From positions 1,054,001-1,118,000 of the forward strand of contig NZ_JAGTWO010000004.1 in NCBI RefSeq assembly GCF_018842675.1: a stretch of 64,000 nt of DNA, in the 5' to 3' direction. The first letter of the stretch is position 1; each line of letters begins with the position of its first letter. Below the pieces are notes generated by a model. It made no database searches. It saw only the letters and a list, made by a program, of their open reading frames with translations, and was not told where the DNA came from. Shown piece by piece: positions 1-64,000 of the stretch. The position numbers and the translations under genes are program-made. The stretch is from Candidatus Pantoea bituminis. GTDB lineage: Bacteria; Pseudomonadota; Gammaproteobacteria; Enterobacterales; Enterobacteriaceae.

Positions 1-371
1 AGCCGCACCGTTTCGGGACGACATTGGGTCGTTACGGCGTAGGTTATGGCCCGTATGTTGAGTTACCCGCTTACGGCAGCTTCACTATCCGTCAGGATGG
101 TGGTGACTATGTTGATACGCTTTATCCGCTGCTGGGTTGGCTAACCTGGCCAATGTCGATCGGTAAGTGGACGCTGGAAGGTATTGAGACGCGCGCGCAG
201 TTGCTGGATTCCGATGCAATTCTCAAGCAGCAAAATGATCCTTATGCCTTTATTCGTAACGCTTATTTCCAGCGCCATGATTTCCTGGCAAACGGTGGCA
301 AGCTGAAACCGCAAGAGAACCCAAATGCAGCAGCGATTCAAGACGATTTAGGTGACATTGATTCGCAATAG
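1..371 (+). CDS. mlaA: MlaA (VacJ) lipoprotein, C-terminal part
   Basis: Outer-membrane lipoprotein of the Mla pathway, which with OmpC/F extracts mislocalised phospholipids from the outer leaflet and passes them to MlaC. Only the C-terminal ~122 codons are here (reading phase starts at base 3); the lipobox lies before the window. The conserved stretch GYGPYVELPAYGSF, the GWLTWPMS segment and the tail with KPQENPNA and a final DIDSQ match E. coli MlaA closely. The gene ends at a strong bidirectional terminator shared with convergent fadL. TTG at 24 is not a real start, because homology continues upstream of it. Confidence 0.95.
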   Translation, partial: PHRFGTTLGRYGVGYGPYVELPAYGSFTIRQDGGDYVDTLYPLLGWLTWPMSIGKWTLEGIETRAQLLDSDAILKQQNDPYAFIRNAYFQRHDFLANGGKLKPQENPNAAAIQDDLGDIDSQ

Positions 372-413
372 GTTTATTCGCACGCGATGAATTGACCGTA
401 AACGGTATTAAAT

Positions 414-444
414 AAAAAGGCGACTTCATTGAGTCGCCTTTTTT
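414..444. terminator. Bidirectional intrinsic terminator between mlaA and fadL
   Basis: Seven-bp perfect stem GGCGACT (419-425) / AGTCGCC (432-438) with a 6-nt loop, an A5 run on the left and T6 on the right. It can therefore end both mlaA (+) and the convergent fadL (-). Confidence 0.85.
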
Positions 445-472
445 GATCGCTTCTTTTGGATGAAGAAAGGTA

Positions 473-1756
473 TCAGAACTTATAGTTAAAGTTCGCACCA
501 TACAGCCAGGCTTTACCTGAAGAATTAAAGGTATACGGCCCTTCTTTTACCGTGACGTGTTGGCCGTGCATGTAGGAAATACCGACGTCAACCGAGGCAT
601 CTTCATTAAACGCGTAAGAAGTACCCGCGCTCAGCCACAGGCGATCCTGATCGGGAATGGAGATAGAACGCTTATCAGCCGGAACCGGGCTGTCATCAAA
701 GGCGATACCGGTACGGAACGTCCAGTTCTCATCGTAGGTATAGGTTGTACCTAAAGCCAGGCGGTAGGCATCGCGGAAGCTCTCATCTTTATAAAAGAGT
801 GTTTGACCGTTAGAGCCAGTGGCTTTCAACTCCTGGAATTGACTCCAGCTGGTATACGCCAGGCTGTAATGCACCGCCCACTGTGGCGCCACTTTATGCC
901 AGCCCGAAAGCTCCCACATTTCAGGCAAATTCAAGGTTAACGCACCCGGAATCGTAGAGCCGCCTGTTGCGTAAGGCAGACCTAAATTACGCGCCTGATT
1001 CACAGCGTTAACGTAGGTTGGCAAGTCACTTTTGTAATCGCCATCAAAGTCGATTTTAACTTCTGAACGGTAGGTAAAGCCAAAGCGGTTATTTTGATCC
1101 AATTCATACAAAATACCGGCATTCCAGCCGTAACCCCATTCATCACCTTTCAGATGAGCAATTTGCGTATTTGCCGGCACGCCCAGCGCCGGGCCAGATT
1201 CACCGGCATAGCGTTCAATTTTTGCTTTGGCATAAACCGCATCAAAACCCACGCCGAAGCTGAAATGTTCATTTAAACGATACGCTGTACTGAGGTTGAA
1301 ATTGCCGGTCAACAAGTCCGTTTTACCGCCGTAAGCGCCTGCGGTGTATCCGTCATTGAATTCGGTCGCCAATCCATAATTAGAGGTTGCGGATGCGCCA
1401 ATCCACCATTGATCGTTAATGGGTTGTACGTAATGAATATTCGGCACCCATTGATTAGGGGCAATATTATTCGCATCCAGGCTGCGTCCGCTTTGACTGG
1501 TACCGCTGATGTTTACATCAGGTGCTATATAGACTGCGCCAATTGAAAAAGCGGGGCGATCCATAAGTGCCATAGTGGCCGGATTACGGCTGGCTGATGC
1601 GGCGGTATCACCCATTGCGCCTTCGCCAGAATATGCGCGTCCTAAACCAATAGAAGAAAACTCATTTAATTGAAATCCAGCTGCGTAAACGTGTGAAGAG
1701 ACGAGTGCTACTGCAGCCGCCACGGCTGACTTTGCAAACAGGTTTTTATGGTTCAT
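473..1756 (-). CDS. fadL: Long-chain fatty acid outer-membrane transporter FadL
   Basis: Outer-membrane beta-barrel that takes up long-chain fatty acids for beta-oxidation. The ATG at 1756 gives 427 aa and a typical signal peptide (residues 1-25, ending in HVYA before AGFQLNEF). A longer reading frame to 1843 would add 29 residues ahead of the signal, so it is rejected; a GAGG Shine-Dalgarno precedes the chosen ATG. The NPA motif (SRNPATM) of the family's kinked third strand and the C-terminal Phe of outer-membrane proteins (FNYKF) are present. It is slightly shorter than E. coli FadL (446 aa). FadR-like boxes lie at 1841-1882. Confidence 0.96.
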
Positions 1757-1840
1757 GACCACAACCTCATGTGAATTATTATTTAACGCTGTAAATTCGC
1801 GTAACAAGGGTCGGCGGATTCCAGGGTCTGACATAAAACG

Positions 1841-1882
1841 CACTTATCAGACCAGTGCGGCAAGTATAGGTCTGACCTGTGT
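1841..1882 (-). promoter_or_regulatory. Two FadR-like operators upstream of fadL
   Basis: On the minus strand 1857-1841 reads CACTGGTCTGATAAGTG. On the plus strand 1866-1882 reads ATAGGTCTGACCTGTGT. Both resemble the FadR consensus (core TGGTCYGAC followed by TGT). Two closely spaced sites upstream of fadL is also the E. coli arrangement, where FadR represses until acyl-CoA releases it. A weaker third copy (GGGTCTGACATAA) starts at 1824. Sites are assigned by eye. Confidence 0.65.
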
Positions 1883-2002
1883 GTATGTTGCAATATTGTT
1901 TTTGAAATATTTCCAAATTGATCGATGGAATTTCGATCTACTTAACAAAACCAGAAATAACAGACGCAGCATAATCTCTCAAATTTGTTTTGGATCAAAT
2001 TT

Positions 2003-2024
2003 TATTGTGATATTCGTCACTTAG
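2003..2024. promoter_or_regulatory. CRP-like binding site
   Basis: TGTGA (2006-2010), six bases, then TCAC (2017-2020) followed by T: nine of ten positions of the TGTGA-N6-TCACA consensus. It lies between fadL and yfcZ. fadL is known to be under catabolite control in E. coli, but which gene this site serves is inference. Confidence 0.5.
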
Positions 2025-2114
2025 CGAGACTGTCATGGCGCAAAGTATACCGAAGGCGTAAAATTTTGGGCGTAAAATTACGCAACTCGACGAATTAATC
2101 GTCAGGAGAAAACG

Positions 2115-2411
2115 ATGACTGATGCCATTAAAAAATGTAGCGCAACCGAAACCGCAGCCTGCTGTTGTGTCGATGTCGGCACCGTCATGGATAACAGTGA
2201 TTGCACCGCAACCTGGTCAGAATGGTTTTCGCAACGGGCTGATGCTGACAAAAAATTACAATATCTCAGCGATAAAGCACGTCAAATTGAATCAGAACCT
2301 TGTGACATTAATGCCCGTTTCACAGAAGAAGCAGGCGGCATAAAACTTGATATTGATTTTACTTTCTCCTGCCAGGCTGAAACCATGATTTTTCAACTCG
2401 GTTTGCGCTAA
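2115..2411 (+). CDS. yfcZ: YfcZ/YiiS family protein
   Basis: 98-aa conserved enterobacterial protein of unknown function. It keeps the family's cysteine-rich start (KKCSATETAACCCVDVG), the NSDCTATWS segment and the end QAETMIFQLGLR seen in E. coli YfcZ. The cysteine cluster (C9, then CCC at 17-19, C29) suggests metal or redox chemistry, but no function is established. It lies between fadL and fadIJ, as in E. coli, and is closed by its own terminator, so it is probably a single-gene unit. Confidence 0.9.
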   Translation: MTDAIKKCSATETAACCCVDVGTVMDNSDCTATWSEWFSQRADADKKLQYLSDKARQIESEPCDINARFTEEAGGIKLDIDFTFSCQAETMIFQLGLR

Positions 2412-2420
2412 TCCTCTCCA

Positions 2421-2446
2421 ACGCCGCAACCTGTGCGGCGTTTTTC
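2421..2446 (+). terminator. Intrinsic terminator of yfcZ
   Basis: Stem CGCCGCA (2422-2428) / TGCGGCG (2434-2440), 5-nt loop, followed by TTTTTC. Confidence 0.8.
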
Positions 2447-2517
2447 ATTTTCGTGTTTCCCTTCGCAAATTTATCCTTTCCGTATTGGCGGCAGAACCGC
2501 TTGTGGTTAACACTGAT

Positions 2518-2534
2518 GAGCAGGTCAGACCTCT
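2518..2534 (-). promoter_or_regulatory. FadR-like operator before fadIJ
   Basis: The minus strand reads AGAGGTCTGACCTGCTC, close to the FadR consensus and about 40 bp upstream of the fadI start. It would place fadIJ in the same fatty-acid regulon as fadL. Assigned by eye. Confidence 0.6.
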
Positions 2535-2575
2535 TTTGGCAATGATGCCTCGGTCCCGATTCACAGGTGAAAACA

Positions 2576-3886
2576 ATGAGTAAAGCGCAGTCATTGCTGA
2601 CGCGTGATGGTGAGCGCATCGCCATAACCCACGGATTACGCACGCCTTTCTTACGCCAGGCCAGCGGCTTTCATGGCATTCCCGCTGTAGAATTAGGCCG
2701 CATGCTGATAAGCGAACTGATGGCGCGTAGCGAATTGCCGGTTGAAGTGATTGAGCAACTGGTGTTTGGCCAAGTGGTACAAATGCCGGAGGCGCCTAAC
2801 ATCGCCCGTGAAATCGTTCTCAGCAGCGGCTTAAGTGTTCATACCGATGCTTACAGTGTCAGCCGTGCTTGCGCGACCAGTTTTCAGGCAGTCGCTAACG
2901 TTACGGAAAGTTTGCTGGCGGGCACGATTTCGGCAGGCATTGCTGGCGGCGCAGATTCCTCGTCAGTGTTGCCAATTGGCGTGAGTAAAACCCTGGCGCG
3001 GGCGCTGGTGGATATGAACAAAGCGCGCAGCTTCTCGCAAAAATTGCAGATTCTGCGTCGCTTGCGTCCGCGTGATTTACTGCCAGTACCGCCTGCGGTA
3101 GCGGAATTTTCAACTGGGCTACGCATGGGTGACACAGCAGAGCAAATGGCAAAAAGCCATGGCATTACGCGTGAAGCACAAGATGCGCTAGCACTGCGAT
3201 CGCATCAGCGCGCTGCAAAAGCCTGGCAATCAGGCGTGCTGAATCAAGAAGTGATGGCCGCTTTTGTGCCGCCGTGGAAAGCGCCGATTGATCAAGACAA
3301 CACGGTGCGGATGGATGCCAAAGCAGAAGATTATGCACGTTTGCGTCCCGTCTTTGATCGTCAGCATGGCACAGTAACTGCGGCCAACAGTACGCCGCTT
3401 ACCGATGGCGCTGCTGCGGTGGTTTTGATGCGAGAAGGGCGTGCGCGTGAGCTCTCGCTTAAACCGCTGGGCTATCTGCGCAGCTACGCGTTTACTGCCA
3501 TTGATGTCTGGCAAGATATGTTACTTGGCCCAGCTTACGCTTCACCGCTGGCGCTGGATCGCGCCGGTATTACTCTGAATGATTTGACCTTGATAGATAT
3601 GCACGAAGCCTTTGCCGCACAAACCTTAAGTAATTTGCAGATGTTCCGCGATGAGCGTTTCGCCCGTGACGTACTTAATCGTCCTCACGCCTTAGGCGAG
3701 GTCAATGAAGAACGTTTCAACGTGCTCGGGGGTTCTATCGCGTATGGGCATCCTTTCGCTGCCACCGGCGCACGCATGATCACCCAAACCTTGCAGGAAT
3801 TACGGCGACGCGGTGGCGGCTTAGGCTTAGTGACCGCCTGTGCTGCGGGCGGATTAGGTGCGGCTATGGTTTTGGAGGTCGAATAA
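2576..3886 (+). CDS. fadI: 3-ketoacyl-CoA thiolase FadI (anaerobic beta-oxidation, beta subunit)
   Basis: Thiolase that cleaves 3-ketoacyl-CoA to acetyl-CoA and a shortened acyl-CoA; it partners FadJ. 436 aa, the same length as E. coli FadI. The nucleophile Cys99 lies in SRACATSF, the catalytic His in YGHPFAATG, and the second Cys in TACAAGGLG. The ATG at 2576 is chosen because it gives the family N-terminus; an in-frame GTG three codons upstream is less likely. The stop codon shares one base with the fadJ ATG, so the pair is translationally coupled. A FadR-like box lies upstream. Confidence 0.96.
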
Positions 3887-6003
3887 TGGAACAGAACGCT
3901 TTTCATTTGCAGATGCGCCTCGACCACGTTGGCATTATCACTATCGATGTGCCTGGCGAAAAGATGAATACCCTAAAGGCAGAATTCGCTGCGCAGATAG
4001 CGGCCATTATTGGTGAGGCACGCCGCAATAAACAATTGGCAGGCTTGGTGCTGATCTCGGGTAAGTCAGACAACTTTATTGCTGGTGCAGACATTAGCAT
4101 GATTGATCGCTGCCAGACGGCGCAGGAAGCCGAAGCGCTGGCGCGACAAGGCCAGGAAGTGATGGCATCCATCGCGGCGCTGCCTTTTCCTGTGGTGGCG
4201 GCGATTCATGGCGCGTGCCTGGGCGGCGGTCTTGAACTGGCGTTGGCCTGCGATGCGCGCATCTGTTCACTGGATGATAAAACCCGGCTGGGGCTGCCAG
4301 AAGTGCAGCTGGGTTTACTTCCCGGCTCAGGCGGAACACAGCGTCTGCCGCGTTTGATCGGCGTTCAACAGGCGCTGCCGCTGATGCTGACCGGTAAAAC
4401 GTTGCGCGCTAAGCAAGCGCGTAAGCTTGGCGTGGTTGATGACGTTGTGCCGCAGGCGATCCTGCTCGAAACCGCGATTGCACGTGTGAAGCAAGGCAAG
4501 AGCAAACAGCGCATTTTGCCGATGCGCGATCGTTTGTTACAAGGGCCGCTTGCCCGCCAGGCGCTGTTTGCGCTAGCAAAACGCCAAACCGAAAGCAAAA
4601 CGCATGGCAACTATCCCGCGGCAAAACGGATTATCGATGTCGTGCGAATCGGGCTGGAACAGGGCAGCCGCGCCGGTCATGATGCTGAAGCACAGGCTTT
4701 TGGCGAACTGGCAATGAGTCCCCAATCTGCGGCTCTGCGTAGCCTGTTTTTCGCGTCGACAGCGTTGAAAAAAGAGCGTGGCGGAGAGGCTGAAGCGCGG
4801 GTCATTCAGCGTGTTGGTGTATTAGGTGGCGGCTTGATGGGCGGCGGCATTGCCAGCGTCAGCGCTATCAACGCGGGGTTGCCGGTGCGCATCAAAGATA
4901 TCAATCTTGCTGGCGTTAATCATGCTCTGCAAACCAGTTGGGAGCTGCTGAGCAACAAGGTAAAACGCCGCCATCTCAGCGCAGCGCAGCGCGATCAGCA
5001 GATGGCGCGTATTACCGGCGGTACCGATTATCAGGGCTTTTCGCAGCGTGATTTGGTGATCGAAGCGGTTTTCGAAGATCTGGCTTTAAAACAGCAAATG
5101 GTCAGTGAAGTTGAAGAGCATTGTCTGCCGCACACTATTTTTGCGTCAAACACGTCATCATTACCAATTGCTCATATTGCGGCTAACGCGCAGCGTCCCG
5201 AGAACGTTATCGGCCTGCACTATTTCAGCCCGGTGGACAAAATGCCGTTGGTTGAAGTGATTCCGCACGCAGCAACGTCTGAACACACGCTGGCCAGCAC
5301 CGTGGCGCTGGCGCGCAAGCAAGGCAAAACTGCCATTGTGGTGGCCGATAAACCGGGTTTTTACGTTAACCGTATTTTAGCGCCCTATATAAATGAAGCG
5401 ATGCGTTGTCTGCTTGAAGGTGAGCCGATTGATCATATTGATCGTGCGTTGGTGAAATTCGGTTTCCCCGTTGGGCCGATCCAGCTACTGGATGAAGTAG
5501 GCATCGATGTTGGCAGTAAAATCATCCCGATTTTGCAGCAGGCTTATGGCGAGCGTTTTGCGGCACCCGACGCTTTTGACGTTGTGTTAAAAGAGGGGCG
5601 AAAAGGGCGCAAAAACGGCAAAGGTTTCTATTTATACGGCACGGATCGCAGACAGAAAAAGCCCGACACGTCGATCTATACCTTGTTGAAGGTAAAAGCG
5701 GTGGCAAAACTCGATGAAGCACAGATCGCTGAACGCTGCGTAATGATGATGCTGAACGAAGCGGTGCGTTGTCTGGATGAACAGGTGATTCGCCTGCCAC
5801 GCGATGGCGATATTGGTGCGGTATTTGGCATTGGATTTCCACCGTTTTTGGGAGGGCCGTTTCGCTATCTCGACCAGCTTGGCGCAGCCCACGTCCTGAA
5901 CACATTAAACCGCCTTAAGCAACAATATGGCGAGCGATTTACCCCGTGTGAAGCGCTGGAAAAGGCAGCGCAGCAGCAGCAGAAATTTTACATTTCTCTA
6001 TAA
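3886..6003 (+). CDS. fadJ: Multifunctional FadJ (enoyl-CoA hydratase / 3-hydroxyacyl-CoA dehydrogenase)
   Basis: Alpha subunit of the anaerobic beta-oxidation complex, 705 aa (E. coli 714). The N-terminal crotonase domain (about 1-190) has the oxyanion-hole segment GADISMID, the [11 protein letters not shown] helix and the conserved Glu in [11 protein letters not shown]. From about residue 305 an NAD-binding fold starts with [12 protein letters not shown], followed by the dehydrogenase catalytic His in [12 protein letters not shown] near residue 445. Two C-terminal dehydrogenase domains follow, with [10 protein letters not shown] and [15 protein letters not shown]. The start overlaps the fadI stop in TAATG. 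Confidence 0.96.
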
Positions 6004-6038
6004 AATGGAATAACCGCACCGATTCAGCGGGTTAGACC

Positions 6039-6062
6039 GGTGCCGCAAAAGTCTGCGGCACC
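6039..6062 (+). repeat. Strong hairpin after fadJ
   Basis: Nine-bp perfect inverted repeat GGTGCCGCA (6039-6047) / TGCGGCACC (6054-6062), 6-nt loop, no T-run. It may stabilise or end fadIJ mRNA in a Rho-assisted way. A possible sixA promoter follows (TTGACT at 6101-6106, TACAAC at 6125-6130, 18-bp spacer), which is a weak match. Confidence 0.5.
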
Positions 6063-6203
6063 GCACGGTTCTGAGATGTGCTTATTTAATAAACAACCGG
6101 TTGACTATACTGAAGCCATTAAGGTACAACACAGCGTTCATTCGCAGAATGAAGAGTCAGACGCTCAGCGTCGGGCGATGTCGACAAACTACAGCGGTGC
6201 TTT

Positions 6204-6686
6204 ATGCAAGTTTTTATCATGCGTCACGGCGATGCAGCTCTGGAAGCAGCAAGCGATTCAGTCAGGCCTTTAACGCTTTGTGGATGTAATGAATCACGCC
6301 AAATGGCGAGCTGGCTCAACAGTCAAGCGCCAGACATTGAACGTGTTTTAGTAAGCCCTTATTTGCGCGCGGGGCAAACGCTCTCAACAGTTCGTGAAGC
6401 GTTGTCTCTGCCTGTCGAAGAGGACGTGTTACCTGAGTTGACGCCTGGCGGCGATCCGGGTTTGGTGGCGTGCTACTTACAGACGCTGGCAAATGAAGGC
6501 GTGAAATCAGCATTGGTGATTTCGCACTTGCCGTTGGTGGGTTATCTGGTTTCTGAACTCTGCCCGCAGGAAGCGCCGCCGATGTTCGCCACTTCTGCTA
6601 TTGCCTGTGTGGATTTTGATGCCAGCCAGAGCGAAGGCAAATTAAAGTGGCAGGTCAGTCCGTCAAAACTGGCGAAAGCTATTTAA
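6204..6686 (+). CDS. sixA: Phosphohistidine phosphatase SixA
   Basis: Small histidine-phosphatase-superfamily enzyme, 160 aa (E. coli 161). In E. coli SixA dephosphorylates phosphohistidine proteins such as the HPt domain of ArcB and, by later work, PTS-Ntr NPr. The RHG signature starts at residue 7 (IMRHGDAA), with His8 as phospho-acceptor. A second conserved His lies in VISHLPLVGY near residue 108. ATG at 6204 is the start that places RHG at the very N-terminus, as in the family. It is convergent with smrB. Confidence 0.94.
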   Translation: MQVFIMRHGDAALEAASDSVRPLTLCGCNESRQMASWLNSQAPDIERVLVSPYLRAGQTLSTVREALSLPVEEDVLPELTPGGDPGLVACYLQTLANEGVKSALVISHLPLVGYLVSELCPQEAPPMFATSAIACVDFDASQSEGKLKWQVSPSKLAKAI

Positions 6687-6693
6687 TGCCCAT

Positions 6694-6711
6694 GGGCCGA
6701 ATGATCGGCCC
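6694..6711. terminator. Hairpin between convergent sixA and smrB
   Basis: Seven-bp stem GGGCCGA / TCGGCCC with an ATGA loop lies exactly between the two stop codons. No clear T-run on either strand, so function as a terminator is likely from position but not certain. Confidence 0.5.
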
Positions 6712-6720
6712 AATCCCTTC

Positions 6721-7269
6721 TCAAGGTAGCTCGGGCGGTTGCCACTCTTCAATTTCAATCAATACCAGCAGCGCAGCATCGCCGCCGAACATCTTGGGTG
6801 CCTGATGAAAAGCCATGACAAACGGATGCTGAGCCAGCCATAACGGCGTTTGCTGTTTCAAAATATGCTTACCGTGGCCGGTCATCACACTGGCGCAAAA
6901 CAGATGTTCTCGTCGACAGGCTGCAATCAATGCGCCTAATTCCTGCTTAGCCTGCTGCTGCGTTAAACCATGCAGATCGAGAAATATCTCTGGCGTATAG
7001 TCGCCACGCCGCAATTTTTTCAGTTCAAAATGGCTGACATCGGCACGTACATAGCGCGTTGCGCCTTCTGTCGACAGCAGCGGCTGGAATTCATCAGAGA
7101 AATAATGACTATTATCTGCCTGCTCGGAAAGCAGGCGTTTCGTGGGCACCTGGCGGGTTTTCACCACCGGTTTGTGCACGATCGTGTCTTGTTTCAGCTT
7201 ACGCGTGCCGGTCATCAATTGGCGAAACAGCGATTTATCGTCCTGGCTAAGGGGCGTTTTTTTACTCAT
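6721..7269 (-). CDS. smrB: Ribosome-collision endonuclease SmrB
   Basis: Smr-domain nuclease that cleaves mRNA between collided ribosomes to start tmRNA rescue in E. coli. 182 aa. A charged N-terminal region (about 1-80) is followed by the Smr domain with the signature DLHGLTQ (Asp98-Leu99-His100-Gly101) and the GHGKHILK loop. The C-terminus keeps [12 protein letters not shown]. Divergent from prmB. Its 3' end faces sixA across a short hairpin. Confidence 0.93.
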
Positions 7270-7428
7270 GGCGGGTAAATTATGTCAGAAAAGGCTGTTT
7301 TCAGCGGATGGCGTTACCTTACCGTTAAGTGTCATTAAATGTCAGCTTTTTCACCTCACCGCGCTGAATTCTCTCCGGCTTCATGGCACACTATCTGCCG
7401 ATTTAGCAAAAGGCCTGCGGAGGGCTAC

Positions 7429-8361
7429 GTGGACAAAATTTTCGTCGATGAGGCAGTGAACGAACTGCACACCATTCAGGACATGCTGCGCTGGGCGGTT
7501 AGCCGCTTTTCCGCTGCCGGAATTTGGTACGGACATGGCACAGACAATCCTTGGGACGAAGCCGTTCAGTTAGTCCTGCCGTCCCTCTGGCTACCGCTCG
7601 ACATCCCTGAAGATATGCGTAACGCGCGTCTGACCGCCAGCGAGCGTCACCGCATCGTTGAGCGTGTAATTCGTCGCGTTAACGAACGTATTCCGGTTGC
7701 TTATTTGACCAACAAAGCCTGGTTCTGTGGTCACGAATTTTACGTTGATGAGCGCGTCTTAGTGCCGCGTTCACCGATTGGTGAACTGATTGATAACCGT
7801 TTTGCCGGTTTAATCAGTGAAACGCCACATCACATTCTGGATATGTGTACTGGCAGCGGCTGTATCGCCATTGCCTGCGCTTATGCCTTCCCAGAAGCCG
7901 AAGTGGATGCGGTAGATATCTCTACCGATGCGCTGGCTGTCGCCGAACAAAACATTGAAGAGCATGGCTTAATTCATCACGTCACGCCGATCCGCGCTGA
8001 CCTGTTTCGTGGCCTGCCTGAATTAAAATATGACCTGATTGTTACCAATCCGCCGTATGTGGATGCGGAAGATATGGACGATCTGCCAAACGAATATCGC
8101 CACGAACCGGAACTTGGTTTGGCTGCGGGCAGCGACGGTTTGAAACTGGTACGCCGCATTCTTGCCTGCGCGCCAAATTACCTGAGCGAGCAGGGCGTGT
8201 TGATTTGCGAAGTGGGCAACAGCATGGTGCACATGATCGAACAATATCCTGATGTGCCGTTCACCTGGCTGGAATTTGATAATGGCGGCGACGGCGTGTT
8301 CATGCTGACGCGCCAGCAGATTGTCGACGCACAACATCATTTTTCTTTTTTCAAAGACTGA
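7429..8361 (+). CDS. prmB: Ribosomal protein uL3 glutamine methyltransferase PrmB
   Basis: SAM-dependent N5-glutamine methyltransferase modifying ribosomal protein L3. The GTG at 7429, preceded by CGGAGGG, gives 310 aa starting [13 protein letters not shown], exactly the E. coli length and N-terminus; an in-frame ATG 90 bases upstream would add an unrelated leader. SAM-binding motif [13 protein letters not shown] lies near residues 136-148. The NPPY substrate motif spans residues 207-210. First gene of the prmB-aroC-mepA-yfcA-epmC-yfcL run. Confidence 0.95.
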
Positions 8362-8406
8362 AAGCGGGGCGAGTGCTCGCTCTGAGAACCGTAACAAGGA
8401 ATCAAA

Positions 8407-9492
8407 ATGGCCGGAAACAGCATCGGACAATTTTTTCGAGTAACCACCTTTGGTGAGTCCCACGGTATTGCGCTGGGTTGTATTGTTGATGGTGTGCCGC
8501 CGGGCATTCCGCTCACCGAAGCCGATATTCAGCACGATCTCGATCGTCGTCGTCCGGGTACGTCACGCTACACCACGCAGCGCCGTGAGCCCGATCAGGT
8601 GAAAATTTTGTCTGGTGTGTTCGAAGGCATCACCACCGGCGCTTCGATTGGCTTGTTAATTGAAAACACCGATCAGCGCTCGCAGGATTACAGTGCGATC
8701 AAAGATCTGTTCCGTCCCGGCCATGCTGATTACACCTACGAACAGAAATATGGCCAGCGCGATTACCGCGGCGGCGGACGATCTTCCGCTCGCGAAACCG
8801 CAATGCGCGTAGCGGCAGGCGCCATTGCCAAAAAATATCTGCACATGAAGCACGGCGTAGTGGTGCGCGGCTATCTGGCACAGATTGGCGATGTCGCATG
8901 CGAGCTAAAAGATTGGAGCATCGTGGAAGAAAATCCGTTTTTCTGTCCGGATGCTGACAAGCTGGAAGCGCTGGACGAATTGATGCGCGGTCTGAAAAAA
9001 GAGGGCGACTCAATCGGCGCCAAAGTCACGGTGATGGCTGAAAACGTTCCACCAGGTCTTGGCGAGCCGGTGTTTGATCGTCTTGATGCTGATTTAGCCC
9101 ATGCACTTATGAGCATTAATGCCGTAAAAGGTGTTGAAATTGGTGATGGCTTTGCCGTCGTTAATCAGCGTGGCAGTGAACATCGTGATGAGATTCGTGC
9201 CAACGGTTTCCAGAGCAATCATGCGGGCGGCATTCTTGGCGGCATCAGTAGCGGTCAGGTGATCAGCGCTAACCTGGCGATGAAACCGACGTCCAGCATT
9301 ACTGTGCCCGGCAAAACCATTACCCGCGAGGGTGAAGAAGTGGAGATGATCACCAAAGGTCGCCACGATCCCTGCGTAGGGATTCGCGCGGTGCCGATCG
9401 CTGAAGCGATGATGGCGATCGTGTTGATGGATCATCTGCTGCGTCAGCGTGCGCAGTGCGCTGATGTCAATTCCACTGTGCCGCGCTGGTAA
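8407..9492 (+). CDS. aroC: Chorismate synthase AroC
   Basis: Last step of the shikimate pathway: FMN-dependent conversion of EPSP to chorismate. 361 aa, identical in length to E. coli AroC. The three family signatures are visible: [11 protein letters not shown] near the N-terminus, [16 protein letters not shown] around residue 125, and [10 protein letters not shown] with [15 protein letters not shown] toward the C-terminus. The ATG has a good ribosome-binding site (AACAAGGAATCAAA). It starts 46 bp after prmB and ends 5 bp before mepA. Confidence 0.97.
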
Positions 9493-9496
9493 TTCA

Positions 9497-10318
9497 ATGA
9501 AACGTCTTCTGCTCACGCTTTCCGCGCTGGTGATTAGCGCATCCAGCCTGGCGGCAACGCCTTGGCAGCGCATTCAGCAGCCGATTGCAGGTGCGCCGCA
9601 ATCAGTCGGCGGCTTTGCTAATGGCTGTATTGTGGGTGCGCAGGCTTTGCCGCTTAATGCGCCAAATTATCAGGTGATGCGTCAGGATCAGCGACGCTAT
9701 TTTGGACATCCTGATTTGATTCAGTTCATTCAGCGCTTAAGTACTCAGACGCATAATTTGCAATTGGGCAATGTGCTGATCGGTGATATGGGCATGGCAG
9801 CGGGCGGACGTTTCAGCAGCGGACACGCCAGTCATCAATCAGGATTGGATGTGGATATTTGGTTGCAGCTCCCCAAAACGCGCTGGACATCGCAGCAGTT
9901 GTTGAAGCCGCAACCGCTGGATTTGGTTGCGCCCGGCGATAAAAACGTCGTCGCGCGCCATTGGCGTCCAGAAATTGACAGCTTGATCAAACTGGCGGCG
10001 AAAGATGAAGAAGTATCACGTATCTTCGTCAATCCAGCGATTAAAAAGCAGCTTTGTGCGGATGCAGGGAACGATCGTGAATGGCTGCATAAAGTTCGTC
10101 CCTGGTTTGCGCATCGCGCTCACATGCATGTGCGTCTGCGTTGTCCGCAAGGTAGCAGTGAATGTCTCGATCAAGCTCCGCCACCGCCGGGCGATGGTTG
10201 TGGCGCAGAGCTACAGAGCTGGTTCTTACCCAAACAACCTGGTTCAGCGCCTGTAAAACGCGAACCGCCGCCGCTGCCAGCGGCTTGTCAGGCATTACTG
10301 GATAAACATTTACTGTAA
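9497..10318 (+). CDS. mepA: Penicillin-insensitive murein endopeptidase MepA
   Basis: Periplasmic LAS/M74 zinc metallopeptidase cleaving D-Ala-meso-DAP crosslinks in peptidoglycan. ATG at 9497, 5 bp after the aroC stop, gives 273 aa with a signal peptide of about 20 residues ([20 protein letters not shown]). Zinc ligands lie in [14 protein letters not shown] and [11 protein letters not shown]. Paired cysteines near the C-terminus ([23 protein letters not shown]) match the family disulfides. The longer frame reaching back into aroC lacks a signal peptide at its start. Confidence 0.95.
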
Positions 10319-10326
10319 GGGATGTC

Positions 10327-11130
10327 ATGGATTGGTTCGTCGTCAGCCCGCTGCTGGTTGGGCTGCTGTTCTTTGTTGCCATGCTGGCGGGCTTTATTGA
10401 TTCTATTGCGGGTGGCGGTGGCTTGTTAACGGTGCCTTCATTGCTGGCGGCGGGCCTTTCTCCCGCGCAGGCGTTGGCGACCAACAAGCTGCAATCAGTC
10501 GGCGGTTCGTTCTCTGCCAGCCTCTATTTTATTCGTCGTGGCGCGGTCAAATTAAACGAACAATGGCTCAACATCGCCATGACCTTTGTCGGGTCGGTGA
10601 TCGGTGCCGTGCTGATACAGCGGCTTCAGGCTGATATGTTACGTCAGGTTTTGCCGATCTTGCTGATTGCGATTGGGTTGTGGTTCCTGTTAATGCCGCG
10701 TATTGGTGAAGAGGATCGCGCGCGTCGCCTGTACGGTTTGCCGTATGCGTTGATAGGCGGCGGAACTATCGGTTTTTACGACGGCTTCTTCGGCCCCGGT
10801 GCCGGTTCCTTTTACGCGCTGGCTTTCGTAACGCTGTGCGGCTACAACCTCGCTAAAGCCACCGCCCACGCCAAAATTCTTAACTTCACCTCCAACTTTG
10901 GCAGCCTGCTGTTTTTTATGTTTGGCGGCAAAGTGGTGTGGGGAACCGGCGTGATTATGATGCTCGGCGCATTCTGCGGCGCGCGTCTCGGCGCAAGATT
11001 GGTGCTGACGCGTGGTCAGAAGCTAATTCGTCCGATGGTGGTGATTGTCTCAGCGGTAATGAGTATCAAACTATTGTGGGACAGCCACGGTAGCAGCTTT
11101 ATGGCGTGGTTCGCCACGCTGCACTTGTAA
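10327..11130 (+). CDS. yfcA: TauE/SafE family membrane protein YfcA
   Basis: Inner-membrane permease of the TauE/SafE (DUF81) family, 267 aa (E. coli YfcA 269), with about eight hydrophobic segments. It has the family's N-terminal GFIDSIAGGGGLLTVPSLL and central IGFYDGFFGPGAGSF repeats. Family members move organic sulfur compounds or sulfite out of cells, but the YfcA substrate is unknown. Eight bp after mepA, inside the aroC operon. Confidence 0.92.
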   Translation: MDWFVVSPLLVGLLFFVAMLAGFIDSIAGGGGLLTVPSLLAAGLSPAQALATNKLQSVGGSFSASLYFIRRGAVKLNEQWLNIAMTFVGSVIGAVLIQRLQADMLRQVLPILLIAIGLWFLLMPRIGEEDRARRLYGLPYALIGGGTIGFYDGFFGPGAGSFYALAFVTLCGYNLAKATAHAKILNFTSNFGSLLFFMFGGKVVWGTGVIMMLGAFCGARLGARLVLTRGQKLIRPMVVIVSAVMSIKLLWDSHGSSFMAWFATLHL

Positions 11131-11173
11131 TGGATGATGCCAAATGGCGCCTATTTCCTCTCAAAATGACAGC

Positions 11174-11718
11174 ATGAACACAACACATCACTATGAGCAG
11201 CTGGTTACGCTGTTTGATCGCTGCTTCAGCGACGACTTTCAGACCCGTCTAATTAAAGGCGATGACGAACCGATCTATCTTCCGGCAGATGCCGAATCGC
11301 CGTGGAACCGCGTGGTTTTTGCTCACGGTTTCTACGCCAGCGCGCTGCATGAAATCTCACATTGGTGTATTGCCGGTGAAGCACGCCGCAAACTGGTTGA
11401 TTTTGGTTATTGGTATTGCCCGGATGGCCGCGACGCGTTGACGCAAAGTCAGTTTGAAGCGGTAGAAGTGAAGCCGCAGGCGCTGGAATGGATGTTTTGT
11501 GTTGCGGCAGGCTTTCCTTCAACGTGAGTTGTGACAATCTCGAGGGAGATTGTGAGCCGGATCGCATTGCTTTCCAACGTAAGGTTCATGCTCAGGTCAT
11601 GTCTTATTTGGAGCAGGGTATACCCGCACGACCCGCGCGTTTTATTGCAGCATTAGCTAAATTTTATGGCAGGCCTTCGTTGACGGCCTCACAGTTTCCC
11701 TGGCCGGAAGATCTGTGA
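11174..11718 (+). pseudogene. epmC: EF-P hydroxylase EpmC, frameshifted as read
   Basis: EpmC (YfcM) hydroxylates the beta-lysylated lysine of elongation factor P. The N-terminal frame (MNTTHHYEQL to FCVAAGFP) and the +1-shifted C-terminal frame (FNVSCDNLEGD to SQFPWPEDL) align end to end with E. coli EpmC. The break is at 11516-11519 (CCTT): one extra C or T restores a 181-aa protein. The conserved HEISHWCIAG metal-site segment is present. The start at 11174 matches the family; an in-frame ATG at 11144 adds ten unrelated residues. A sequencing undercall is the likeliest cause. Confidence 0.88.
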
Positions 11719-11750
11719 CCTGTGAAGGCACATCAAAAAGAGGAATTGAG

Positions 11751-12032
11751 ATGATCGCAGAATTTGAAGCGCGTATTCTGGCCCTTATTGACGACATGGT
11801 TGAACACGCCAGCGACGATGAGCTGTTTGCCAGCGGTTATTTAAGCGGCCACCTCACGCTGGCTGTCGCCGAAATCGAACGACTGGATGAGCACACGCCT
11901 GAAGCATTACAGATTCACGTTACACGCAGTCTGCAGAATGCGATTGCCGCAGGCGAGTTATCACCGCGCGATCAAGCGCTGGTGGTAGGCATGTGGGACA
12001 ATCTGTTTTTGCAGGCGCGCAAATCGGCCTGA
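11751..12032 (+). CDS. yfcL: YfcL family protein
   Basis: 93-aa conserved protein of unknown function. It opens [17 protein letters not shown] and carries [17 protein letters not shown] and [10 protein letters not shown], all shared with E. coli YfcL (92 aa). ATG at 11751 follows AAGAGGAATTGAG. An upstream in-frame ATG at 11715 overlapping the epmC end gives 12 non-conserved residues and is rejected. Last gene of the prmB-aroC run. Confidence 0.9.
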
Positions 12033-12038
12033 ATATGC

Positions 12039-12056
12039 AGGGCGGCATGCCGCCCT
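12039..12056. terminator. Palindrome between convergent yfcL and mnmC
   Basis: Perfect 18-bp palindrome (GGGCGG / CCGCCC arms around CATG) right after the yfcL stop and touching the mnmC stop. It lacks an adjacent T-run, although TTTTTTACC begins about 8 bp further on. Probably a bidirectional terminator or mRNA 3' end. Confidence 0.45.
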
Positions 12057-14063
12057 CAACCCACTTTTTTACCTTTCAGCAGTTTTCTCACCCAATAACG
12101 ATTCGGATTAAGCGCTGCTAACGTAGCGGCATCTAACGGCTGCGGTTCACCTGCCAGTTGCGCCGCCAGCACTTCTGCGGCCAAAGGCGCGCTGCACAAA
12201 CCGCGCGAACCCAGCGCACCAAACAGGTAAAGTTGTGGATAATGTGGCGCATCAGCGATATCGCCATTTTGCGCACGCTGTGCCGGTAAATCCTGATATT
12301 GCGCCAGCGTGGCGGCATAGTCTGGCGCACTACCGACCATCGGTAAGTGATCGCGGGTTGCGCAACGCACGCCGATACGCGCTTCCCCGGCGCTGACATC
12401 AACCTGCTTAGCCCAGGGGCTTTCAGGCAGGCAATGAAGTAAACGCGTACGGTTTTCCTGCTGATCGGCTTCGCGATAATCAGATTCGGTTTCACCACGA
12501 CGGTAGCTGGCACCGATGCAGTGCGTGCCAAATTGCGGGCTGATCGGCGTTAAATAGCCGTCGTAACAGAGTACTGTTTGCAGCGCATCCAGTCCCGGCG
12601 TAGAAGGCACATGACTCACCTGGCCCGCCACCGCGTAAACCGGAAGCTGCTCGGTTAACGAAAAGTCCGTTAAGGCGTGTCCACTCGCCAGCACCACAGT
12701 GTGATGCTGCACTGCAGCAGAATCAGCAAACTGTAACGTCCAGCTTTCTTCCTGATAAGACATATCAGTCACACGATGCAGCCAGTGAATCCGCAAGCCT
12801 TGTTCTTCACCGCGAGCCAGCATCGCGGCAGTCAACTCTGCAGGGGAAAGCCAGCCGCCTTGCGGATAAAAATCCCGCCGCAGCCCAACGGTAGATTGGC
12901 CAACGCTTCAGCCTGCTGTTGATCCACGCCATGCGCTAACGCATCGGGCAAGGCCATCTTCAGCATCTGGTCAATTTTCGCCGCGCTTTTTTCATCCCAT
13001 CCCAGTTGCAACACGCCGCTCCAGCTGTGCTCATATTGAACCGGTAATTGATCGTATAAACGACGTGCGAAACTGAAAGCGGCAGGGAAAAAGGTCGCAA
13101 GTGCGGGATCGTGTTGATTGAGCAACGGATAAAGCGCGCCCTGACGGTTGCCTGACGCGCCCAGCGCGGGCGCGTCATCGGCGCAGTAAAGCGTTACGCG
13201 CCAGCCTCGTCGCAGCAAAGCCAGCGCCAGCGTCGCGCTGGCTACGCCGCCACCGATTAATGCGATCTCTCGCTGTCGCGCGGCGGGTCGAGAATACCAG
13301 GGTTGGCGCACAGGTAGCGCGGGTGCGGCCGCGAGTTGACCGCTTAGCATTTCGCGTTTAGGTCCAAAACCTTTGCGTCGCGTGACGGCGAAACCGGCGT
13401 CTTGTAATCCACGACGGACAAAACCAGCGGCGGTAAACGTGGCAAACGTGCCGCCATGCCGTAGCAATGTTGCCATGGCGTTAAACAGCGCTGGCGTCCA
13501 CATATCGGGGTTTTTCGAGGGGCAAAGCCATCCAGAAACCACGCATCAACCTGACGATAAAGGCTGTCATCGAGGCTATGAATTAATGCATTAATATCGC
13601 CTAACCACAGGTCAAGGGTAATGCGTCCGCCATCAAAAAGCAGGCGCTGACAGCCGGGCAGAGCGATCGGCCATTGCTGTTGCAATTGTTCTGCCCACGG
13701 GGCGAGTTCAGGCCAATGCCGCAGTGCCGCGATTAAATCATTCTGCGTTAAAGGAAATTTCTCAAAGCTAATGAAATGCAGACGCTGCAATCTGGCATTG
13801 GGTTGCTCAATGCGAAATGCCTCAAAGGCTTGCCAAAGCGTAAGAAAATTGAGCCCGGTACCGAATCCACTCTCAGCAACGATCAATAAATCTCGCTCAT
13901 GATGGGCGAAACGCTGTGGAAATTGGTTGCCACCAAGGAAGACGTAACGCGTCTCTTCAAGGCCGTTATCGTTAGAGAAATAGACATCTTCAAAGGCTCG
14001 GGAAACAGGTGTACCCTGTTCATTCCAGCTTAGTTCGGCGTGTTCGACCGGCGTTGATTTCAC
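12056..14063 (-). pseudogene. mnmC: Bifunctional tRNA modification enzyme MnmC, two frameshifts as read
   Basis: MnmC completes mnm5(s2)U34 in tRNA: an FAD-dependent C-terminal domain removes the carboxymethyl group and the N-terminal domain methylates the product. The methyltransferase part opens [20 protein letters not shown] and contains [13 protein letters not shown]. The oxidase part has the FAD fold [18 protein letters not shown] and ends [14 protein letters not shown]. The frame shifts at the G4 run 13519-13522 and again at the A5 run 12868-12872. One extra base in each gives 669 aa against 668 in E. coli. Divergent from fabB. Confidence 0.9.
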
Positions 14064-14139
14064 GGCAAAGGCTCATTTTTCAGGCAGTGGCGCGATTTTA
14101 GCGACCAGCGTGACATGACGCAAATTTACAAAAGGAAAT

Positions 14140-14180
14140 GGCTGATCGGACTTGTTCGGCGTACAAGTGTAAGCTAGAGT
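14140..14180 (+). promoter_or_regulatory. fabB promoter with FadR and FabR sites
   Basis: 14140-14156 (GGCTGATCGGACTTGTT) matches the FadR activator site. 14158-14175 (GGCGTACAAGTGTAAGCT) matches the FabR palindrome. A -35 TTGTTC (14152-14157) and -10 TAGAGT (14175-14180) with 17-bp spacing put FadR over the -35 and FabR between the hexamers, as described for E. coli fabB. Confidence 0.7.
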
Positions 14181-14217
14181 GCACGTCAATCCAAAAGATG
14201 TGGAAGAGGACTATTGA

Positions 14218-15438
14218 ATGAAACGTGCGGTGATTACTGGCTTGGGGATCGTTTCCAGTATTGGTAATAATCAGCAAGAGGTGCTGGCATCTCTGCGTGA
14301 AGGCCGTTCTGGCATCACATTTTCTCAAGAGATGAAAGATTCCGGCATGCGTAGTCACGTCTGGGGTAACGTTAAGTTAGATACCACCGGCCTCATCGAT
14401 CGCAAAATCGTGCGTTTTATGAGTGATGCGTCCATCTATGCTTATCTTTCCATGGAAGAAGCGATTAAAGATTCTGGCCTGACCAACGAAGCCTATCAGA
14501 ACAACCCACGTGTGGGTCTGATTGCCGGTTCAGGTGGCGGTTCTCCGCGTTATCAGGTGTTCGGCGCAGACGCAATGCGTAGCCCGCGTGGCCTGAAAGC
14601 AGTAGGTCCGTATGTCGTGACTAAAGCGATGGCGTCAGGCGTTTCAGCCTGTCTGGCTACACCTTTCAAAATTCACGGTGTGAACTACTCAATCAGCTCT
14701 GCCTGTGCGACCTCTTCACACTGTATCGGTAATGCGGTTGAGCAAATTCAGCTGGGCAAACAAGACATCGTGTTTGCTGGCGGCGGTGAAGAGTTGTGCT
14801 GGGAAATGTCCTGCGAATTCGACGCCATGGGCGCGCTTTCTACCAAATATAATGAAACGCCTGAAAAAGCTTCTCGTACCTATGACAACGACCGCGATGG
14901 CTTTGTTATCGCAGGCGGCGGCGGCATGGTTGTGGTCGAAGAGCTGGAGCACGCGCTGGCACGTGGCGCGCACATCTACGCTGAAATCGTAGGCTACGGC
15001 GCAACATCCGACGGCGCAGACATGGTTGCACCATCAGGCGAAGGCGCAGTGCGCTGCATGAAGATGGCGATGCAGGGCGTTGATACCCCGATCGATTATC
15101 TGAACAGCCACGGTACTTCAACGCCAGTGGGCGATGTGAAAGAGCTGGGTGCAATCCGTGAAGTGTTCGGTGATAACACGCCTTACATTTCTGCAACCAA
15201 AGCCATGACCGGTCACTCATTGGGTGCAGCGGGCGTGCAGGAAGCGATTTATACCCTGCTGATGCTGGAGCACGGCTTTATTGCGCCAAGCATTAACATC
15301 GACTCGCTGGATGCAGCGGCAGAAGGCATGAATATCGTGACTAAGCCGACTGAAAAAGCGCTGAAAACCGTTATGTCTAACAGCTTCGGTTTCGGTGGCA
15401 CCAACGCGACTCTGACGATGCGTAAGTATCAGGCTTAA
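14218..15438 (+). CDS. fabB: 3-oxoacyl-[ACP] synthase I (FabB)
   Basis: Condensing enzyme KAS I, which elongates acyl-ACP with malonyl-ACP and is needed for unsaturated fatty acid synthesis. 406 aa, the E. coli length. Active-site Cys163 (SSACATSSH), His298 ([11 protein letters not shown]) and the second His in [11 protein letters not shown] are all visible, as is the C-terminal [12 protein letters not shown]. Divergent from mnmC. A FadR/FabR-type promoter lies upstream and a terminator downstream. Confidence 0.97.
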
Positions 15439-15460
15439 GGTTTCACCTCATCTTTACCTC

Positions 15461-15487
15461 AAGGGTCGGCTTGCCGGCCCTTTTCTT
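15461..15487 (+). terminator. Intrinsic terminator of fabB
   Basis: GC-rich stem GGGTCGG / CCGGCCC with one G-T pair and a tight CTTG loop, then TTTTC. Confidence 0.8.
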
Positions 15488-15582
15488 TGACATAATTCTA
15501 ACCCCTTGCCAGAATTCCCTTTCGCTCGACTGTGGTGTAGTCCTGCCTTAACGACCATTCTCGTTACGTAAGCGTTCACGTT

Positions 15583-15636
15583 AACCAACGCATAAATCTT
15601 CTGTTACGACAGAAGGCGCGCGCGTCGTTGGTTTTT
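15583..15636 (+). repeat. Nested inverted repeats in the yfcJ leader
   Basis: Outer arms AACCAACG (15583-15590) and CGTTGGTT (15626-15633) enclose an inner hairpin CTTCTGT / ACAGAAG (15598-15604 / 15609-15615, loop TACG). The outer right arm runs straight into a T5 tract. It could be an attenuator or a terminator upstream of yfcJ; function is inference. Confidence 0.5.
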
Positions 15637-15673
15637 GCCGTCATGGCACGTCTCAGAACAAGGAGTTACGTTA

Positions 15674-16857
15674 ATGTCCTCTTCAGCCGCTGAATCGCAA
15701 GTTCAGTCGACCTTTCCTTTGGCTTGCACCTCGCTGGCCGTATTCCTGACTTATCTCACTGCGGGCCTGGCTTTGCCGGTTATCCCGCTCTATGTGCATC
15801 AAGAGTTAGGAATGAACAACGTGATGGTGGGCATCGCGGTTGGCATTCAGTTCTTTGCCACTTTGCTCACGCGGGGTTTTGCCGGACGTCGAGCCGATCA
15901 GCATGGCGCAAAACTCACCACGCAACACGGCATGTTAGCGATAGCCTTAGTGGGGCTGGCTTACCTCGCTGCTGCGCTGCTGCCGGTGCCAATAGAGGCG
16001 AAGTTCGGCTTGCTGTCGATAGGTCGTTTGCTGCTCGGCTTTGGCGAAAGCTTGCTGCTGACCGGGAATCTGACATGGGGCATGGGTTTAGTTGGGCCAA
16101 AACGTTCTGGTTTGGTGATGTCATGGAACGGCATGGCGATTTATGGATCGCTGGCAGCGGGCGCGCCACTCGGCTTATTGCTGCATCAGCAAGGGGTTTT
16201 GCGCTGTTGGGCGCGGTTGCCGTCGTGCTGCCGCTGATTGCGCTGGGGTTGAATAATTGGATCAAAGCCGTGCCGGTTGTCGGCGGCGAGCGGCCTTCGC
16301 TGTTCAGCGTGGTACGCAGCATTTTTCAGCCGGGGCTCGCGCTCGCGCTGCAAGGTGCCGGTTTTGCGGTGATCGGTACTTTTACCTCGCTCTATTTTGT
16401 TGCACAACACTGGGGCAATGCGGGCTTTACCCTTACCGCATTTGGCCTGGCGTTTGTGCTGGTGCGTCTCCTTTTTGGTGGCTTGCCGGATCGGTTGGGT
16501 GGCGTAAAAGTGGCGATGATTTCGCTGCTGGTGGAAGCCTGCGGATTGCTATTGCTGGGACTGGCAACGCAAAGTTGGATGGCATTAATGGGGGCTGCTT
16601 TGACCGGCTGCGGTTGCTCACTGATCTTTCCGGCGCTGGGCGTAGAAGTGATTAAACGCGTTTCTCCGCAGGTGCGCGGCACCGCGCTTGGGGGCTTTTC
16701 TGCATTCCAGGATGTCGCTTACGGAGCCAGCGGGCCGCTCACCGGATTGCTGGCGACCGCGCTGGGTTACGGTTCTGTCTATTTGGCAGGTGCGTGCTGC
16801 GCGGTACTCGGGATTTTAGTTACCTGGCGCTTTGCGCGTCAGCCGCAAACAGCTTAG
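15674..16857 (+). pseudogene. yfcJ: MFS transporter YfcJ, frameshifted as read
   Basis: Major facilitator superfamily efflux-type permease related to E. coli YfcJ (392 aa). The first frame ([25 protein letters not shown], motif [21 protein letters not shown]) ends abruptly after LLLHQQG. The next frame continues with [13 protein letters not shown] to RFARQPQTA. One missing base in GGGGTTTT (16193-16200) explains the break and would restore 394 aa. ATG at 15674 follows AAGGAGTTACGTTA. Its last 38 bp overlap the convergent MocR-type gene. Substrate unknown. Confidence 0.88.
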
Positions 16858-18254
16858 CCAGCTTGTCACATCCGGCAACGATTTCGCCGGGTGTGAGAGC
16901 AGAAAAGCCCAGTAGCCAACCTGGCTGTCGAATATCACTGGTATATAACGGGCTTAGCCTCGGCAGTTGCAATCCTGCTTGCGCGGCGAGGTTGGTCAGC
17001 CTCGCTTCATCTCCCTGCTTCAGTGATACCGCCATTTGCAAGCCGCCTGTGCGGGCCATTGGCGTGATCCACGGCGCAAGGCGCTGCTCAATTTGCTCTA
17101 TTAGCAGGTCGCGGCGACTGCGATAAAGCTGCCGCATCAAACGCAAATGGCTGGTGAAGTGACCTTGCTGCATAAACTCGGCGGTAATCGCTTGCGGCAA
17201 CAGGGCGCTGTGTCCATCCATGACGCTGCGCGCCTGACCGAGAGGTATCACCAGTTCAGGGGTACCACCATCCAGGCCAGCCTCAGTGAAGGAAACAGTG
17301 ATTTTGAAAACGTCCCTAGCGTGATGACGCGACTATGCGAATCCAGTCCTTGCAGCGCTGGCGTTGGGCGTTCGTCATAGTGAAATTCACTGTCGTAATC
17401 ATCCTCAATTAGCCAGCTGCGATGACGTCGCGCCCAATCAAGCCAGGCTAAACGGCGCGCTAAACTCATGGTCACACCCGTTGGATAATGATGCGCAGGC
17501 GTCAGATACATCAACTTTGCTGCCCCGGCCTGAAGTTTCGCGCCTTCCTGATCCAGCGCAATGCCGCGACAGTTTGCACCTGCCGCGAGAAAAGCATTAC
17601 GCGCGCCGGGATAGCCCGGTTCCTCCAGCCAGACTTCATCACCCGGATCGAGAAACATCAGCGCCAGCAGCTGTAGCGCCTGCTGTGAACTGGTGAGAAT
17701 GATCACCTGTTCGGGTTGGCAATGTATGCCACGCGACAAGGCCAGATAATCTGCCACCGCATGGCGTAAAGGCTGATAACCCAGCGGATCGCCGTAACCC
17801 ATCACCGCGCTGCCAAGCGAACGCTGCACAGTGGCGCTGATTCGCCGCCAGATTTGCTGAGGAAAGGCGCGAAGTTCTGGCGAACCGGCGGCAAAAGCCT
17901 GTGGAAAGAGCGGATCCTGGCAACCCCGGTTGCTAATACACGGTTACCGCGCAGGGAGAAGTGGGGCAGTTGCGTTAACGCCGTGCTGCGCGCTTTATTG
18001 GGCATGGTGATAGCCACAAAACTGCCGCGCCCGATTTCACGTCGTAAATATCCTTCGCTTTCCAACTGCGCGTAAGCCGCTTCCACCGTCACACGCGACA
18101 GGTTTAAATCCGATGCCATTTGTCGCGTCGAGGGCAGCTTTTGATCCACGGACAAATGGTGATTCGCTATCGCCAGACGCAGCGTGGCGCACAAACGTTC
18201 ACGCAGTCCACCCGACGCTTGATGATGGAAAAGTTGCAGCAGCGGTGTGCTCAT
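16820..18254 (-). pseudogene. MocR/PdxR-type PLP-dependent transcriptional regulator, two frameshifts as read
   Basis: GntR-family HTH fused to a class I aminotransferase-like domain. The N-terminal HTH (about 37-70) has KLPSTRQMASDLNLSRVTV. The aminotransferase part shows YGDPLGYQPLR, LEEPGYPGA, IEDDYDSEFHYD and the PLP-lysine segment GTFSKSLFPSLR. Frames switch at CC 17916-17917 and at the G4 run 17259-17262; one base added at each gives about 478 aa. It is divergent from a rhodanese-like gene, which is its likely target. Not part of the E. coli yfcJ-flk interval, so it looks lineage-specific. Confidence 0.82.
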
Positions 18255-18341
18255 ATTGGTCTTATTGTGAGAGATAAATGGGTATCAATGATCAGTCCAC
18301 TTTGCCGTAAACTGGCTGCACTTCACAACAGGAGAATCACC

Positions 18342-18797
18342 ATGTCATCTGTATTACGTTTTCCGCCCGTTTCTTCGCAGCAAAGTCTGGCGTACCTGGA
18401 AACCAAATTGGCTTATTACACGGATGCCTGGGATCTCGCCGAAGATTTGGCGCAGCAGGTGAGTGAAATTGTGGTGATCGATGCACGATCAGCGGAGATC
18501 TATCGCGCTGGGCACATTTGCGGCGCCATCAGCTTTCCTCATCGCATTATGGATGAAGCATCAACAGCACAGTTAGATCGCAGTAAACTCTATGTCACTT
18601 ACTGCGATGGCATTGGCTGCAATGGCTCAACGAAAGCGGCGTATAAGCTCGCCACCTTGGGTTTTCAGGTGAAAGAGTTGATTGGCGGCCTGGATTTCTG
18701 GAAGCGCGATGGCCATCCGATGGCGTGGGGTAATGCGCCAGGCGAATGGCCAGGCGCAATTTCAACTACAGGCGATGCCGCATCATGCGGCTGCTAA
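18342..18797 (+). CDS. Rhodanese-like domain protein
   Basis: 151-aa single-domain protein. The rhodanese fold is seen in VVIDARSAEIYRAGHICGAI and in the active-site region YVTYCDGIGCNGST, where the first Cys is the likely sulfur carrier. It is followed by AAYKLATLGFQVKELIGGLDFW, the usual C-terminal helix pattern. The protein ends in a Cys-Gly-Cys tail (AASCGC) that could join persulfide transfer. ATG at 18342 follows AGGAGA; upstream in-frame starts run into the divergent MocR gene. Substrate and role unknown; regulation by the adjacent MocR protein is inferred. Confidence 0.82.
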   Translation: MSSVLRFPPVSSQQSLAYLETKLAYYTDAWDLAEDLAQQVSEIVVIDARSAEIYRAGHICGAISFPHRIMDEASTAQLDRSKLYVTYCDGIGCNGSTKAAYKLATLGFQVKELIGGLDFWKRDGHPMAWGNAPGEWPGAISTTGDAASCGC

Positions 18798-18807
18798 TGC
18801 AGCGTCT

Positions 18808-19848
18808 TTAAAGGACGATCCACAATAAAAATGCAATCACCAGCAAGGCGATGAAGATAACCAGCAACGGCCGCTGCGCCAGCGGTTGGAGTGACGGCGG
18901 CAAGGAGGCCGCAACGGGTGCCCAGATTGGCTGAGGTTTGATTTCACTGGCGGCCAAAGGCTGCTCAGACATTCTTTCAGCCCGACGTGAGAACAAAAAG
19001 TTCAGCAGATCCTGCGTTTGGGTAGGCGTAAGCACCGTTTGCGGTGTCGCCTGGAATCGCTGCTGGCTGTAATCCTCCATCATGCGCTGTTCGGTCTGCG
19101 CCAGCGGCTGCTTCAGCGAGGCTTCTAGCAGTTGCAGCGTTGGCGCGCTGTGCTGACTCAGGGTTTGACGCACCTGTAAATATTGCGTCAGCAGCGGGAA
19201 ATGGCGTGATGGGATCGGATCGCCGCTGGTAAGGTTCACCAGTTTCAACGCTGAGGCCCACAATTTGCCGCTGGATTCGCCCGTTGCGGCGGCCAAACGA
19301 ATGATCTGTTGGTTCAGGGTGTGATGCTCAGCCGGTAACAGGCTGCGATCGCTGGAGCGCGTTTGCTGCGGCTGCGGAATCGCCATTTGGCCATTTTGCA
19401 GCATGGTCAGTACCTGACGTAGCTGATCCTGACTCAAGGCACTTAAAACGGTTTGACCAAACTGCTGCCGAATAAAGTCGCTCACCGCCTGACGATTGTT
19501 GCCCTGCGGCAGTAAATCGGTTAGCTGGGTCATCAACTGGCGCGTCGCGTGGCCGGTTTGTGCTTGCGTCAGGCGCACCGTGAGGTATTGCTCGGCAGCA
19601 GGAAAATGACGTGACTGCAACTCGGCGTCACTCTTCACATTCACTTCACGGCGTATACCAGACCAAAGCTCAGGCGCTTTAAGATTGCTCAGCGACAAAA
19701 TGCGCACAATCAGGCGTTCCAGCGTGGTGCGTTGCGCAGGAGAGAGTGGCTGTTCTCCAGGCGCAGAACCGGGACGAGGTGCGCCCGTTTGCGGATTTAC
19801 AGATGAACGATCGCCGACCGGCACACCGGGGCCGCTAACAGGTTGCAT
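18808..19848 (-). CDS. flk: Flagella biosynthesis regulator Flk
   Basis: Tail-anchored inner-membrane protein that in Salmonella helps couple flagellar ring assembly to hook-type secretion control. 346 aa (E. coli 331). A Pro/Gly-rich N-terminus is followed by family segments SRHFPAAEQYL, GNNRQAVSDFIR, IPQPQQTRSSDRSLLPAEH and RQTLSQHSAPTL. It ends in a hydrophobic anchor (residues about 326-346, LLVIFIALLVIAFLLWIVL). The ATG has AAGGAATCCGCC upstream. It sits at its E. coli position relative to pdxB, but an accessory block separates the two. Confidence 0.9.
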   Translation of the reverse strand: MQPVSGPGVPVGDRSSVNPQTGAPRPGSAPGEQPLSPAQRTTLERLIVRILSLSNLKAPELWSGIRREVNVKSDAELQSRHFPAAEQYLTVRLTQAQTGHATRQLMTQLTDLLPQGNNRQAVSDFIRQQFGQTVLSALSQDQLRQVLTMLQNGQMAIPQPQQTRSSDRSLLPAEHHTLNQQIIRLAAATGESSGKLWASALKLVNLTSGDPIPSRHFPLLTQYLQVRQTLSQHSAPTLQLLEASLKQPLAQTEQRMMEDYSQQRFQATPQTVLTPTQTQDLLNFLFSRRAERMSEQPLAASEIKPQPIWAPVAASLPPSLQPLAQRPLLVIFIALLVIAFLLWIVL

Positions 19849-19911
19849 GGCGGATTCCTTGGGGAAAACAGAACAGCGTGGGGTGCGCCGGAATGAGAAT
19901 GCGCCATGATA

Positions 19912-19940
19912 ACAAAAGCCCCGGGAAATCCCACGGGGGC
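19912..19940 (-). terminator. Intrinsic terminator of tctCBA
   Basis: On the minus strand GCCCC...GGGATTTCCC...GGGGC forms a long stem followed by TTTTG, 19 bp beyond the tctA stop. Confidence 0.75.
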
Positions 19941-19958
19941 GCTCGCGTTTCGGTGGAA

Positions 19959-21464
19959 TTACTCAGGGATGAGCTTCAGGCGCATACGGCGCCAGCGCTT
20001 CCAGGCAAAAGGCACCACCAAGACGGCAACCGCTAAGATCAGCAGCACTTTGCAAATCAGACTTTCCCACAGGATCGGCAAATTACCGTTACTGATTGAG
20101 AGCGCGCGCCGCAGATTCTGTTCCAGCATTTCACCTAAGACAAAACCCAGGATCAGCGGAGACATGGGGAAATCCATTTTACGCAGAATATAACCAAAGA
20201 CACCCAAGCCAACCATTAACAGCAGATCAAACGTGGTGCTGTGAACCGCATAGACGCCCACGGCGGAGATGGCCGCAATGGTGGGGACCAAAAACCACAG
20301 CGGAATCGTCAGCATGCGGGCAAACACGTTGATCATGGGAATGTTCATGATCAACAGCATGATGTTGCCAATCAACAGTGCGGCGATCAATCCCCACACG
20401 ATGTCTGGCTGTTCAATAAACATCGCAGGGCCGGGCGTGATGTTGTAGAGCGTTAACGCACCCACCATGACTGCGGTGGTGCCTGAGCCGGGAATGCCCA
20501 GCGTGAGCATTGGAATAAAGGATCCGCAAGCCGATGCGTTGTTTGCCGCTTCTGGCGCTGCCACGCCGCGAATATCACCTTTACCAAACTGGTCGCTGCC
20601 GCTGATTTTCTTTTCAGTCATGTAAGCAATGGCGCTGGCGATGGTGGCACCTGCGCCGGGTAACACACCGACGAAGAAACCGATAAACGACGATCGCAGC
20701 GTGGCACCGGCCGTCATCGCGGCCTCTTTCATGTTGAACATCATGCGACCGCTGGCGCGCACCGCTTTCTGCCCAGAATGGGTGGATTCCAGCATCAACA
20801 AGATTTCACTCACCGAGAACAGACCAATTACCACCACCACAAACTGAATGCCATCAGAAAGATGCACACTGTCGAAGGTAAAGCGGTAAACGCCGGTATT
20901 CGCATCAACGCCCACGGTCGCCATGCCGAGACCGATTAATGCGGCCAGAAAAGATTTCAACGGATTTTGACTCATCATGCTGCCGAGGCAGGCAATCGCG
21001 AAAACCATCAGCGCAAAATATTCAGCCGGACCAAATGCCAGTGACCAGTTTGCCAGGAGCGGGGCGAATAAAATAATGCCGAGAATGGCAATGGTAGAGC
21101 CGACAAAGGAACTCACCGCAGAAATCGACAACGCTACGCCCGCTTTGCCTTGCTGCGCCATCGGATAGCCATCCAGCGCCGTCATAATGGCACCGGCATC
21201 GCCTGGCACATTCAGCAAAATGGATGAGATGCGACCCCCATATTCACAACCGATATAGACCGTTGCCAGCAAGATCAGCGCCGATTCCGCCGGCAAATGC
21301 AGCGCGTAAGCCAGCGGCATTAAAATAGCGACGCCATTGATCGGGCCGAGACCCGGCAACAATCCCACAATGGTGCCAATAAAACAGCCGATCAAGGCGA
21401 TTATCAGGTTTTCGGGCGTCATGGCGACGGCGAAACCCTGCATCAAAAAAGACCAGGTATCCAT
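19959..21464 (-). CDS. tctA: Tripartite tricarboxylate transporter, large membrane subunit TctA
   Basis: Large permease (501 aa, about 12 membrane segments) of the TTT family, which couples a periplasmic binding protein to uptake of citrate-type tricarboxylates. Family motifs: GTIVGLLPGLGPINGVAI near the N-terminus, YGGRISSILLNVPGDAGAI, and the second-half repeat GVLPGAGATIASAIAYM with LGIPGSGTTAVMVGAL. Transcribed tctC-tctB-tctA, with a terminator after tctA and the divergent tctDE two-component genes on the other side. Confidence 0.93.
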   Translation of the reverse strand: MDTWSFLMQGFAVAMTPENLIIALIGCFIGTIVGLLPGLGPINGVAILMPLAYALHLPAESALILLATVYIGCEYGGRISSILLNVPGDAGAIMTALDGYPMAQQGKAGVALSISAVSSFVGSTIAILGIILFAPLLANWSLAFGPAEYFALMVFAIACLGSMMSQNPLKSFLAALIGLGMATVGVDANTGVYRFTFDSVHLSDGIQFVVVVIGLFSVSEILLMLESTHSGQKAVRASGRMMFNMKEAAMTAGATLRSSFIGFFVGVLPGAGATIASAIAYMTEKKISGSDQFGKGDIRGVAAPEAANNASACGSFIPMLTLGIPGSGTTAVMVGALTLYNITPGPAMFIEQPDIVWGLIAALLIGNIMLLIMNIPMINVFARMLTIPLWFLVPTIAAISAVGVYAVHSTTFDLLLMVGLGVFGYILRKMDFPMSPLILGFVLGEMLEQNLRRALSISNGNLPILWESLICKVLLILAVAVLVVPFAWKRWRRMRLKLIPE

Positions 21465-21474
21465 GATATTCTCC

Positions 21475-21905
21475 TTAACTCAGCCAGCTGCCCATGGGCA
21501 GCGTCACGTCCAGCAAGCGGTCAAAGGCGTAAAACAGCGTCAACCCCATGATCACGCCGGAAAGCGCTGCCGCCCACCAACGTGCACCAAACAGCATGCC
21601 GATGCCAAACGTCAACAACGTGGTGCAGAGCGCGAAACCCAGTGTTTCAAACAGCCAGCCATACAGCATCAGCATCAGCGCCAGTGCGACTAAACGCTTT
21701 AATGTGCCCTGAGTAGGCCATTGAATGGTGTCTGGTTTACGAAACAGCATCAGCAGGGCGCAGATCGCCATCAAACCCAAAATCGTCAGGGAAAAGGGCG
21801 CGGGCCAACCGGTTCGTAGCTGTATTCGCTCTGAATTTGCCAGGCTATCACCATGCCGCCGAGGCAAAGTGCAAGCCAAATAGCCGCAAAAATACGATCG
21901 CTCAT
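21475..21905 (-). pseudogene. tctB: Tripartite tricarboxylate transporter small subunit TctB, frameshifted as read
   Basis: Small membrane subunit of the TTT transporter. Reading back from the intact C-terminal frame (LTILGLMAICALLML to LPMGSWLS), the true N-terminus lies in another frame from ATG 21905: MSDRIFAAIWLALCLGG, then IAWQIQSEYSYEPVGPRPFP and a stop. One extra base in the G3 run 21789-21791 joins the two into a 143-aa protein with the PRPFPLTILG junction expected from Salmonella TctB (144 aa). ATG 21908 is an alternative start. 12 bp downstream of tctC. Confidence 0.88.
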
Positions 21906-21917
21906 CATGTGCTCCGG

Positions 21918-22898
21918 TTATTTAGCCAGGCCGAAAGATTTCGCCTGATCGCGATAAGAGGCGACCTGATTTTTGACATAGCTGTCGAGTTCTGCACCAA
22001 ACAGGTTGAATTCAAACAGACCGCGCAGATCGCGCTGTTTTTGAAATTCCGGCGTATTCACCATCTTTTTAAAGGCGTCTTGCCACCATTGATACTCGGC
22101 ATCGCTGACTTTTGGACCCAAATAGAAGCCGCGAATAATCGGCCATTCGATGTTAAAGCCCTGTTCTTTAGCGGTCGGCACATTCGCCAGCAGGCCAGGC
22201 AAACGTTTATCCGCCATCACAGCCAGCACGCGCATTTTTCCACCTTGCAGATGCGGCACCATTTCGCTCATGTCGCCAGAAACCACCTGAATATGATTAC
22301 CCAACAGCGCAGTAACCGGCTCGCCGCCACCTTCAAACGCGACGTAACGCATCTTGCGCGGATCAATGCCTGCTTCACGCGCCAGCAGCGCGGTTTTCAT
22401 CCAGTCCTGACTGCCAATAGATGCGCCCGCGCCAACCACCACTTTGGTGGGATCTTTCTTCATCGCCTCCATCAGCTCACCAAGCGTTTTCCATGGGGCA
22501 TCTTCACGCACTGCGATCATGCCGTAATCGGTGCCGACTGCTGCCAGCCACTTCACGTCGTCTACTGAATAGCGACCAAATTTGCCTTGAGAAAGGTTAA
22601 GCAGCGAGCCGCCGGAGAAGGCGACCACCGTGCCCGCTTCGGCGGGGCGCTGCGCAATAATGGCGTTGTAGGCAACCGCACCCACGCCGCCGGGCATATA
22701 AGTGACGCGCATCGGTGAATCGATCTGTTTTGTCTCCTGCAATGACACTTGCAGGAGTTTGCAGGTCAGGTCAAAGCCGCCGCCAGGCTTGGCAGGCGCA
22801 ATACATTCAGTACGTTTGGGCGCATCGGCGGCAAAAGTAGCGGGAACCAGTAATGCCAGTAGGGTTGAGGCTAAGGTGGTGCGGATTATTTTTTTCAT
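21918..22898 (-). CDS. tctC: Tricarboxylate-binding periplasmic protein TctC
   Basis: Bug-family extracytoplasmic solute receptor of the tricarboxylate transporter. ATG at 22898 (GGGAGCG upstream) gives 326 aa with a clear signal peptide of about 24 residues (MKKIIRTTLASTLLALLVPA, cleaved near FAA). An upstream in-frame ATG at 22979 would place 27 charged residues before it and is rejected. Family motifs include the N-terminal ECIAPAKPGGGFDLTCK, VVGAGASIGSQDW and the C-terminal region with WPIIRGFYLGP. First gene of tctCBA. Confidence 0.93.
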   Translation of the reverse strand: MKKIIRTTLASTLLALLVPATFAADAPKRTECIAPAKPGGGFDLTCKLLQVSLQETKQIDSPMRVTYMPGGVGAVAYNAIIAQRPAEAGTVVAFSGGSLLNLSQGKFGRYSVDDVKWLAAVGTDYGMIAVREDAPWKTLGELMEAMKKDPTKVVVGAGASIGSQDWMKTALLAREAGIDPRKMRYVAFEGGGEPVTALLGNHIQVVSGDMSEMVPHLQGGKMRVLAVMADKRLPGLLANVPTAKEQGFNIEWPIIRGFYLGPKVSDAEYQWWQDAFKKMVNTPEFQKQRDLRGLFEFNLFGAELDSYVKNQVASYRDQAKSFGLAK

Positions 22899-22933
22899 CT
22901 TTCGCTCCCTTGTTCTTCCAGAGTGTGATTGCT

Positions 22934-22989
22934 GCCGAATATTCGGCGTTGCTGAATTGTTAAAACAGTTACCTTTCATTTACCTTTCA
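22934..22989. promoter_or_regulatory. Putative TctD operator region: palindrome and 11-bp-period direct repeat
   Basis: Between tctC and tctD lie a perfect 14-bp palindrome GCCGAATATTCGGC (22934-22947) and two copies of TTACCTTTCA (22969-22978 and 22980-22989). The second copy starts 11 bp after the first, the period typical of OmpR/PhoB-family sites. TctD is of that family, so the repeat is a good candidate TctD box. Confidence 0.6.
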
Positions 22990-23017
22990 CTGCCCAGAAA
23001 TAATGACAGGATGTGAT

Positions 23018-23689
23018 ATGCGTCTCTTACTGGTTGAAGATACGGTTGAGCTGGCGCGCTGGTTGCAGAAAGCGCTAACGCAAAAAGGATTTGCCGTGGA
23101 TTGGGTTGCGGATGGTGTAGCGGCGGATCACATGCTGCACAGCGAGGAATATGTTCTGGTGGTACTGGATGTTTCGCTGCCGCGTATGGATGGTATTGAG
23201 GTGCTAACGCGGCTGCGTCGGCGCGGAAAAAATGTGCCGGTTTTATTACTGACTGCGCGCAGCGCGCTCGACGATAGGGTGCGCGGGCTGAATCAGGGAG
23301 CCGATGATTACCTCACTAAACCCTTTGAGCTGGATGAACTGGAAGCGCGGTTACGGGCACTGTTGCGGCGAAGCCAAACGCATTCTGCGCAAAACCAGGC
23401 GCTAGGCCAGTTGACACGCGATCCTGAAGGCTATTTTTTGCTGGCGGACAAGCCGCTGGCGTTGACCCCGCGCGAAGCCAGCATACTTACAACCTTGATG
23501 CAGCGAGGAGGGCGCCCGGTTTCACGCCAGCATCTTTATGAACAAACGTTTACCCTGGCTGATGATGTCAGCCTGGAAAGCATTGAGCTTTACGTACACC
23601 GGGTACGTAAAAAACTGGCCGGTAGCGATGTCGCGATTGTGACGCTACGCGGTCTGGGATACAGCCTGGAAACGGTGCCATGCGGCTAA
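23018..23689 (+). CDS. tctD: Response regulator TctD
   Basis: OmpR-family response regulator, 223 aa (Salmonella TctD 224). Receiver domain 1-115 with acidic E7-D8, phospho-acceptor Asp51 (VVLDVSLPRMDG) and Lys in YLTKPFELDEL. C-terminal winged helix from about 130 (LTPREASILTTLM, SIELYVHRVRKKL, TLRGLGYSLE). ATG at 23018 gives the standard MRLLLVED start; an upstream TTG/ATG adds five residues. Overlaps tctE by 10 bp. Activates the divergent tctCBA in Salmonella. Confidence 0.94.
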   Translation: MRLLLVEDTVELARWLQKALTQKGFAVDWVADGVAADHMLHSEEYVLVVLDVSLPRMDGIEVLTRLRRRGKNVPVLLLTARSALDDRVRGLNQGADDYLTKPFELDELEARLRALLRRSQTHSAQNQALGQLTRDPEGYFLLADKPLALTPREASILTTLMQRGGRPVSRQHLYEQTFTLADDVSLESIELYVHRVRKKLAGSDVAIVTLRGLGYSLETVPCG

Positions 23690-25062
23690 TCCGTTCACTG
23701 CGCGGCGAATTACTGGCGTGGTTGGGCTTGCCGCTCACGTTGTTGTGGGGTTTGTCGGTTTATACCCATTATCAAAGCGGGCTGGCTGCAGCCAATCAGG
23801 CCTATGATCGCTCATTGCTGGCCTCGGCGCGCACCGTTGCTGAACGCTTGGTGGTGCGTAATCGTCATCTTGAAGTGGATGTGCCTTGGGTCGTGCTCGA
23901 CAGCTTTGAGCGCAACATGAACGATCAGCTGTTTTACCAAGTGATTTCGCCGCAAGGTAAAACGCTGTCAGGTTATGACGACCTGCCGCCGATTCCACCC
24001 CATCACGCACTTTCAAACGACTGGCCCGCGCTGGTGCATTTTTATGATGGCCGCTATCGACAGCAACCGATTCGCATTGCTGCACTTTGGCAACCCATCA
24101 GCGAGGCGGGGGCAGAAGGTATGGCGCTAATCATCGTGGCTGAAACACTGAATTCGCGTCAGGAGTTTGCCCAAGGATTAATGCGTACGGCGCTGCTGAG
24201 TCAAAGCGTGTTGGTGCTGATGACGCTGTTACTGGCGGGATTGATGCTGCGACGCGTACTGCGTCCATTACGACGTCTATCGCGCATTGTTTTACGCCGC
24301 GATGTTAGCGAGTTAACGCCGCTTCCATCGTTGCCTTGGTCAGAATTACAGCCGTTGATTATTGCTTTTAATCGCTATCTTGAGCGGTTGCGTGGAATGA
24401 TGGCGCGTCAGGATCGTTTTAGCGCTGACGCAGCACATCAACTGCGTACGCCGCTAGCAATCCTCAAAACTCAGGTGGGTGTCGCGATGAGCAGCAATTG
24501 CCCCGAGCAGTGGCGAGAGAGTTTACAAGGAATGCGACACACGCTGGATGACACTATTTTGCTTACCGATCGATTACTGCAACTGGCGCAAATAAAAGCG
24601 CGTCACGGCGAGGAGAAACAGCTGCCGCGCGTCGATTTAGCGGAGATCCTGCGGGATGCCTGTTTCAGCGGTTACACGGCGGCCCGGAACAAGCAGATCG
24701 ATTTAGGTTACGAAGGTGATGAGAACAGCGAAGTCAAAGGGGATCGCCTGCTGCTGGGCGAGTTATGCGCCAATCTGCTGGACAATGCCATCAAATACAC
24801 GCCGCTGAACGGGGTAATTACGGCAAGGCTACAGGGGAAAACATTAGAAATAGAAGACAGCGGGCCGGGCATCGACAGTGCGGAACAGGAAAAAGCCTTA
24901 CAGCCCTTTTCCCGACTTGATCATGGCAGCTTGCAGCCTGGCGCAGGAATAGGATTGGCGTTGGTGCAGGATATTTGTGCATGGCATGGAGCGTTGATTG
25001 TCATGGATCGCAGTCCGCTACTGGGCGGACTGCGCGTCACTATCGCGTTTAAATCCGAGTGA
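23680..25062 (+). CDS. tctE: Sensor histidine kinase TctE
   Basis: Membrane histidine kinase, 460 aa, partner of TctD for tricarboxylate sensing. Transmembrane segments near 12-32 and 165-187 bracket a periplasmic sensor. Then come a linker and the dimerisation box FSADAAHQLRTPLAIL with phospho-acceptor His253. The ATPase part has the N box (ELCANLLDNAIKYTP), DSGPGIDSAE (G1) and GAGIGLALVQDI (G2). The first 10 bp overlap tctD. The last 14 bp overlap the convergent EamA gene. Confidence 0.94.
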   Translation: MRLIRSLRGELLAWLGLPLTLLWGLSVYTHYQSGLAAANQAYDRSLLASARTVAERLVVRNRHLEVDVPWVVLDSFERNMNDQLFYQVISPQGKTLSGYDDLPPIPPHHALSNDWPALVHFYDGRYRQQPIRIAALWQPISEAGAEGMALIIVAETLNSRQEFAQGLMRTALLSQSVLVLMTLLLAGLMLRRVLRPLRRLSRIVLRRDVSELTPLPSLPWSELQPLIIAFNRYLERLRGMMARQDRFSADAAHQLRTPLAILKTQVGVAMSSNCPEQWRESLQGMRHTLDDTILLTDRLLQLAQIKARHGEEKQLPRVDLAEILRDACFSGYTAARNKQIDLGYEGDENSEVKGDRLLLGELCANLLDNAIKYTPLNGVITARLQGKTLEIEDSGPGIDSAEQEKALQPFSRLDHGSLQPGAGIGLALVQDICAWHGALIVMDRSPLLGGLRVTIAFKSE

Positions 25063-25948
25063 TACGGCTCGGTTTACGACCTGACAGCGGTGTTTTCAAA
25101 CGCTGTGCCAAAATCACGCCAAACAGTGTCAAACCTCCGCCAATCCAGTGATAACTGTGCAACTGCTCATGCAGGAACAGCACGGCAATCAGCGCAGTAA
25201 ATATCGGAATCAGATTCATAAATATAGTGGTGGTGCTGGCACCTAAACGCTGTACGCCATGAATCCACAAGAAAGGCGCAATGATTGAAGCAAACAGGCC
25301 CGCGAACGCCACCAACGGGATATTATGCAGATTCAGTGTTACGTCCGGTGCAAATAAAAAACCGGGCAACAGCAGCAGAACGCCAAACACGATCTGCATG
25401 TATAAGCTTTGCCAGATCGGCAGCGGTATTGCCCAGCGCTTGGTCAGCACACCATAAAGCGCATAAGAGGCGGAAGCCGCCAGCATCATTAACTCACCTT
25501 TGCCTAATCCATGACTCAGCAACAGCGGTAAATTTCCCTCGCTGACCAGCCAAACTAAACCGGCAAATGAGATGATGCTGCCAAAAAGAATCCCCACCGT
25601 CGGGGCAATGCGCAGGATCACCACGCTTAACAGCACGGTAAGCAGCGGAATTAATGCGCCGATGATCCCCATAAACAGTGCACTTACGCTGTGCGCGGCG
25701 TAATAAGCCAGGCTTTGATACAACACCATGCCCAGCAGCCCAAGCAGCAGCAATTGCCCCAAATGCGGTTTAATCTGTCGCCGCTGACGCCATACGCCAG
25801 GCAAAATAAACGGCGTTAACACCAGCAGCGCTAACAGCCAGCGATAAAAAGAGATGGCGGCGGGATCAATGGCATCCGCCGACAACTTACTTACGATCGA
25901 ATTGATCGACCAGATCATCACCGCAATCAGCGGAAACAAGAAACTCAT
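25049..25948 (-). CDS. EamA (DMT) family transporter
   Basis: 299-aa drug/metabolite transporter with about ten membrane segments in two EamA repeats. The first repeat begins FLFPLIAVMIWSINSIVSKL and the second ELMMLAASASYALYGVLTKR. It ends with a basic tail (RLKTPLSGRKPSRITRI). ATG at 25948 (GGGAGAG upstream) starts just before the first helix; the longer frame from 26020 adds a polar leader. It is divergent from an AraC-family gene with shared TGTCCGG-type repeats, so that protein probably controls it. Substrate unknown. Absent from this spot in E. coli. Confidence 0.88.
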   Translation of the reverse strand: MSFLFPLIAVMIWSINSIVSKLSADAIDPAAISFYRWLLALLVLTPFILPGVWRQRRQIKPHLGQLLLLGLLGMVLYQSLAYYAAHSVSALFMGIIGALIPLLTVLLSVVILRIAPTVGILFGSIISFAGLVWLVSEGNLPLLLSHGLGKGELMMLAASASYALYGVLTKRWAIPLPIWQSLYMQIVFGVLLLLPGFLFAPDVTLNLHNIPLVAFAGLFASIIAPFLWIHGVQRLGASTTTIFMNLIPIFTALIAVLFLHEQLHSYHWIGGGLTLFGVILAQRLKTPLSGRKPSRITRI

Positions 25949-25985
25949 AACGCTCTCCCGATACAGAATGGGCGCAGTGTACGCT

Positions 25986-26040
25986 TGTCCGGTTTTATTC
26001 AGATAGTTAATATCGGACAAAAATCTTTAATGACCGGACA
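25986..26040. promoter_or_regulatory. Repeated TGTCCGG-type half-sites between the EamA and AraC genes
   Basis: TGTCCGGT (25986-25993) and ATCGGACA (26012-26019) form an inverted pair, and ACCGGACA (26033-26040) repeats the second arm 21 bp on, about two helical turns. Probable operator for the adjacent AraC-type regulator. Confidence 0.5.
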
Positions 26041-26042
26041 TA

Positions 26043-26821
26043 ATGACTTCACAAATCATTTACCAGGCGCCAGTTGATGCCAATGCGCTGCGCTACTTCT
26101 TTCGTTTTGAGCAGGCCAATGCGCAAACCGAATATTTGCCGCACGCGCATAGCTGGGGCCAGGTGATCTTTGTGAAAAGTTATGTGCTGGAGATGCGGGT
26201 AGAAGGTGAACGGCTGCTCACGCCTGCCGACATCCCTATCTGGATCCCGCCGGGGCTGGTACACAGCAGCTATAATCATCGGCAGGCCCAATTTCGCACC
26301 TTTAACCTGGCCGCCGATCTGTGTGAAGGGTTGCCGATCAAAGCGTGCTTGCTGATTGTCGATCCGATCGTGCACGCCATTATGGATGAATTCGCCCGAG
26401 AGGAAATTGTGCTGCCTGTCAGCGACGAGCAGTTACGGCTGTGTAATGTACTGCGCGACCGCTTGCGTCTCGCAGCCGTTCAGGAAAGCTATTTGCCTAC
26501 GTCGGAAGATAAATTTTTGGCGCCAGTGCTGCACGCGCTGGAAGCCAACCCCGGTGATAACACGACGCTAGCAGCGTGGGCGGCCCGCGTTTTTACCACA
26601 GAACGCACGCTGGCGCGCCGCTGTCATCAGCAGCTCAATATGTCATTCAGCGAATGGCGTCAGCGGCTGCGTTTTTGCGGGCGATTGCGCTGCTGGAGCA
26701 GGGCAACAGCGTGCAATCTATTGCTCACGATCTCGGATATAGCTCCGCTTCTGCGCTGATTGTCATGTTTCAACATCAAGCGGGCACCACGCCCGATCGC
26801 TACCGCACGCGGTTAGGCTAA
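26043..26821 (+). pseudogene. AraC-family regulator (cupin plus HTH), frameshifted as read
   Basis: N-terminal cupin-like sensor (LPHAHSWGQVIFV, IPIWIPPGLVHSSYN) and C-terminal AraC HTH. The frame breaks inside the HTH at the T5 run 26672-26676. One extra T joins SEWRQRLRF to LRAIALLEQGNSVQSIAHDLGYSSASAL, giving 259 aa. This architecture is typical of regulators of adjacent EamA or MFS exporters. The exporter lies divergently with symmetrical repeats between, supporting local control; effector unknown. Confidence 0.85.
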
Positions 26822-26876
26822 CGCGTGGCTTTGTGCCAGAATAACGCCCTTAAAGACAACAGACAGGAAAGCCGTG

Positions 26877-28010
26877 GTGAAGATTCTCGTCGATGAAAAT
26901 ATGCCTTATGCCCGTGAACTGTTCAGCCGCACCGGAAACGTGCTGGCGGTGCCGGGTCGTCCTTTACCGGAAGCCGAACTGGCAGATGCCGATGGCTTGA
27001 TGGTGCGTTCAGTTACCAAGGTGAATGAAGCCTTGCTGGCGGGTAAACCGGTGAAATTTGTTGGTACCGCTACGGCGGGCACCGATCACATCGACGAAGT
27101 GTGGCTGCAACAGGCGGGGATCGCTTTCTCTGCCGCGCCGGGTTGTAACGCCATTGCCGTGGTGGAATATGTCTTTTCGTCGCTGCTGTTACTGGCGGAA
27201 CGCGATGGTTTTCAACTGCGCGATCGCACAGTCGGCATTGTCGGCGTTGGCAATGTCGGCGGACGTTTACAGAAACGTCTTGAAGCCTGGGGCGTGAAAA
27301 CCGTGCTGTGCGATCCGCCGCGCGCCGATCGTGGTGACGACGGCGATTTTTTGTCGCTGGATGAGGTGGTTAAACAGGCTGATATCCTGACTTTCCACAC
27401 GCCACTCTTTAAAGACGGACCGTATAAAAGCTGGCATCTGGCTGATTTAGCACTGTTGATGGCTCTTAAACCCAATACCATTCTCATTAATGCCTGCCGC
27501 GGCCCGGTGGTCGATAACGTCGCGCTGCTGGAAGTATTGAACATGCGATCGGATCTCAGCGTGATACTGGATGTATGGGAACCGGAACCGGATCTTTCAC
27601 TGGCGCTGCTCGATAAAGTTGATATCGCCACCGCCCATATCGCGGGCTACACGCTGGAAGGTAAAGCGCGAGGTACCACGCAAGTGTTTGAAGCCTGGAG
27701 CGCGTTTATCGGGCAACCGCAGCAGGTGCCACTGAGCGAGTTATTACCGACACCGGAGTTCAGCAGCATTACGCTGCAGGGCGCGCTTGATCAGCCAACG
27801 CTGAAACGGCTGGTGCATCTGGTGTATGATGTGCGCCGCGACGACGCGCCTTTACGTAAAGTGGCGGCGCAACCCGGTGAATTTGATCGCCTGCGCAAGC
27901 AGTATGAAGAGCGCCGCGAATGGTCTTCGTTGCAGGTGATCTGCAACGATCGCGACGCTGCCGAGATGCTGGCGAAGCTGGGTTTTGATGCGCATTTGCA
28001 GGAGAGCTAA
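26877..28010 (+). CDS. pdxB: Erythronate-4-phosphate dehydrogenase PdxB
   Basis: Second step of DXP-independent pyridoxal phosphate synthesis: NAD-linked oxidation of 4-phosphoerythronate. 377 aa. Two GTG codons are adjacent (26874 and 26877). The second is preferred because AGGA sits 8 bp upstream and it gives the family start [11 protein letters not shown]. Visible: Rossmann motif [13 protein letters not shown], catalytic Arg in NACRGPVVD, catalytic His in [13 protein letters not shown], and the C-terminal dimerisation domain with [14 protein letters not shown]. Followed by a terminator before usg. Confidence 0.95.
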
Positions 28011-28152
28011 TCTCATTTCCTTGTAATTTCCGTTGCAGAAAGGCGGCAAATGAGTGAACGCCAGGCACTTACCACAGTAAGTGGACAGGGTAAGCGCGAG
28101 TAGCCAACGTATCTGCAATACGAAATATGACCGGGAAAAATCCGAATCCTTG

Positions 28153-28180
28153 GGCGGTGAATATCACCGCCTTCTGTTTT
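28153..28180 (+). terminator. Intrinsic terminator after pdxB
   Basis: Eight-bp stem GGCGGTGA (28153-28160) / TCACCGCC (28164-28171), 3-nt loop, then TTCTGTTTTT. Confidence 0.65.
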
Positions 28181-28206
28181 TATGTCATTGTCTGGAGTAA
28201 ACCAAC

Positions 28207-29217
28207 ATGTCTGACGGCTGGAATATTGCGCTATTAGGCGCAACAGGCGCAGTAGGGAACGCTTTACTGGAGCTGCTGGCTGAACGCCAGTTCCCGGTTG
28301 GAGAATTGTATTTGCTGGCGAGTGAAAACGGCGCAGGTGAAACTAAACGTTATGAAGGCCGTTCTGTTCTGGTTCAGGACGCGGCAGGTTTTGACTGGTC
28401 ACAAGCGCAGTTGGCGTTTTTTGTAGCCGGTCGTGAAGCCTCTTCGCGCTATGCAGATGAAGCCGCTAACGCGGGTTGTTTGGTTATCGACAGCAGCGAA
28501 CTGTTTGCGTTGTCACCAGACATTCCGCTGGTAGTGCCAGATGTGAATGCGCACGTTTTGGCGGATTACCGCAATCGCAACATTATCTGCGTGGCCGATA
28601 GCCTGGTCAGCCAGTTGCTTACCGCGCTCAAACCGCTGACTGACGCCGCCGGTTTAGGCCGCTTGCAGGTAACAAATTTGATTTCGGTTTCCAACCACGG
28701 CAAAGCGGCAGTGGATGCATTAGCGGGTGAAAGCGCGCGTTTGCTAAATGGCGTCCCGGCAGATAACCATTTTTATGGCCGCCAGCTGGCCTTTAACTTG
28801 CTGCCACAACAGGCCGATGCCGAAGGCAGCGTGGAGAGCGAACGTCGTCTGATCGATCAGGTACGTAAAGTACTGCAAGACGAAGGCTTACCGATTGCGG
28901 TCACCAGCATTCAGGCGCCGGTGTTTTATGGCAACGCGCAAATCGTTCATGTTGAGAATCTGCGTCCGCTCTCTGCGGAAGAAGCGCGTGCTGAACTGGC
29001 GCTCACCGCTGATATCATCCTGAGCGAAGAAGATCAGGTGCCAACGCCTGTCACCGATGCATCAGGCAACAATGAATTAAGCATTGGCGGCGTGCGTAAC
29101 GATTACGGTATTCCTGAACTGCTGCAGTTTTGGTCAGTCGCCGATAACGTCCGTTTTGGCGGTGCGTTAATGGCGGTGAAAACGGCGGAAAAGCTGGTGC
29201 AGGAGTATATGTACTAA
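28207..29217 (+). CDS. usg: USG-1 protein, aspartate-semialdehyde dehydrogenase homolog
   Basis: 336-aa paralogue of Asd with an N-terminal NADP-type fold ([17 protein letters not shown]) and the C-terminal ending [21 protein letters not shown]. Where active Asd has its nucleophilic Cys (SNC-x-T type motif), this protein reads ADSLVSQL, so the thiol is missing and dehydrogenase activity is unlikely. E. coli Usg shows the same substitution. Function unknown. The stop overlaps the truA start (TAATG), so the two are coupled. Confidence 0.92.
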
Positions 29218-30019
29218 TGTCCGACAGTCAGACACAAAAACTGGCGCTCGGCATTGAGTATGACGGCAGCCGCTATTACGGCTGGCAGCGTCAGCAAGAA
29301 GTGCGCAGCGTGCAGGAAAAGTTAGAACGTGCGCTGTCAAAAGTGGCCGATCATCCGGTCACTGTTTTCTGCGCCGGACGCACCGATGCTGGCGTGCACG
29401 GAACCGGTCAGGTCGTGCATTTTGAAACCACATCGCAACGTGCTGACAGCGCATGGACGTTGGGCGTTAACGCCAATTTACCTGCAGACATCGCGGTGCG
29501 TTGGGTAAAATCGGTGCCGGATGAGTTTCATGCGCGGTTTAGTGCAACCGCCCGTCGCTATCGCTATCTGATATACAACCAGCGCTTGCGTCCGGCCGTG
29601 CTGAGCCGCGGCGTGACACATTTTTATCATCCGCTGGATGCTGAAAAAATGCAGCGTGCAGGGCAATGTTTACTGGGGAGAATGACTTCACCTCATTCCG
29701 CGCGGTGCAGTGTCAGTCTCGTACGCCATGGCGCAACATGTTGCACCTTAACGTGACGCGTCAAGGGCCGTATGTCATCGTGGATATCAAGGCCAACGCC
29801 TTTGTGCATCATATGGTGCGTAACATTGTTGGCAGCCTGATGGAAATTGGCTGCGGCAATCAGCCAGAATCGTGGATGGCTACGCTGCTGGCAGCCAAAG
29901 ATCGCACGCTGGCGGCGGCGACAGCCAAAGCTGAAGGGCTTTATCTGGTGGCGGTGGATTATCCATCCCACTTTGCGTTACCACAGCCGTCGATGGGACC
30001 GTTGTTCCTCGCGGATTAA
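29217..30019 (+). pseudogene. truA: tRNA pseudouridine(38-40) synthase TruA, frameshifted as read
   Basis: Makes pseudouridine at positions 38-40 of tRNA anticodon stems. Catalytic Asp57 lies in [13 protein letters not shown] (Asp60 in E. coli). The frame breaks after AGQCLLG at the G4 run 29675-29678. With one more G it continues [15 protein letters not shown] to [10 protein letters not shown], giving 267 aa (E. coli 270). Conserved [15 protein letters not shown] lies in the second part. TruA is conserved and its loss costly, which favours a read error. Confidence 0.9.
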
Positions 30020-30048
30020 CCAAAAATTTAGGACAGGAAGAGAGCGTT

Positions 30049-30711
30049 ATGGAGTTTATCCATTTTGTGGTCGATTTTATTTTGCACATTGATGTGCATT
30101 TGGCTGAATTGGTAGCGCAGTACGGCATTTGGATTTACGCCATTCTGTTTCTGATTTTGTTCTGCGAAACCGGTTTAGTGGTGACGCCTTTTTTACCAGG
30201 CGACTCACTGCTGTTTGTGGCCGGTGCGCTGGCGGCATTGCCGGGTAACGATCTCAATGTGCATCTGATGGTGACACTGCTGGTGATTGCGGCAATTCTC
30301 GGCGATGCGGTTAACTACACCATAGGTCGACTGTTTGGCGAGCGGTTGTTTAGCAACCCGAATTCCAAAATTTTCCGTCGCAGCTATCTGGATAAAACCC
30401 ACGCGTTCTATGCACGTCACGGCGGTAAAACCATTATTCTGGCGCGCTTTGTGCCTATCGTGCGTACTTTTGCGCCATTTGTCGCCGGGATGGGGCATAT
30501 GTCATATCGCCACTTCGCGTTGTTTAACATCAGCGGCGCGTTGTTATGGGTATTACTCTTTTCCTATGCGGGTTACCTGTTTGGCGATCTGCCGGTGGTA
30601 CAGGAAAACCTCAAACTCTTGATCGTCGGGATTATCGTGGTCTCAATTTTGCCGGGCGTGATTGAAGTCTGGCGTCATCGCCGCCAGGCGAAGCAGCAAA
30701 AACAGCCGTAA
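30049..30711 (+). CDS. dedA: DedA family membrane protein
   Basis: 220-aa inner-membrane DedA/VTT-domain protein with about five hydrophobic segments. Family motifs: [36 protein letters not shown] and the [19 protein letters not shown] segment with conserved arginines. Members are linked to undecaprenyl-phosphate or phospholipid recycling and membrane-potential homeostasis; the specific role of this paralogue is unsettled. 29 bp after truA, ATG preceded by AGGAAGAG. Confidence 0.93.
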
Positions 30712-30859
30712 GCGGCAAGGTTGCTCAGGGGTAAGACCAGATTTTTATCCACAGTCTGAACGGGTTGTGGTTTAATGAGCGAAATTTCCCGTCTGCTGAA
30801 GCCGTTTTCAGCAGCATCAAGACGACTGGACCAGGTCAGTTTCAACAGAAAGGTCATCA

Positions 30860-31771
30860 ATGAGCTGGATTGAACGCATTCTTAACAAAAGCAATATTAC
30901 GCCTGCTAGCCGCGCCAGTATCCCGGAAGGGGTTTGGACCAAATGCGATAGCTGTGGACAGGTACTTTATCGTGCCGAACTGGAGCGTAATCTTGAGGTC
31001 TGCCCGAAGTGTGACCACCATATGCGCATGCGCGCACGCGAACGTCTCACCACTTTTCTCGATCAGGGAACGCTGGTGGAGTTGGGCAGCGAGCTGGAAC
31101 CGAAGGATCTCCTGAAGTTCCGTGACTCGAAAAAGTATAAAGATCGTTTGGTAGCCGCACAAAAAGCCACCGACGAGAAAGACGCACTTATCGTAATGAA
31201 AGGCCAGTTGCACAGCATGCCAGTGGTTGCGGCAGCATTTGAATTCACCTTCATGGGTGGCTCAATGGGGTCTGTGGTTGGCGCACGCTTTGTGCGTGCA
31301 GTTGAGCAGGCGCTGGAAGATAACTGTCCGCTGATCTGCTTCTCTGCCAGTGGCGGTGCGCGTATGCAAGAAGCGCTGATGTCGCTGATGCAAATGGCGA
31401 AAACCAGTGCAGCGCTGGCAAAAATGCAGGAGCGTGGTCTTCCGTACATCTCTGTGCTGACCGACCCAACCATGGGTGGGGTTTCTGCCAGCTTCGCGAT
31501 GTTGGGCGATCTCAACATCGCGGAACCGAAAGCGCTGATCGGCTTTGCCGGCCCTCGCGTTATCGAGCAAACCGTACGTGAAAAACTGCCGCCAGGTTTC
31601 CAGCGCAGTGAGTTCCTGATTGAAAAGGGTGCGATTGATATGATCATTCGCCGCCCGGAAATGCGTTACAAACTGGCAAGCCTGCTGGCCAAAATGATGA
31701 ATCTGCCGGCACCGCTGCTCGATGGCGACCAGTCTGCATCAACGACTGAGCCAGAAAGCAACGACGCCTGA
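30860..31771 (+). CDS. accD: Acetyl-CoA carboxylase carboxyltransferase beta subunit AccD
   Basis: Beta half of the carboxyltransferase that forms malonyl-CoA with AccA. 303 aa. A four-cysteine zinc ribbon (Cys29, Cys32, Cys48, Cys51) precedes the crotonase-fold domain with [34 protein letters not shown] and [15 protein letters not shown]. In E. coli the zinc ribbon also binds mRNA for autoregulation. Own upstream region of about 150 bp and a downstream terminator, so probably monocistronic. Confidence 0.97.
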
Positions 31772-31781
31772 CAGGAGATAG

Positions 31782-31806
31782 AAAGGCGCGCCTGTCGCGC
31801 CTTTTA
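31782..31806 (+). terminator. Intrinsic terminator of accD
   Basis: Stem AAGGCGCG (31783-31790) / CGCGCCTT (31796-31803) with CCTGT loop, ending in TTTT. Confidence 0.75.
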
Positions 31807-31843
31807 CCAATGCACCGCATACCTCAGCGCTGATTCAGCCAGG

Positions 31844-31849
31844 TATAAT
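31844..31849 (+). promoter_or_regulatory. -10 element before folC
   Basis: Perfect TATAAT 18 bp ahead of the folC ATG at 31867, just after the accD terminator. The -35 is not convincing. A leader of only about 10 nt would result. Confidence 0.4.
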
Positions 31850-31866
31850 TGAGCAAAACGGGACAT

Positions 31867-33138
31867 ATGGACAATCTTCACCTTCCTCAAGCCACGTCGC
31901 CTTTGGCCACGTGGCTTTATTATCTTGAGCACCTTCATTCTCAAGCTATCGACATGGGGCTGGATCGTATTCGCCAAGTGGCGCAACGTCTGGACCTGTT
32001 GAAACCTGCCTCTTTTATTTTCACTGTCGCCGGCACCAACGGAAAAGGCACTACATGTCGCACTCTTGAAACACTGCTGATGGCGGCGGGTTATCGGGTG
32101 GGCGTCTATAGCTCGCCGCATCTGGTGCGTTATACCGAGCGCGTACGCGTGCAAGGACAAGAGCTGACTGAAGCGCTGCACACCGCCAGCTTTGCTGAAA
32201 TTGAAGCCGGGCGTGGCGATATCTCGCTGACGTATTTCGAATACGGCACGTTATCGGCGCTGAAGCTGTTCCAACAAGCGCAGCTCGATGTGGTGATCCT
32301 AGAAGTGGGCCTTGGCGGTCGTCTGGATGCCACCAATATTGTTGATGCTGATGTTTCGGTCATCACCAGCATTGCGCTCGATCACCTTGACTGGCTGGGG
32401 CCGGATCGTGAAAGCATTGGCCGTGAAAAAGCAGGTGTGTTTCGCGCAGGCAAGCCCGCTATTGTTGGTGAGCCGGATATGCCGCTTAGCATCGCTGCGG
32501 TCGCCAATGAGAAGGGCGCACAGCTGATCCAGCGCGATCGTGACTGGTCTTATCGTCAACAGGCAGAAAGCTGGTCGCTGCGAGATGCGTGGGGCGAGCT
32601 GAATGATTTACCGCTGCCGCAAGTGCCGTTGCCGAATGCCGCCAGCGCTATCGTGGCGCTGCGTGCTTCCGGTTTAAACGTCAGTGAAGACCAAATTCGC
32701 GCTAATTTACCGCTGGCTATTTTGCCTGGTCGCTTTCAAACAGTAAGCGAATCGCCGCGCGTTATCCTGGATGTGGCGCACAATCCTCATGCGGCAGCTT
32801 ACCTTGCATCTCGCCTTGCGACGTTAGCGAATAAAGGTGCGGTGCATGCGGTGGTTGGCATGCTGCATGATAAAGATATTGCCGGCACGCTGGCCGCTTT
32901 AGCGCCTCAGGTTAATCACTGGTATTGCGCGCCACTGGATGGCCCACGTGGTGCAACGGCCCAACAGCTGATGTCGCATTTACCGCAGCAGGCGCAGGCC
33001 TTTGCTGACGTAGAGCACGCCTGGCAGCACGCACGCGAGCAGGCGAAGCCACAGGACATCGTACTGGTGTGTGGATCGTTCCACACCGTGGCACAGGTCA
33101 TGGAATCGATGGAAACGGAGAAAGGGCGTGGCGAGTAA
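31867..33138 (+). CDS. folC: Bifunctional folylpolyglutamate / dihydrofolate synthase FolC
   Basis: Adds L-glutamate to dihydropteroate and polyglutamylates folates. 423 aa from ATG 31867 (E. coli 422); the TTG at 31849 overlaps the -10 element and is rejected. Mur-ligase-type P-loop AGTNGKGTTCRTLE, then SSPHLVRYTERVRV, LEVGLGGRLDATN, and the C-terminal ligand loop DVAHNPHAA with MLHDKDIAGTL. The last 11 bp overlap dedD. Confidence 0.95.
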   Translation: MDNLHLPQATSPLATWLYYLEHLHSQAIDMGLDRIRQVAQRLDLLKPASFIFTVAGTNGKGTTCRTLETLLMAAGYRVGVYSSPHLVRYTERVRVQGQELTEALHTASFAEIEAGRGDISLTYFEYGTLSALKLFQQAQLDVVILEVGLGGRLDATNIVDADVSVITSIALDHLDWLGPDRESIGREKAGVFRAGKPAIVGEPDMPLSIAAVANEKGAQLIQRDRDWSYRQQAESWSLRDAWGELNDLPLPQVPLPNAASAIVALRASGLNVSEDQIRANLPLAILPGRFQTVSESPRVILDVAHNPHAAAYLASRLATLANKGAVHAVVGMLHDKDIAGTLAALAPQVNHWYCAPLDGPRGATAQQLMSHLPQQAQAFADVEHAWQHAREQAKPQDIVLVCGSFHTVAQVMESMETEKGRGE

Positions 33139-33871
33139 GTTTCAAAACCGTCTGGTCGGTACCATTATTCTGGTCGCGGTTGGCGTGATTGTGCTGCCGG
33201 GGCTGCTGGATGGACAGAAGAAGCATTATAAAGAAGAGTTTGCCGCGATCCCGTTGGTGCCTAAAGCAGACGATCAGCAGGACAGCGAAATGGTGCCGCC
33301 GGTAACGCAGTCACTGCCTGCACAACCGCCAGAAGGCGCGGGTGCCGCCGTTGATAACAACGGTGGTAAATCCAATAATAGCGTGGCTGAGCATGGCAGT
33401 ATCAAACCTGGCGATGACAGCCAGCCGAGTGTGGTGACACCACCACCGGTGCATCAGACTGCGCCGTCCCAGCCGGTCAGCCAACCTAAACCGAAGCCGA
33501 TTGAGCCGCCAAAACCTAAACCTGTGGAACAGCCGAAGCCAAAACCTGTGGAGCAGCCAAAACCGAAACCGGTTGAGCAACCCAAGGCGGCAGAGCAGCC
33601 TAAAACCACGGAAAGCAGTGCGCCAACGGGTCAGGCTTATGTGGTGCAGCTCGGTGCGTTGAAAAATGCCAGCAAAGTAAACGAAATTGTCGCACAGCTG
33701 CGTTTGTCGGGTTATCGCGCCTTTACCGTTCCGTCTTCGCCGGTGCAGGGACAAATTACCCGTATCTATGTCGGCCCAGATGCGTCAAAAACTAAGATGC
33801 AAGCGGCGGTTTCTGAGCTCAAAAGTATCTCCGGTTTAGGCGGTGTGGTTAAGCCATACAGTGCACACTAA
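33128..33871 (+). CDS. dedD: Cell-division SPOR-domain protein DedD
   Basis: Septal-ring protein that binds denuded glycan at the division site. The GTG at 33128 gives the family start MASKFQNRLVGTI and 247 aa; it overlaps folC by 11 bp. One N-terminal membrane helix (about 9-28), a periplasmic Pro/Lys-rich linker with four tandem octapeptides (P-K-P-K-P-V-E-Q type), then a SPOR domain from about 175 (AYVVQLGALKNASKVNEIV, ITRIYVGPDASK). The linker is longer than in E. coli (220 aa total). Confidence 0.93.
   Translation: MASKFQNRLVGTIILVAVGVIVLPGLLDGQKKHYKEEFAAIPLVPKADDQQDSEMVPPVTQSLPAQPPEGAGAAVDNNGGKSNNSVAEHGSIKPGDDSQPSVVTPPPVHQTAPSQPVSQPKPKPIEPPKPKPVEQPKPKPVEQPKPKPVEQPKAAEQPKTTESSAPTGQAYVVQLGALKNASKVNEIVAQLRLSGYRAFTVPSSPVQGQITRIYVGPDASKTKMQAAVSELKSISGLGGVVKPYSAH
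33485..33580 (+). repeat. Four 24-bp tandem repeats in dedD
   Basis: Four in-frame 24-bp units encode PKPKPIEP then PKPKPVEQ three times. Codons vary between units (CCT/CCA/CCG, AAA/AAG), so the repeat is maintained at protein level rather than being a fresh DNA duplication. It acts as an extended rigid linker. Confidence 0.85.
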
Positions 33872-33881
33872 AAGGGTTATT

Positions 33882-33917
33882 GATGCTGCTTATAACAACA
33901 ATAGGCAGCATCTTTTT
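33882..33917 (+). terminator. Intrinsic terminator of dedD
   Basis: Stem GATGCTGC (33882-33889) / GCAGCATC (33905-33912), 15-nt loop, then T5. Confidence 0.75.
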
Positions 33918-33999
33918 AGGGATAGCATTTACGGTTAAAGAGTGGAAATCAAGTGAAATGATTTGATTTTCAACGGGTTAATAAATTGAAAGTCCATCG

Positions 34000-34030
34000 G
34001 GCGAGTGAAGATTTTTTCATCGCCTTTTTT
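34000..34030 (+). terminator. Second terminator-like hairpin before cvpA
   Basis: GGCGA, bulged G, TGAA (34000-34009) pairs with TTCATCGCC (34016-34024) and is followed by T6. It insulates the cvpA-purF promoter from folC-dedD. Confidence 0.6.
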
Positions 34031-34055
34031 ATGGAAACAGAACTGGAAAACCGCT

Positions 34056-34084
34056 ACGCAAACGTTTTCTTTTTCTGTTAGAAT
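34056..34084 (+). promoter_or_regulatory. PurR operator and promoter of cvpA-purF
   Basis: ACGCAAACGTTTTCTT (34056-34071) is a full match to the PurR box as found before E. coli cvpA-purF. A -10 TAGAAT lies at 34079-34084. PurR with hypoxanthine or guanine would repress. Confidence 0.85.
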
Positions 34085-34129
34085 GCGCCCCGAACTGGAT
34101 GCAGGGGCGCAATTGCGCTGGAAGTATTC

Positions 34130-34614
34130 ATGATCTGGATTGATTACGTCATTATTGCGGTAGTTGGTTTTTCGGCTCTGGTCAGCCTGGTTCGCGGGTT
34201 TGTCCGGGAGGCCTTATCTCTCGTTACCTGGGGATGTGCGTTTTTTGTCGCCAGTCATTATTACGCCTTTCTTGCAGTCTGGTTTACAGGTTTTGACGAC
34301 GAACTGGTTCGTAACGGTATCGCCATCGGTGTGCTGTTCGTTGCTACCCTAATAGTGGGCGCGATCGTGAACTACGTTATCGGCACGCTGGTAGAAAAAC
34401 CGGCTTGTCGGGAACCGACCGAGTATTGGGCGTCTGTTTCGGGGCGTTGCGTGGTGTGCTGATCGTAGCCGCTATGCTTTTCTTTCTCGATACATTCACG
34501 GGGTTTTCAAAAAGCCCCGACTGGCAACAGTCTCAACTCGTTCCCCAGTTCAGTTATATAATCAGGTGGTTTTTTGATTACCTGAAAAGCACGTCGAGTT
34601 TTTTACCCCGGTGA
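34130..34614 (+). pseudogene. cvpA: Colicin V production / membrane protein CvpA, frameshifted as read
   Basis: Four-helix inner-membrane protein needed for colicin V export and envelope robustness. The first frame (MIWIDYVIIAVVGFSALVSL to NYVIGTLVEK) breaks at the A5 run 34395-34399. One extra A continues TGLSGTDRVLGVCFGALRG to STSSFLPR for 161 aa (E. coli 162). First gene of the PurR-controlled cvpA-purF-ubiX unit. Its intact promoter and full-length halves argue for a read error. Confidence 0.9.
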
Positions 34615-34651
34615 CGCCATCGGGAGTGCGGCTTAATGAGGAAATGACAAC

Positions 34652-36169
34652 ATGTGCGGTATTGTCGGTATCACCGGTTTCATGCCGGTAAACCAGTCGA
34701 TCTATGACGCGTTAACGGTGCTCCAGCACCGCGGGCAGGATGCCGCAGGCATTTGTACTATCGATGCGCTGAATTGCTTCCGCCTGCGTAAGGCAAACGG
34801 TCTGGTCAGCGACGTTTTCGAAGCACGCCACATGCAGCGTTTGCAGGGCAATATGGGCATCGGTCACGCACGTTACCCAACGGCGGGCAGCTCCAGTGCC
34901 TCTGAAGCACAGCCATTCTACGTAAACTCGCCGTACGGCATTACTCTGGCACATAACGGTAACCTGACCAACGCGCATGAACTGCGCGCACGCCTGTTTG
35001 AAAAGGGCCGTCGTCACGTTAACACCACCTCAGATTCTGAAATTCTGCTGAACATTTTTGCGGCAGAACTGGATCGCTTCCCGCATGATCCGCTGGAAGC
35101 TGACAATATTTTTGCCGCTGTGGCTGCGGTGCACCAGCAGGTGCGCGGCGCCTATGCTGTGGTTTCGATGATTATCGGTCACGGCATGGTTGCCTTCCGC
35201 GATCCAAACGGCATTCGCCCGCTGGTATTGGGCAAACGCGTTATCGCAGATGGCCGCACCGAATACATGGTCGCTTCTGAAAGCGTCGCGCTTGATACGC
35301 TAGGCTTTGAATTTATCCGTGACGTTGCGCCGGGTGAAGCCGTCTACGTTACTGAGCAAGGGCAGCTTTCAACGCGTCAATGCGCTGAAAACCCAAAGAG
35401 CAATCCATGCTTGTTTGAGTATGTTTACTTCGCTCGCCCAGACTCTTTCCTCGACAAAATTTCTGTCTACAGCGCACGTGTTCGCATGGGCACCAAGCTG
35501 GGCGAAAAGATTGCACGTGAATGGGAAGATCTGGATATCGATGTGGTGATTCCGATCCCGGAAACGTCAACCGATATCGCGCTGGAAATTGCGCGTATTC
35601 TGGATAAACCGTATCGCCAGGGTTTTGTGAAAAACCGCTACGTTGGCCGTACCTTTATTATGCCAGGCCAGCAGTTACGTCGCAGCGCGGTTCGCCGCAA
35701 GCTGAACGCTAACCGCGCCGAGTTCCGTGATAAGAACGTCTTGTTGGTCGATGATTCCATTGTGCGTGGTACCACCTCAGAACAGATCATTGAGATGGCG
35801 CGTGAAGCGGGTGCAAAACGTGTTTATCTGGCTTCCGCCGCCCCGGAAATCCGTTTCCCGAACGTGTATGGCATTGATATGCCGAGCGCAACTGAGTTGA
35901 TTGCTCATGGCCGTGAAGTGGATGAAATCTGCCAGTTGATCAAAGCGGATGCGCTGATTTTCCAGGATCTCGATGATTTGATCGAAGCGGTACGTGAAGA
36001 GAACCCAGACATCACGCAGTTTGAATGCTCGGTGTTCAACGGCATCTACGTGACGAAAGATGTTGATCAACAGTATCTGGAATATCTCCAGTCGCTGCGT
36101 AATGACGATGCAAAAGCAATTGCACGTCAAAACGAAGTGGAGAATCTGGAACTGCATAACGAAGGGTAA
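34652..36169 (+). CDS. purF: Amidophosphoribosyltransferase PurF
   Basis: First committed step of purine synthesis: glutamine plus PRPP to phosphoribosylamine. 505 aa, as in E. coli. The N-terminal Cys2 (MCGIVGITG) is the glutaminase nucleophile after Met removal. Glutamine-site residues lie in [10 protein letters not shown] and LAHNGNLTN. The PRPP loop is [16 protein letters not shown] near residue 365. 37 bp after cvpA under the PurR box; followed by a strong terminator. Confidence 0.97.
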
Positions 36170-36192
36170 TCTCTGGCGTTGATGCAAAAGAG

Positions 36193-36218
36193 AAGGCGAG
36201 AGAAATCTCGCCTTTTTT
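36193..36218 (+). terminator. Intrinsic terminator of cvpA-purF
   Basis: Stem GGCGAGA (36195-36201) / TCTCGCC (36206-36212), GAAA loop, T6. Partial read-through into ubiX is possible. Confidence 0.85.
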
Positions 36219-36274
36219 ATTTATTCCTTAAGCCGCGTTATGATGGCGCACTCAAAAAATAGCAAGGCTGAACT

Positions 36275-36843
36275 ATGAAACGACTCATCATTGGCATCTC
36301 GGGTGCAAGCGGCGTGATTTATGGCGTGCGCATGTTGCAGGTTTTGCAGCAGGTCGCTGAGGTGGAAACGCATTTAGTGATGAGCAATGCGGCGCGCCAA
36401 ACGCTGGGTTTGGAAACCGATTACAACGTACGCGAAGTACAAGCGCTGGCTAATGTGGTGCATGACGTGCGCGATATTGCGGCAAACATCTCTTCAGGAT
36501 CGTTTAAAACGCTTGGCATGGTCATTCTGCCATGCTCAATGAAAACCTTATCTGGCATTGTTCACAGCTACAGCGACTCCTTGCTAACGCGCGCTGCCGA
36601 TGTCGTACTCAAAGAGCAGCGCAAGCTGGTGTTATGCGTACGCGAAACGCCGCTGCATGTCGGTCATTTACGCATGATGACCACCGCCGCTGAACTTGGT
36701 GCGATCATCATGCCGCCGGTTCCCGCTTTTATCATCGCCCCGTTACGATTGATCAGCTCGTAGATCAAACAGTTAACCGTGTTATTGACCAGTTTGACAT
36801 CGAATTACCGCACGATCTCTTCACGCGCTGGCAAGGTGCATAA
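36275..36843 (+). pseudogene. ubiX: Flavin prenyltransferase UbiX, frameshifted as read
   Basis: Makes prenylated FMN, the cofactor of UbiD in ubiquinone synthesis. Starts MKRLIIGISGASGVIYGVR with the FMN-binding GISGASG. SSGSFKTLGMVILPCSMKTL and RETPLHVGHLRMM are conserved. The frame breaks after PPVPAF at the T4 run 36727-36730. One extra T continues YHRPVTIDQLVDQTVNRVID to FTRWQGA, giving 189 aa, the E. coli length. Annotation without the repair would end early at 36763. Confidence 0.9.
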
Positions 36844-36854
36844 GATTAATTAAT

Positions 36855-36871
36855 TGCACTTTTATGGTGCG
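36855..36871 (+). promoter_or_regulatory. NtrC-like enhancer site upstream of hisJ
   Basis: TGCACTTTTATGGTGCG agrees with the NtrC consensus (TGCAC-N7-GTGCA) at all but the last base. It lies about 170 bp before a sigma54-like promoter. A second, reverse-oriented GTGCA/TGCAC pair is at 36896-36910. Confidence 0.65.
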
Positions 36872-37023
36872 TAAGCGCGCCGGAGATCACTGTTCGTGCA
36901 TTTGATGCACCAAAAGTTAACAGCGTCGCTTTTTCTGGATGACATCACTGATATATTCCTCCTACACGCCTAGCGATTTCGCCTATGTAGCGTAACGTTT
37001 AGTGCGCGGATAACTTGCAGAAC

Positions 37024-37039
37024 TGGCATGAAACATGCA
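37024..37039 (+). promoter_or_regulatory. Sigma54-type promoter of hisJQMP
   Basis: TGGCATGAAACATGCA: GG at 37025-37026 and GC at 37037-37038 with exactly 10 bp between, one change in each element from TGGCACG-N4-TTGC. Supports nitrogen-limitation control, as for argT in Salmonella. Confidence 0.65.
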
Positions 37040-37102
37040 GATTAATTTGCGCAAACACATCACGTAGCACATAACAAAAAGCACTTCACTTGAGGGTAAT
37101 CT

Positions 37103-37884
37103 ATGAAAAAGCGTGTTCTGGCTCTTTCTCTGATGCTGGGCTTGACCAGCGCCGCCAGCGTGTTCGCCGCGGTGCCGGGTTCAATCCGTATTGGAACTGA
37201 TCCAACTTACCCGCCGTTTGAGTCGAAAAACGCGCAAGGACAGTTAGTCGGCTTTGATATCGATCTCGCCAACGAAATCTGTAAACGTATCAACACCAAG
37301 TGCACCTACGTTGAAAGCGATTTTGATGCGCTGATCCCATCGCTGAAAGCGAAAAAATTGATGCCATTATCTCTTCACTTTCCATCACAGCTAAACGCCA
37401 GGAAGAAATCGCCTTTTCTGAAAAGTTGTATGCCGCTAACGCGCGTTTAGTCGCGCCGAAAGGGTCAACTATTCAGCCGACTATTGATTCGCTGAAAGGC
37501 AAAAACATTGGTCTGCTGCAAGGCACCACGCAGGAAACCTACGCCAATGAAAACTGGCGTGCGAAAGGCGTTACCGTAACGCCTTATGCTAATCAGGATC
37601 TGGTTTATCAGGATCTGAATGCAGGCCGCATCGATGCCGCTTTCCAGGACGAAGTGCAGGCGAGCGAAGGTTTCCTGAAACAACCGGTTGGTAAGAATTA
37701 CACCTTTGCGGGTCCAGCAGTGAAAGATGACAAAATCTTTGGTGTAGGCACCGGTATGGGCTTGCGCAAAGATGATGCCGAGCTGAAAACCGCCATCGAC
37801 AAAGCTGTCGATGAGATGCGCAAAGATGGGACTTACGACAAAATTGCTAAAAAGTACTTTGATTTCAATGTATACGGTGACTGA
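37103..37884 (+). pseudogene. hisJ: Basic amino-acid periplasmic binding protein (HisJ/ArgT type), frameshifted as read
   Basis: Periplasmic receptor for histidine or lysine/arginine/ornithine. Signal peptide of about 22 residues ([20 protein letters not shown]). Ligand-fold motifs are [49 protein letters not shown] and the end [11 protein letters not shown]. The frame breaks after SLKAKK at the A6 run 37352-37357; one extra A restores [20 protein letters not shown] and 260 aa. Features mix HisJ and ArgT, and only one such receptor is present here, whereas E. coli has both. The symbol is therefore tentative. Confidence 0.85.
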
Positions 37885-38006
37885 GTAAAACCTGTCTACT
37901 TTATCCCTGGTTCTTTGTGACACCGACGAATTGGCTGTGCTCCATCCTCTCATGATCCACGAGGCTAAGCGCACCAACCGTCTGTGATACTGATTACCGG
38001 GATAAA

Positions 38007-38032
38007 GCTGCCCGCAATGAATGGCGGGCAGC
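38007..38032 (+). repeat. Intercistronic hairpin between hisJ and hisQ
   Basis: Nine-bp perfect stem GCTGCCCGC (38007-38015) / GCGGGCAGC (38024-38032), 8-nt loop, no T-run. In Salmonella a REP element occupies the same spot and keeps hisJ expression above hisQMP. This hairpin could act likewise. Confidence 0.6.
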
Positions 38033-38065
38033 TATCCGTTTTCACCCCATGACAGGATCATTTTC

Positions 38066-38752
38066 ATGCTGTATGGCTATTCTGACGTAATTCTTAGAGG
38101 CACCTTAGTCACGCTGGAGCTGGCGCTTAGTTCAGTGGTGCTCGCGGTTGTCCTTGGACTGCTAGGCGCAGGCGCTAAAGTCTCTCGCAATCGTCCATTA
38201 GCGATGATCGCTAATGGCTACACGACCTTGATTCGTGGTGTTCCAGACCTCGTTTTAATGCTGCTGATCTTCTACGGTTTGCAGATCGCTCTTAACCAAC
38301 TCACCGATGCACTCGGACTAAGCCAGTTTGATATCGATCCGATGGTGGCCGGTATTATTACGCTCGGCTTTATCTACGGCGCTTACTTTACCGAAACCTT
38401 CCGTGGCGCATTTTTAGCGGTGCCAAAAGGGCAAATAGAAGCGGCAACGGCATTCGGTTTTACCGGTTCGCAGGTTTTCCGCCGCATTTTGTTCCCGGCG
38501 ATGATGCGCTATGCGCTGCCTGGCATTGGCAATAACTGGCAGGTGATTTTGAAAGCGACGGCGCTGGTGTCGCTGCTCGGACTGGAAGACGTGGTTAAGG
38601 CTACACAGCTAGCGGGCAAAAGCACCTGGCAACCGTTCTATTTTGCGATTGTCGCTGGGGTGATTTATTTAGTGTTTACCACACTGTCGAATGGTGTGTT
38701 GTGGTGGCTGAATCGCCGCTACACGGTGGGTGTTAAAAGGGCAGAGTTATGA
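38066..38752 (+). CDS. hisQ: Histidine/lysine/arginine ABC permease HisQ
   Basis: Membrane subunit of the basic amino-acid importer, 228 aa from ATG 38066 (AGGATCA upstream), the E. coli length. A longer frame from 38021 starts inside the preceding hairpin. About five membrane helices. The ABC-permease EAA loop reads EAATAFGFTGSQVFRRILFP, and RGVPDLVLMLLIFYGLQIAL precedes it. Overlaps hisM by 4 bp (ATGA). Confidence 0.95.
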   Translation: MLYGYSDVILRGTLVTLELALSSVVLAVVLGLLGAGAKVSRNRPLAMIANGYTTLIRGVPDLVLMLLIFYGLQIALNQLTDALGLSQFDIDPMVAGIITLGFIYGAYFTETFRGAFLAVPKGQIEAATAFGFTGSQVFRRILFPAMMRYALPGIGNNWQVILKATALVSLLGLEDVVKATQLAGKSTWQPFYFAIVAGVIYLVFTTLSNGVLWWLNRRYTVGVKRAEL

Positions 38753-39464
38753 TTGATATTATTCAGGAATACTGGAAAGCGCTGCTCTGGACTGATGGTT
38801 ATCGTTTCACCGGCGTGGCGATCACGCTGTGGCTGTTGATCCTTTCGGTCGTGATTGGCGGTTGCCTGGCCGTGTTGTTAGCCATTGCGCGCGTCTCGCC
38901 AAACCGTTGGGTAAGTACGCCGGTGTGGCTGTTCACGTATATCTTCCGCGGCACACCGCTTTATGTGCAGCTGCTGGTATTTTATTCCGGCATGTATACG
39001 CTGGAGATTGTGAAAGGAACTGAGCTGCTAAACGCTTTTTTCGTAGCGGGCTGAACTGTACGTTACTGGCTTTCACGCTGAATACCTGCGCTTACACCAC
39101 CGAAATTTTTGCCGGGGCTATTCGTTCCGTGCCGCATGGTGAAATTGAGGCCGCGCGTGCTTACGGCTTTTCAAATTTCAAATTGTATCGCTGCATCATT
39201 CTGCCTTCTGCGCTGCGCACCGCTTTACCGGCCTACAGCAATGAAGTGATTTTGATGCTGCACTCCACGGCGCTGGCGTTTACCGCCACGGTTCCCGATT
39301 TGTTGAAAGTGGCGCGTGATATCAACTCCGCCACCTATCAACCCTTTACCGCATTTGGTATTGCCGCCGTGCTTTATCTGATTATCTCTTACGTGTTGAT
39401 CAGCTTGTTCCGCCTCGCGGAGCGTCGCTGGCTGGCGCACGTGAAACCCTCTTCATCGCATTGA
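38749..39464 (+). pseudogene. hisM: Histidine/lysine/arginine ABC permease HisM, frameshifted as read
   Basis: Second membrane subunit, partner of HisQ. The first frame runs MIDIIQEYWKALLWTDGYRF to ELLNAFF and then stops. The shifted frame carries RSGLNCTVLAFTLNTCAY, IRSVPHGEIEAARAYGF (EAA loop) and ends HVKPSSSH. The break is the T6 run 39036-39041; T7 gives a continuous 238-aa protein, identical in length to E. coli HisM. Annotators may miss the 39055-39128 stretch. Confidence 0.9.
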
Positions 39465-39473
39465 GTAAGACAT

Positions 39474-40247
39474 ATGGCTGAAAATAAATTAAGCGTCACC
39501 GAATTGCACAAACGTTACGGTGAACATGAAGTGCTGAAAGGGGTCTCATTGCAGGCCGATGCTGGCGACGTGATCAGCATCATTGGGTCATCCGGTTCAG
39601 GGAAAAGTACCTTTTTACGCTGCATCAACTTCCTCGAAAAGCCGAGTGAAGGCACCATTGTGGTTAACAATGAGCAGATCGCGCTGGTGCGCGACACCGA
39701 TGGACAGCTAAAAGTCTCTAACAAAGAGCAGCTGCGTTCCCTGCGTACTCGCCTGACCATGGTGTTCCAGCACTTCAATCTCTGGAGCCACATGACAGTG
39801 CTGGAAAACGTGATGGAAGCGCCGATCCAGGTGTTGGGCCTGAGCAAAGCAGAGGCGCGCGAACGCGCCATTAAATATCTCGATAAAGTCGGTATTGATG
39901 CGCGAGCCTGCGCTAAATATCCGGTACACCTTTCTGGTGGACAGCAGCAACGTGTTTCGATTGCGCGCGCGTTGGCGATGGAGCCGGAAGTACTGCTGTT
40001 TGATGAACCCACCTCGGCACTCGATCCGGAATTAGTCGGTGAGGTGCTACGTATCATGCAAAAGCTGGCTGAAGAGGGCAAAACCATGGTGGTGGTGACG
40101 CATGAAATGGAATTTGCCCGTCACGTTTCCAGCCACGTTATCTTTCTGCATCAGGGCAAGATCGAAGAGCAAGGGCCGCCAGCCGAACTGTTTGGCAACC
40201 CGAAAAGCCCACGCTTGCAGCAATTCCTCAAAGGTTCACTGAAATAA
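39474..40247 (+). CDS. hisP: Histidine/lysine/arginine ABC transporter ATPase HisP
   Basis: 257-aa ATPase energising HisQM import. Walker [11 protein letters not shown]-loop [18 protein letters not shown], signature LSGGQQQR, Walker [13 protein letters not shown] and H-switch VVVTHEM are all intact. Ten bp after hisM. Last gene of the transporter operon. Confidence 0.97.
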
Positions 40248-40254
40248 ACGTTTT

Positions 40255-40274
40255 CCCGCGTCTTCGGGCGCGGG
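40255..40274 (+). terminator. Possible hairpin after hisP
   Basis: CCCGCG (40255-40260) / CGCGGG (40269-40274) with an 8-nt loop, 8 bp after the hisP stop. No T-run follows, so termination is uncertain. Confidence 0.35.
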
Positions 40275-40479
40275 ATCGTTACCTGCCAATGTATGCCGGA
40301 CACAACTTTTGGATGGCGCTAATTCCAGCGGTTATGTTGCCGTTTTTCGACATCGTTGGTGCGGTGTAGGCTTACACCAGTCTATGAGTGTTTGCTGGCT
40401 TATTGACGTTTATTCACCACGTACCGCAGCCGAATCACGGTAAATTGCGCGAGTCAGTAATTTCACCGCTGGCATTGCA

Positions 40480-40508
40480 GTAAAAATAACGGGAGCGTCA
40501 GGCTCCCG
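40480..40508 (-). terminator. Intrinsic terminator of yfcH
   Basis: On the minus strand the stem CGGGAGC / GCTCCCG with a 5-nt loop is followed by TTATTTTTA, right after the yfcH stop. The 266-bp gap between hisP and yfcH otherwise shows no gene. Confidence 0.7.
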
Positions 40509-40513
40509 ATGAG

Positions 40514-41413
40514 TTACGTTTTTACGACATCCTGCAGGGCTTCTTGCAGATCATACCAGCGGAAGCCGAAGCCCGACGACTCCAGCCTTTTCGGCAAAAC
40601 ATGTTGTCCACCTAATACCAATACAGATGATTCACCCATCATCAGCTTGATGGCGCTGGCTGGCGTACGCATAAAAGCGGGGCGATGCATAACATGGCCA
40701 AGCGTGGCAGCAAACTGTTCATTTCGAACCGCGTAAGGAGCAACCATGTTAAACGGGCCGCTCAACGCCTCATTATCTAACAGCCAGAGAATGCCATTCA
40801 CCATGTCGTCGATATGGATCCACGGCATATATTGTTTTCCGCTGCCGATAGGGCCGCCAATACCCAGTTTGAACGGCAACTTCATTTTACTTAATGCGCC
40901 ACCTTCCTTGGCTAAAACGACGCCGGTTCGTAGCAGGCAAACACGGGTGCGATCGCTTTGTGCGCTAAGCGCCAACTGCTCCCAGCGGGCGCATAAAGTG
41001 TGCTGGAACTCTTCGTGGCCCGGATCCTCTTCCGTTAATACCAACTCACCGGTGTTACCGTAAAAACCGGTGGCTGAACCTGAAATCAATACCTTTGGTG
41101 GCGTGGTGCTGGCATTAATCAGTGAGGTAATTCGCTCGGTGATTTGCCAACGGCTTTCACACAATTGCTGTTTATGAATTTCTGTCCAGCGCTTATCGGC
41201 AATCGGTTCGCCAGCGAGATTGATCACGGCATCGACGCCATCAAGGTTTTGCTGTTGCGCCAATCCAGACCAAAACGCGACGTTATCCCCCAACTTTTCG
41301 CGTGCGCTGACGACGTCACGCGTGACAACGCTGATGTGATGACCCAGCAGTTGTAAACGAGGAATGAGGTGTCGACCAATCAATCCAGTACCACCCGTAA
41401 TGAGAATATGCAT
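40514..41413 (-). CDS. yfcH: Epimerase family protein YfcH (SDR39U1-type)
   Basis: Extended short-chain-dehydrogenase-like protein, 299 aa (E. coli 297). N-terminal NAD(P) motif [18 protein letters not shown], then [28 protein letters not shown] and [20 protein letters not shown]. The C-terminal DUF1731 segment shows [17 protein letters not shown]. Substrate unknown; distant eukaryotic and cyanobacterial relatives act in cell division or plastid processes. Divergent from yfcF. Confidence 0.92.
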
Positions 41414-41591
41414 GTTGCGACTCCTTATACTTTTTGTTTTCCGCTGTAATCAGCATAGAAGAGTGCGAGAGGAGTAGCGTGAGCCGCTTCGAGGTTTCAT
41501 GCGGAACAGGCAAACATCGGACCAGCCGGGCGTTGCCTTTGTAAATAAAAATCGGTAAACATGATGCAACCCTGATAGCTATTTGAGGTAG

Positions 41592-42236
<645 letters not shown>

Positions 42237-42348
42237 AGATCGAGGCTTGCTCAAGCTAACGGAAGTGATTACCTTACGCCACACTATTATAAAGACGTGG
42301 CAATAACAGTGCGTGCAACAGGGCATGCCAAACAGGAAAGGGTTACGG

Positions 42349-42864
42349 ATGGTGGATCAAAAGGGTGGCGACATTGAGTGGGTCGATATCGTTAGCGAAG
42401 AGAATGAGGTCGTAGCACAGGCAACGCGTGCGCAAATGCGTGCACAGTGCCTGCGCCACCGCGCCACCTACATCGTGGTACACGATGGCATGGGTAAGAT
42501 TCTGGTACAGCGCCGTACCGAGACAAAAGATTTTATGCCTGGCATGCTGGATGCTACGGCAGGCGGCGTGGTGCAGAGCGGTGAAGACCTGTTGGAATCC
42601 GCACGCCGTGAAGCGGAAGAGGAGTTAGGCATTGCTGATGTCCCATTCGCGGAGCATGGCAAATTCTACTTCGAAGATCAGCACTGCCGCGTGTGGGGCG
42701 GGTTGTTCAGTTGCGTTTCTCACGGCCCTTTTGCCATGCAAGAAGCCGAAGTTGATGAGATTTACTGGATGACGCCTGATGAAATCACTGCGCGTTGTGA
42801 CGAATTTACCGATGATTCGTTGAAGGCGCTTTCATTGTGGATGAGCCGCAACGGCGAAAAATAA
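42349..42864 (+). CDS. yfcD: Nudix hydrolase YfcD
   Basis: 171-aa Nudix protein, IPP-isomerase-like subgroup. The Nudix box is [20 protein letters not shown] followed by ELGI. Upstream lie [19 protein letters not shown] and [22 protein letters not shown] 42349 is favoured because AGGAAAGGG lies just upstream; an earlier in-frame ATG at 42313 adds 12 unrelated residues. Substrate unknown. Confidence 0.92.
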
Positions 42865-42991
42865 TTCGCTTACTCTTCTCGCAGTGAAAGGCATTTTCGC
42901 CAGTACGATATAAACCCAACTGCGTCCGCCGCTGTTCTGCGGTGGACGCTTCTTTCTCCTTAATCTCTCTCATCAAATGCGTGGCTCAGTA

Positions 42992-44254
42992 TTAGTATTC
43001 ATGCAGAATATTTTTAAGCAGCGTGAGGGCGGCGCGGAACTGAGTATCGGGAATGGTAAGCGGATAAAGAAAGCGGATCACGTTGCCGTGAACGCCGCAC
43101 GTCAGCAACAATAAACCCTGCGACAATGCCTGTTGCTGGATTGCTCTTGCCGTCTCAGCACAGGGTTTCCCGTTATCATTGTGAAATTCAGCTGCAATCA
43201 TTGAGCCGCGTCCTCGTACCTCAACCAGCGCTTTACAGCCTGCACTATGCAACGTTTCAATCAGTTCACTGCCGAGTTGATCGGCCCGCTCGCATAAATT
43301 CTCTTCAGCAATGACATCCAGCACTGCCAGCGCAGCCGCGATTGCGGGTGGGCTACCGGCATAAGTCCCGCCCAAACCGCCCGGTGAGGGTGCGTCCATG
43401 ACTTCAGCACGACCCGATACTGCAGAGAGCGGCATACCGCCGGCCAGACTCTTCGCCATCGTGATCAAATCGGGTTTTACGTCAGGGTAATATTCACTGG
43501 CGAACAGTTTACCGGTACGGGCGAAGCCACATTGGATTTCATCGGCAATTAACAGGATGTTGTGCTCATCGCATAGCTGACGCAACGCCGTAACAAAATC
43601 AGCGGGGGCAACATTGAAGCCGCCTTCGCCCTGAATCGGTTCATAAATAATGGCGGCGACGTGTTGCGGGCTGATATCGCAACGGAAAATAGCGTGCAAG
43701 CTTTCCAGTGCGTCTTCAACGCTGCAATCGTAAAGCGCGTTCGGATAGCGGGCATGAAATACAGAACCCGCGAAGGGACCAAAACCGGTTTTATAAGGTA
43801 TCACTTTGCCTGTCAGCGACATTGTCATGTAAGTGCGACCATGAAATGCGCCGGTGAAAGCAATAATGCCCGGCCGGCCGGTTGCTGCACGAGCAATCTT
43901 CACGGCGTTTTCAACCGCTTCAGCGCCGGTAGAAAAGAAGGTGGTTTTCGCCGGACCGTCAATCGGCACGCGCTGATTCAGTTGCTCTGCCAGCTTAATG
44001 TAGTTTTCGTAAGGCACGATCTGAAAAGCGGTATGGGTGAAGCAATCGAGCTGCTCTTTTACTGCGGCGATCACTTTTGGATGGCGATGCCCGGTGTTAA
44101 GGACTGCGATACCGGCACTGAAATCGGTATATTCTCGGCCTTGATGATCCCACAGCGTGGCATTTTCGGCCTTCACTGCATAGAAATCACACATGACGCC
44201 GACGCCGCGCGGTGTGGCTTTGAGACGACGTGCGTGCACTTCACTGTTGCTCAT
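42992..44254 (-). CDS. puuE: 4-aminobutyrate aminotransferase, PuuE-like
   Basis: Class III PLP aminotransferase, 420 aa, converting GABA and 2-oxoglutarate to succinate semialdehyde and glutamate. It opens SNSEVHARRLKATPRGVGVM and shows FFSTGAEAVENAVKIARAAT, AFTGAFHGRTYMTMSLTGK and the PLP-Lys segment ITMAKSLAGGMPLSAV. The end (LLLLTCGVHGNVIRFLYPLT) resembles E. coli PuuE more than GabT, but I cannot exclude GabT. Start 44254 follows GAGGTCAACTT. Not in this position in E. coli; probably a single-gene insertion. Confidence 0.85.
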   Translation of the reverse strand: MSNSEVHARRLKATPRGVGVMCDFYAVKAENATLWDHQGREYTDFSAGIAVLNTGHRHPKVIAAVKEQLDCFTHTAFQIVPYENYIKLAEQLNQRVPIDGPAKTTFFSTGAEAVENAVKIARAATGRPGIIAFTGAFHGRTYMTMSLTGKVIPYKTGFGPFAGSVFHARYPNALYDCSVEDALESLHAIFRCDISPQHVAAIIYEPIQGEGGFNVAPADFVTALRQLCDEHNILLIADEIQCGFARTGKLFASEYYPDVKPDLITMAKSLAGGMPLSAVSGRAEVMDAPSPGGLGGTYAGSPPAIAAALAVLDVIAEENLCERADQLGSELIETLHSAGCKALVEVRGRGSMIAAEFHNDNGKPCAETARAIQQQALSQGLLLLTCGVHGNVIRFLYPLTIPDTQFRAALTLLKNILHEY

Positions 44255-44667
44255 AAGTTGACCTCGTTGTGGTTGCAAAGCTTACTGGGCGATCTGCTGG
44301 CGCCAGGGTAAAAGAAGCCCTTGCCAACGGCACGCTGAACAAATTTTATATCGCCTACGGCAGATATACAGCCGCCTGCCTTGCTGATGCAAATCGTCAG
44401 CGACTCACGCGGTTCTGAATGAATAGCACATCACAGAAATGGGGCTGCATTTGTTTTCTGGTCTGCCGAAAAGGGGTGAGTAATGTTGCTTAAAGCGCGG
44501 AGCGGGAACGGTGTGAAATTCTGAAGTGCAAAGTGGGATGGGGATGATGTCTGCGTAAATTAATTATGCAGGGTGGAAGCTTTGGCGATCGTGGTTGAAT
44601 GGCGTATCACTTACTTGCGTCATCTAAATAAAAAGAGCATGCATTGCTGCATGCTCTCATCACATTT
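44255..44667. other. puuE-like/pta intergenic region
   Basis: 413 bp without a convincing gene on either strand. It contains the puuE-like upstream region on one side and the pta terminator on the other. No repeats or clear operators were recognised in the centre. Confidence 0.6.
44628..44657 (-). terminator. Intrinsic terminator of ackA-pta
   Basis: Ten-bp stem AGAGCATGCA / TGCATGCTCT with a 4-nt loop. On the minus strand it is followed by TTTTTAT, 10 bp beyond the pta stop. Confidence 0.85.
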
Positions 44668-46812
44668 TTAGCCTTCAGCTTGCTGAGACTGAATTGCGGT
44701 TAACGCGATGGTGTAGACAATATCATCCACCAGTGCGCCACGAGAAAGGTCGTTGACCGGCTTGCGCATACCTTGCAGCATTGGCCCGATGGAAATCAGG
44801 TCGGCTGAACGCTGTACCGCTTTGTAAGTGGTATTACCCGTGTTGAGATCCGGGAAGATAAACACGGTGGCGCGACCCGCAACCGCTGAGTTTGGCGCTT
44901 TAGATTTCGCCACATCTTCCATAATAGCCGCGTCATATTGCAGCGGGCCATCAATCACCAGATCAGGACGTTTTTCCTGCGCAATACGCGTGGCTTCGCG
45001 TACTTTTTCAACATCGCTACCGGCACCAGAATTGCCGGTTGAGTAAGAGATCATCGCTACACGCGGATCGATACCAAAGGCTTTTGCTGAATCAGCTGAT
45101 TGAATTGCAATCTCTGCCAGCTGTTCAGACGTTGGGTCTGGGTTGATGGCGCAGTCGCCATAAACCAGAACCTGCTCTGGCAGCAGCATGAAGAACACCG
45201 ATGAAACCAGGGAGCTGTTTGGCGCAGTTTTGATCAGCTGCAGCGGTGGACGAATGGTGTTGGCAGTGGTGTGAACCGCGCCAGAAACTAAGCCGTCGAC
45301 TTCGCCGCTTTCCAACATCATGGTGCCCAGCACCACGTTATCTTCTAACTGCTCCTGTGCAACAACTTCGGTCATGCCTTTGCTCTTACGCAGTTCCACC
45401 AAGCGCGGTACGTAGTTTTCACGTACCACTTCTGGATCGACAATGACAATGCCACTGCCTAATTCAACGCCTTGTGCAGCAGCAACACGCTGGATCTCGT
45501 CTGGATTTCCCAATAATACACAGGTTGCGATACCGCGTTCGGCACAAATCGAAGCAGCTTTAACGGTGCGCGGCTCATCGCCTTCTGGCAATACGATGCG
45601 TTTACCGGCTTTACGCGCCAGTTCGGTCAGTTGATAACGGAAGGCTGGCGGTGACAGGCGGCGGCTGCGCTCAGAAGTCGCCGTCAGTGACTCAATCCAG
45701 TCGGCATTAATGAAGTTGGCAACGTATTCCTGCACTTTTTCGATGCGTTGAGTATCGTCAGCGGGCACTTCCAGATTGAAGCTTTGCAGGCTGAGGGAGG
45801 TTTGCCAGGTGTTAGTTTTCACCATGAACATTGGCAATCCCGTCTGGAAAGCACGTTCGCACAATTTAGCGATACGCGGGTCAATTTCATAGTTACCTGT
45901 CAGCAGAATGGCACCAATTTCGACGCCATTCATAGCGGCCAGGCAGGCAGCAACCAGCACGTCTGGGCGATCGGCTGAAGTCACCAGCAGTGAACCTGGG
46001 CGGAAATGTTCCAGCATGTGCGGCAGGCTTCGTGCACAGAACGTCACCGACTTAACGCGGCGAGTCTGGATGTCACCTTCGTTGATAACGCGCGCATTCA
46101 GATGGCGGCACATATCGATAGCGCGTGTCGCAATGAGCTCGAAGCTCCAGGGTACGCAACCCAGCACCGGCAGCGGGCTGTCGGAAAACAGCTGCTTAGG
46201 ATCAATATTCGCGATGCTGGCTTTAGAGGAGTCATCAAAAATTTCGGACAGATCAGGACGAGTGCGGCCTTGCTCATCAACCGGTGCGTTGAGTTTATTA
46301 ATAATAACGCCGGTGATGTTTTTGTTCTTTTTGCCGCCAAAGCTGCTTTGGGTTAACTCAATACGCTCTTTTAACTGTTCGGTTGAGTCGTTACCCAACG
46401 CCATAACAAAGACGATTTCTGCGTTTAGCGTTTTAGCGATTTCATAGTTGAGTGCGGTAGCAAACTGATGTTTACGCGTCGGCACTAAACCTTCAACCAG
46501 CACCACCTCCGCATCCTGCGAATTAGCATGGTAGCGGGCGATGATCTCTTCCATCAACACATCTTGCTGGTTAGAACCGAGCAGCGATTCCACGCGCGAC
46601 ATCTGTAAAGGTTCAGCCGCTGGGATAGAGGAATTTTTGCGAATGATAGTGGTGGTTTGATCGGGCGTATCACCGCCGGTACGCGGCTGAGCAATAGGTT
46701 TGAAGACGCTGAGGCGAACGCCTTTGCGCTCCATCGCACGAATAACGCCAAGGCTGACGCTGGTCAGGCCGACACTGGTGCCGGTCGGAATGAGCATAAT
46801 TGTACGTGACAC
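44668..46812 (-). CDS. pta: Phosphate acetyltransferase Pta
   Basis: Interconverts acetyl-CoA and acetyl phosphate. 714 aa, the long enterobacterial form. The N-terminal regulatory P-loop-like domain starts [21 protein letters not shown] middle DRTGG-type domain (about 220-330) carries [23 protein letters not shown] as its core. The C-terminal catalytic domain has [48 protein letters not shown] and DGPLQYDAA. 69 bp downstream of ackA; a strong terminator follows. Confidence 0.97.
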
Positions 46813-46881
46813 GATTGAACCTCTCAGGTATTGCAGGGTGTCAAAAACAACTCCGCCAGCATGAGCTGACGGAGAAAAGAG

Positions 46882-48084
46882 TTAAGCGGTCAGACGCGCA
46901 GCGTCTTGGGCAATGACCAACTCTTCGTTGGTCGGAATCACCAGTGCGGGACGCGTACCTTCTTTATTAATGTAACCTGACTTACCAAACCGTGCCGCCA
47001 GGTTGCGTTCGTGATCAACCTCAAAACCGAGCAGACCCAGTTTTTTCAATGACAGTTCACGCACCATGGCGGCGTTTTCACCAATTCCACCGGTGAATAC
47101 CACTGCGTCCAAACGGCCTTCCATCAAGGCGGTGTAGCTGCCGATATATTTGGCAAGACGATGACAGAAAACGTCCATCGCGCGCTTAGCATCTTCTTTG
47201 GTTTCGTAATTATCTTCAACATAACGGCAATCGCTGGTGACTTCGGTCAGGCCCAGCAGGCCAGATTCTTTGGTCAGCAATTTATTGATGGCATCTACGC
47301 TCATGCCCAGCGTGTCATGCAGGAAGAAGATGATAGCGGGATCGATGTCGCCGCTACGTGTTCCCATGACCAGACCTTCAAGCGGGGTCAAACCCATTGA
47401 GGTATCAACGCACACGCCATTGCGGATAGCTGACACAGAACCGCCGTTACCCAAATGGCAGGTGATAACGTTGAGTTCTTCCAGCGGTTTATTAAGCATT
47501 TTTGCTGCTTCATGGCTGACATAGAAGTGGCTAGTGCCGTGCGCACCATAGCGACGGACGCCATGTTCTTTATAAAGTTTGTAGGGAAGAGCATAAAGAT
47601 ATGACTCTTCCGGCATTGTCTGATGGAAAGCTGTATCAAATACCGCGACATTCTTATCGGACAGGTGCGGGAAGTTTTTCATCGCTTCATCAATACCGAT
47701 AAGGTGCGCGGGATTATGCAATGGAGCGAAAGAAGAAGCATCTTTGATGCCCTGAACCACATCTTCAGTAATAATGACGGATTGGGTCAGTTTCTCGCCG
47801 CCGTGAACTATGCGATGACCAATTGCAGCGATTTGTGCCGAAAGCTCTGGTTTTTGTGCCAGAATGGTTTTAACAATGTAATTGAGTGCTTCACTATGCG
47901 CCGCGCCAGCACCTAATGGTGCTTCCTGTTTTTGACCATCCAGTTTCCATTTAATACGTGCCTCAGGTAAATGGAAGCATTCTGCAAGGCCAGAAAGGAA
48001 CTCGTCACCGCTGGCAGGATTTAGGATGGCAAACTTCAGAGAAGAACTGCCGCAGTTCAGGACCAGTACTAGCTTACTCGACAT
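46882..48084 (-). CDS. ackA: Acetate kinase AckA
   Basis: Forms acetate and ATP from acetyl phosphate. 400 aa, the E. coli length. ASKHA-fold motifs: N-terminal [58 protein letters not shown] with [17 protein letters not shown], and [15 protein letters not shown]. First gene of ackA-pta. Overflow and anaerobic acetate route, also the source of acetyl phosphate for response regulators. Confidence 0.97.
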
Positions 48085-48418
48085 GGAAGTACCTATTTGT
48101 TAAAAGTGGCTAAAAAAACGCAGTCAGACTATCAGCGTAGCCCATGAAAGCTGGTAGATTAATGATAAACATCATGCGCTAGTCAAACGATGACTTTACG
48201 CAAAAAATTTCGGTAATTTTACGCAAAAATTTGAAGTCTATTTGTCGAAACAGGACTCAGGCCATTTCCCGGTGGTGCTAGCCGCTTCCAAAACCGTATC
48301 GAAACGGCGTCAGAATAGCTGGAGTCCTGTTTAAAGACAAAAACATTTGAAGGATGTTACGTAAAGTTGTGTGGTTATAACTATCTTTTAAAGTTTGCAG
48401 TAATAGTTGAGGTCCGCT
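48085..48418. other. ackA/yfbV divergent intergenic region
   Basis: 334 bp. Contains a near-FNR palindrome ATGAT-AAAC-ATCAT (48162-48175; FNR consensus TTGAT-N4-ATCAA, one mismatch per arm), consistent with anaerobic control of ackA-pta. The yfbV ribosome-binding site (TTGAGGTCCGCT) ends the gap. No gene seen. Confidence 0.45.
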
Positions 48419-48871
48419 ATGGCGAATGAATCTGGCAGTACCAGCTGGTTCCGTATTTTTCAACGCGGCCAGCACTATATGAAGACCTGGCCAAGTGACA
48501 AACGCCTTGCGCCAATATTTCCTGAAAATCGCGTGTCGACGGCAACCCGCTTCGCCATTCGTTTTATGCCGCCCCTTGCGGTGTTCACCTTGACCTGGCA
48601 AATTGCGTTAGGCGGCCAGCTTGGGCCCGCTGTTGCAACTGCGCTGTTTGCCTGCACGCTACCCATGCAAGGCTTGTGGTGGCTGGGTAAGCGATCTGTT
48701 ACACCTTTGCCGCCCACGCTACTGAACTGGTTTCATGAAGTTCGCGCCAGGCTGGAGGAGGCGGGGCAGGCAATTGCGCCGGTCGAGGGCAAGCCAACGT
48801 ATCAGGCATTAGCTGATGTTTTAAAACGCGCCTTTAAACAGCTGGATCGCACCTTTCTCGACGATCTTTGA
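48419..48871 (+). CDS. yfbV: Terminus macrodomain insulation protein YfbV
   Basis: 150-aa inner-membrane UPF0208 protein (E. coli 151), reported to keep the Ter macrodomain from constraining neighbouring DNA. ATG at 48419 follows TTGAGG. Conserved [17 protein letters not shown], two hydrophobic segments ([18 protein letters not shown] and [20 protein letters not shown]), [16 protein letters not shown] and the end [12 protein letters not shown]. Divergent from ackA. Confidence 0.93.
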
Positions 48872-49021
48872 TTGGACATGGGTTCTTCGCAGGTAAGAAT
48901 TCGCCTGGAACCCGCGTCTAAATCAAAGAAAAGTGATGCTGTCATACCTGTATTGCTAACCCTGTGTAATCATTTCTCTATCGTATAAAACTTAAGCGCC
49001 TTTTAGGCCTCGGAGTAAATG

Positions 49022-49516
49022 ATGGAAATGACCCATGCACAGCGATTAATCCTGACCAATCAATATAAAATTATGGCGATGCTGGAACCTGAAAACGCCG
49101 AACGCTTCCGTCGCTATCAAACTATCATCGAACGAGGTTACGGCTTACAGATGCGTGAGCTGGATAAAGATTTCGGTGAGCTCACTGAAGAAACCTGCCG
49201 CACCCTCATTGATATCATGGAGTTGCACCACGCGCTGCATGTTTCCTGGTCAAACCTCAAGGAAAAAGAGCAGCTTGAAGAGCGCCGCCTGGCCTTTCTC
49301 GGCTTTGATGCAGCCACCGAAGCACGTTATCTCGGTTATGTCCGTTTTATGGTCAATACCGAAGGACGATACACCCAGTTTGATTCAGGCACGCACGGCT
49401 TCAATGCACAAACGCCAATGTGGGAAAAGTATCAACGCATGCTAGCTTTGTGGCAGACTTGTCCTCGTCAATACCATTTGAGCGCGAATGAAATTGCGCA
49501 AGTAATCAATGCCTGA
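49022..49516 (+). CDS. yfbU: YfbU family protein
   Basis: 164-aa conserved cytosolic protein of unknown function. It shares with E. coli YfbU the start [58 protein letters not shown] and [17 protein letters not shown]. Of two adjacent ATGs (49019, 49022) the second matches the family and leaves 6 bp to GGAG. Overexpression in E. coli has been linked to cell death; no mechanism is clear. 13 bp before yfbT. Confidence 0.92.
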
Positions 49517-49529
49517 TGAGGAGTGACGT

Positions 49530-50189
49530 GTGACGTACAGCGGTTTTTTGTTTGATTTAGATGGCACTTTAGTGGACTCATTGCCTGCAGTAGAGCGCGC
49601 GTGGAGCAACTGGGCAGCGCGGCAGGGTATCGCGGCAGACGACGTTCTGGCGTTCATTCATGGCAAACAGGCAATTACGTCGTTACGTCATTTTATGGCT
49701 GGTCAGTCTGAGGAGGCTATTCAGGCTGAGTTTTTGGCGTTAGAACAAACCGAAGCGAAAGACACGGATGGCGTACAGGCATTATCTGGCGCTAAGGCGC
49801 TACTGTCTACGCTGAATGAATTGCAAATTCCTTGGGCAATTGTGACGTCAGGTTCCGTTCCGGTCGCCCACGCACGCCATAAAGCGGCTGGATTACCGCA
49901 GCCTGCCGTTTTCATCACCGCTGAACAAGTCGTGAAAGGCAAGCCAGAGCCCGATCCTTACCTTTTAGGTGCAAAGAAATTAGGCTTATCGCCTGACGTA
50001 TGCGTCGTCGTTGAAGATGCACCAGCCGGCGTTTTATCAGGTCTTAATGCGGGATGCGCCGTGATTGCAGCTAATGCACCAGCGGATACGCCACGTCTTA
50101 ATGAAGTGACAATTCAGCTGACATCACTGGAATCATTAGTCGTGACGAAATTGGCTGACGGTCAATTTACATTGAGTACACAGAACTAA
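49530..50189 (+). CDS. yfbT: HAD-family sugar phosphatase YfbT (HxpA)
   Basis: Cof/beta-PGM-like haloacid-dehalogenase phosphatase, 219 aa, acting on hexitol and hexose phosphates in E. coli. Motif I FDLDGTLVDS with nucleophile Asp9 and acid Asp11; motif II IVTSGSVPVAHARHKAAG; motif III Lys in VKGKPEPDPYLLGA; motif IV VVVEDAPAGVLSG. GTG start at 49530 after TGAGGAGTG, 13 bp past yfbU. The E. coli neighbour yfbS is absent here. Confidence 0.92.
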   Translation: MTYSGFLFDLDGTLVDSLPAVERAWSNWAARQGIAADDVLAFIHGKQAITSLRHFMAGQSEEAIQAEFLALEQTEAKDTDGVQALSGAKALLSTLNELQIPWAIVTSGSVPVAHARHKAAGLPQPAVFITAEQVVKGKPEPDPYLLGAKKLGLSPDVCVVVEDAPAGVLSGLNAGCAVIAANAPADTPRLNEVTIQLTSLESLVVTKLADGQFTLSTQN

Positions 50190-50190
50190 G

Positions 50191-50211
50191 GGGCGGCTAA
50201 GGCCGCCTTTA
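50191..50211. terminator. Terminator between yfbT and yfbR
   Basis: GGCGGC (50192-50197) / GCCGCC (50202-50207) with a 4-nt loop, then TTTATT, in the 22-bp gap between convergent genes. Confidence 0.65.
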
Positions 50212-50811
50212 TTACAGCGGCGTGTCCTGTGAAATTTCATCCAGCGACAGGCTGAAGCTAGGAATGAACACCTCTACAAAATAATCCATTTCTGGCGAAC
50301 GGCGCTGCGCTAACGTTTTTTCCAGCCGTGCTTTCGCCAGTAAAAACTCATTGTTACCTGCAGATAACTCCTCCAGGCATTTTACATAGGCGCAAAGTGC
50401 GTCCGCCTGCTTTACTACCGCTTGTTCTTCAGCGCCATGCAGATGTTCATCAATCAGCGGGCGGTAAATGTCCTGGAACTCTGCCGGCAGCATTTCAATC
50501 AGTTTTTGCTGTGCAATTTTCTCAATTTTTTTATATTCATGGGCAATCTGCGCATTGTAATACTTTACTGGCGTGGGCAAGTCGCCAGTTAATACTTCAC
50601 TCGCATCGTGATAAAGCGCCAGCATTGCAATGCGATCTGCGTTGAGATTGCCATTAAATTTTTTATTTTTAATGACAGCCAAAGCATGCGCCACCATGGC
50701 TACCTGCAAGCTATGCTCGGAGACATTTTCCGTGCGCACATTGCGCATTAACGGCCAGCGATTGATGAGTTTGAGTCGGGAAAGATGAGCGAAAAAATGG
50801 CTTTGAGTCAT
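50212..50811 (-). CDS. yfbR: 5'-deoxynucleotidase YfbR
   Basis: HD-domain phosphohydrolase that removes phosphate from 5'-dNMPs. 199 aa from ATG 50811, the E. coli length and N-terminus ([17 protein letters not shown]). The longer frame to 50913 lacks homology. Metal site: His in [16 protein letters not shown], the HD pair in [19 protein letters not shown], and Asp in [12 protein letters not shown]. Downstream of alaA on the same strand, 70 bp apart. Confidence 0.94.
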
Positions 50812-50881
50812 GAATGATCCTGTTTGCAGGCAGGGGAAAGACCAGCTTTCCCCGAAATAGAAACAGTATACGCGGGCGTGA

Positions 50882-52099
50882 TTACTGACGGTAGCCTTGC
50901 AGGAATCGGCCAAATTTATTGATCGCCATCTCTAGATCGTCAACGCGTGGCAGCGTCACGATACGAAGATGATCTGGCCAAGGCCAGTTAAAGGCGGAGC
51001 CTTGTACTAACAACACCTTTTCTTGCAGTAAAAAATCCAAAACCATTTTTTGGTCGTCAAAGATATTGAATTTTTTTGCATCAATACGCGGGAACATGTA
51101 AAGCGCACCTTGCGGCTTCACACAGCTGACGCCGGGAATATCATTAATGAGTTCCCAGGCACGCTGGCGCTGCTCATATAAACGTCCGCCCGGTACAATA
51201 AATTCGCTGATGCTTTGGTAACCGCCTAATGCAGTCTGAATGGCATGTTGTGCCGGAACGTTGGCACACAGGCGCATAGACGCAAGCATCTCCAGCCCTT
51301 CGATATAGCCTTTAGCATGCTTTTTCGGACCGTTTAATACCATCCAGCCTTGGCGGAAACCGGCAACGCGATAGGTTTTAGAGAGTCCGTTAAAAGTTAC
51401 GGTCAGGAGATCGGGTGCCAGCGCAGCGATTGAGTGGTGTTGCGCGTCGTCGTAGAGAATCTTGTCGTAGATCTCATCAGCGAAAATAATCAGGTTATGC
51501 TGACGCGCGATTTCAACCACTTCCAGCAGCAACTCTTTGCTGTATACCGCACCGGTAGGGTTATTCGGGTTAATAATCACAATACCGCGAGTACGCGGCG
51601 TGATTTTGCTGCGAATATCGTCCAGATCAGGAAACCAGCCAGCTGACTCATCACAAAGATAATGCACTGCTTTTCCGCTGGATAGCGACACAGCCGCTGT
51701 CCATAACGGATAATCGGGTGCAGGCACCAGCATTTCATCGCCACTGTTTAGCAGCGCTTGCATGGCCTGAACAATCAGTTCAGAAACGCCATTGCCGATG
51801 TAAATATCCTCAACCGTAACGTCTCGCATATCACGCGCTTGATAATGCTGCATGATGGCTTTACGCGCTGAATAGAGACCTTTGGAATCACAATAGCCTT
51901 GTGAGCTAGGCAAGTTGCGGATGACATCGACCAGAATTTCGTCAGGTGCCTCAAAGCCGAACGGTGCTGGGTTACCAATGTTCAGCTTAAGGACTTTGTT
52001 ACCTTCTTCTTCGAGACGCTTAGCTTCTTTTAAGACCGGACCGCGAATGTCATAGCAAACATTTTCCAGCTTTCCGGATTTATCAATTTGAAAAGTCAT
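50882..52099 (-). CDS. alaA: Glutamate-pyruvate (alanine) aminotransferase AlaA
   Basis: Class I PLP aminotransferase making alanine from pyruvate and glutamate. 404 aa from ATG 52099 (GGCGGTAATA upstream), matching E. coli AlaA (405). The longer frame from 52177 has a non-conserved leader. Motifs: [57 protein letters not shown] and the PLP-Lys in [14 protein letters not shown]. Divergent from lrhA across about 960 bp. Confidence 0.95.
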
Positions 52100-52701
52100 T
52101 ATTACCGCCTTTATGGGCAGAATCCTTTTACCTGCCACTGAAATCAAACCAGCACAATGTACTCTCCTGCTGAACACAAAAGAAGGGTGCTAACCGGTTT
52201 TGGCGCGTTAAGCATCTTTTCATGCGAGCCGTGGCGCAAAAAATATTCTCAGTCGTTTAATTTAGTCAAATGAACTAATAATATTGTTTTATTTGGCATT
52301 TTTAACCAAGTAGTAAAAAGGGGCTGTAAAGTCATTAATCCAGATTTTTAATAGTGAATTTGCCATTTTCAATTTTTAAAAAAGGCTTGAGTAAGATAGA
52401 TGCCAATTGAAATAGTTAAGCGATATTGCATTGATGGTTGTTTTGTGAGCAGTGGTGAATTGGTGCACTTATGTAATGTGATTTACAGCTGGTAATTATT
52501 GTCATTCATGCAGTGAATAACCAGAATTGTACGCTGTCGTAAGGTCCAGCGCGGGCGTAGCAAGGAAGACTTTAGGCATGTCTTCTCACTTTGTTTGTTT
52601 TTTCAGAAATGAAAAGGTTAAAAAATAGCCAGTAGTGTGGCAGGATAGGTGAGAAAGGGGTTACAACAAAATTTACAGCGCTTTTCACAAAAACATTTCC
52701 A

Positions 52702-52730
52702 TTTTGACGTCAAAAATGATTAAGTATAAT
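52702..52730 (+). promoter_or_regulatory. lrhA: lrhA promoter with palindrome over the -35
   Basis: -35 TTGACG (52704-52709), 15-bp spacer and a perfect -10 TATAAT (52725-52730). The -35 is embedded in a perfect 14-bp palindrome TTTTGACGTCAAAA (52702-52715), a likely operator. LrhA autoregulation is known in E. coli; whether LrhA binds here is inference. Confidence 0.65.
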
Positions 52731-52786
52731 TTATTATTTGATGCCACTATTTACCGAGCATCATAAAAGTACGCCGTTCTTTTTTG

Positions 52787-52882
52787 TCCCGCAATCGCTG
52801 TTTCGGCGGGATTTAGACAACTACGCAGCTTACTGCATTTGCGCACCCAGCGCCTTCGGCTCAGAAGTTGTATCTGTCTAAA
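52787..52882 (+). repeat. Inverted repeats in the lrhA 5' leader
   Basis: Hairpin one: TCCCGC (52787-52792) / GCGGGA (52806-52811). Hairpin two: TTTAGAC-AACT (52812-52822) pairs with AGTT (52866-52869) and GTCTAAA (52876-52882), leaving a 6-nt bulge. Both lie in the predicted untranslated leader. Confidence 0.5.
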
Positions 52883-53060
52883 CGATACTGCTTTGCCCAA
52901 TTATGCGGGTTTGAGCTTTCGTTAATATTCGTTCGACCACTTTTTGTGGCAGTCTTCACACAGGACTGCCATTAAGCACCATTACCGCTTATCACTTTGA
53001 TGAGATGTGTAATAACACCAGGGTAGTAGTTCGTAAAAATCTAATAAGTGAAGAAAAAAC

Positions 53061-53984
53061 ATGACTAATGCAAATCGTCCGATACTCAATCTCGACCTCG
53101 ATCTGCTGAGAACTTTTGTGGCTGTTGCGGATTTGAATACGTTTGCGGCTGCAGCTGCAGCGGTCTGCCGAACCCAGTCAGCGGTCAGTCAGCAGATGCA
53201 ACGTCTGGAGCAATTGGTAGGTAAAGAGCTGTTTGCCAGACATGGACGTAACAAACTGTTAACAGAACACGGAATTCAGCTCTTAGGTTACGCCAGAAAG
53301 ATTCTCCGCTTCAATGATGAAGCCTGTACTTCTTTGATGTATAGCAATATTCAGGGTGTCCTGACCATTGGCGCATCTGATGATACATCCGACACCATTC
53401 TGCCGTTTTTGTTGAACCGCGTGACATCGGTTTATCCAAAACTCGCTATTGATGTCCGTGTTAAACGCAATCCATTCATGATGGAAATGCTGAATCAAGG
53501 TGAAGTGGATTTGGTGGTGACCACCTCCAGTCCAGGTAACTTTACCTATCAGGTTCTGCGTACATCGCCAACGTTGTGGTATTGCGCAGCGGATTACATT
53601 TTCCAGCGAGGTGAAGCTATCCCATTGGTTCTGCTTGACGAACCAAGTCCGTACCGTGATATGGCTATTGATCATCTCAACGAGGCGGGCATTCCATGGC
53701 GTATTTCGTATGTGGCTTCCACATTGGCAGCAGTACGTGCGGCTGTTAAAGCGGGATTGGGTGTAACAGCGCGTCCGGTAGAAATGATGAGTCCAGAACT
53801 GCGCGTTATGGGCGCTGCCGAAGGTTTACCAGTGTTGCCAGATACACAATATCTGCTGTGTCGTAATCCTAACAGCGATAATGAACTCGCATTGGCTATC
53901 TTCAACGCAATGCAGTCAACCAATGATCCCTACAATCTCAGCGCTAATCCAGACGGTACTTTATTACTGGATGACGAAGAGTAA
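53061..53984 (+). CDS. lrhA: LysR-type regulator LrhA (HexA/PecT family)
   Basis: 307-aa LysR regulator (E. coli 312). In E. coli it represses flhDC, motility and fimbriae; orthologues HexA/PecT repress virulence factors in plant pathogens. N-terminal [56 protein letters not shown]. The effector domain contains [33 protein letters not shown] and [21 protein letters not shown] long leader precedes the gene. The nuo operon lies downstream, as in E. coli. Confidence 0.95.
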
Positions 53985-54042
53985 ATTCGCTGCTAATACT
54001 GGTTCTGGTTCCGTTTAGAGCAATTGTTAAAAGCGATCAAAA

Positions 54043-54083
54043 TAAGCCTCTTGTTCTTTTATCAGAATGAGAGGCTTTTTTTA
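54043..54083 (+). terminator. Intrinsic terminator of lrhA
   Basis: AAGCCTC (54044-54050) pairs with GAGGCTT (54071-54077), with an inner TTCT/AGAA pairing, and runs into a T7 tract. Confidence 0.75.
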
Positions 54084-54460
54084 TATCCCTTTCTCCTCAT
54101 CGTATCCGTGATTTGTCCCCTTTTAACGCCCCGTAATAATCCTCAAATGAAATTATTTTCATTTTTACTGCTTGTTGAAACCTTCAATCCGAAAAAACGG
54201 AAAAAACATTCCAAAACGCCGTACTGATTGTTGGTTTTTAGTGCGTAAAGGCCAGAAGTGTGTCCTGGATCAAGAAAATACCCCTGCTAAGGGGAAGGAA
54301 AACGACGCGAATCCTGTCAAAATATGTTTGTTAAATGCACGATCCATGCATGTGAATACCCGCTACACTAAAATTAACCCTACAGACTGAAGCGATTTAG
54401 CTGGCATGAGGGGCATCATTTGTTAATAATATGATGCAGCTGTAAAATAATGTTTGGATA

Positions 54461-54482
54461 CTTTTGTCAAAGTTGACAAAAG
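54461..54482. promoter_or_regulatory. Long inverted repeat upstream of nuoA
   Basis: Two 10-bp perfect arms, CTTTTGTCAA (54461-54470) and TTGACAAAAG (54473-54482), separated by AG. TTGACA within the right arm also matches a -35. The symmetry suits a dimeric repressor or activator; identity unknown. Confidence 0.55.
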
Positions 54483-54642
54483 GTTATAGAAAGGAGTAAA
54501 AAACCCCATAAAATTGCTGCTTATTTGATAATGACGGCAAAGTTTATAAGGTTTTTCATCCTTCCCTTGAATCGATGTGGTGAGTTTGCTGCCAGAACCC
54601 GTGCAGGATGCCAGCGCCACTTTTGATGAGTAAGCAAAGAGT

Positions 54643-55080
54643 ATGTCAACAACCACCGAAATCATCGCTCAGCATTGGGCGTTTATCGTATTTATCGTCA
54701 TTGCATTTGGCCTTTGCGCTTTTATGTTGACCGGAGGATGGCTGTTAGGTGGCAGAGCACGCGCCCGCTACAAAGACACGCCTTTTGAATCTGGTATCGA
54801 ATCCGTTGGTGATACACATCTCCGCCTTTCGGCGAAATTCTATCTGGTTGCGATGTTCTTCGTAATTTTCGACGTCGAAGCCCTCTTTTTATACGCATGG
54901 GCGACTTCAATCCGTGAAAGCGGCTGGGTCGGCTTTGTGGAAGCCGCAATTTTCATTTTGGTGCTCCTGGCGGGCTTGGTCTATCTGGTGCGCATTGGTG
55001 CGTTGGATTGGGCTCCTGCACGTCGCCGCATCGTGGTTAAGACCACCACGATCAGTCACACCAATCCTCACAAGCAGTAA
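54643..55080 (+). CDS. nuoA: NADH-quinone oxidoreductase subunit A
   Basis: Membrane-arm subunit of complex I, 145 aa with three helices. Conserved [15 protein letters not shown] loop (between helices 1 and 2, facing the quinone cavity), then [21 protein letters not shown] with the conserved acidic pair. First gene of the nuo operon; 15 bp before nuoB. Confidence 0.96.
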
Positions 55081-55095
55081 AAGAGAGGCAATAAG

Positions 55096-55773
55096 ATGGA
55101 CTATACGCTCACCCGCATAGACCCGAACGGTGGTGACAACGACCGTTATCCTCTGCAAAAGCAGGAAATCGTCAGCGATCCGCTGGAGCAGCATGTTCAT
55201 CGCAGCGTCTACATGGGCAAACTCGAAAATGCCCTGCACGATATGGTGAACTGGGGACGCAAAAACTCCCTTTGGCCGTACAACTTTGGTCTTTCCTGTT
55301 GCTACGTTGAAATGACCACCTCCTTTACCGCAGTGCATGACGTTGCGCGTTTTGGAGCAGAAGTTATGCGTGCATCTCCGCGCCAGGCTGACTTCATGGT
55401 GATCGCCGGTACGCCATTTACCAAAATGGCCCCGGTAATTCAGCGTTTGTATGACCAAATGCTGGAGCCGAAATGGGTGATCTCGATGGGGGCCTGTGCC
55501 AACTCTGGTGGCATGTACGATATCTATTCAGTGGTTCAGGGTGTGGATAAATTCCTGCCGGTAGATGTGTACATTCCAGGTTGTCCACCGCGTCCAGAAG
55601 CTTATATGCAGGCGTTGCTGCTGCTGCAAGAGTCGATTGGTAAAGAACGCCGTCCACTTTCATGGGTGGTAGGTGATCAGGGCGTGTATCGCGCCAATAT
55701 GCAGCCAGAGCGCGAAAGAAAGCGTGGCGAGCGTATCGCGGTTACCAACCTGCGTACTCCAGACGAAGTTTAA
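55096..55773 (+). CDS. nuoB: NADH-quinone oxidoreductase subunit B
   Basis: Peripheral subunit that carries the terminal [4Fe-4S] cluster N2 donating to quinone. 225 aa. Ligands: the tandem Cys pair in [10 protein letters not shown], Cys in MGACANSGG and Cys in [11 protein letters not shown] small insertion (ENALHD) relative to E. coli lies before MVNWGRKNS. The segment [10 protein letters not shown] has Pro where I recall Cys in E. coli NuoB; that position is not a cluster ligand. Confidence 0.95.
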
Positions 55774-55890
55774 GCTAACCGTACACGGATGGATTTAGCG
55801 CCCGCAGCATAATATTAAAATTTAATGCACGGCCCCATCCTGACGCCTTCATTTGAGCGCCTGATTACAGGCCGGAATGGTGAGTAACGT

Positions 55891-57690
55891 ATGACAGATT
55901 TGACCACGCAAGATCTCGCTCAGCCAGCATGGCAAACCCGGGATCACCTGGATGATCCGGTGATCGGCGAGTTGCGTAACCGTTTTGGGCCGGATGCCTT
56001 TACCGTTCAGGCCACCCGCACCGGCATTCCGGTTGTTTGGGTGAAGCGTGAACAGTTACTGGAAATCACCGAATTTCTTCGTAAATTAGCTAAACCTTAC
56101 GTCATGCTGTATGACCTGCATGGCATGGATGAGCGTTTACGTACCCACCGCGCAGGCTTACCTGCTGCGGATTTTTCCGTTTTCTATCATCTGCTGTCGA
56201 TTGAGCGTAACCGCGACATCATGCTCAAAGTCGCTTTATCAGAAAACGACATGCACGTGCCAACCCTCACCAAACTTTTCCCGAATGCCAACTGGTATGA
56301 GCGCGAAACGTGGGAAATGTTTGGCATTACCTTTGATGGTCATCCGCACCTGACGCGCATCATGATGCCGCCAACGTGGGAAGGTCATCCGCTGCGCAAG
56401 GATTATCCTGCTCGTGCAACCGAATTCGATCCTTTCGAGCTGACTAAGCAGAAAGAAGATTTGGAAATGGAAGCACTGACTTTCAAGCCAGAAGAGTGGG
56501 GTATGAAGCGCAGTACCGCCAACGAAGACTTTATGTTCCTTAACCTCGGTCCAAACCATCCTTCAGCGCACGGTGCTTTCCGCATCATATTGCAGCTGGA
56601 TGGTGAAGAGATCGTCGACTGCGTTCCAGATGTGGGTTATCACCATCGCGGCGCAGAGAAAATGGGTGAACGTCAGTCATGGCATAGCTACATTCCTTAC
56701 ACCGATCGCATTGAATATCTCGGTGGTTGCGTTAACGAAATGCCTTACGTGCTCGCAGTTGAGAAACTGGCTGGCATCGTCGTGCCGGATCGCGTGAATG
56801 TGATTCGCGTTATGCTTTCCGAGCTGTTCCGCATTAACAGTCATCTGCTTTACATCTCCACCTTCATACAGGACGTTGGCGCAATGACGCCCGTGTTCTT
56901 CGCCTTTACCGATCGTCAAAAAATTTACGATGTGGTGGAAGCAATCACCGGTTTCCGTATGCATCCGGCGTGGTTCCGCATTGGTGGTGTTGCGCACGAT
57001 CTGCCGAAAGGCTGGGAACGTTTGCTGCGTGATTTCCTCGACTGGATGCCGAAGCGTCTGAAAGAGTATGACAAAGCAGCATTACGTAACTCCGTGTTGA
57101 TGGGCCGCTCACAAGGTGTTGCCGCTTACAATATGGAAGAAGCGCTGGCATGGGGCACAACCGGTGCAGGTTTACGTGCCACCGGACTGGATTTTGACGT
57201 GCGTAAATGGCGCCCTTATTCAGGTTATGAAAATTTCGACTTCGAAATTCCTGTGGGCGCAGGCATCAGCGATGCTTACACGCGCGTGATGCTGAAAATG
57301 GAAGAGATGTGGCAGTCGCTGCGTATTCTGGAGCAATGCCTGAAAAACATGCCGGCAGGCCCGTTCAAAGCGGATCATCCGCTGACTACGCCGCCACCGA
57401 AAGAGCGCACGCTGCAGCACATTGAAACCCTGATCACCCACTTCCTGCAGGTTTCCTGGGGCCCGGTTATGCCAGCCAATGAATCCTTCCAGATGATTGA
57501 GGCGACCAAAGGAATCAACAGTTACTACCTGACCAGCGATGGCAGCACCATGAGCTACCGCACCCGCGTGCGTACGCCGAGCTTCCCGCATCTGCAGCAG
57601 ATCCCTTCCGTGATCCGCGGCAGCCTGGTATCCGACTTGATCGTGTACCTCGGTAGTATCGATTTTGTTATGTCAGACGTGGACCGCTAA
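55891..57690 (+). CDS. nuoC: NADH-quinone oxidoreductase fused subunit C/D
   Basis: 599-aa fusion of NuoC (30-kDa, about 1-190) and NuoD (49-kDa, about 210-599), as in other enterobacteria. The NuoC part has LPNA-type [18 protein letters not shown] and [14 protein letters not shown]. The NuoD part has [12 protein letters not shown] (quinone-site His region), [35 protein letters not shown] and the end [12 protein letters not shown]. 117 bp after nuoB, overlapping nothing. Two bp before nuoE. Confidence 0.96.
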
Positions 57691-57692
57691 TT

Positions 57693-58207
57693 ATGCACGA
57701 TCAACACATTGCCGTTAAAACGATCGACCCAAACGAGGTCTTCGTGCTGAGCGCGGAAGAGCATCACGCCATCGAGCACGAGAAACATCATTATGAAGAT
57801 GCGCGCGCCGCGTCCATCGAAGCGCTGAAAATCGTGCAAAAGCAGCGCGGTTGGGTGCCGGATGGTGCGATTCACGCCATTGCTAAGGTGCTGGGAATTC
57901 CGGCCAGTGACGTGGAAGGCGTGGCGACTTTTACAGCCAAATCTTTCGCCAGCCGGTGGGCCGCCATGTGATTCGTTATTGCGACAGCGTGGTCTGCCAT
58001 ATCACCGGTTATCAAGGTATTCAGGCTGCGCTGGAACAGAACCTGAGTATCAAACCGGGACAAACTACCGCAGATGGCCGCTTTACATTGCTGCCAACCT
58101 GTTGTCTCGGCAATTGCGATAAAGGGCCGACCATGATGGTGGATGAAGATACCCACGTTCACTTAACGCCGGAAGCTATCGCCTCATTACTGGAGCAGTA
58201 TCAATGA
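57693..58207 (+). pseudogene. nuoE: NADH-quinone oxidoreductase subunit E, frameshifted as read
   Basis: 24-kDa-type subunit holding [2Fe-2S] N1a. The frame breaks after EGVATF at the T4 run 57929-57932. One extra T gives [20 protein letters not shown] and continues to [14 protein letters not shown], 171 aa (E. coli 166). Cluster ligands lie in [11 protein letters not shown] and [11 protein letters not shown]. The N-terminus is slightly longer than in E. coli. The end overlaps nuoF by 4 bp. Confidence 0.92.
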
Positions 58208-59550
58208 CAATCAAACAGATCATTCGTACTGCCGAAACGCATCCGCTGACCTGGCGCATGCGCGAGGATAAGCAGCCGGTATGGCTTGAAGAATATCGCA
58301 GCAAAAATGGCTACGCTGGCGCAGAGAAAGCGCTAAATAGCATGGCGCCTGACGAAATTGTGGCGCAAGTCAAAGATTCTGGTCTGAAAGGACGCGGCGG
58401 TGCAGGCTTCTCTACCGGCTTGAAATGGAGCTTGATGCCGAAAGATGAGTCCATGAACATCCGTTACCTGCTGTGTAACGCCGATGAAATGGAACCCGGC
58501 ACGTACAAAGATCGCCTGTTGATGGAACAGATGCCACATCAGTTGGTGGAAGGCATGCTGATCAGTGCTTTCGCGCTTAAAGCCTACCGTGGCTACATCT
58601 TCCTGCGCGGTGAATATATTGAAGCCGCAGTGAATCTGCGCCGTGCCATTGCGGAGGCCACCGAAGCTGGTTTCCTTGGTAAAAATATTCTCGGCACCGG
58701 TTTTGATTTTGAGTTAATTGTTCACACCGGCGCAGGACGTTACATCTGTGGCGAAGAAACGGCGCTGATCAACTCGCTGGAAGGTCGTCGTGCTAACCCG
58801 CGTTCTAAGCCACCTTTCCCTGCCAGCGCGGGTGCATGGGGTAAACCGACGTGTGTTAACAACGTTGAAACGCTGTCGAACGTGCCAGCCATCCTCGCCA
58901 ACGGCGTAGAGTGGTACAAAGGCATTTCGAAAAGTGACGATGCTGGCACCAAGATGATGGGTTTCTCCGGTCGCGTGAAAAATCCAGGCGTTTGGGAACT
59001 GCCGTTTGGCATTACCGCTCGTGAAATTCTCGAAGATTATGCTGGCGGCATGCGCGATGGTTTGCGTTTCAAAGCCTGGCAGCCAGGCGGTGCGGGCACT
59101 GACTTCCTGACCGATGAGCATCTCGATCTGCCGATGGAGTTTGCCAGTATCGGTAAAGCGGGCAGTCGTTTAGGAACGGCGCTGGCGATGGCGGTCGATC
59201 ACGAAATCAACATGGTTTCGCTGGTACGCAACCTGGAAGAGTTCTTTTCGCGTGAATCGTGCGGTTGGTGTACGCCTTGCCGCGACGGTCTGCCGTGGAG
59301 CGTGAAAATCCTGCGTGCGCTGGAGGAAAAGCAAGGCCAGCCGGGGGATATCGAAACCTTACTGCAGCTTTGCCGTCAGTTGGGCCCAGGCAAAACCTTC
59401 TGCGCACACGCGCCGGGTGCCGTTGAGCCGCTGCAAAGCGCGATTAAATATTTCCGTGAAGAGTTTGAAGCCGGCATTGCGCCGCAGGTGTTTGGCAATA
59501 CCCGTTCAATCGGTGGTATCCAGCCAAACCTGCTGAAAGCACGCTGGTAA
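58204..59550 (+). CDS. nuoF: NADH-quinone oxidoreductase subunit F
   Basis: NADH-oxidising subunit, 448 aa. FMN/NADH site [20 protein letters not shown], then [14 protein letters not shown] and [15 protein letters not shown]. [4Fe-4S] N3 ligands lie in [11 protein letters not shown] plus a downstream Cys in [10 protein letters not shown]. Overlaps nuoE by 4 bp. Tandem hairpins follow before nuoG. Confidence 0.97.
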
Positions 59551-59585
59551 TTCGCCGCAGCACACGGAACCAGGCCTTGCGCCGC

Positions 59586-59639
59586 TGTTCCTGACGCGTT
59601 CAGGAACAAGAATATGATTAACGCTCGTTTCTGACGAGC
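59586..59639 (+). repeat. Two tandem hairpins between nuoF and nuoG
   Basis: TGTTCCTGA (59586-59594) / TCAGGAACA (59600-59608) and GCTCGT (59623-59628) / ACGAGC (59634-59639), each with a 5-nt loop. No T-run, so probably mRNA processing or stability elements rather than terminators. Confidence 0.5.
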
Positions 59640-59659
59640 CTTACGGAAGCATGTTCACT

Positions 59660-62382
59660 ATGGCTACAATCCATGTAGACGGTAAAGAGTATGATGTGAA
59701 CGGAGCGGACAACCTGTTGCAGGCTTGTCTCTCTCTGGGCCTTGATATTCCTTATTTTTGCTGGCACCCGGCGCTGGGAAGCGTGGGCGCCTGCCGCCAA
59801 TGTGCGGTGAAGCAATTCCAGAATGCCGAAGATACCCGCGGCCGCCTTGTCATGTCCTGCATGACACCGGCTTCTGACGGCACCTTTATTTCTATCGACG
59901 ATGGCGAAGCCAAAGAATTCCGTGAAAGCGTGGTTGAGTGGTTGATGACCAACCACCCGCACGATTGTCCGGTATGTGAAGAGGGCGGTAACTGCCACCT
60001 TCAGGACATGACCGTGATGACCGGCCATAGCTTCCGTCGCTACCGCTTCACCAAACGTACCCATCGCAATCAGGATCTCGGCCCCTTCATTTCTCATGAG
60101 ATGAACCGCTGTATTGCCTGTTATCGCTGCGTGCGTTACTACAAAGATTATGCGGATGGCACCGACCTCGGTGTGTACGGCGCACATGACAATGTCTATT
60201 TCGGTCGCCCGGAAGATGGCACGCTGGAAAGCGAATTCTCCGGTAACCTGGTCGAGATCTGTCCGACCGGCGTGTTCACCGATAAAACGCATTCAGAACG
60301 CTATAACCGTAAATGGGACATGCAGTTCGCGCCTAGCATCTGCCAACAATGCAGCGTCGGCTGTAACACCAGCCCTGGCGAGCGTTACGGTGAATTACGT
60401 CGTATTGAAAACCGCTATAACGGTACGGTAAACCACTACTTCCTGTGTGACCGTGGCCGTTTTGGTTATGGCTACGTCAATCTCAAAGATCGCCCACGTC
60501 ATCCTGTCCTGTTACGTGGCAATGATTGGGTCACGCTCAATGCTGAGCAAGCGGTCAACGCGGGTGCTGACGTATTACGCCAGGCGAAGAAAGTGATCGG
60601 CATCGGTTCACCACGCGCAAGCGTCGAAAGCAACTTTGCGCTGCGCGAACTGGTGGGTGCTGAAAACTTCTCTACCGGCATGCCAGCAGGTGAGCAAGAA
60701 CGTCTTGAACTGATGCTGAAAGTATTGCGTGAAGGCGGAATCTACACGCCAGCGCTGCGCGAAATAGAAAGCTATGATGCCGTGCTGGTGTTGGGTGAAG
60801 ATCTGACCCAAGTCGGTGCTCGCGTTGCGCTTTCTGTGCGTCAGGCGGTAAAAGGCAAAGCGCGTGATATGGCCGCAGCACAGAAAGTTGCTGATTGGCA
60901 AATCGCCGCCATTTTGAATATCGGTCAACACGCTAAGCATCCGCTGTTCGTGACTAACGTTGACGAAACTCGCCTTGATGATATTGCGGCGTGGAGTTAT
61001 CGCGCGCCGGTTGAAGATCAGGCGCGTTTAGGCTTCGCAATTGCCAATGCGCTGGATGAAACCGCGCCAGTGGTCAGCGATTTTGACAAGAGCCTGAACG
61101 GTAAACTGGATGTTGTCGTGCAGGCATTGGCTGGCGCGAAAAAACCGCTGATTATTTCGGGCACCCATTCAGGCAGCACCGCAATGATTGAAGCCGCTGC
61201 CAACGTCGCTAAAGCGTTGAAAGCGCGCGGCGCCGATGTTGGCATTACCTTGCTGGCTGGACATGCGAACAGCATGGGACTGGGCTTGATGGGCGGTCAG
61301 ACGCTGGACAGTGCGCTGGAACAGCTGCGTAATGGTGAAGCTGATACGCTGGTCGTGCTGGAAAACGATCTCTATCGCCATGCGCCTAAAGCGCTGGTGG
61401 ATAATGCTTTGTCCAACGCAACCAACGTCATCGTGGTCGATCATCAACGTACAGCAACGCTGGAAAAAGCGGGTTTAGTTTTCTCTACCGCGAGCTTTGC
61501 TGAAAGTGATGGCACCTCGATCAACCATGAAGGTCGCGCTCAACGCTTCTTCCAGGTTTACGATCCGGCCTACTACGACAATAGCATCGTGATGCTGGAA
61601 AGCTGGCGCTGGCTGCACTCGCTGCATAGCACACTGGAAAGCCGCCGCGTTGACTGGACCCAATTAGATCACGTCATTGATGCAGTAGTGGCCAAGCTGC
61701 CGCAGCTGAAAGGCATTAAAGATGCGGCACCTGATGCGAGCTTCCGTATTCGTGGTCAGAAACTGGCTCGTTCTCCGCACCGCTCAAGTGGACGTACTGC
61801 TGCACGCGCCAATATTAACGTGCATGAACCACGTCAGCCGCAAGACAAAGACTCTATGTTTGCCTTCTCTATGGAAGGGAATAACCAGCCATCAGCCGCA
61901 CGCTCGCAGATTCCCTTTGCCTGGGCGCCGGGTTGGAACTCACCGCAGGCGTGGAACAAGTTCCAGGCTGAAGTGGGGGCAAATTGCGTAATGGCGATCC
62001 AGGTGTACGTCTGTTTGAAGCCAGCGAAGCGCAATTGCCGTGGTTCAGTACGGTGCCTGCTTCCTTCGTAAGCAATGATGGATGGCGTGTTGCGCCTTAC
62101 TATCAACTGTTCGGTAGCGAAGAGATGTCACAGCGTTCGCCAACCTTCCAGAAGCGGATGTCACAGCCGATGCTGGTGATTAACCCGGACGATGCAGCGA
62201 AACTGGGCGTGAACAATGGCGCAGCCGTTGAGTTCACCTGTTTCGGCGAAACACTGCGTCTGCCGGTACGTTTTTCAACCGCGCTGCAAGCAGGGCAGGT
62301 GGGTCTGCCGCTGGGTATGCCGGGCGTTCCGCCATTCCTGGCAAACGGCCAAATTGACAAACTGCAGGAGGCGGCGCAATGA
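59660..62382 (+). pseudogene. nuoG: NADH-quinone oxidoreductase subunit G, frameshifted as read
   Basis: Large 75-kDa-type subunit, 907 aa after repair (E. coli about 908). ATG at 59660 (GGAAG about 10 bp upstream) starts [16 protein letters not shown] 59651 is too close to the SD. N1b: [19 protein letters not shown]5/N4: [34 protein letters not shown]7: [11 protein letters not shown]. The frame breaks at the G5 run 61975-61979 after FQAEV; G6 continues [20 protein letters not shown] to DKLQEAAQ. The end overlaps nuoH by 4 bp. Confidence 0.93.
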
Positions 62383-63356
62383 GCTGGTTAACACCGGACG
62401 TTATCGACATTCTGCTGGCCATCGTGAAAGCCGTAGTGATTTTGCTGGTGGTGGTGGCCTGTGGCGCGTTTATGAGTTTTGCCGAGCGTCGTTTGCTCGG
62501 CTTGTTCCAGAACCGTTACGGACCTAACCGTGTCGGCTGGGGCGGCTCGCTCCAGCTGGTGGCGGACATGATCAAAATGTTCTTTAAAGAGGACTGGGTC
62601 CCGCCGTTTACCGATCGCTTCATCTTTACTCTGGCACCGGTTATCGCCTTCGTTTCGCTGTTGTTAGCGTTTGCGATTGTGCCGGTTTCGCCGACCTGGA
62701 TGGTGACAGACCTGAATATTGGTCTGCTGTTTTTCCTGATGATGGCGGGACTTGCGGTTTACGCCGTGCTGTTCGCAGGTTGGTCGAGTAACAACAAATA
62801 CTCATTGCTTGGTGCCATGCGTGCCTCTGCGCAAACGCTGAGTTACGAAGTGTTCCTTGGCCTGTCGCTGATGGGCGTGGTTGCGCAAGCGGGTTCATTC
62901 AACATGAATGACATCGTTAATAGCCAAACCCATCTCTGGAACATCATTCCACAGTTCTTCGGCTTCCTGACCTTTTGTATTGCGGGCGTTGCGGTATGTC
63001 ACCGTCATCCATTTGACCAACCCGAAGCAGAGCAAGAGCTGGCCGATGGTTATCACATTGAATACGCCGGGATGAAGTTTGGTCTGTTCTTCGTCGGCGA
63101 ATACGTTGCGATTACCACGGTATCGGCGCTGATCGTTACGCTGTTCTTTGGTGGATGGCATGGACCTTTCCTGCCGCCGTTCATCTGGTTCGCCTTGAAA
63201 ACGGCGTTCTTCATGATGATGTTCATCCTGATACGTGCTGCGCTTCCGCGTCCACGCTATGACCAGGTGCTGTCGTTCGGCTGGAAAGTGTGTCTGCCGT
63301 TGACGCTGTTGAACCTGCTGGCGACCGCCGCAGTGATTCTCTACACAGCGCAGTAA
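62379..63356 (+). CDS. nuoH: NADH-quinone oxidoreductase subunit H
   Basis: Membrane subunit next to NuoB/D at the quinone site, 325 aa with about eight helices. Conserved [20 protein letters not shown] (first cytoplasmic loop), [32 protein letters not shown] and the acidic loop [20 protein letters not shown]. Overlaps the nuoG stop by 4 bp. 11 bp before nuoI. Confidence 0.97.
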
Positions 63357-63367
63357 GGGGTTAACAA

Positions 63368-63910
63368 ATGACTTTAAAAGATATTGTCGTTGGCTTCGGC
63401 ACGACAGTTCGCAGTATCTGGATGATAGGCATGCATGCCTTCGCCAAACGCGAAACGCAAATGTACCCGGAAGAGCCGGTTTATCTGCCACCCCGTTATC
63501 GCGGTCGTATCGTGTTAACGCGCGATCCAGACGGTGAAGAGCGTTGCGTTGCCTGTAACCTGTGTGCAGTAGCCTGTCCGGTAGGCTGTATTTCATTACA
63601 GAAAGCGGAAACCAAAGACGGTCGTTGGTATCCAGAGTTTTTCCGCATCAACTTCTCACGCTGCATTTTTTGTGGCCTGTGTGAAGAAGCTTGTCCGACA
63701 ACAGCGATTCAGCTGACGCCGGATTTCGAACTCGGCGAGTTTAAACGTCAGGATCTGGTGTACGAGAAAAACGATCTGCTGATCTCTGGGCCGGGTAAAT
63801 ATCCGGAGTACAACTTCTACCGCATGGCGGGTATGGCGATTGACGGTAAAGATAAAGGTGAAGCTGAAAATGAAGCTAAGCCTATCGACGTCAAAGGCTT
63901 ATTACCTTAA
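63368..63910 (+). CDS. nuoI: NADH-quinone oxidoreductase subunit I
   Basis: Carries two [4Fe-4S] clusters (N6a, N6b). 180 aa. Two ferredoxin motifs, [15 protein letters not shown] and [13 protein letters not shown], follow an N-terminal amphipathic segment and [23 protein letters not shown] at 63368 after GGGGTTAACAA. 10 bp before nuoJ. Confidence 0.97.
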
Positions 63911-63920
63911 GGAGCGAGGC

Positions 63921-64000
63921 ATGGAATTTGCGTTTTATCTTTGCGGACTGGTGGCGGTGCTAACGACATTGCGCGTTATTACTCACACTAATCCGGTACA
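63921..64000 (+). CDS. nuoJ: NADH-quinone oxidoreductase subunit J, N-terminal part
   Basis: Cut by the window end. The visible 26 codons read MEFAFYLCGLVAVLTTLRVI followed by THTNPV, matching the start of E. coli NuoJ, with the first membrane helix. The ATG is preceded by AAGGAGCGAGGC. Confidence 0.93.
   Translation, partial: MEFAFYLCGLVAVLTTLRVITHTNPV

Follow-up and report, generated by a model that had tools for sequence, protein, structure and literature searches.

Does the assembly of Candidatus Pantoea bituminis describe an organism that is losing conserved genes, or conserved genes that were read one base short? The question arises from a window of 64,000 nucleotides, by which we mean the whole stretch of DNA analyzed here (bases 1054001-1118000 on a contig of 4.0 Mb, the genome totalling 5.22 Mb in five contigs). 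The original prediction, made from the letters of this window, held that thirteen of its genes are broken by fifteen single-base losses resulting from systematic undercalling of homopolymers. The nearest relatives of the genome are species of the Pantoea/Mixta group within the Erwiniaceae, and gene order relative to them is kept across nearly the whole window. A search of a plasmid collection with the first 25 kb returned 15 records of 60-80% identity, with no near relative found there. Completeness of the assembly was 95.96, compared with at least 98 in 56 of 60 other genomes of the genus; a further assembly of the same genus, G004, reached 94.

The fifteen breaks and the genes that carry them

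Breaks were located by frameshift-tolerant alignment of proteins to DNA, using intact orthologues from genomes of the same genus as queries and permitting one- and two-base losses as well as one-base gains. The reference genome G032 alone recovered 13 sites, located in epmC, mnmC (two), the MocR-like gene (two), the AraC-type gene, truA, cvpA, ubiX, hisJ, hisM, nuoE, and nuoG. Likewise, G041 alone recovered 13, adding yfcJ and tctB and lacking the two MocR sites, for which it offers no comparison as the gene is absent from the compared G041 stretch. Combined, these two references cover all 15 sites, and every one of them is a single missing base with respect to intact relatives, with no gain among them; the expectation that repair always takes one added base was thereby borne out. 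A run with five references revealed 12 sites directly and those in tctB and nuoE via antisense open reading frames (ORFs), yfcJ being outside its coverage. On DNA level, gaps at the sites are visible against one to six relatives per site, in the case of yfcJ against one. The aligned share of the G032 reference amounts to 0.99-1.00 for the broken genes, lengths being compared with relatives from the genus. At several sites the relatives differ from one another at the position of the missing base and do not give its identity.

The first affected gene is epmC (11174..11716, forward strand; one break near 11513-11519), named after the Pfam EpmC match of its G032 orthologue. It is followed by mnmC (12062..14065, reverse strand) with two breaks in the runs 13519-13522 and 12868-12872, the second of which coincides with a gap in G004 in the DNA alignment. 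A yfcJ-like MFS transporter gene (15610..16854, forward; one break near 16193-16200) is compared with a single reference, G041. A MocR-like regulator gene of the PdxR family (16840..18255, reverse) is broken in the runs 17924-17927 and 17259-17262. The former is a CCCC run and lies about 10 bases from the place first proposed (17916-17917), the one predicted coordinate found to be off. Next are tctB (21478..21909, reverse; one break near 21788-21795), named from Pfam TctB on the G041 orthologue, and an AraC-type regulator gene identified to family level (26043..26819, forward; run 26672-26676).

The remaining genes all lie on the forward strand and carry one break each: truA (29217..30011; near 29675-29678), cvpA (34130..34612; run 34395-34399), ubiX (36275..36847; run 36727-36730), a hisJ/argT-like binding protein gene (37102..37881; run 37352-37357), hisM (38748..39461; run 39036-39041), nuoE (57692..58204; run 57929-57932; named from the G041 orthologue), and nuoG (59660..62380; run 61975-61979). 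Family searches on the orthologues back 12 of the 13 gene names; for yfcJ, family matches of the downstream half, the sole part searched, stayed below the cut-offs. The binding protein at 37102..37881 scores 464.4 bits for ArgT and 460.4 bits for HisJ, both above their own cut-offs, ArgT thereby fitting about equally well.

Background noise, flanking regions, and dependence on homopolymers

The specificity of the procedure was assessed from the flags raised elsewhere. The run with five references produced 22 lines for the window, 14 at the sites and eight representing noise, and the run with G041 yielded 19 events in 56 genes, 13 at the sites and six representing noise. Flags away from the sites comprised, among others, gains at 2418, 2560, 19861, 50929, and 52968 and losses at 6002, 6166, and 52912; the G032 run also flagged both an alternative start and an alternative end of a hisQ-like ORF (37949-38752) and an antisense ORF. 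By eye, we attributed the flags outside the sites to alternative starts, to ORFs that are antisense or of low identity, or to the fusion of two window genes in one G041 ORF. This fusion concerns 50216-52177, where two adjoining genes of the window correspond to one 654 amino acid ORF in G041, the sequences differing by one base where the two genes meet. The other references read the region as two genes, and the single ORF is possibly an error in G041.

Under the same procedure, the control genomes G032, G059, G031, and G015 gave 8, 3, 5, and 6 flagged lines, respectively, with 67,623 to 72,084 coding bases covered per genome. Among them were losses of one base close to the start of a gene (three lines in G032, two in G015), together with paired shifts, stops, and antisense ORFs; by eye, all appeared to be noise from start choice or antisense reading. 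Within the matching stretch of these four genomes, no internal loss of the type found in the window was seen. Counting of one-base DNA differences revealed the same asymmetry, with 25 clean losses and 8 gains in the window versus G041 and 20, 16, 17, and 17 losses opposed to 8, 11, 12, and 10 gains versus G032, G059, G031, and G015. The good genomes among themselves are near balance (11 and 11 for G041 versus G032).

Extension of the analysis to 120 kb on each side of the window (118 genes, 144,471 aligned coding bases, G032 as the one reference, with events near protein ends omitted) revealed 24 one-base losses, three two-base losses, two one-base gains, and seven stops. The genes hit by 22 of the 24 one-base losses have an identity of at least 75%; of these 22 losses, 17 have a run of at least four no more than 10 bases away, compared with about 18% of random positions. 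Together, the 15 losses of the window and the 22 of the flanks occur in about 201 kb of coding sequence, which by extrapolation would correspond to approximately Q37 for homopolymer losses and to several hundred falsely broken genes genome-wide. Also in the flanks, the orthologues of the RcsC sensor kinase and the RcsD phosphotransferase (in G032 at L153:4848-7700 and L153:8394-11099) show a one-base loss each, which we take to be the same artefact.

The breaks were further analyzed with respect to runs of identical bases. With the intervals as predicted and that of MocR slightly widened, 12 of 15 touch a run of at least four, while 1.39 would be expected for 15 random coding intervals and 12 or more were obtained in none of 20,000 trials. 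After correction of the MocR position and inclusion of the AAAA run that adjoins the break in tctB, 14 of 15 sites are located at such a run, the exception being epmC with a run of three. For the sites in epmC, tctB, and yfcJ no single long run is indicated, and each was assigned to one of two adjoining runs by our own choice.

Considering the implied run length, i.e., the broken run as read plus one base, the fraction of coding runs lost rises with length and is higher for G/C than for A/T. Among A/T runs, 1/396, 3/128, 3/48, and 2/7 were lost at implied lengths of 4, 5, 6, and 7, and among G/C runs 0/112, 5/15, and 1/1 at lengths of 4, 5, and 6, so that at an implied length of five a third of the G/C runs (5/15) stands against 3/128 of the A/T runs. 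Pooling of all bases with unadjusted coordinates showed an equal tendency to rise, with 2/1972, 1/508, 6/141, 4/49, and 2/7 for lengths 3 to 7. Most broken runs are four or five bases long as read, and six of the 15 consist of G or C. The higher loss among G/C runs than among A/T runs of equal length could reflect a bias of the base-caller or some modification of DNA in the lineage. G/C runs of at least six are absent from the window and occur once in the 240 kb of flanks. Their frequency per 100 kb is 9.5 in G041, 1.2 to 10 in the other references, and zero in G004, the contrast being weak toward G032 (1.2 per 100 kb).

Essential genes, ribosomal RNA, and selection

The genes rpoB, metG, leuS, ileS, and rpoC are indispensable. 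In the genome under study, rpoB is split by a loss adjoining an A run, whereas it is whole in G041, G032, and G004. The gene metG is split as well, and both places at which it lost a base are affected in G004 too, while it is whole in G041 and G032; a second copy of rpoB or metG did not come up in the genome. One loss was found in leuS and two in ileS, one of the latter being common to G004, while rpoC is whole here and carries a two-base loss in G004.

Ribosomal RNA genes show the same type of defect. A six-G run of the 16S gene is one G short in all seven copies of the genome, one of them being two short, and equally one short in all seven copies of G004, but complete in 21 of 21 copies from G041, G032, and G059 (seven each; at least six G in G059). 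A five-G run of the 16S gene is short in one of seven own copies and in seven of seven of G004. Within the 23S gene, one G run is short in 3/7 own copies, 5/7 of G004, 1/7 of G059, and 0/7 of G032, and another in all seven copies of both the genome and G004, whereas no copy from G032 or G059 is short there. All these defects in rpoB, metG, leuS, ileS, 16S, and 23S were found on the contig hosting the window. The rRNA copies of G059 carry scattered indels among themselves, and its 23S copies display 13 substitution columns versus four in G032.

G004 itself produced 31 flagged lines. Of these, 19 one-base and two two-base losses are backed by two or more references, and one of the remaining 10 combines a gain with stops within an upstream extension. 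Some of its short runs are shared with the genome under study (metG, ileS, mnmC, and rRNA). G004 proved to be error-laden itself, and the conclusions are independent of it as a reference.

Selection on the broken genes was evaluated by comparison of the window with G041, giving a dN/dS of 0.041 for intact genes; in broken genes it was 0.052 up to the first break and 0.070 beyond it. In all three classes, differences at third positions predominate. Purifying selection acts on both sides of the breaks, in agreement with the normal conservation claimed for both halves. Median identity is 0.922 for the broken and 0.943 for the intact class, a difference that is not significant (p = 0.22) for a broken class of n = 16 that includes four spurious ORFs and in which MocR is absent. 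Relaxed selection was not detected in the broken genes, although very recent breaks would look alike.

Explanations and consequences

Taken together, we consider it very probable indeed that the fifteen breaks are consensus errors with undercalled homopolymers, from long reads that lacked adequate short-read polishing. In such an assembly, the base-calling or consensus step would render runs of identical bases one base short, and the frame of otherwise normal genes would shift. The losses-only pattern, the dependence on run length, the hits in essential and rRNA genes, the intact selection, and the four relatives free of such breaks all conform to the original prediction in this respect. Three observations point the other way, namely the sites in epmC, tctB, and yfcJ with no single long run indicated, the dN/dS after the breaks, slightly above that of intact genes in a class including a few spurious ORFs, and the short runs common with G004, some of them rRNA runs that lack a base in each of the seven copies of either genome. 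True inheritance of those rRNA losses that are present in all copies is possible, but the losses varying among rRNA copies and the broken essential genes mean that an artefact is needed in any case. For any site taken singly, the correct sequence is inferred, and a minority of the breaks could be genuine.

Genuine gene decay, be it in an eroding genome or in a mutator strain with recent homopolymer slippage, would place breaks in runs as well, these being natural slippage hot spots. Real slippage yields gains as well as losses, however, and no gain is found among the fifteen. Furthermore, decay would be expected to spare essential genes, yet rpoB and metG came up solely as split copies and leuS and ileS are broken too, and it fits neither the purifying selection on both sides, nor the variation among rRNA copies, nor a genome of 5.2 Mb without reduction, making it highly improbable. 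Alternatively, the short runs could be real, with transcriptional slippage or ribosomal frameshifting restoring enough product there, a rescue that has been described in insect endosymbionts at poly-A tracts. The location in runs, in metG, ileS, and mnmC partly at the same places as in G004, would suit such a rescue, but runs mostly of four or five bases, six of them G or C, would not; slippage is beyond helping rRNA genes with the same defect, and reading frames are complete in the remaining relatives of the comparison. We assign this explanation only a minimal likelihood. It is hardly more than conceivable that both this organism and G004 truly possess short runs, some of them in common, and tolerate very many frameshifted genes, including metG and ileS, via pervasive slippage at homopolymers, the G runs of rRNA being truly shorter by one base in this lineage.

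Undercalling of homopolymers, in turn, is a well-described artefact. According to the Homopolish report, residual errors of nanopore-only assemblies are mostly homopolymer indels that shift frames and inflate pseudogene counts, with 151-5298 pseudogenes for Racon-Medaka on R9.4 data (PMC8011154). The frame-shifting indels are the same here; the cases described there include gains too, unlike the fifteen losses of the window, and for the present genome we infer the platform, nanopore being the likeliest. For long-read assemblies of small genomes, the Kastor description names gene-fragmenting deletion errors after one-base runs and lowered completeness estimates (PMC12007338). There as here, deletions after runs are found via comparison with reference genomes, Kastor additionally using reads of the target where we used assemblies alone. 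As far as described in these two sources, nanopore assemblies match our pattern, which supports the reading of the breaks as artefact.

Working copies of the affected genes are almost certain in the organism, and gene loss is consequently not to be read from this assembly. Taken at face value, it would suggest that complex I, TruA, UbiX, the uptake of basic amino acids, and RNA polymerase itself have been lost, and any pathway reconstruction, pseudogene count, completeness score, or gene-absence call drawn from it carries a bias. G004 calls for equal caution, as false shared losses may arise from the combination of these two congeneric genomes.
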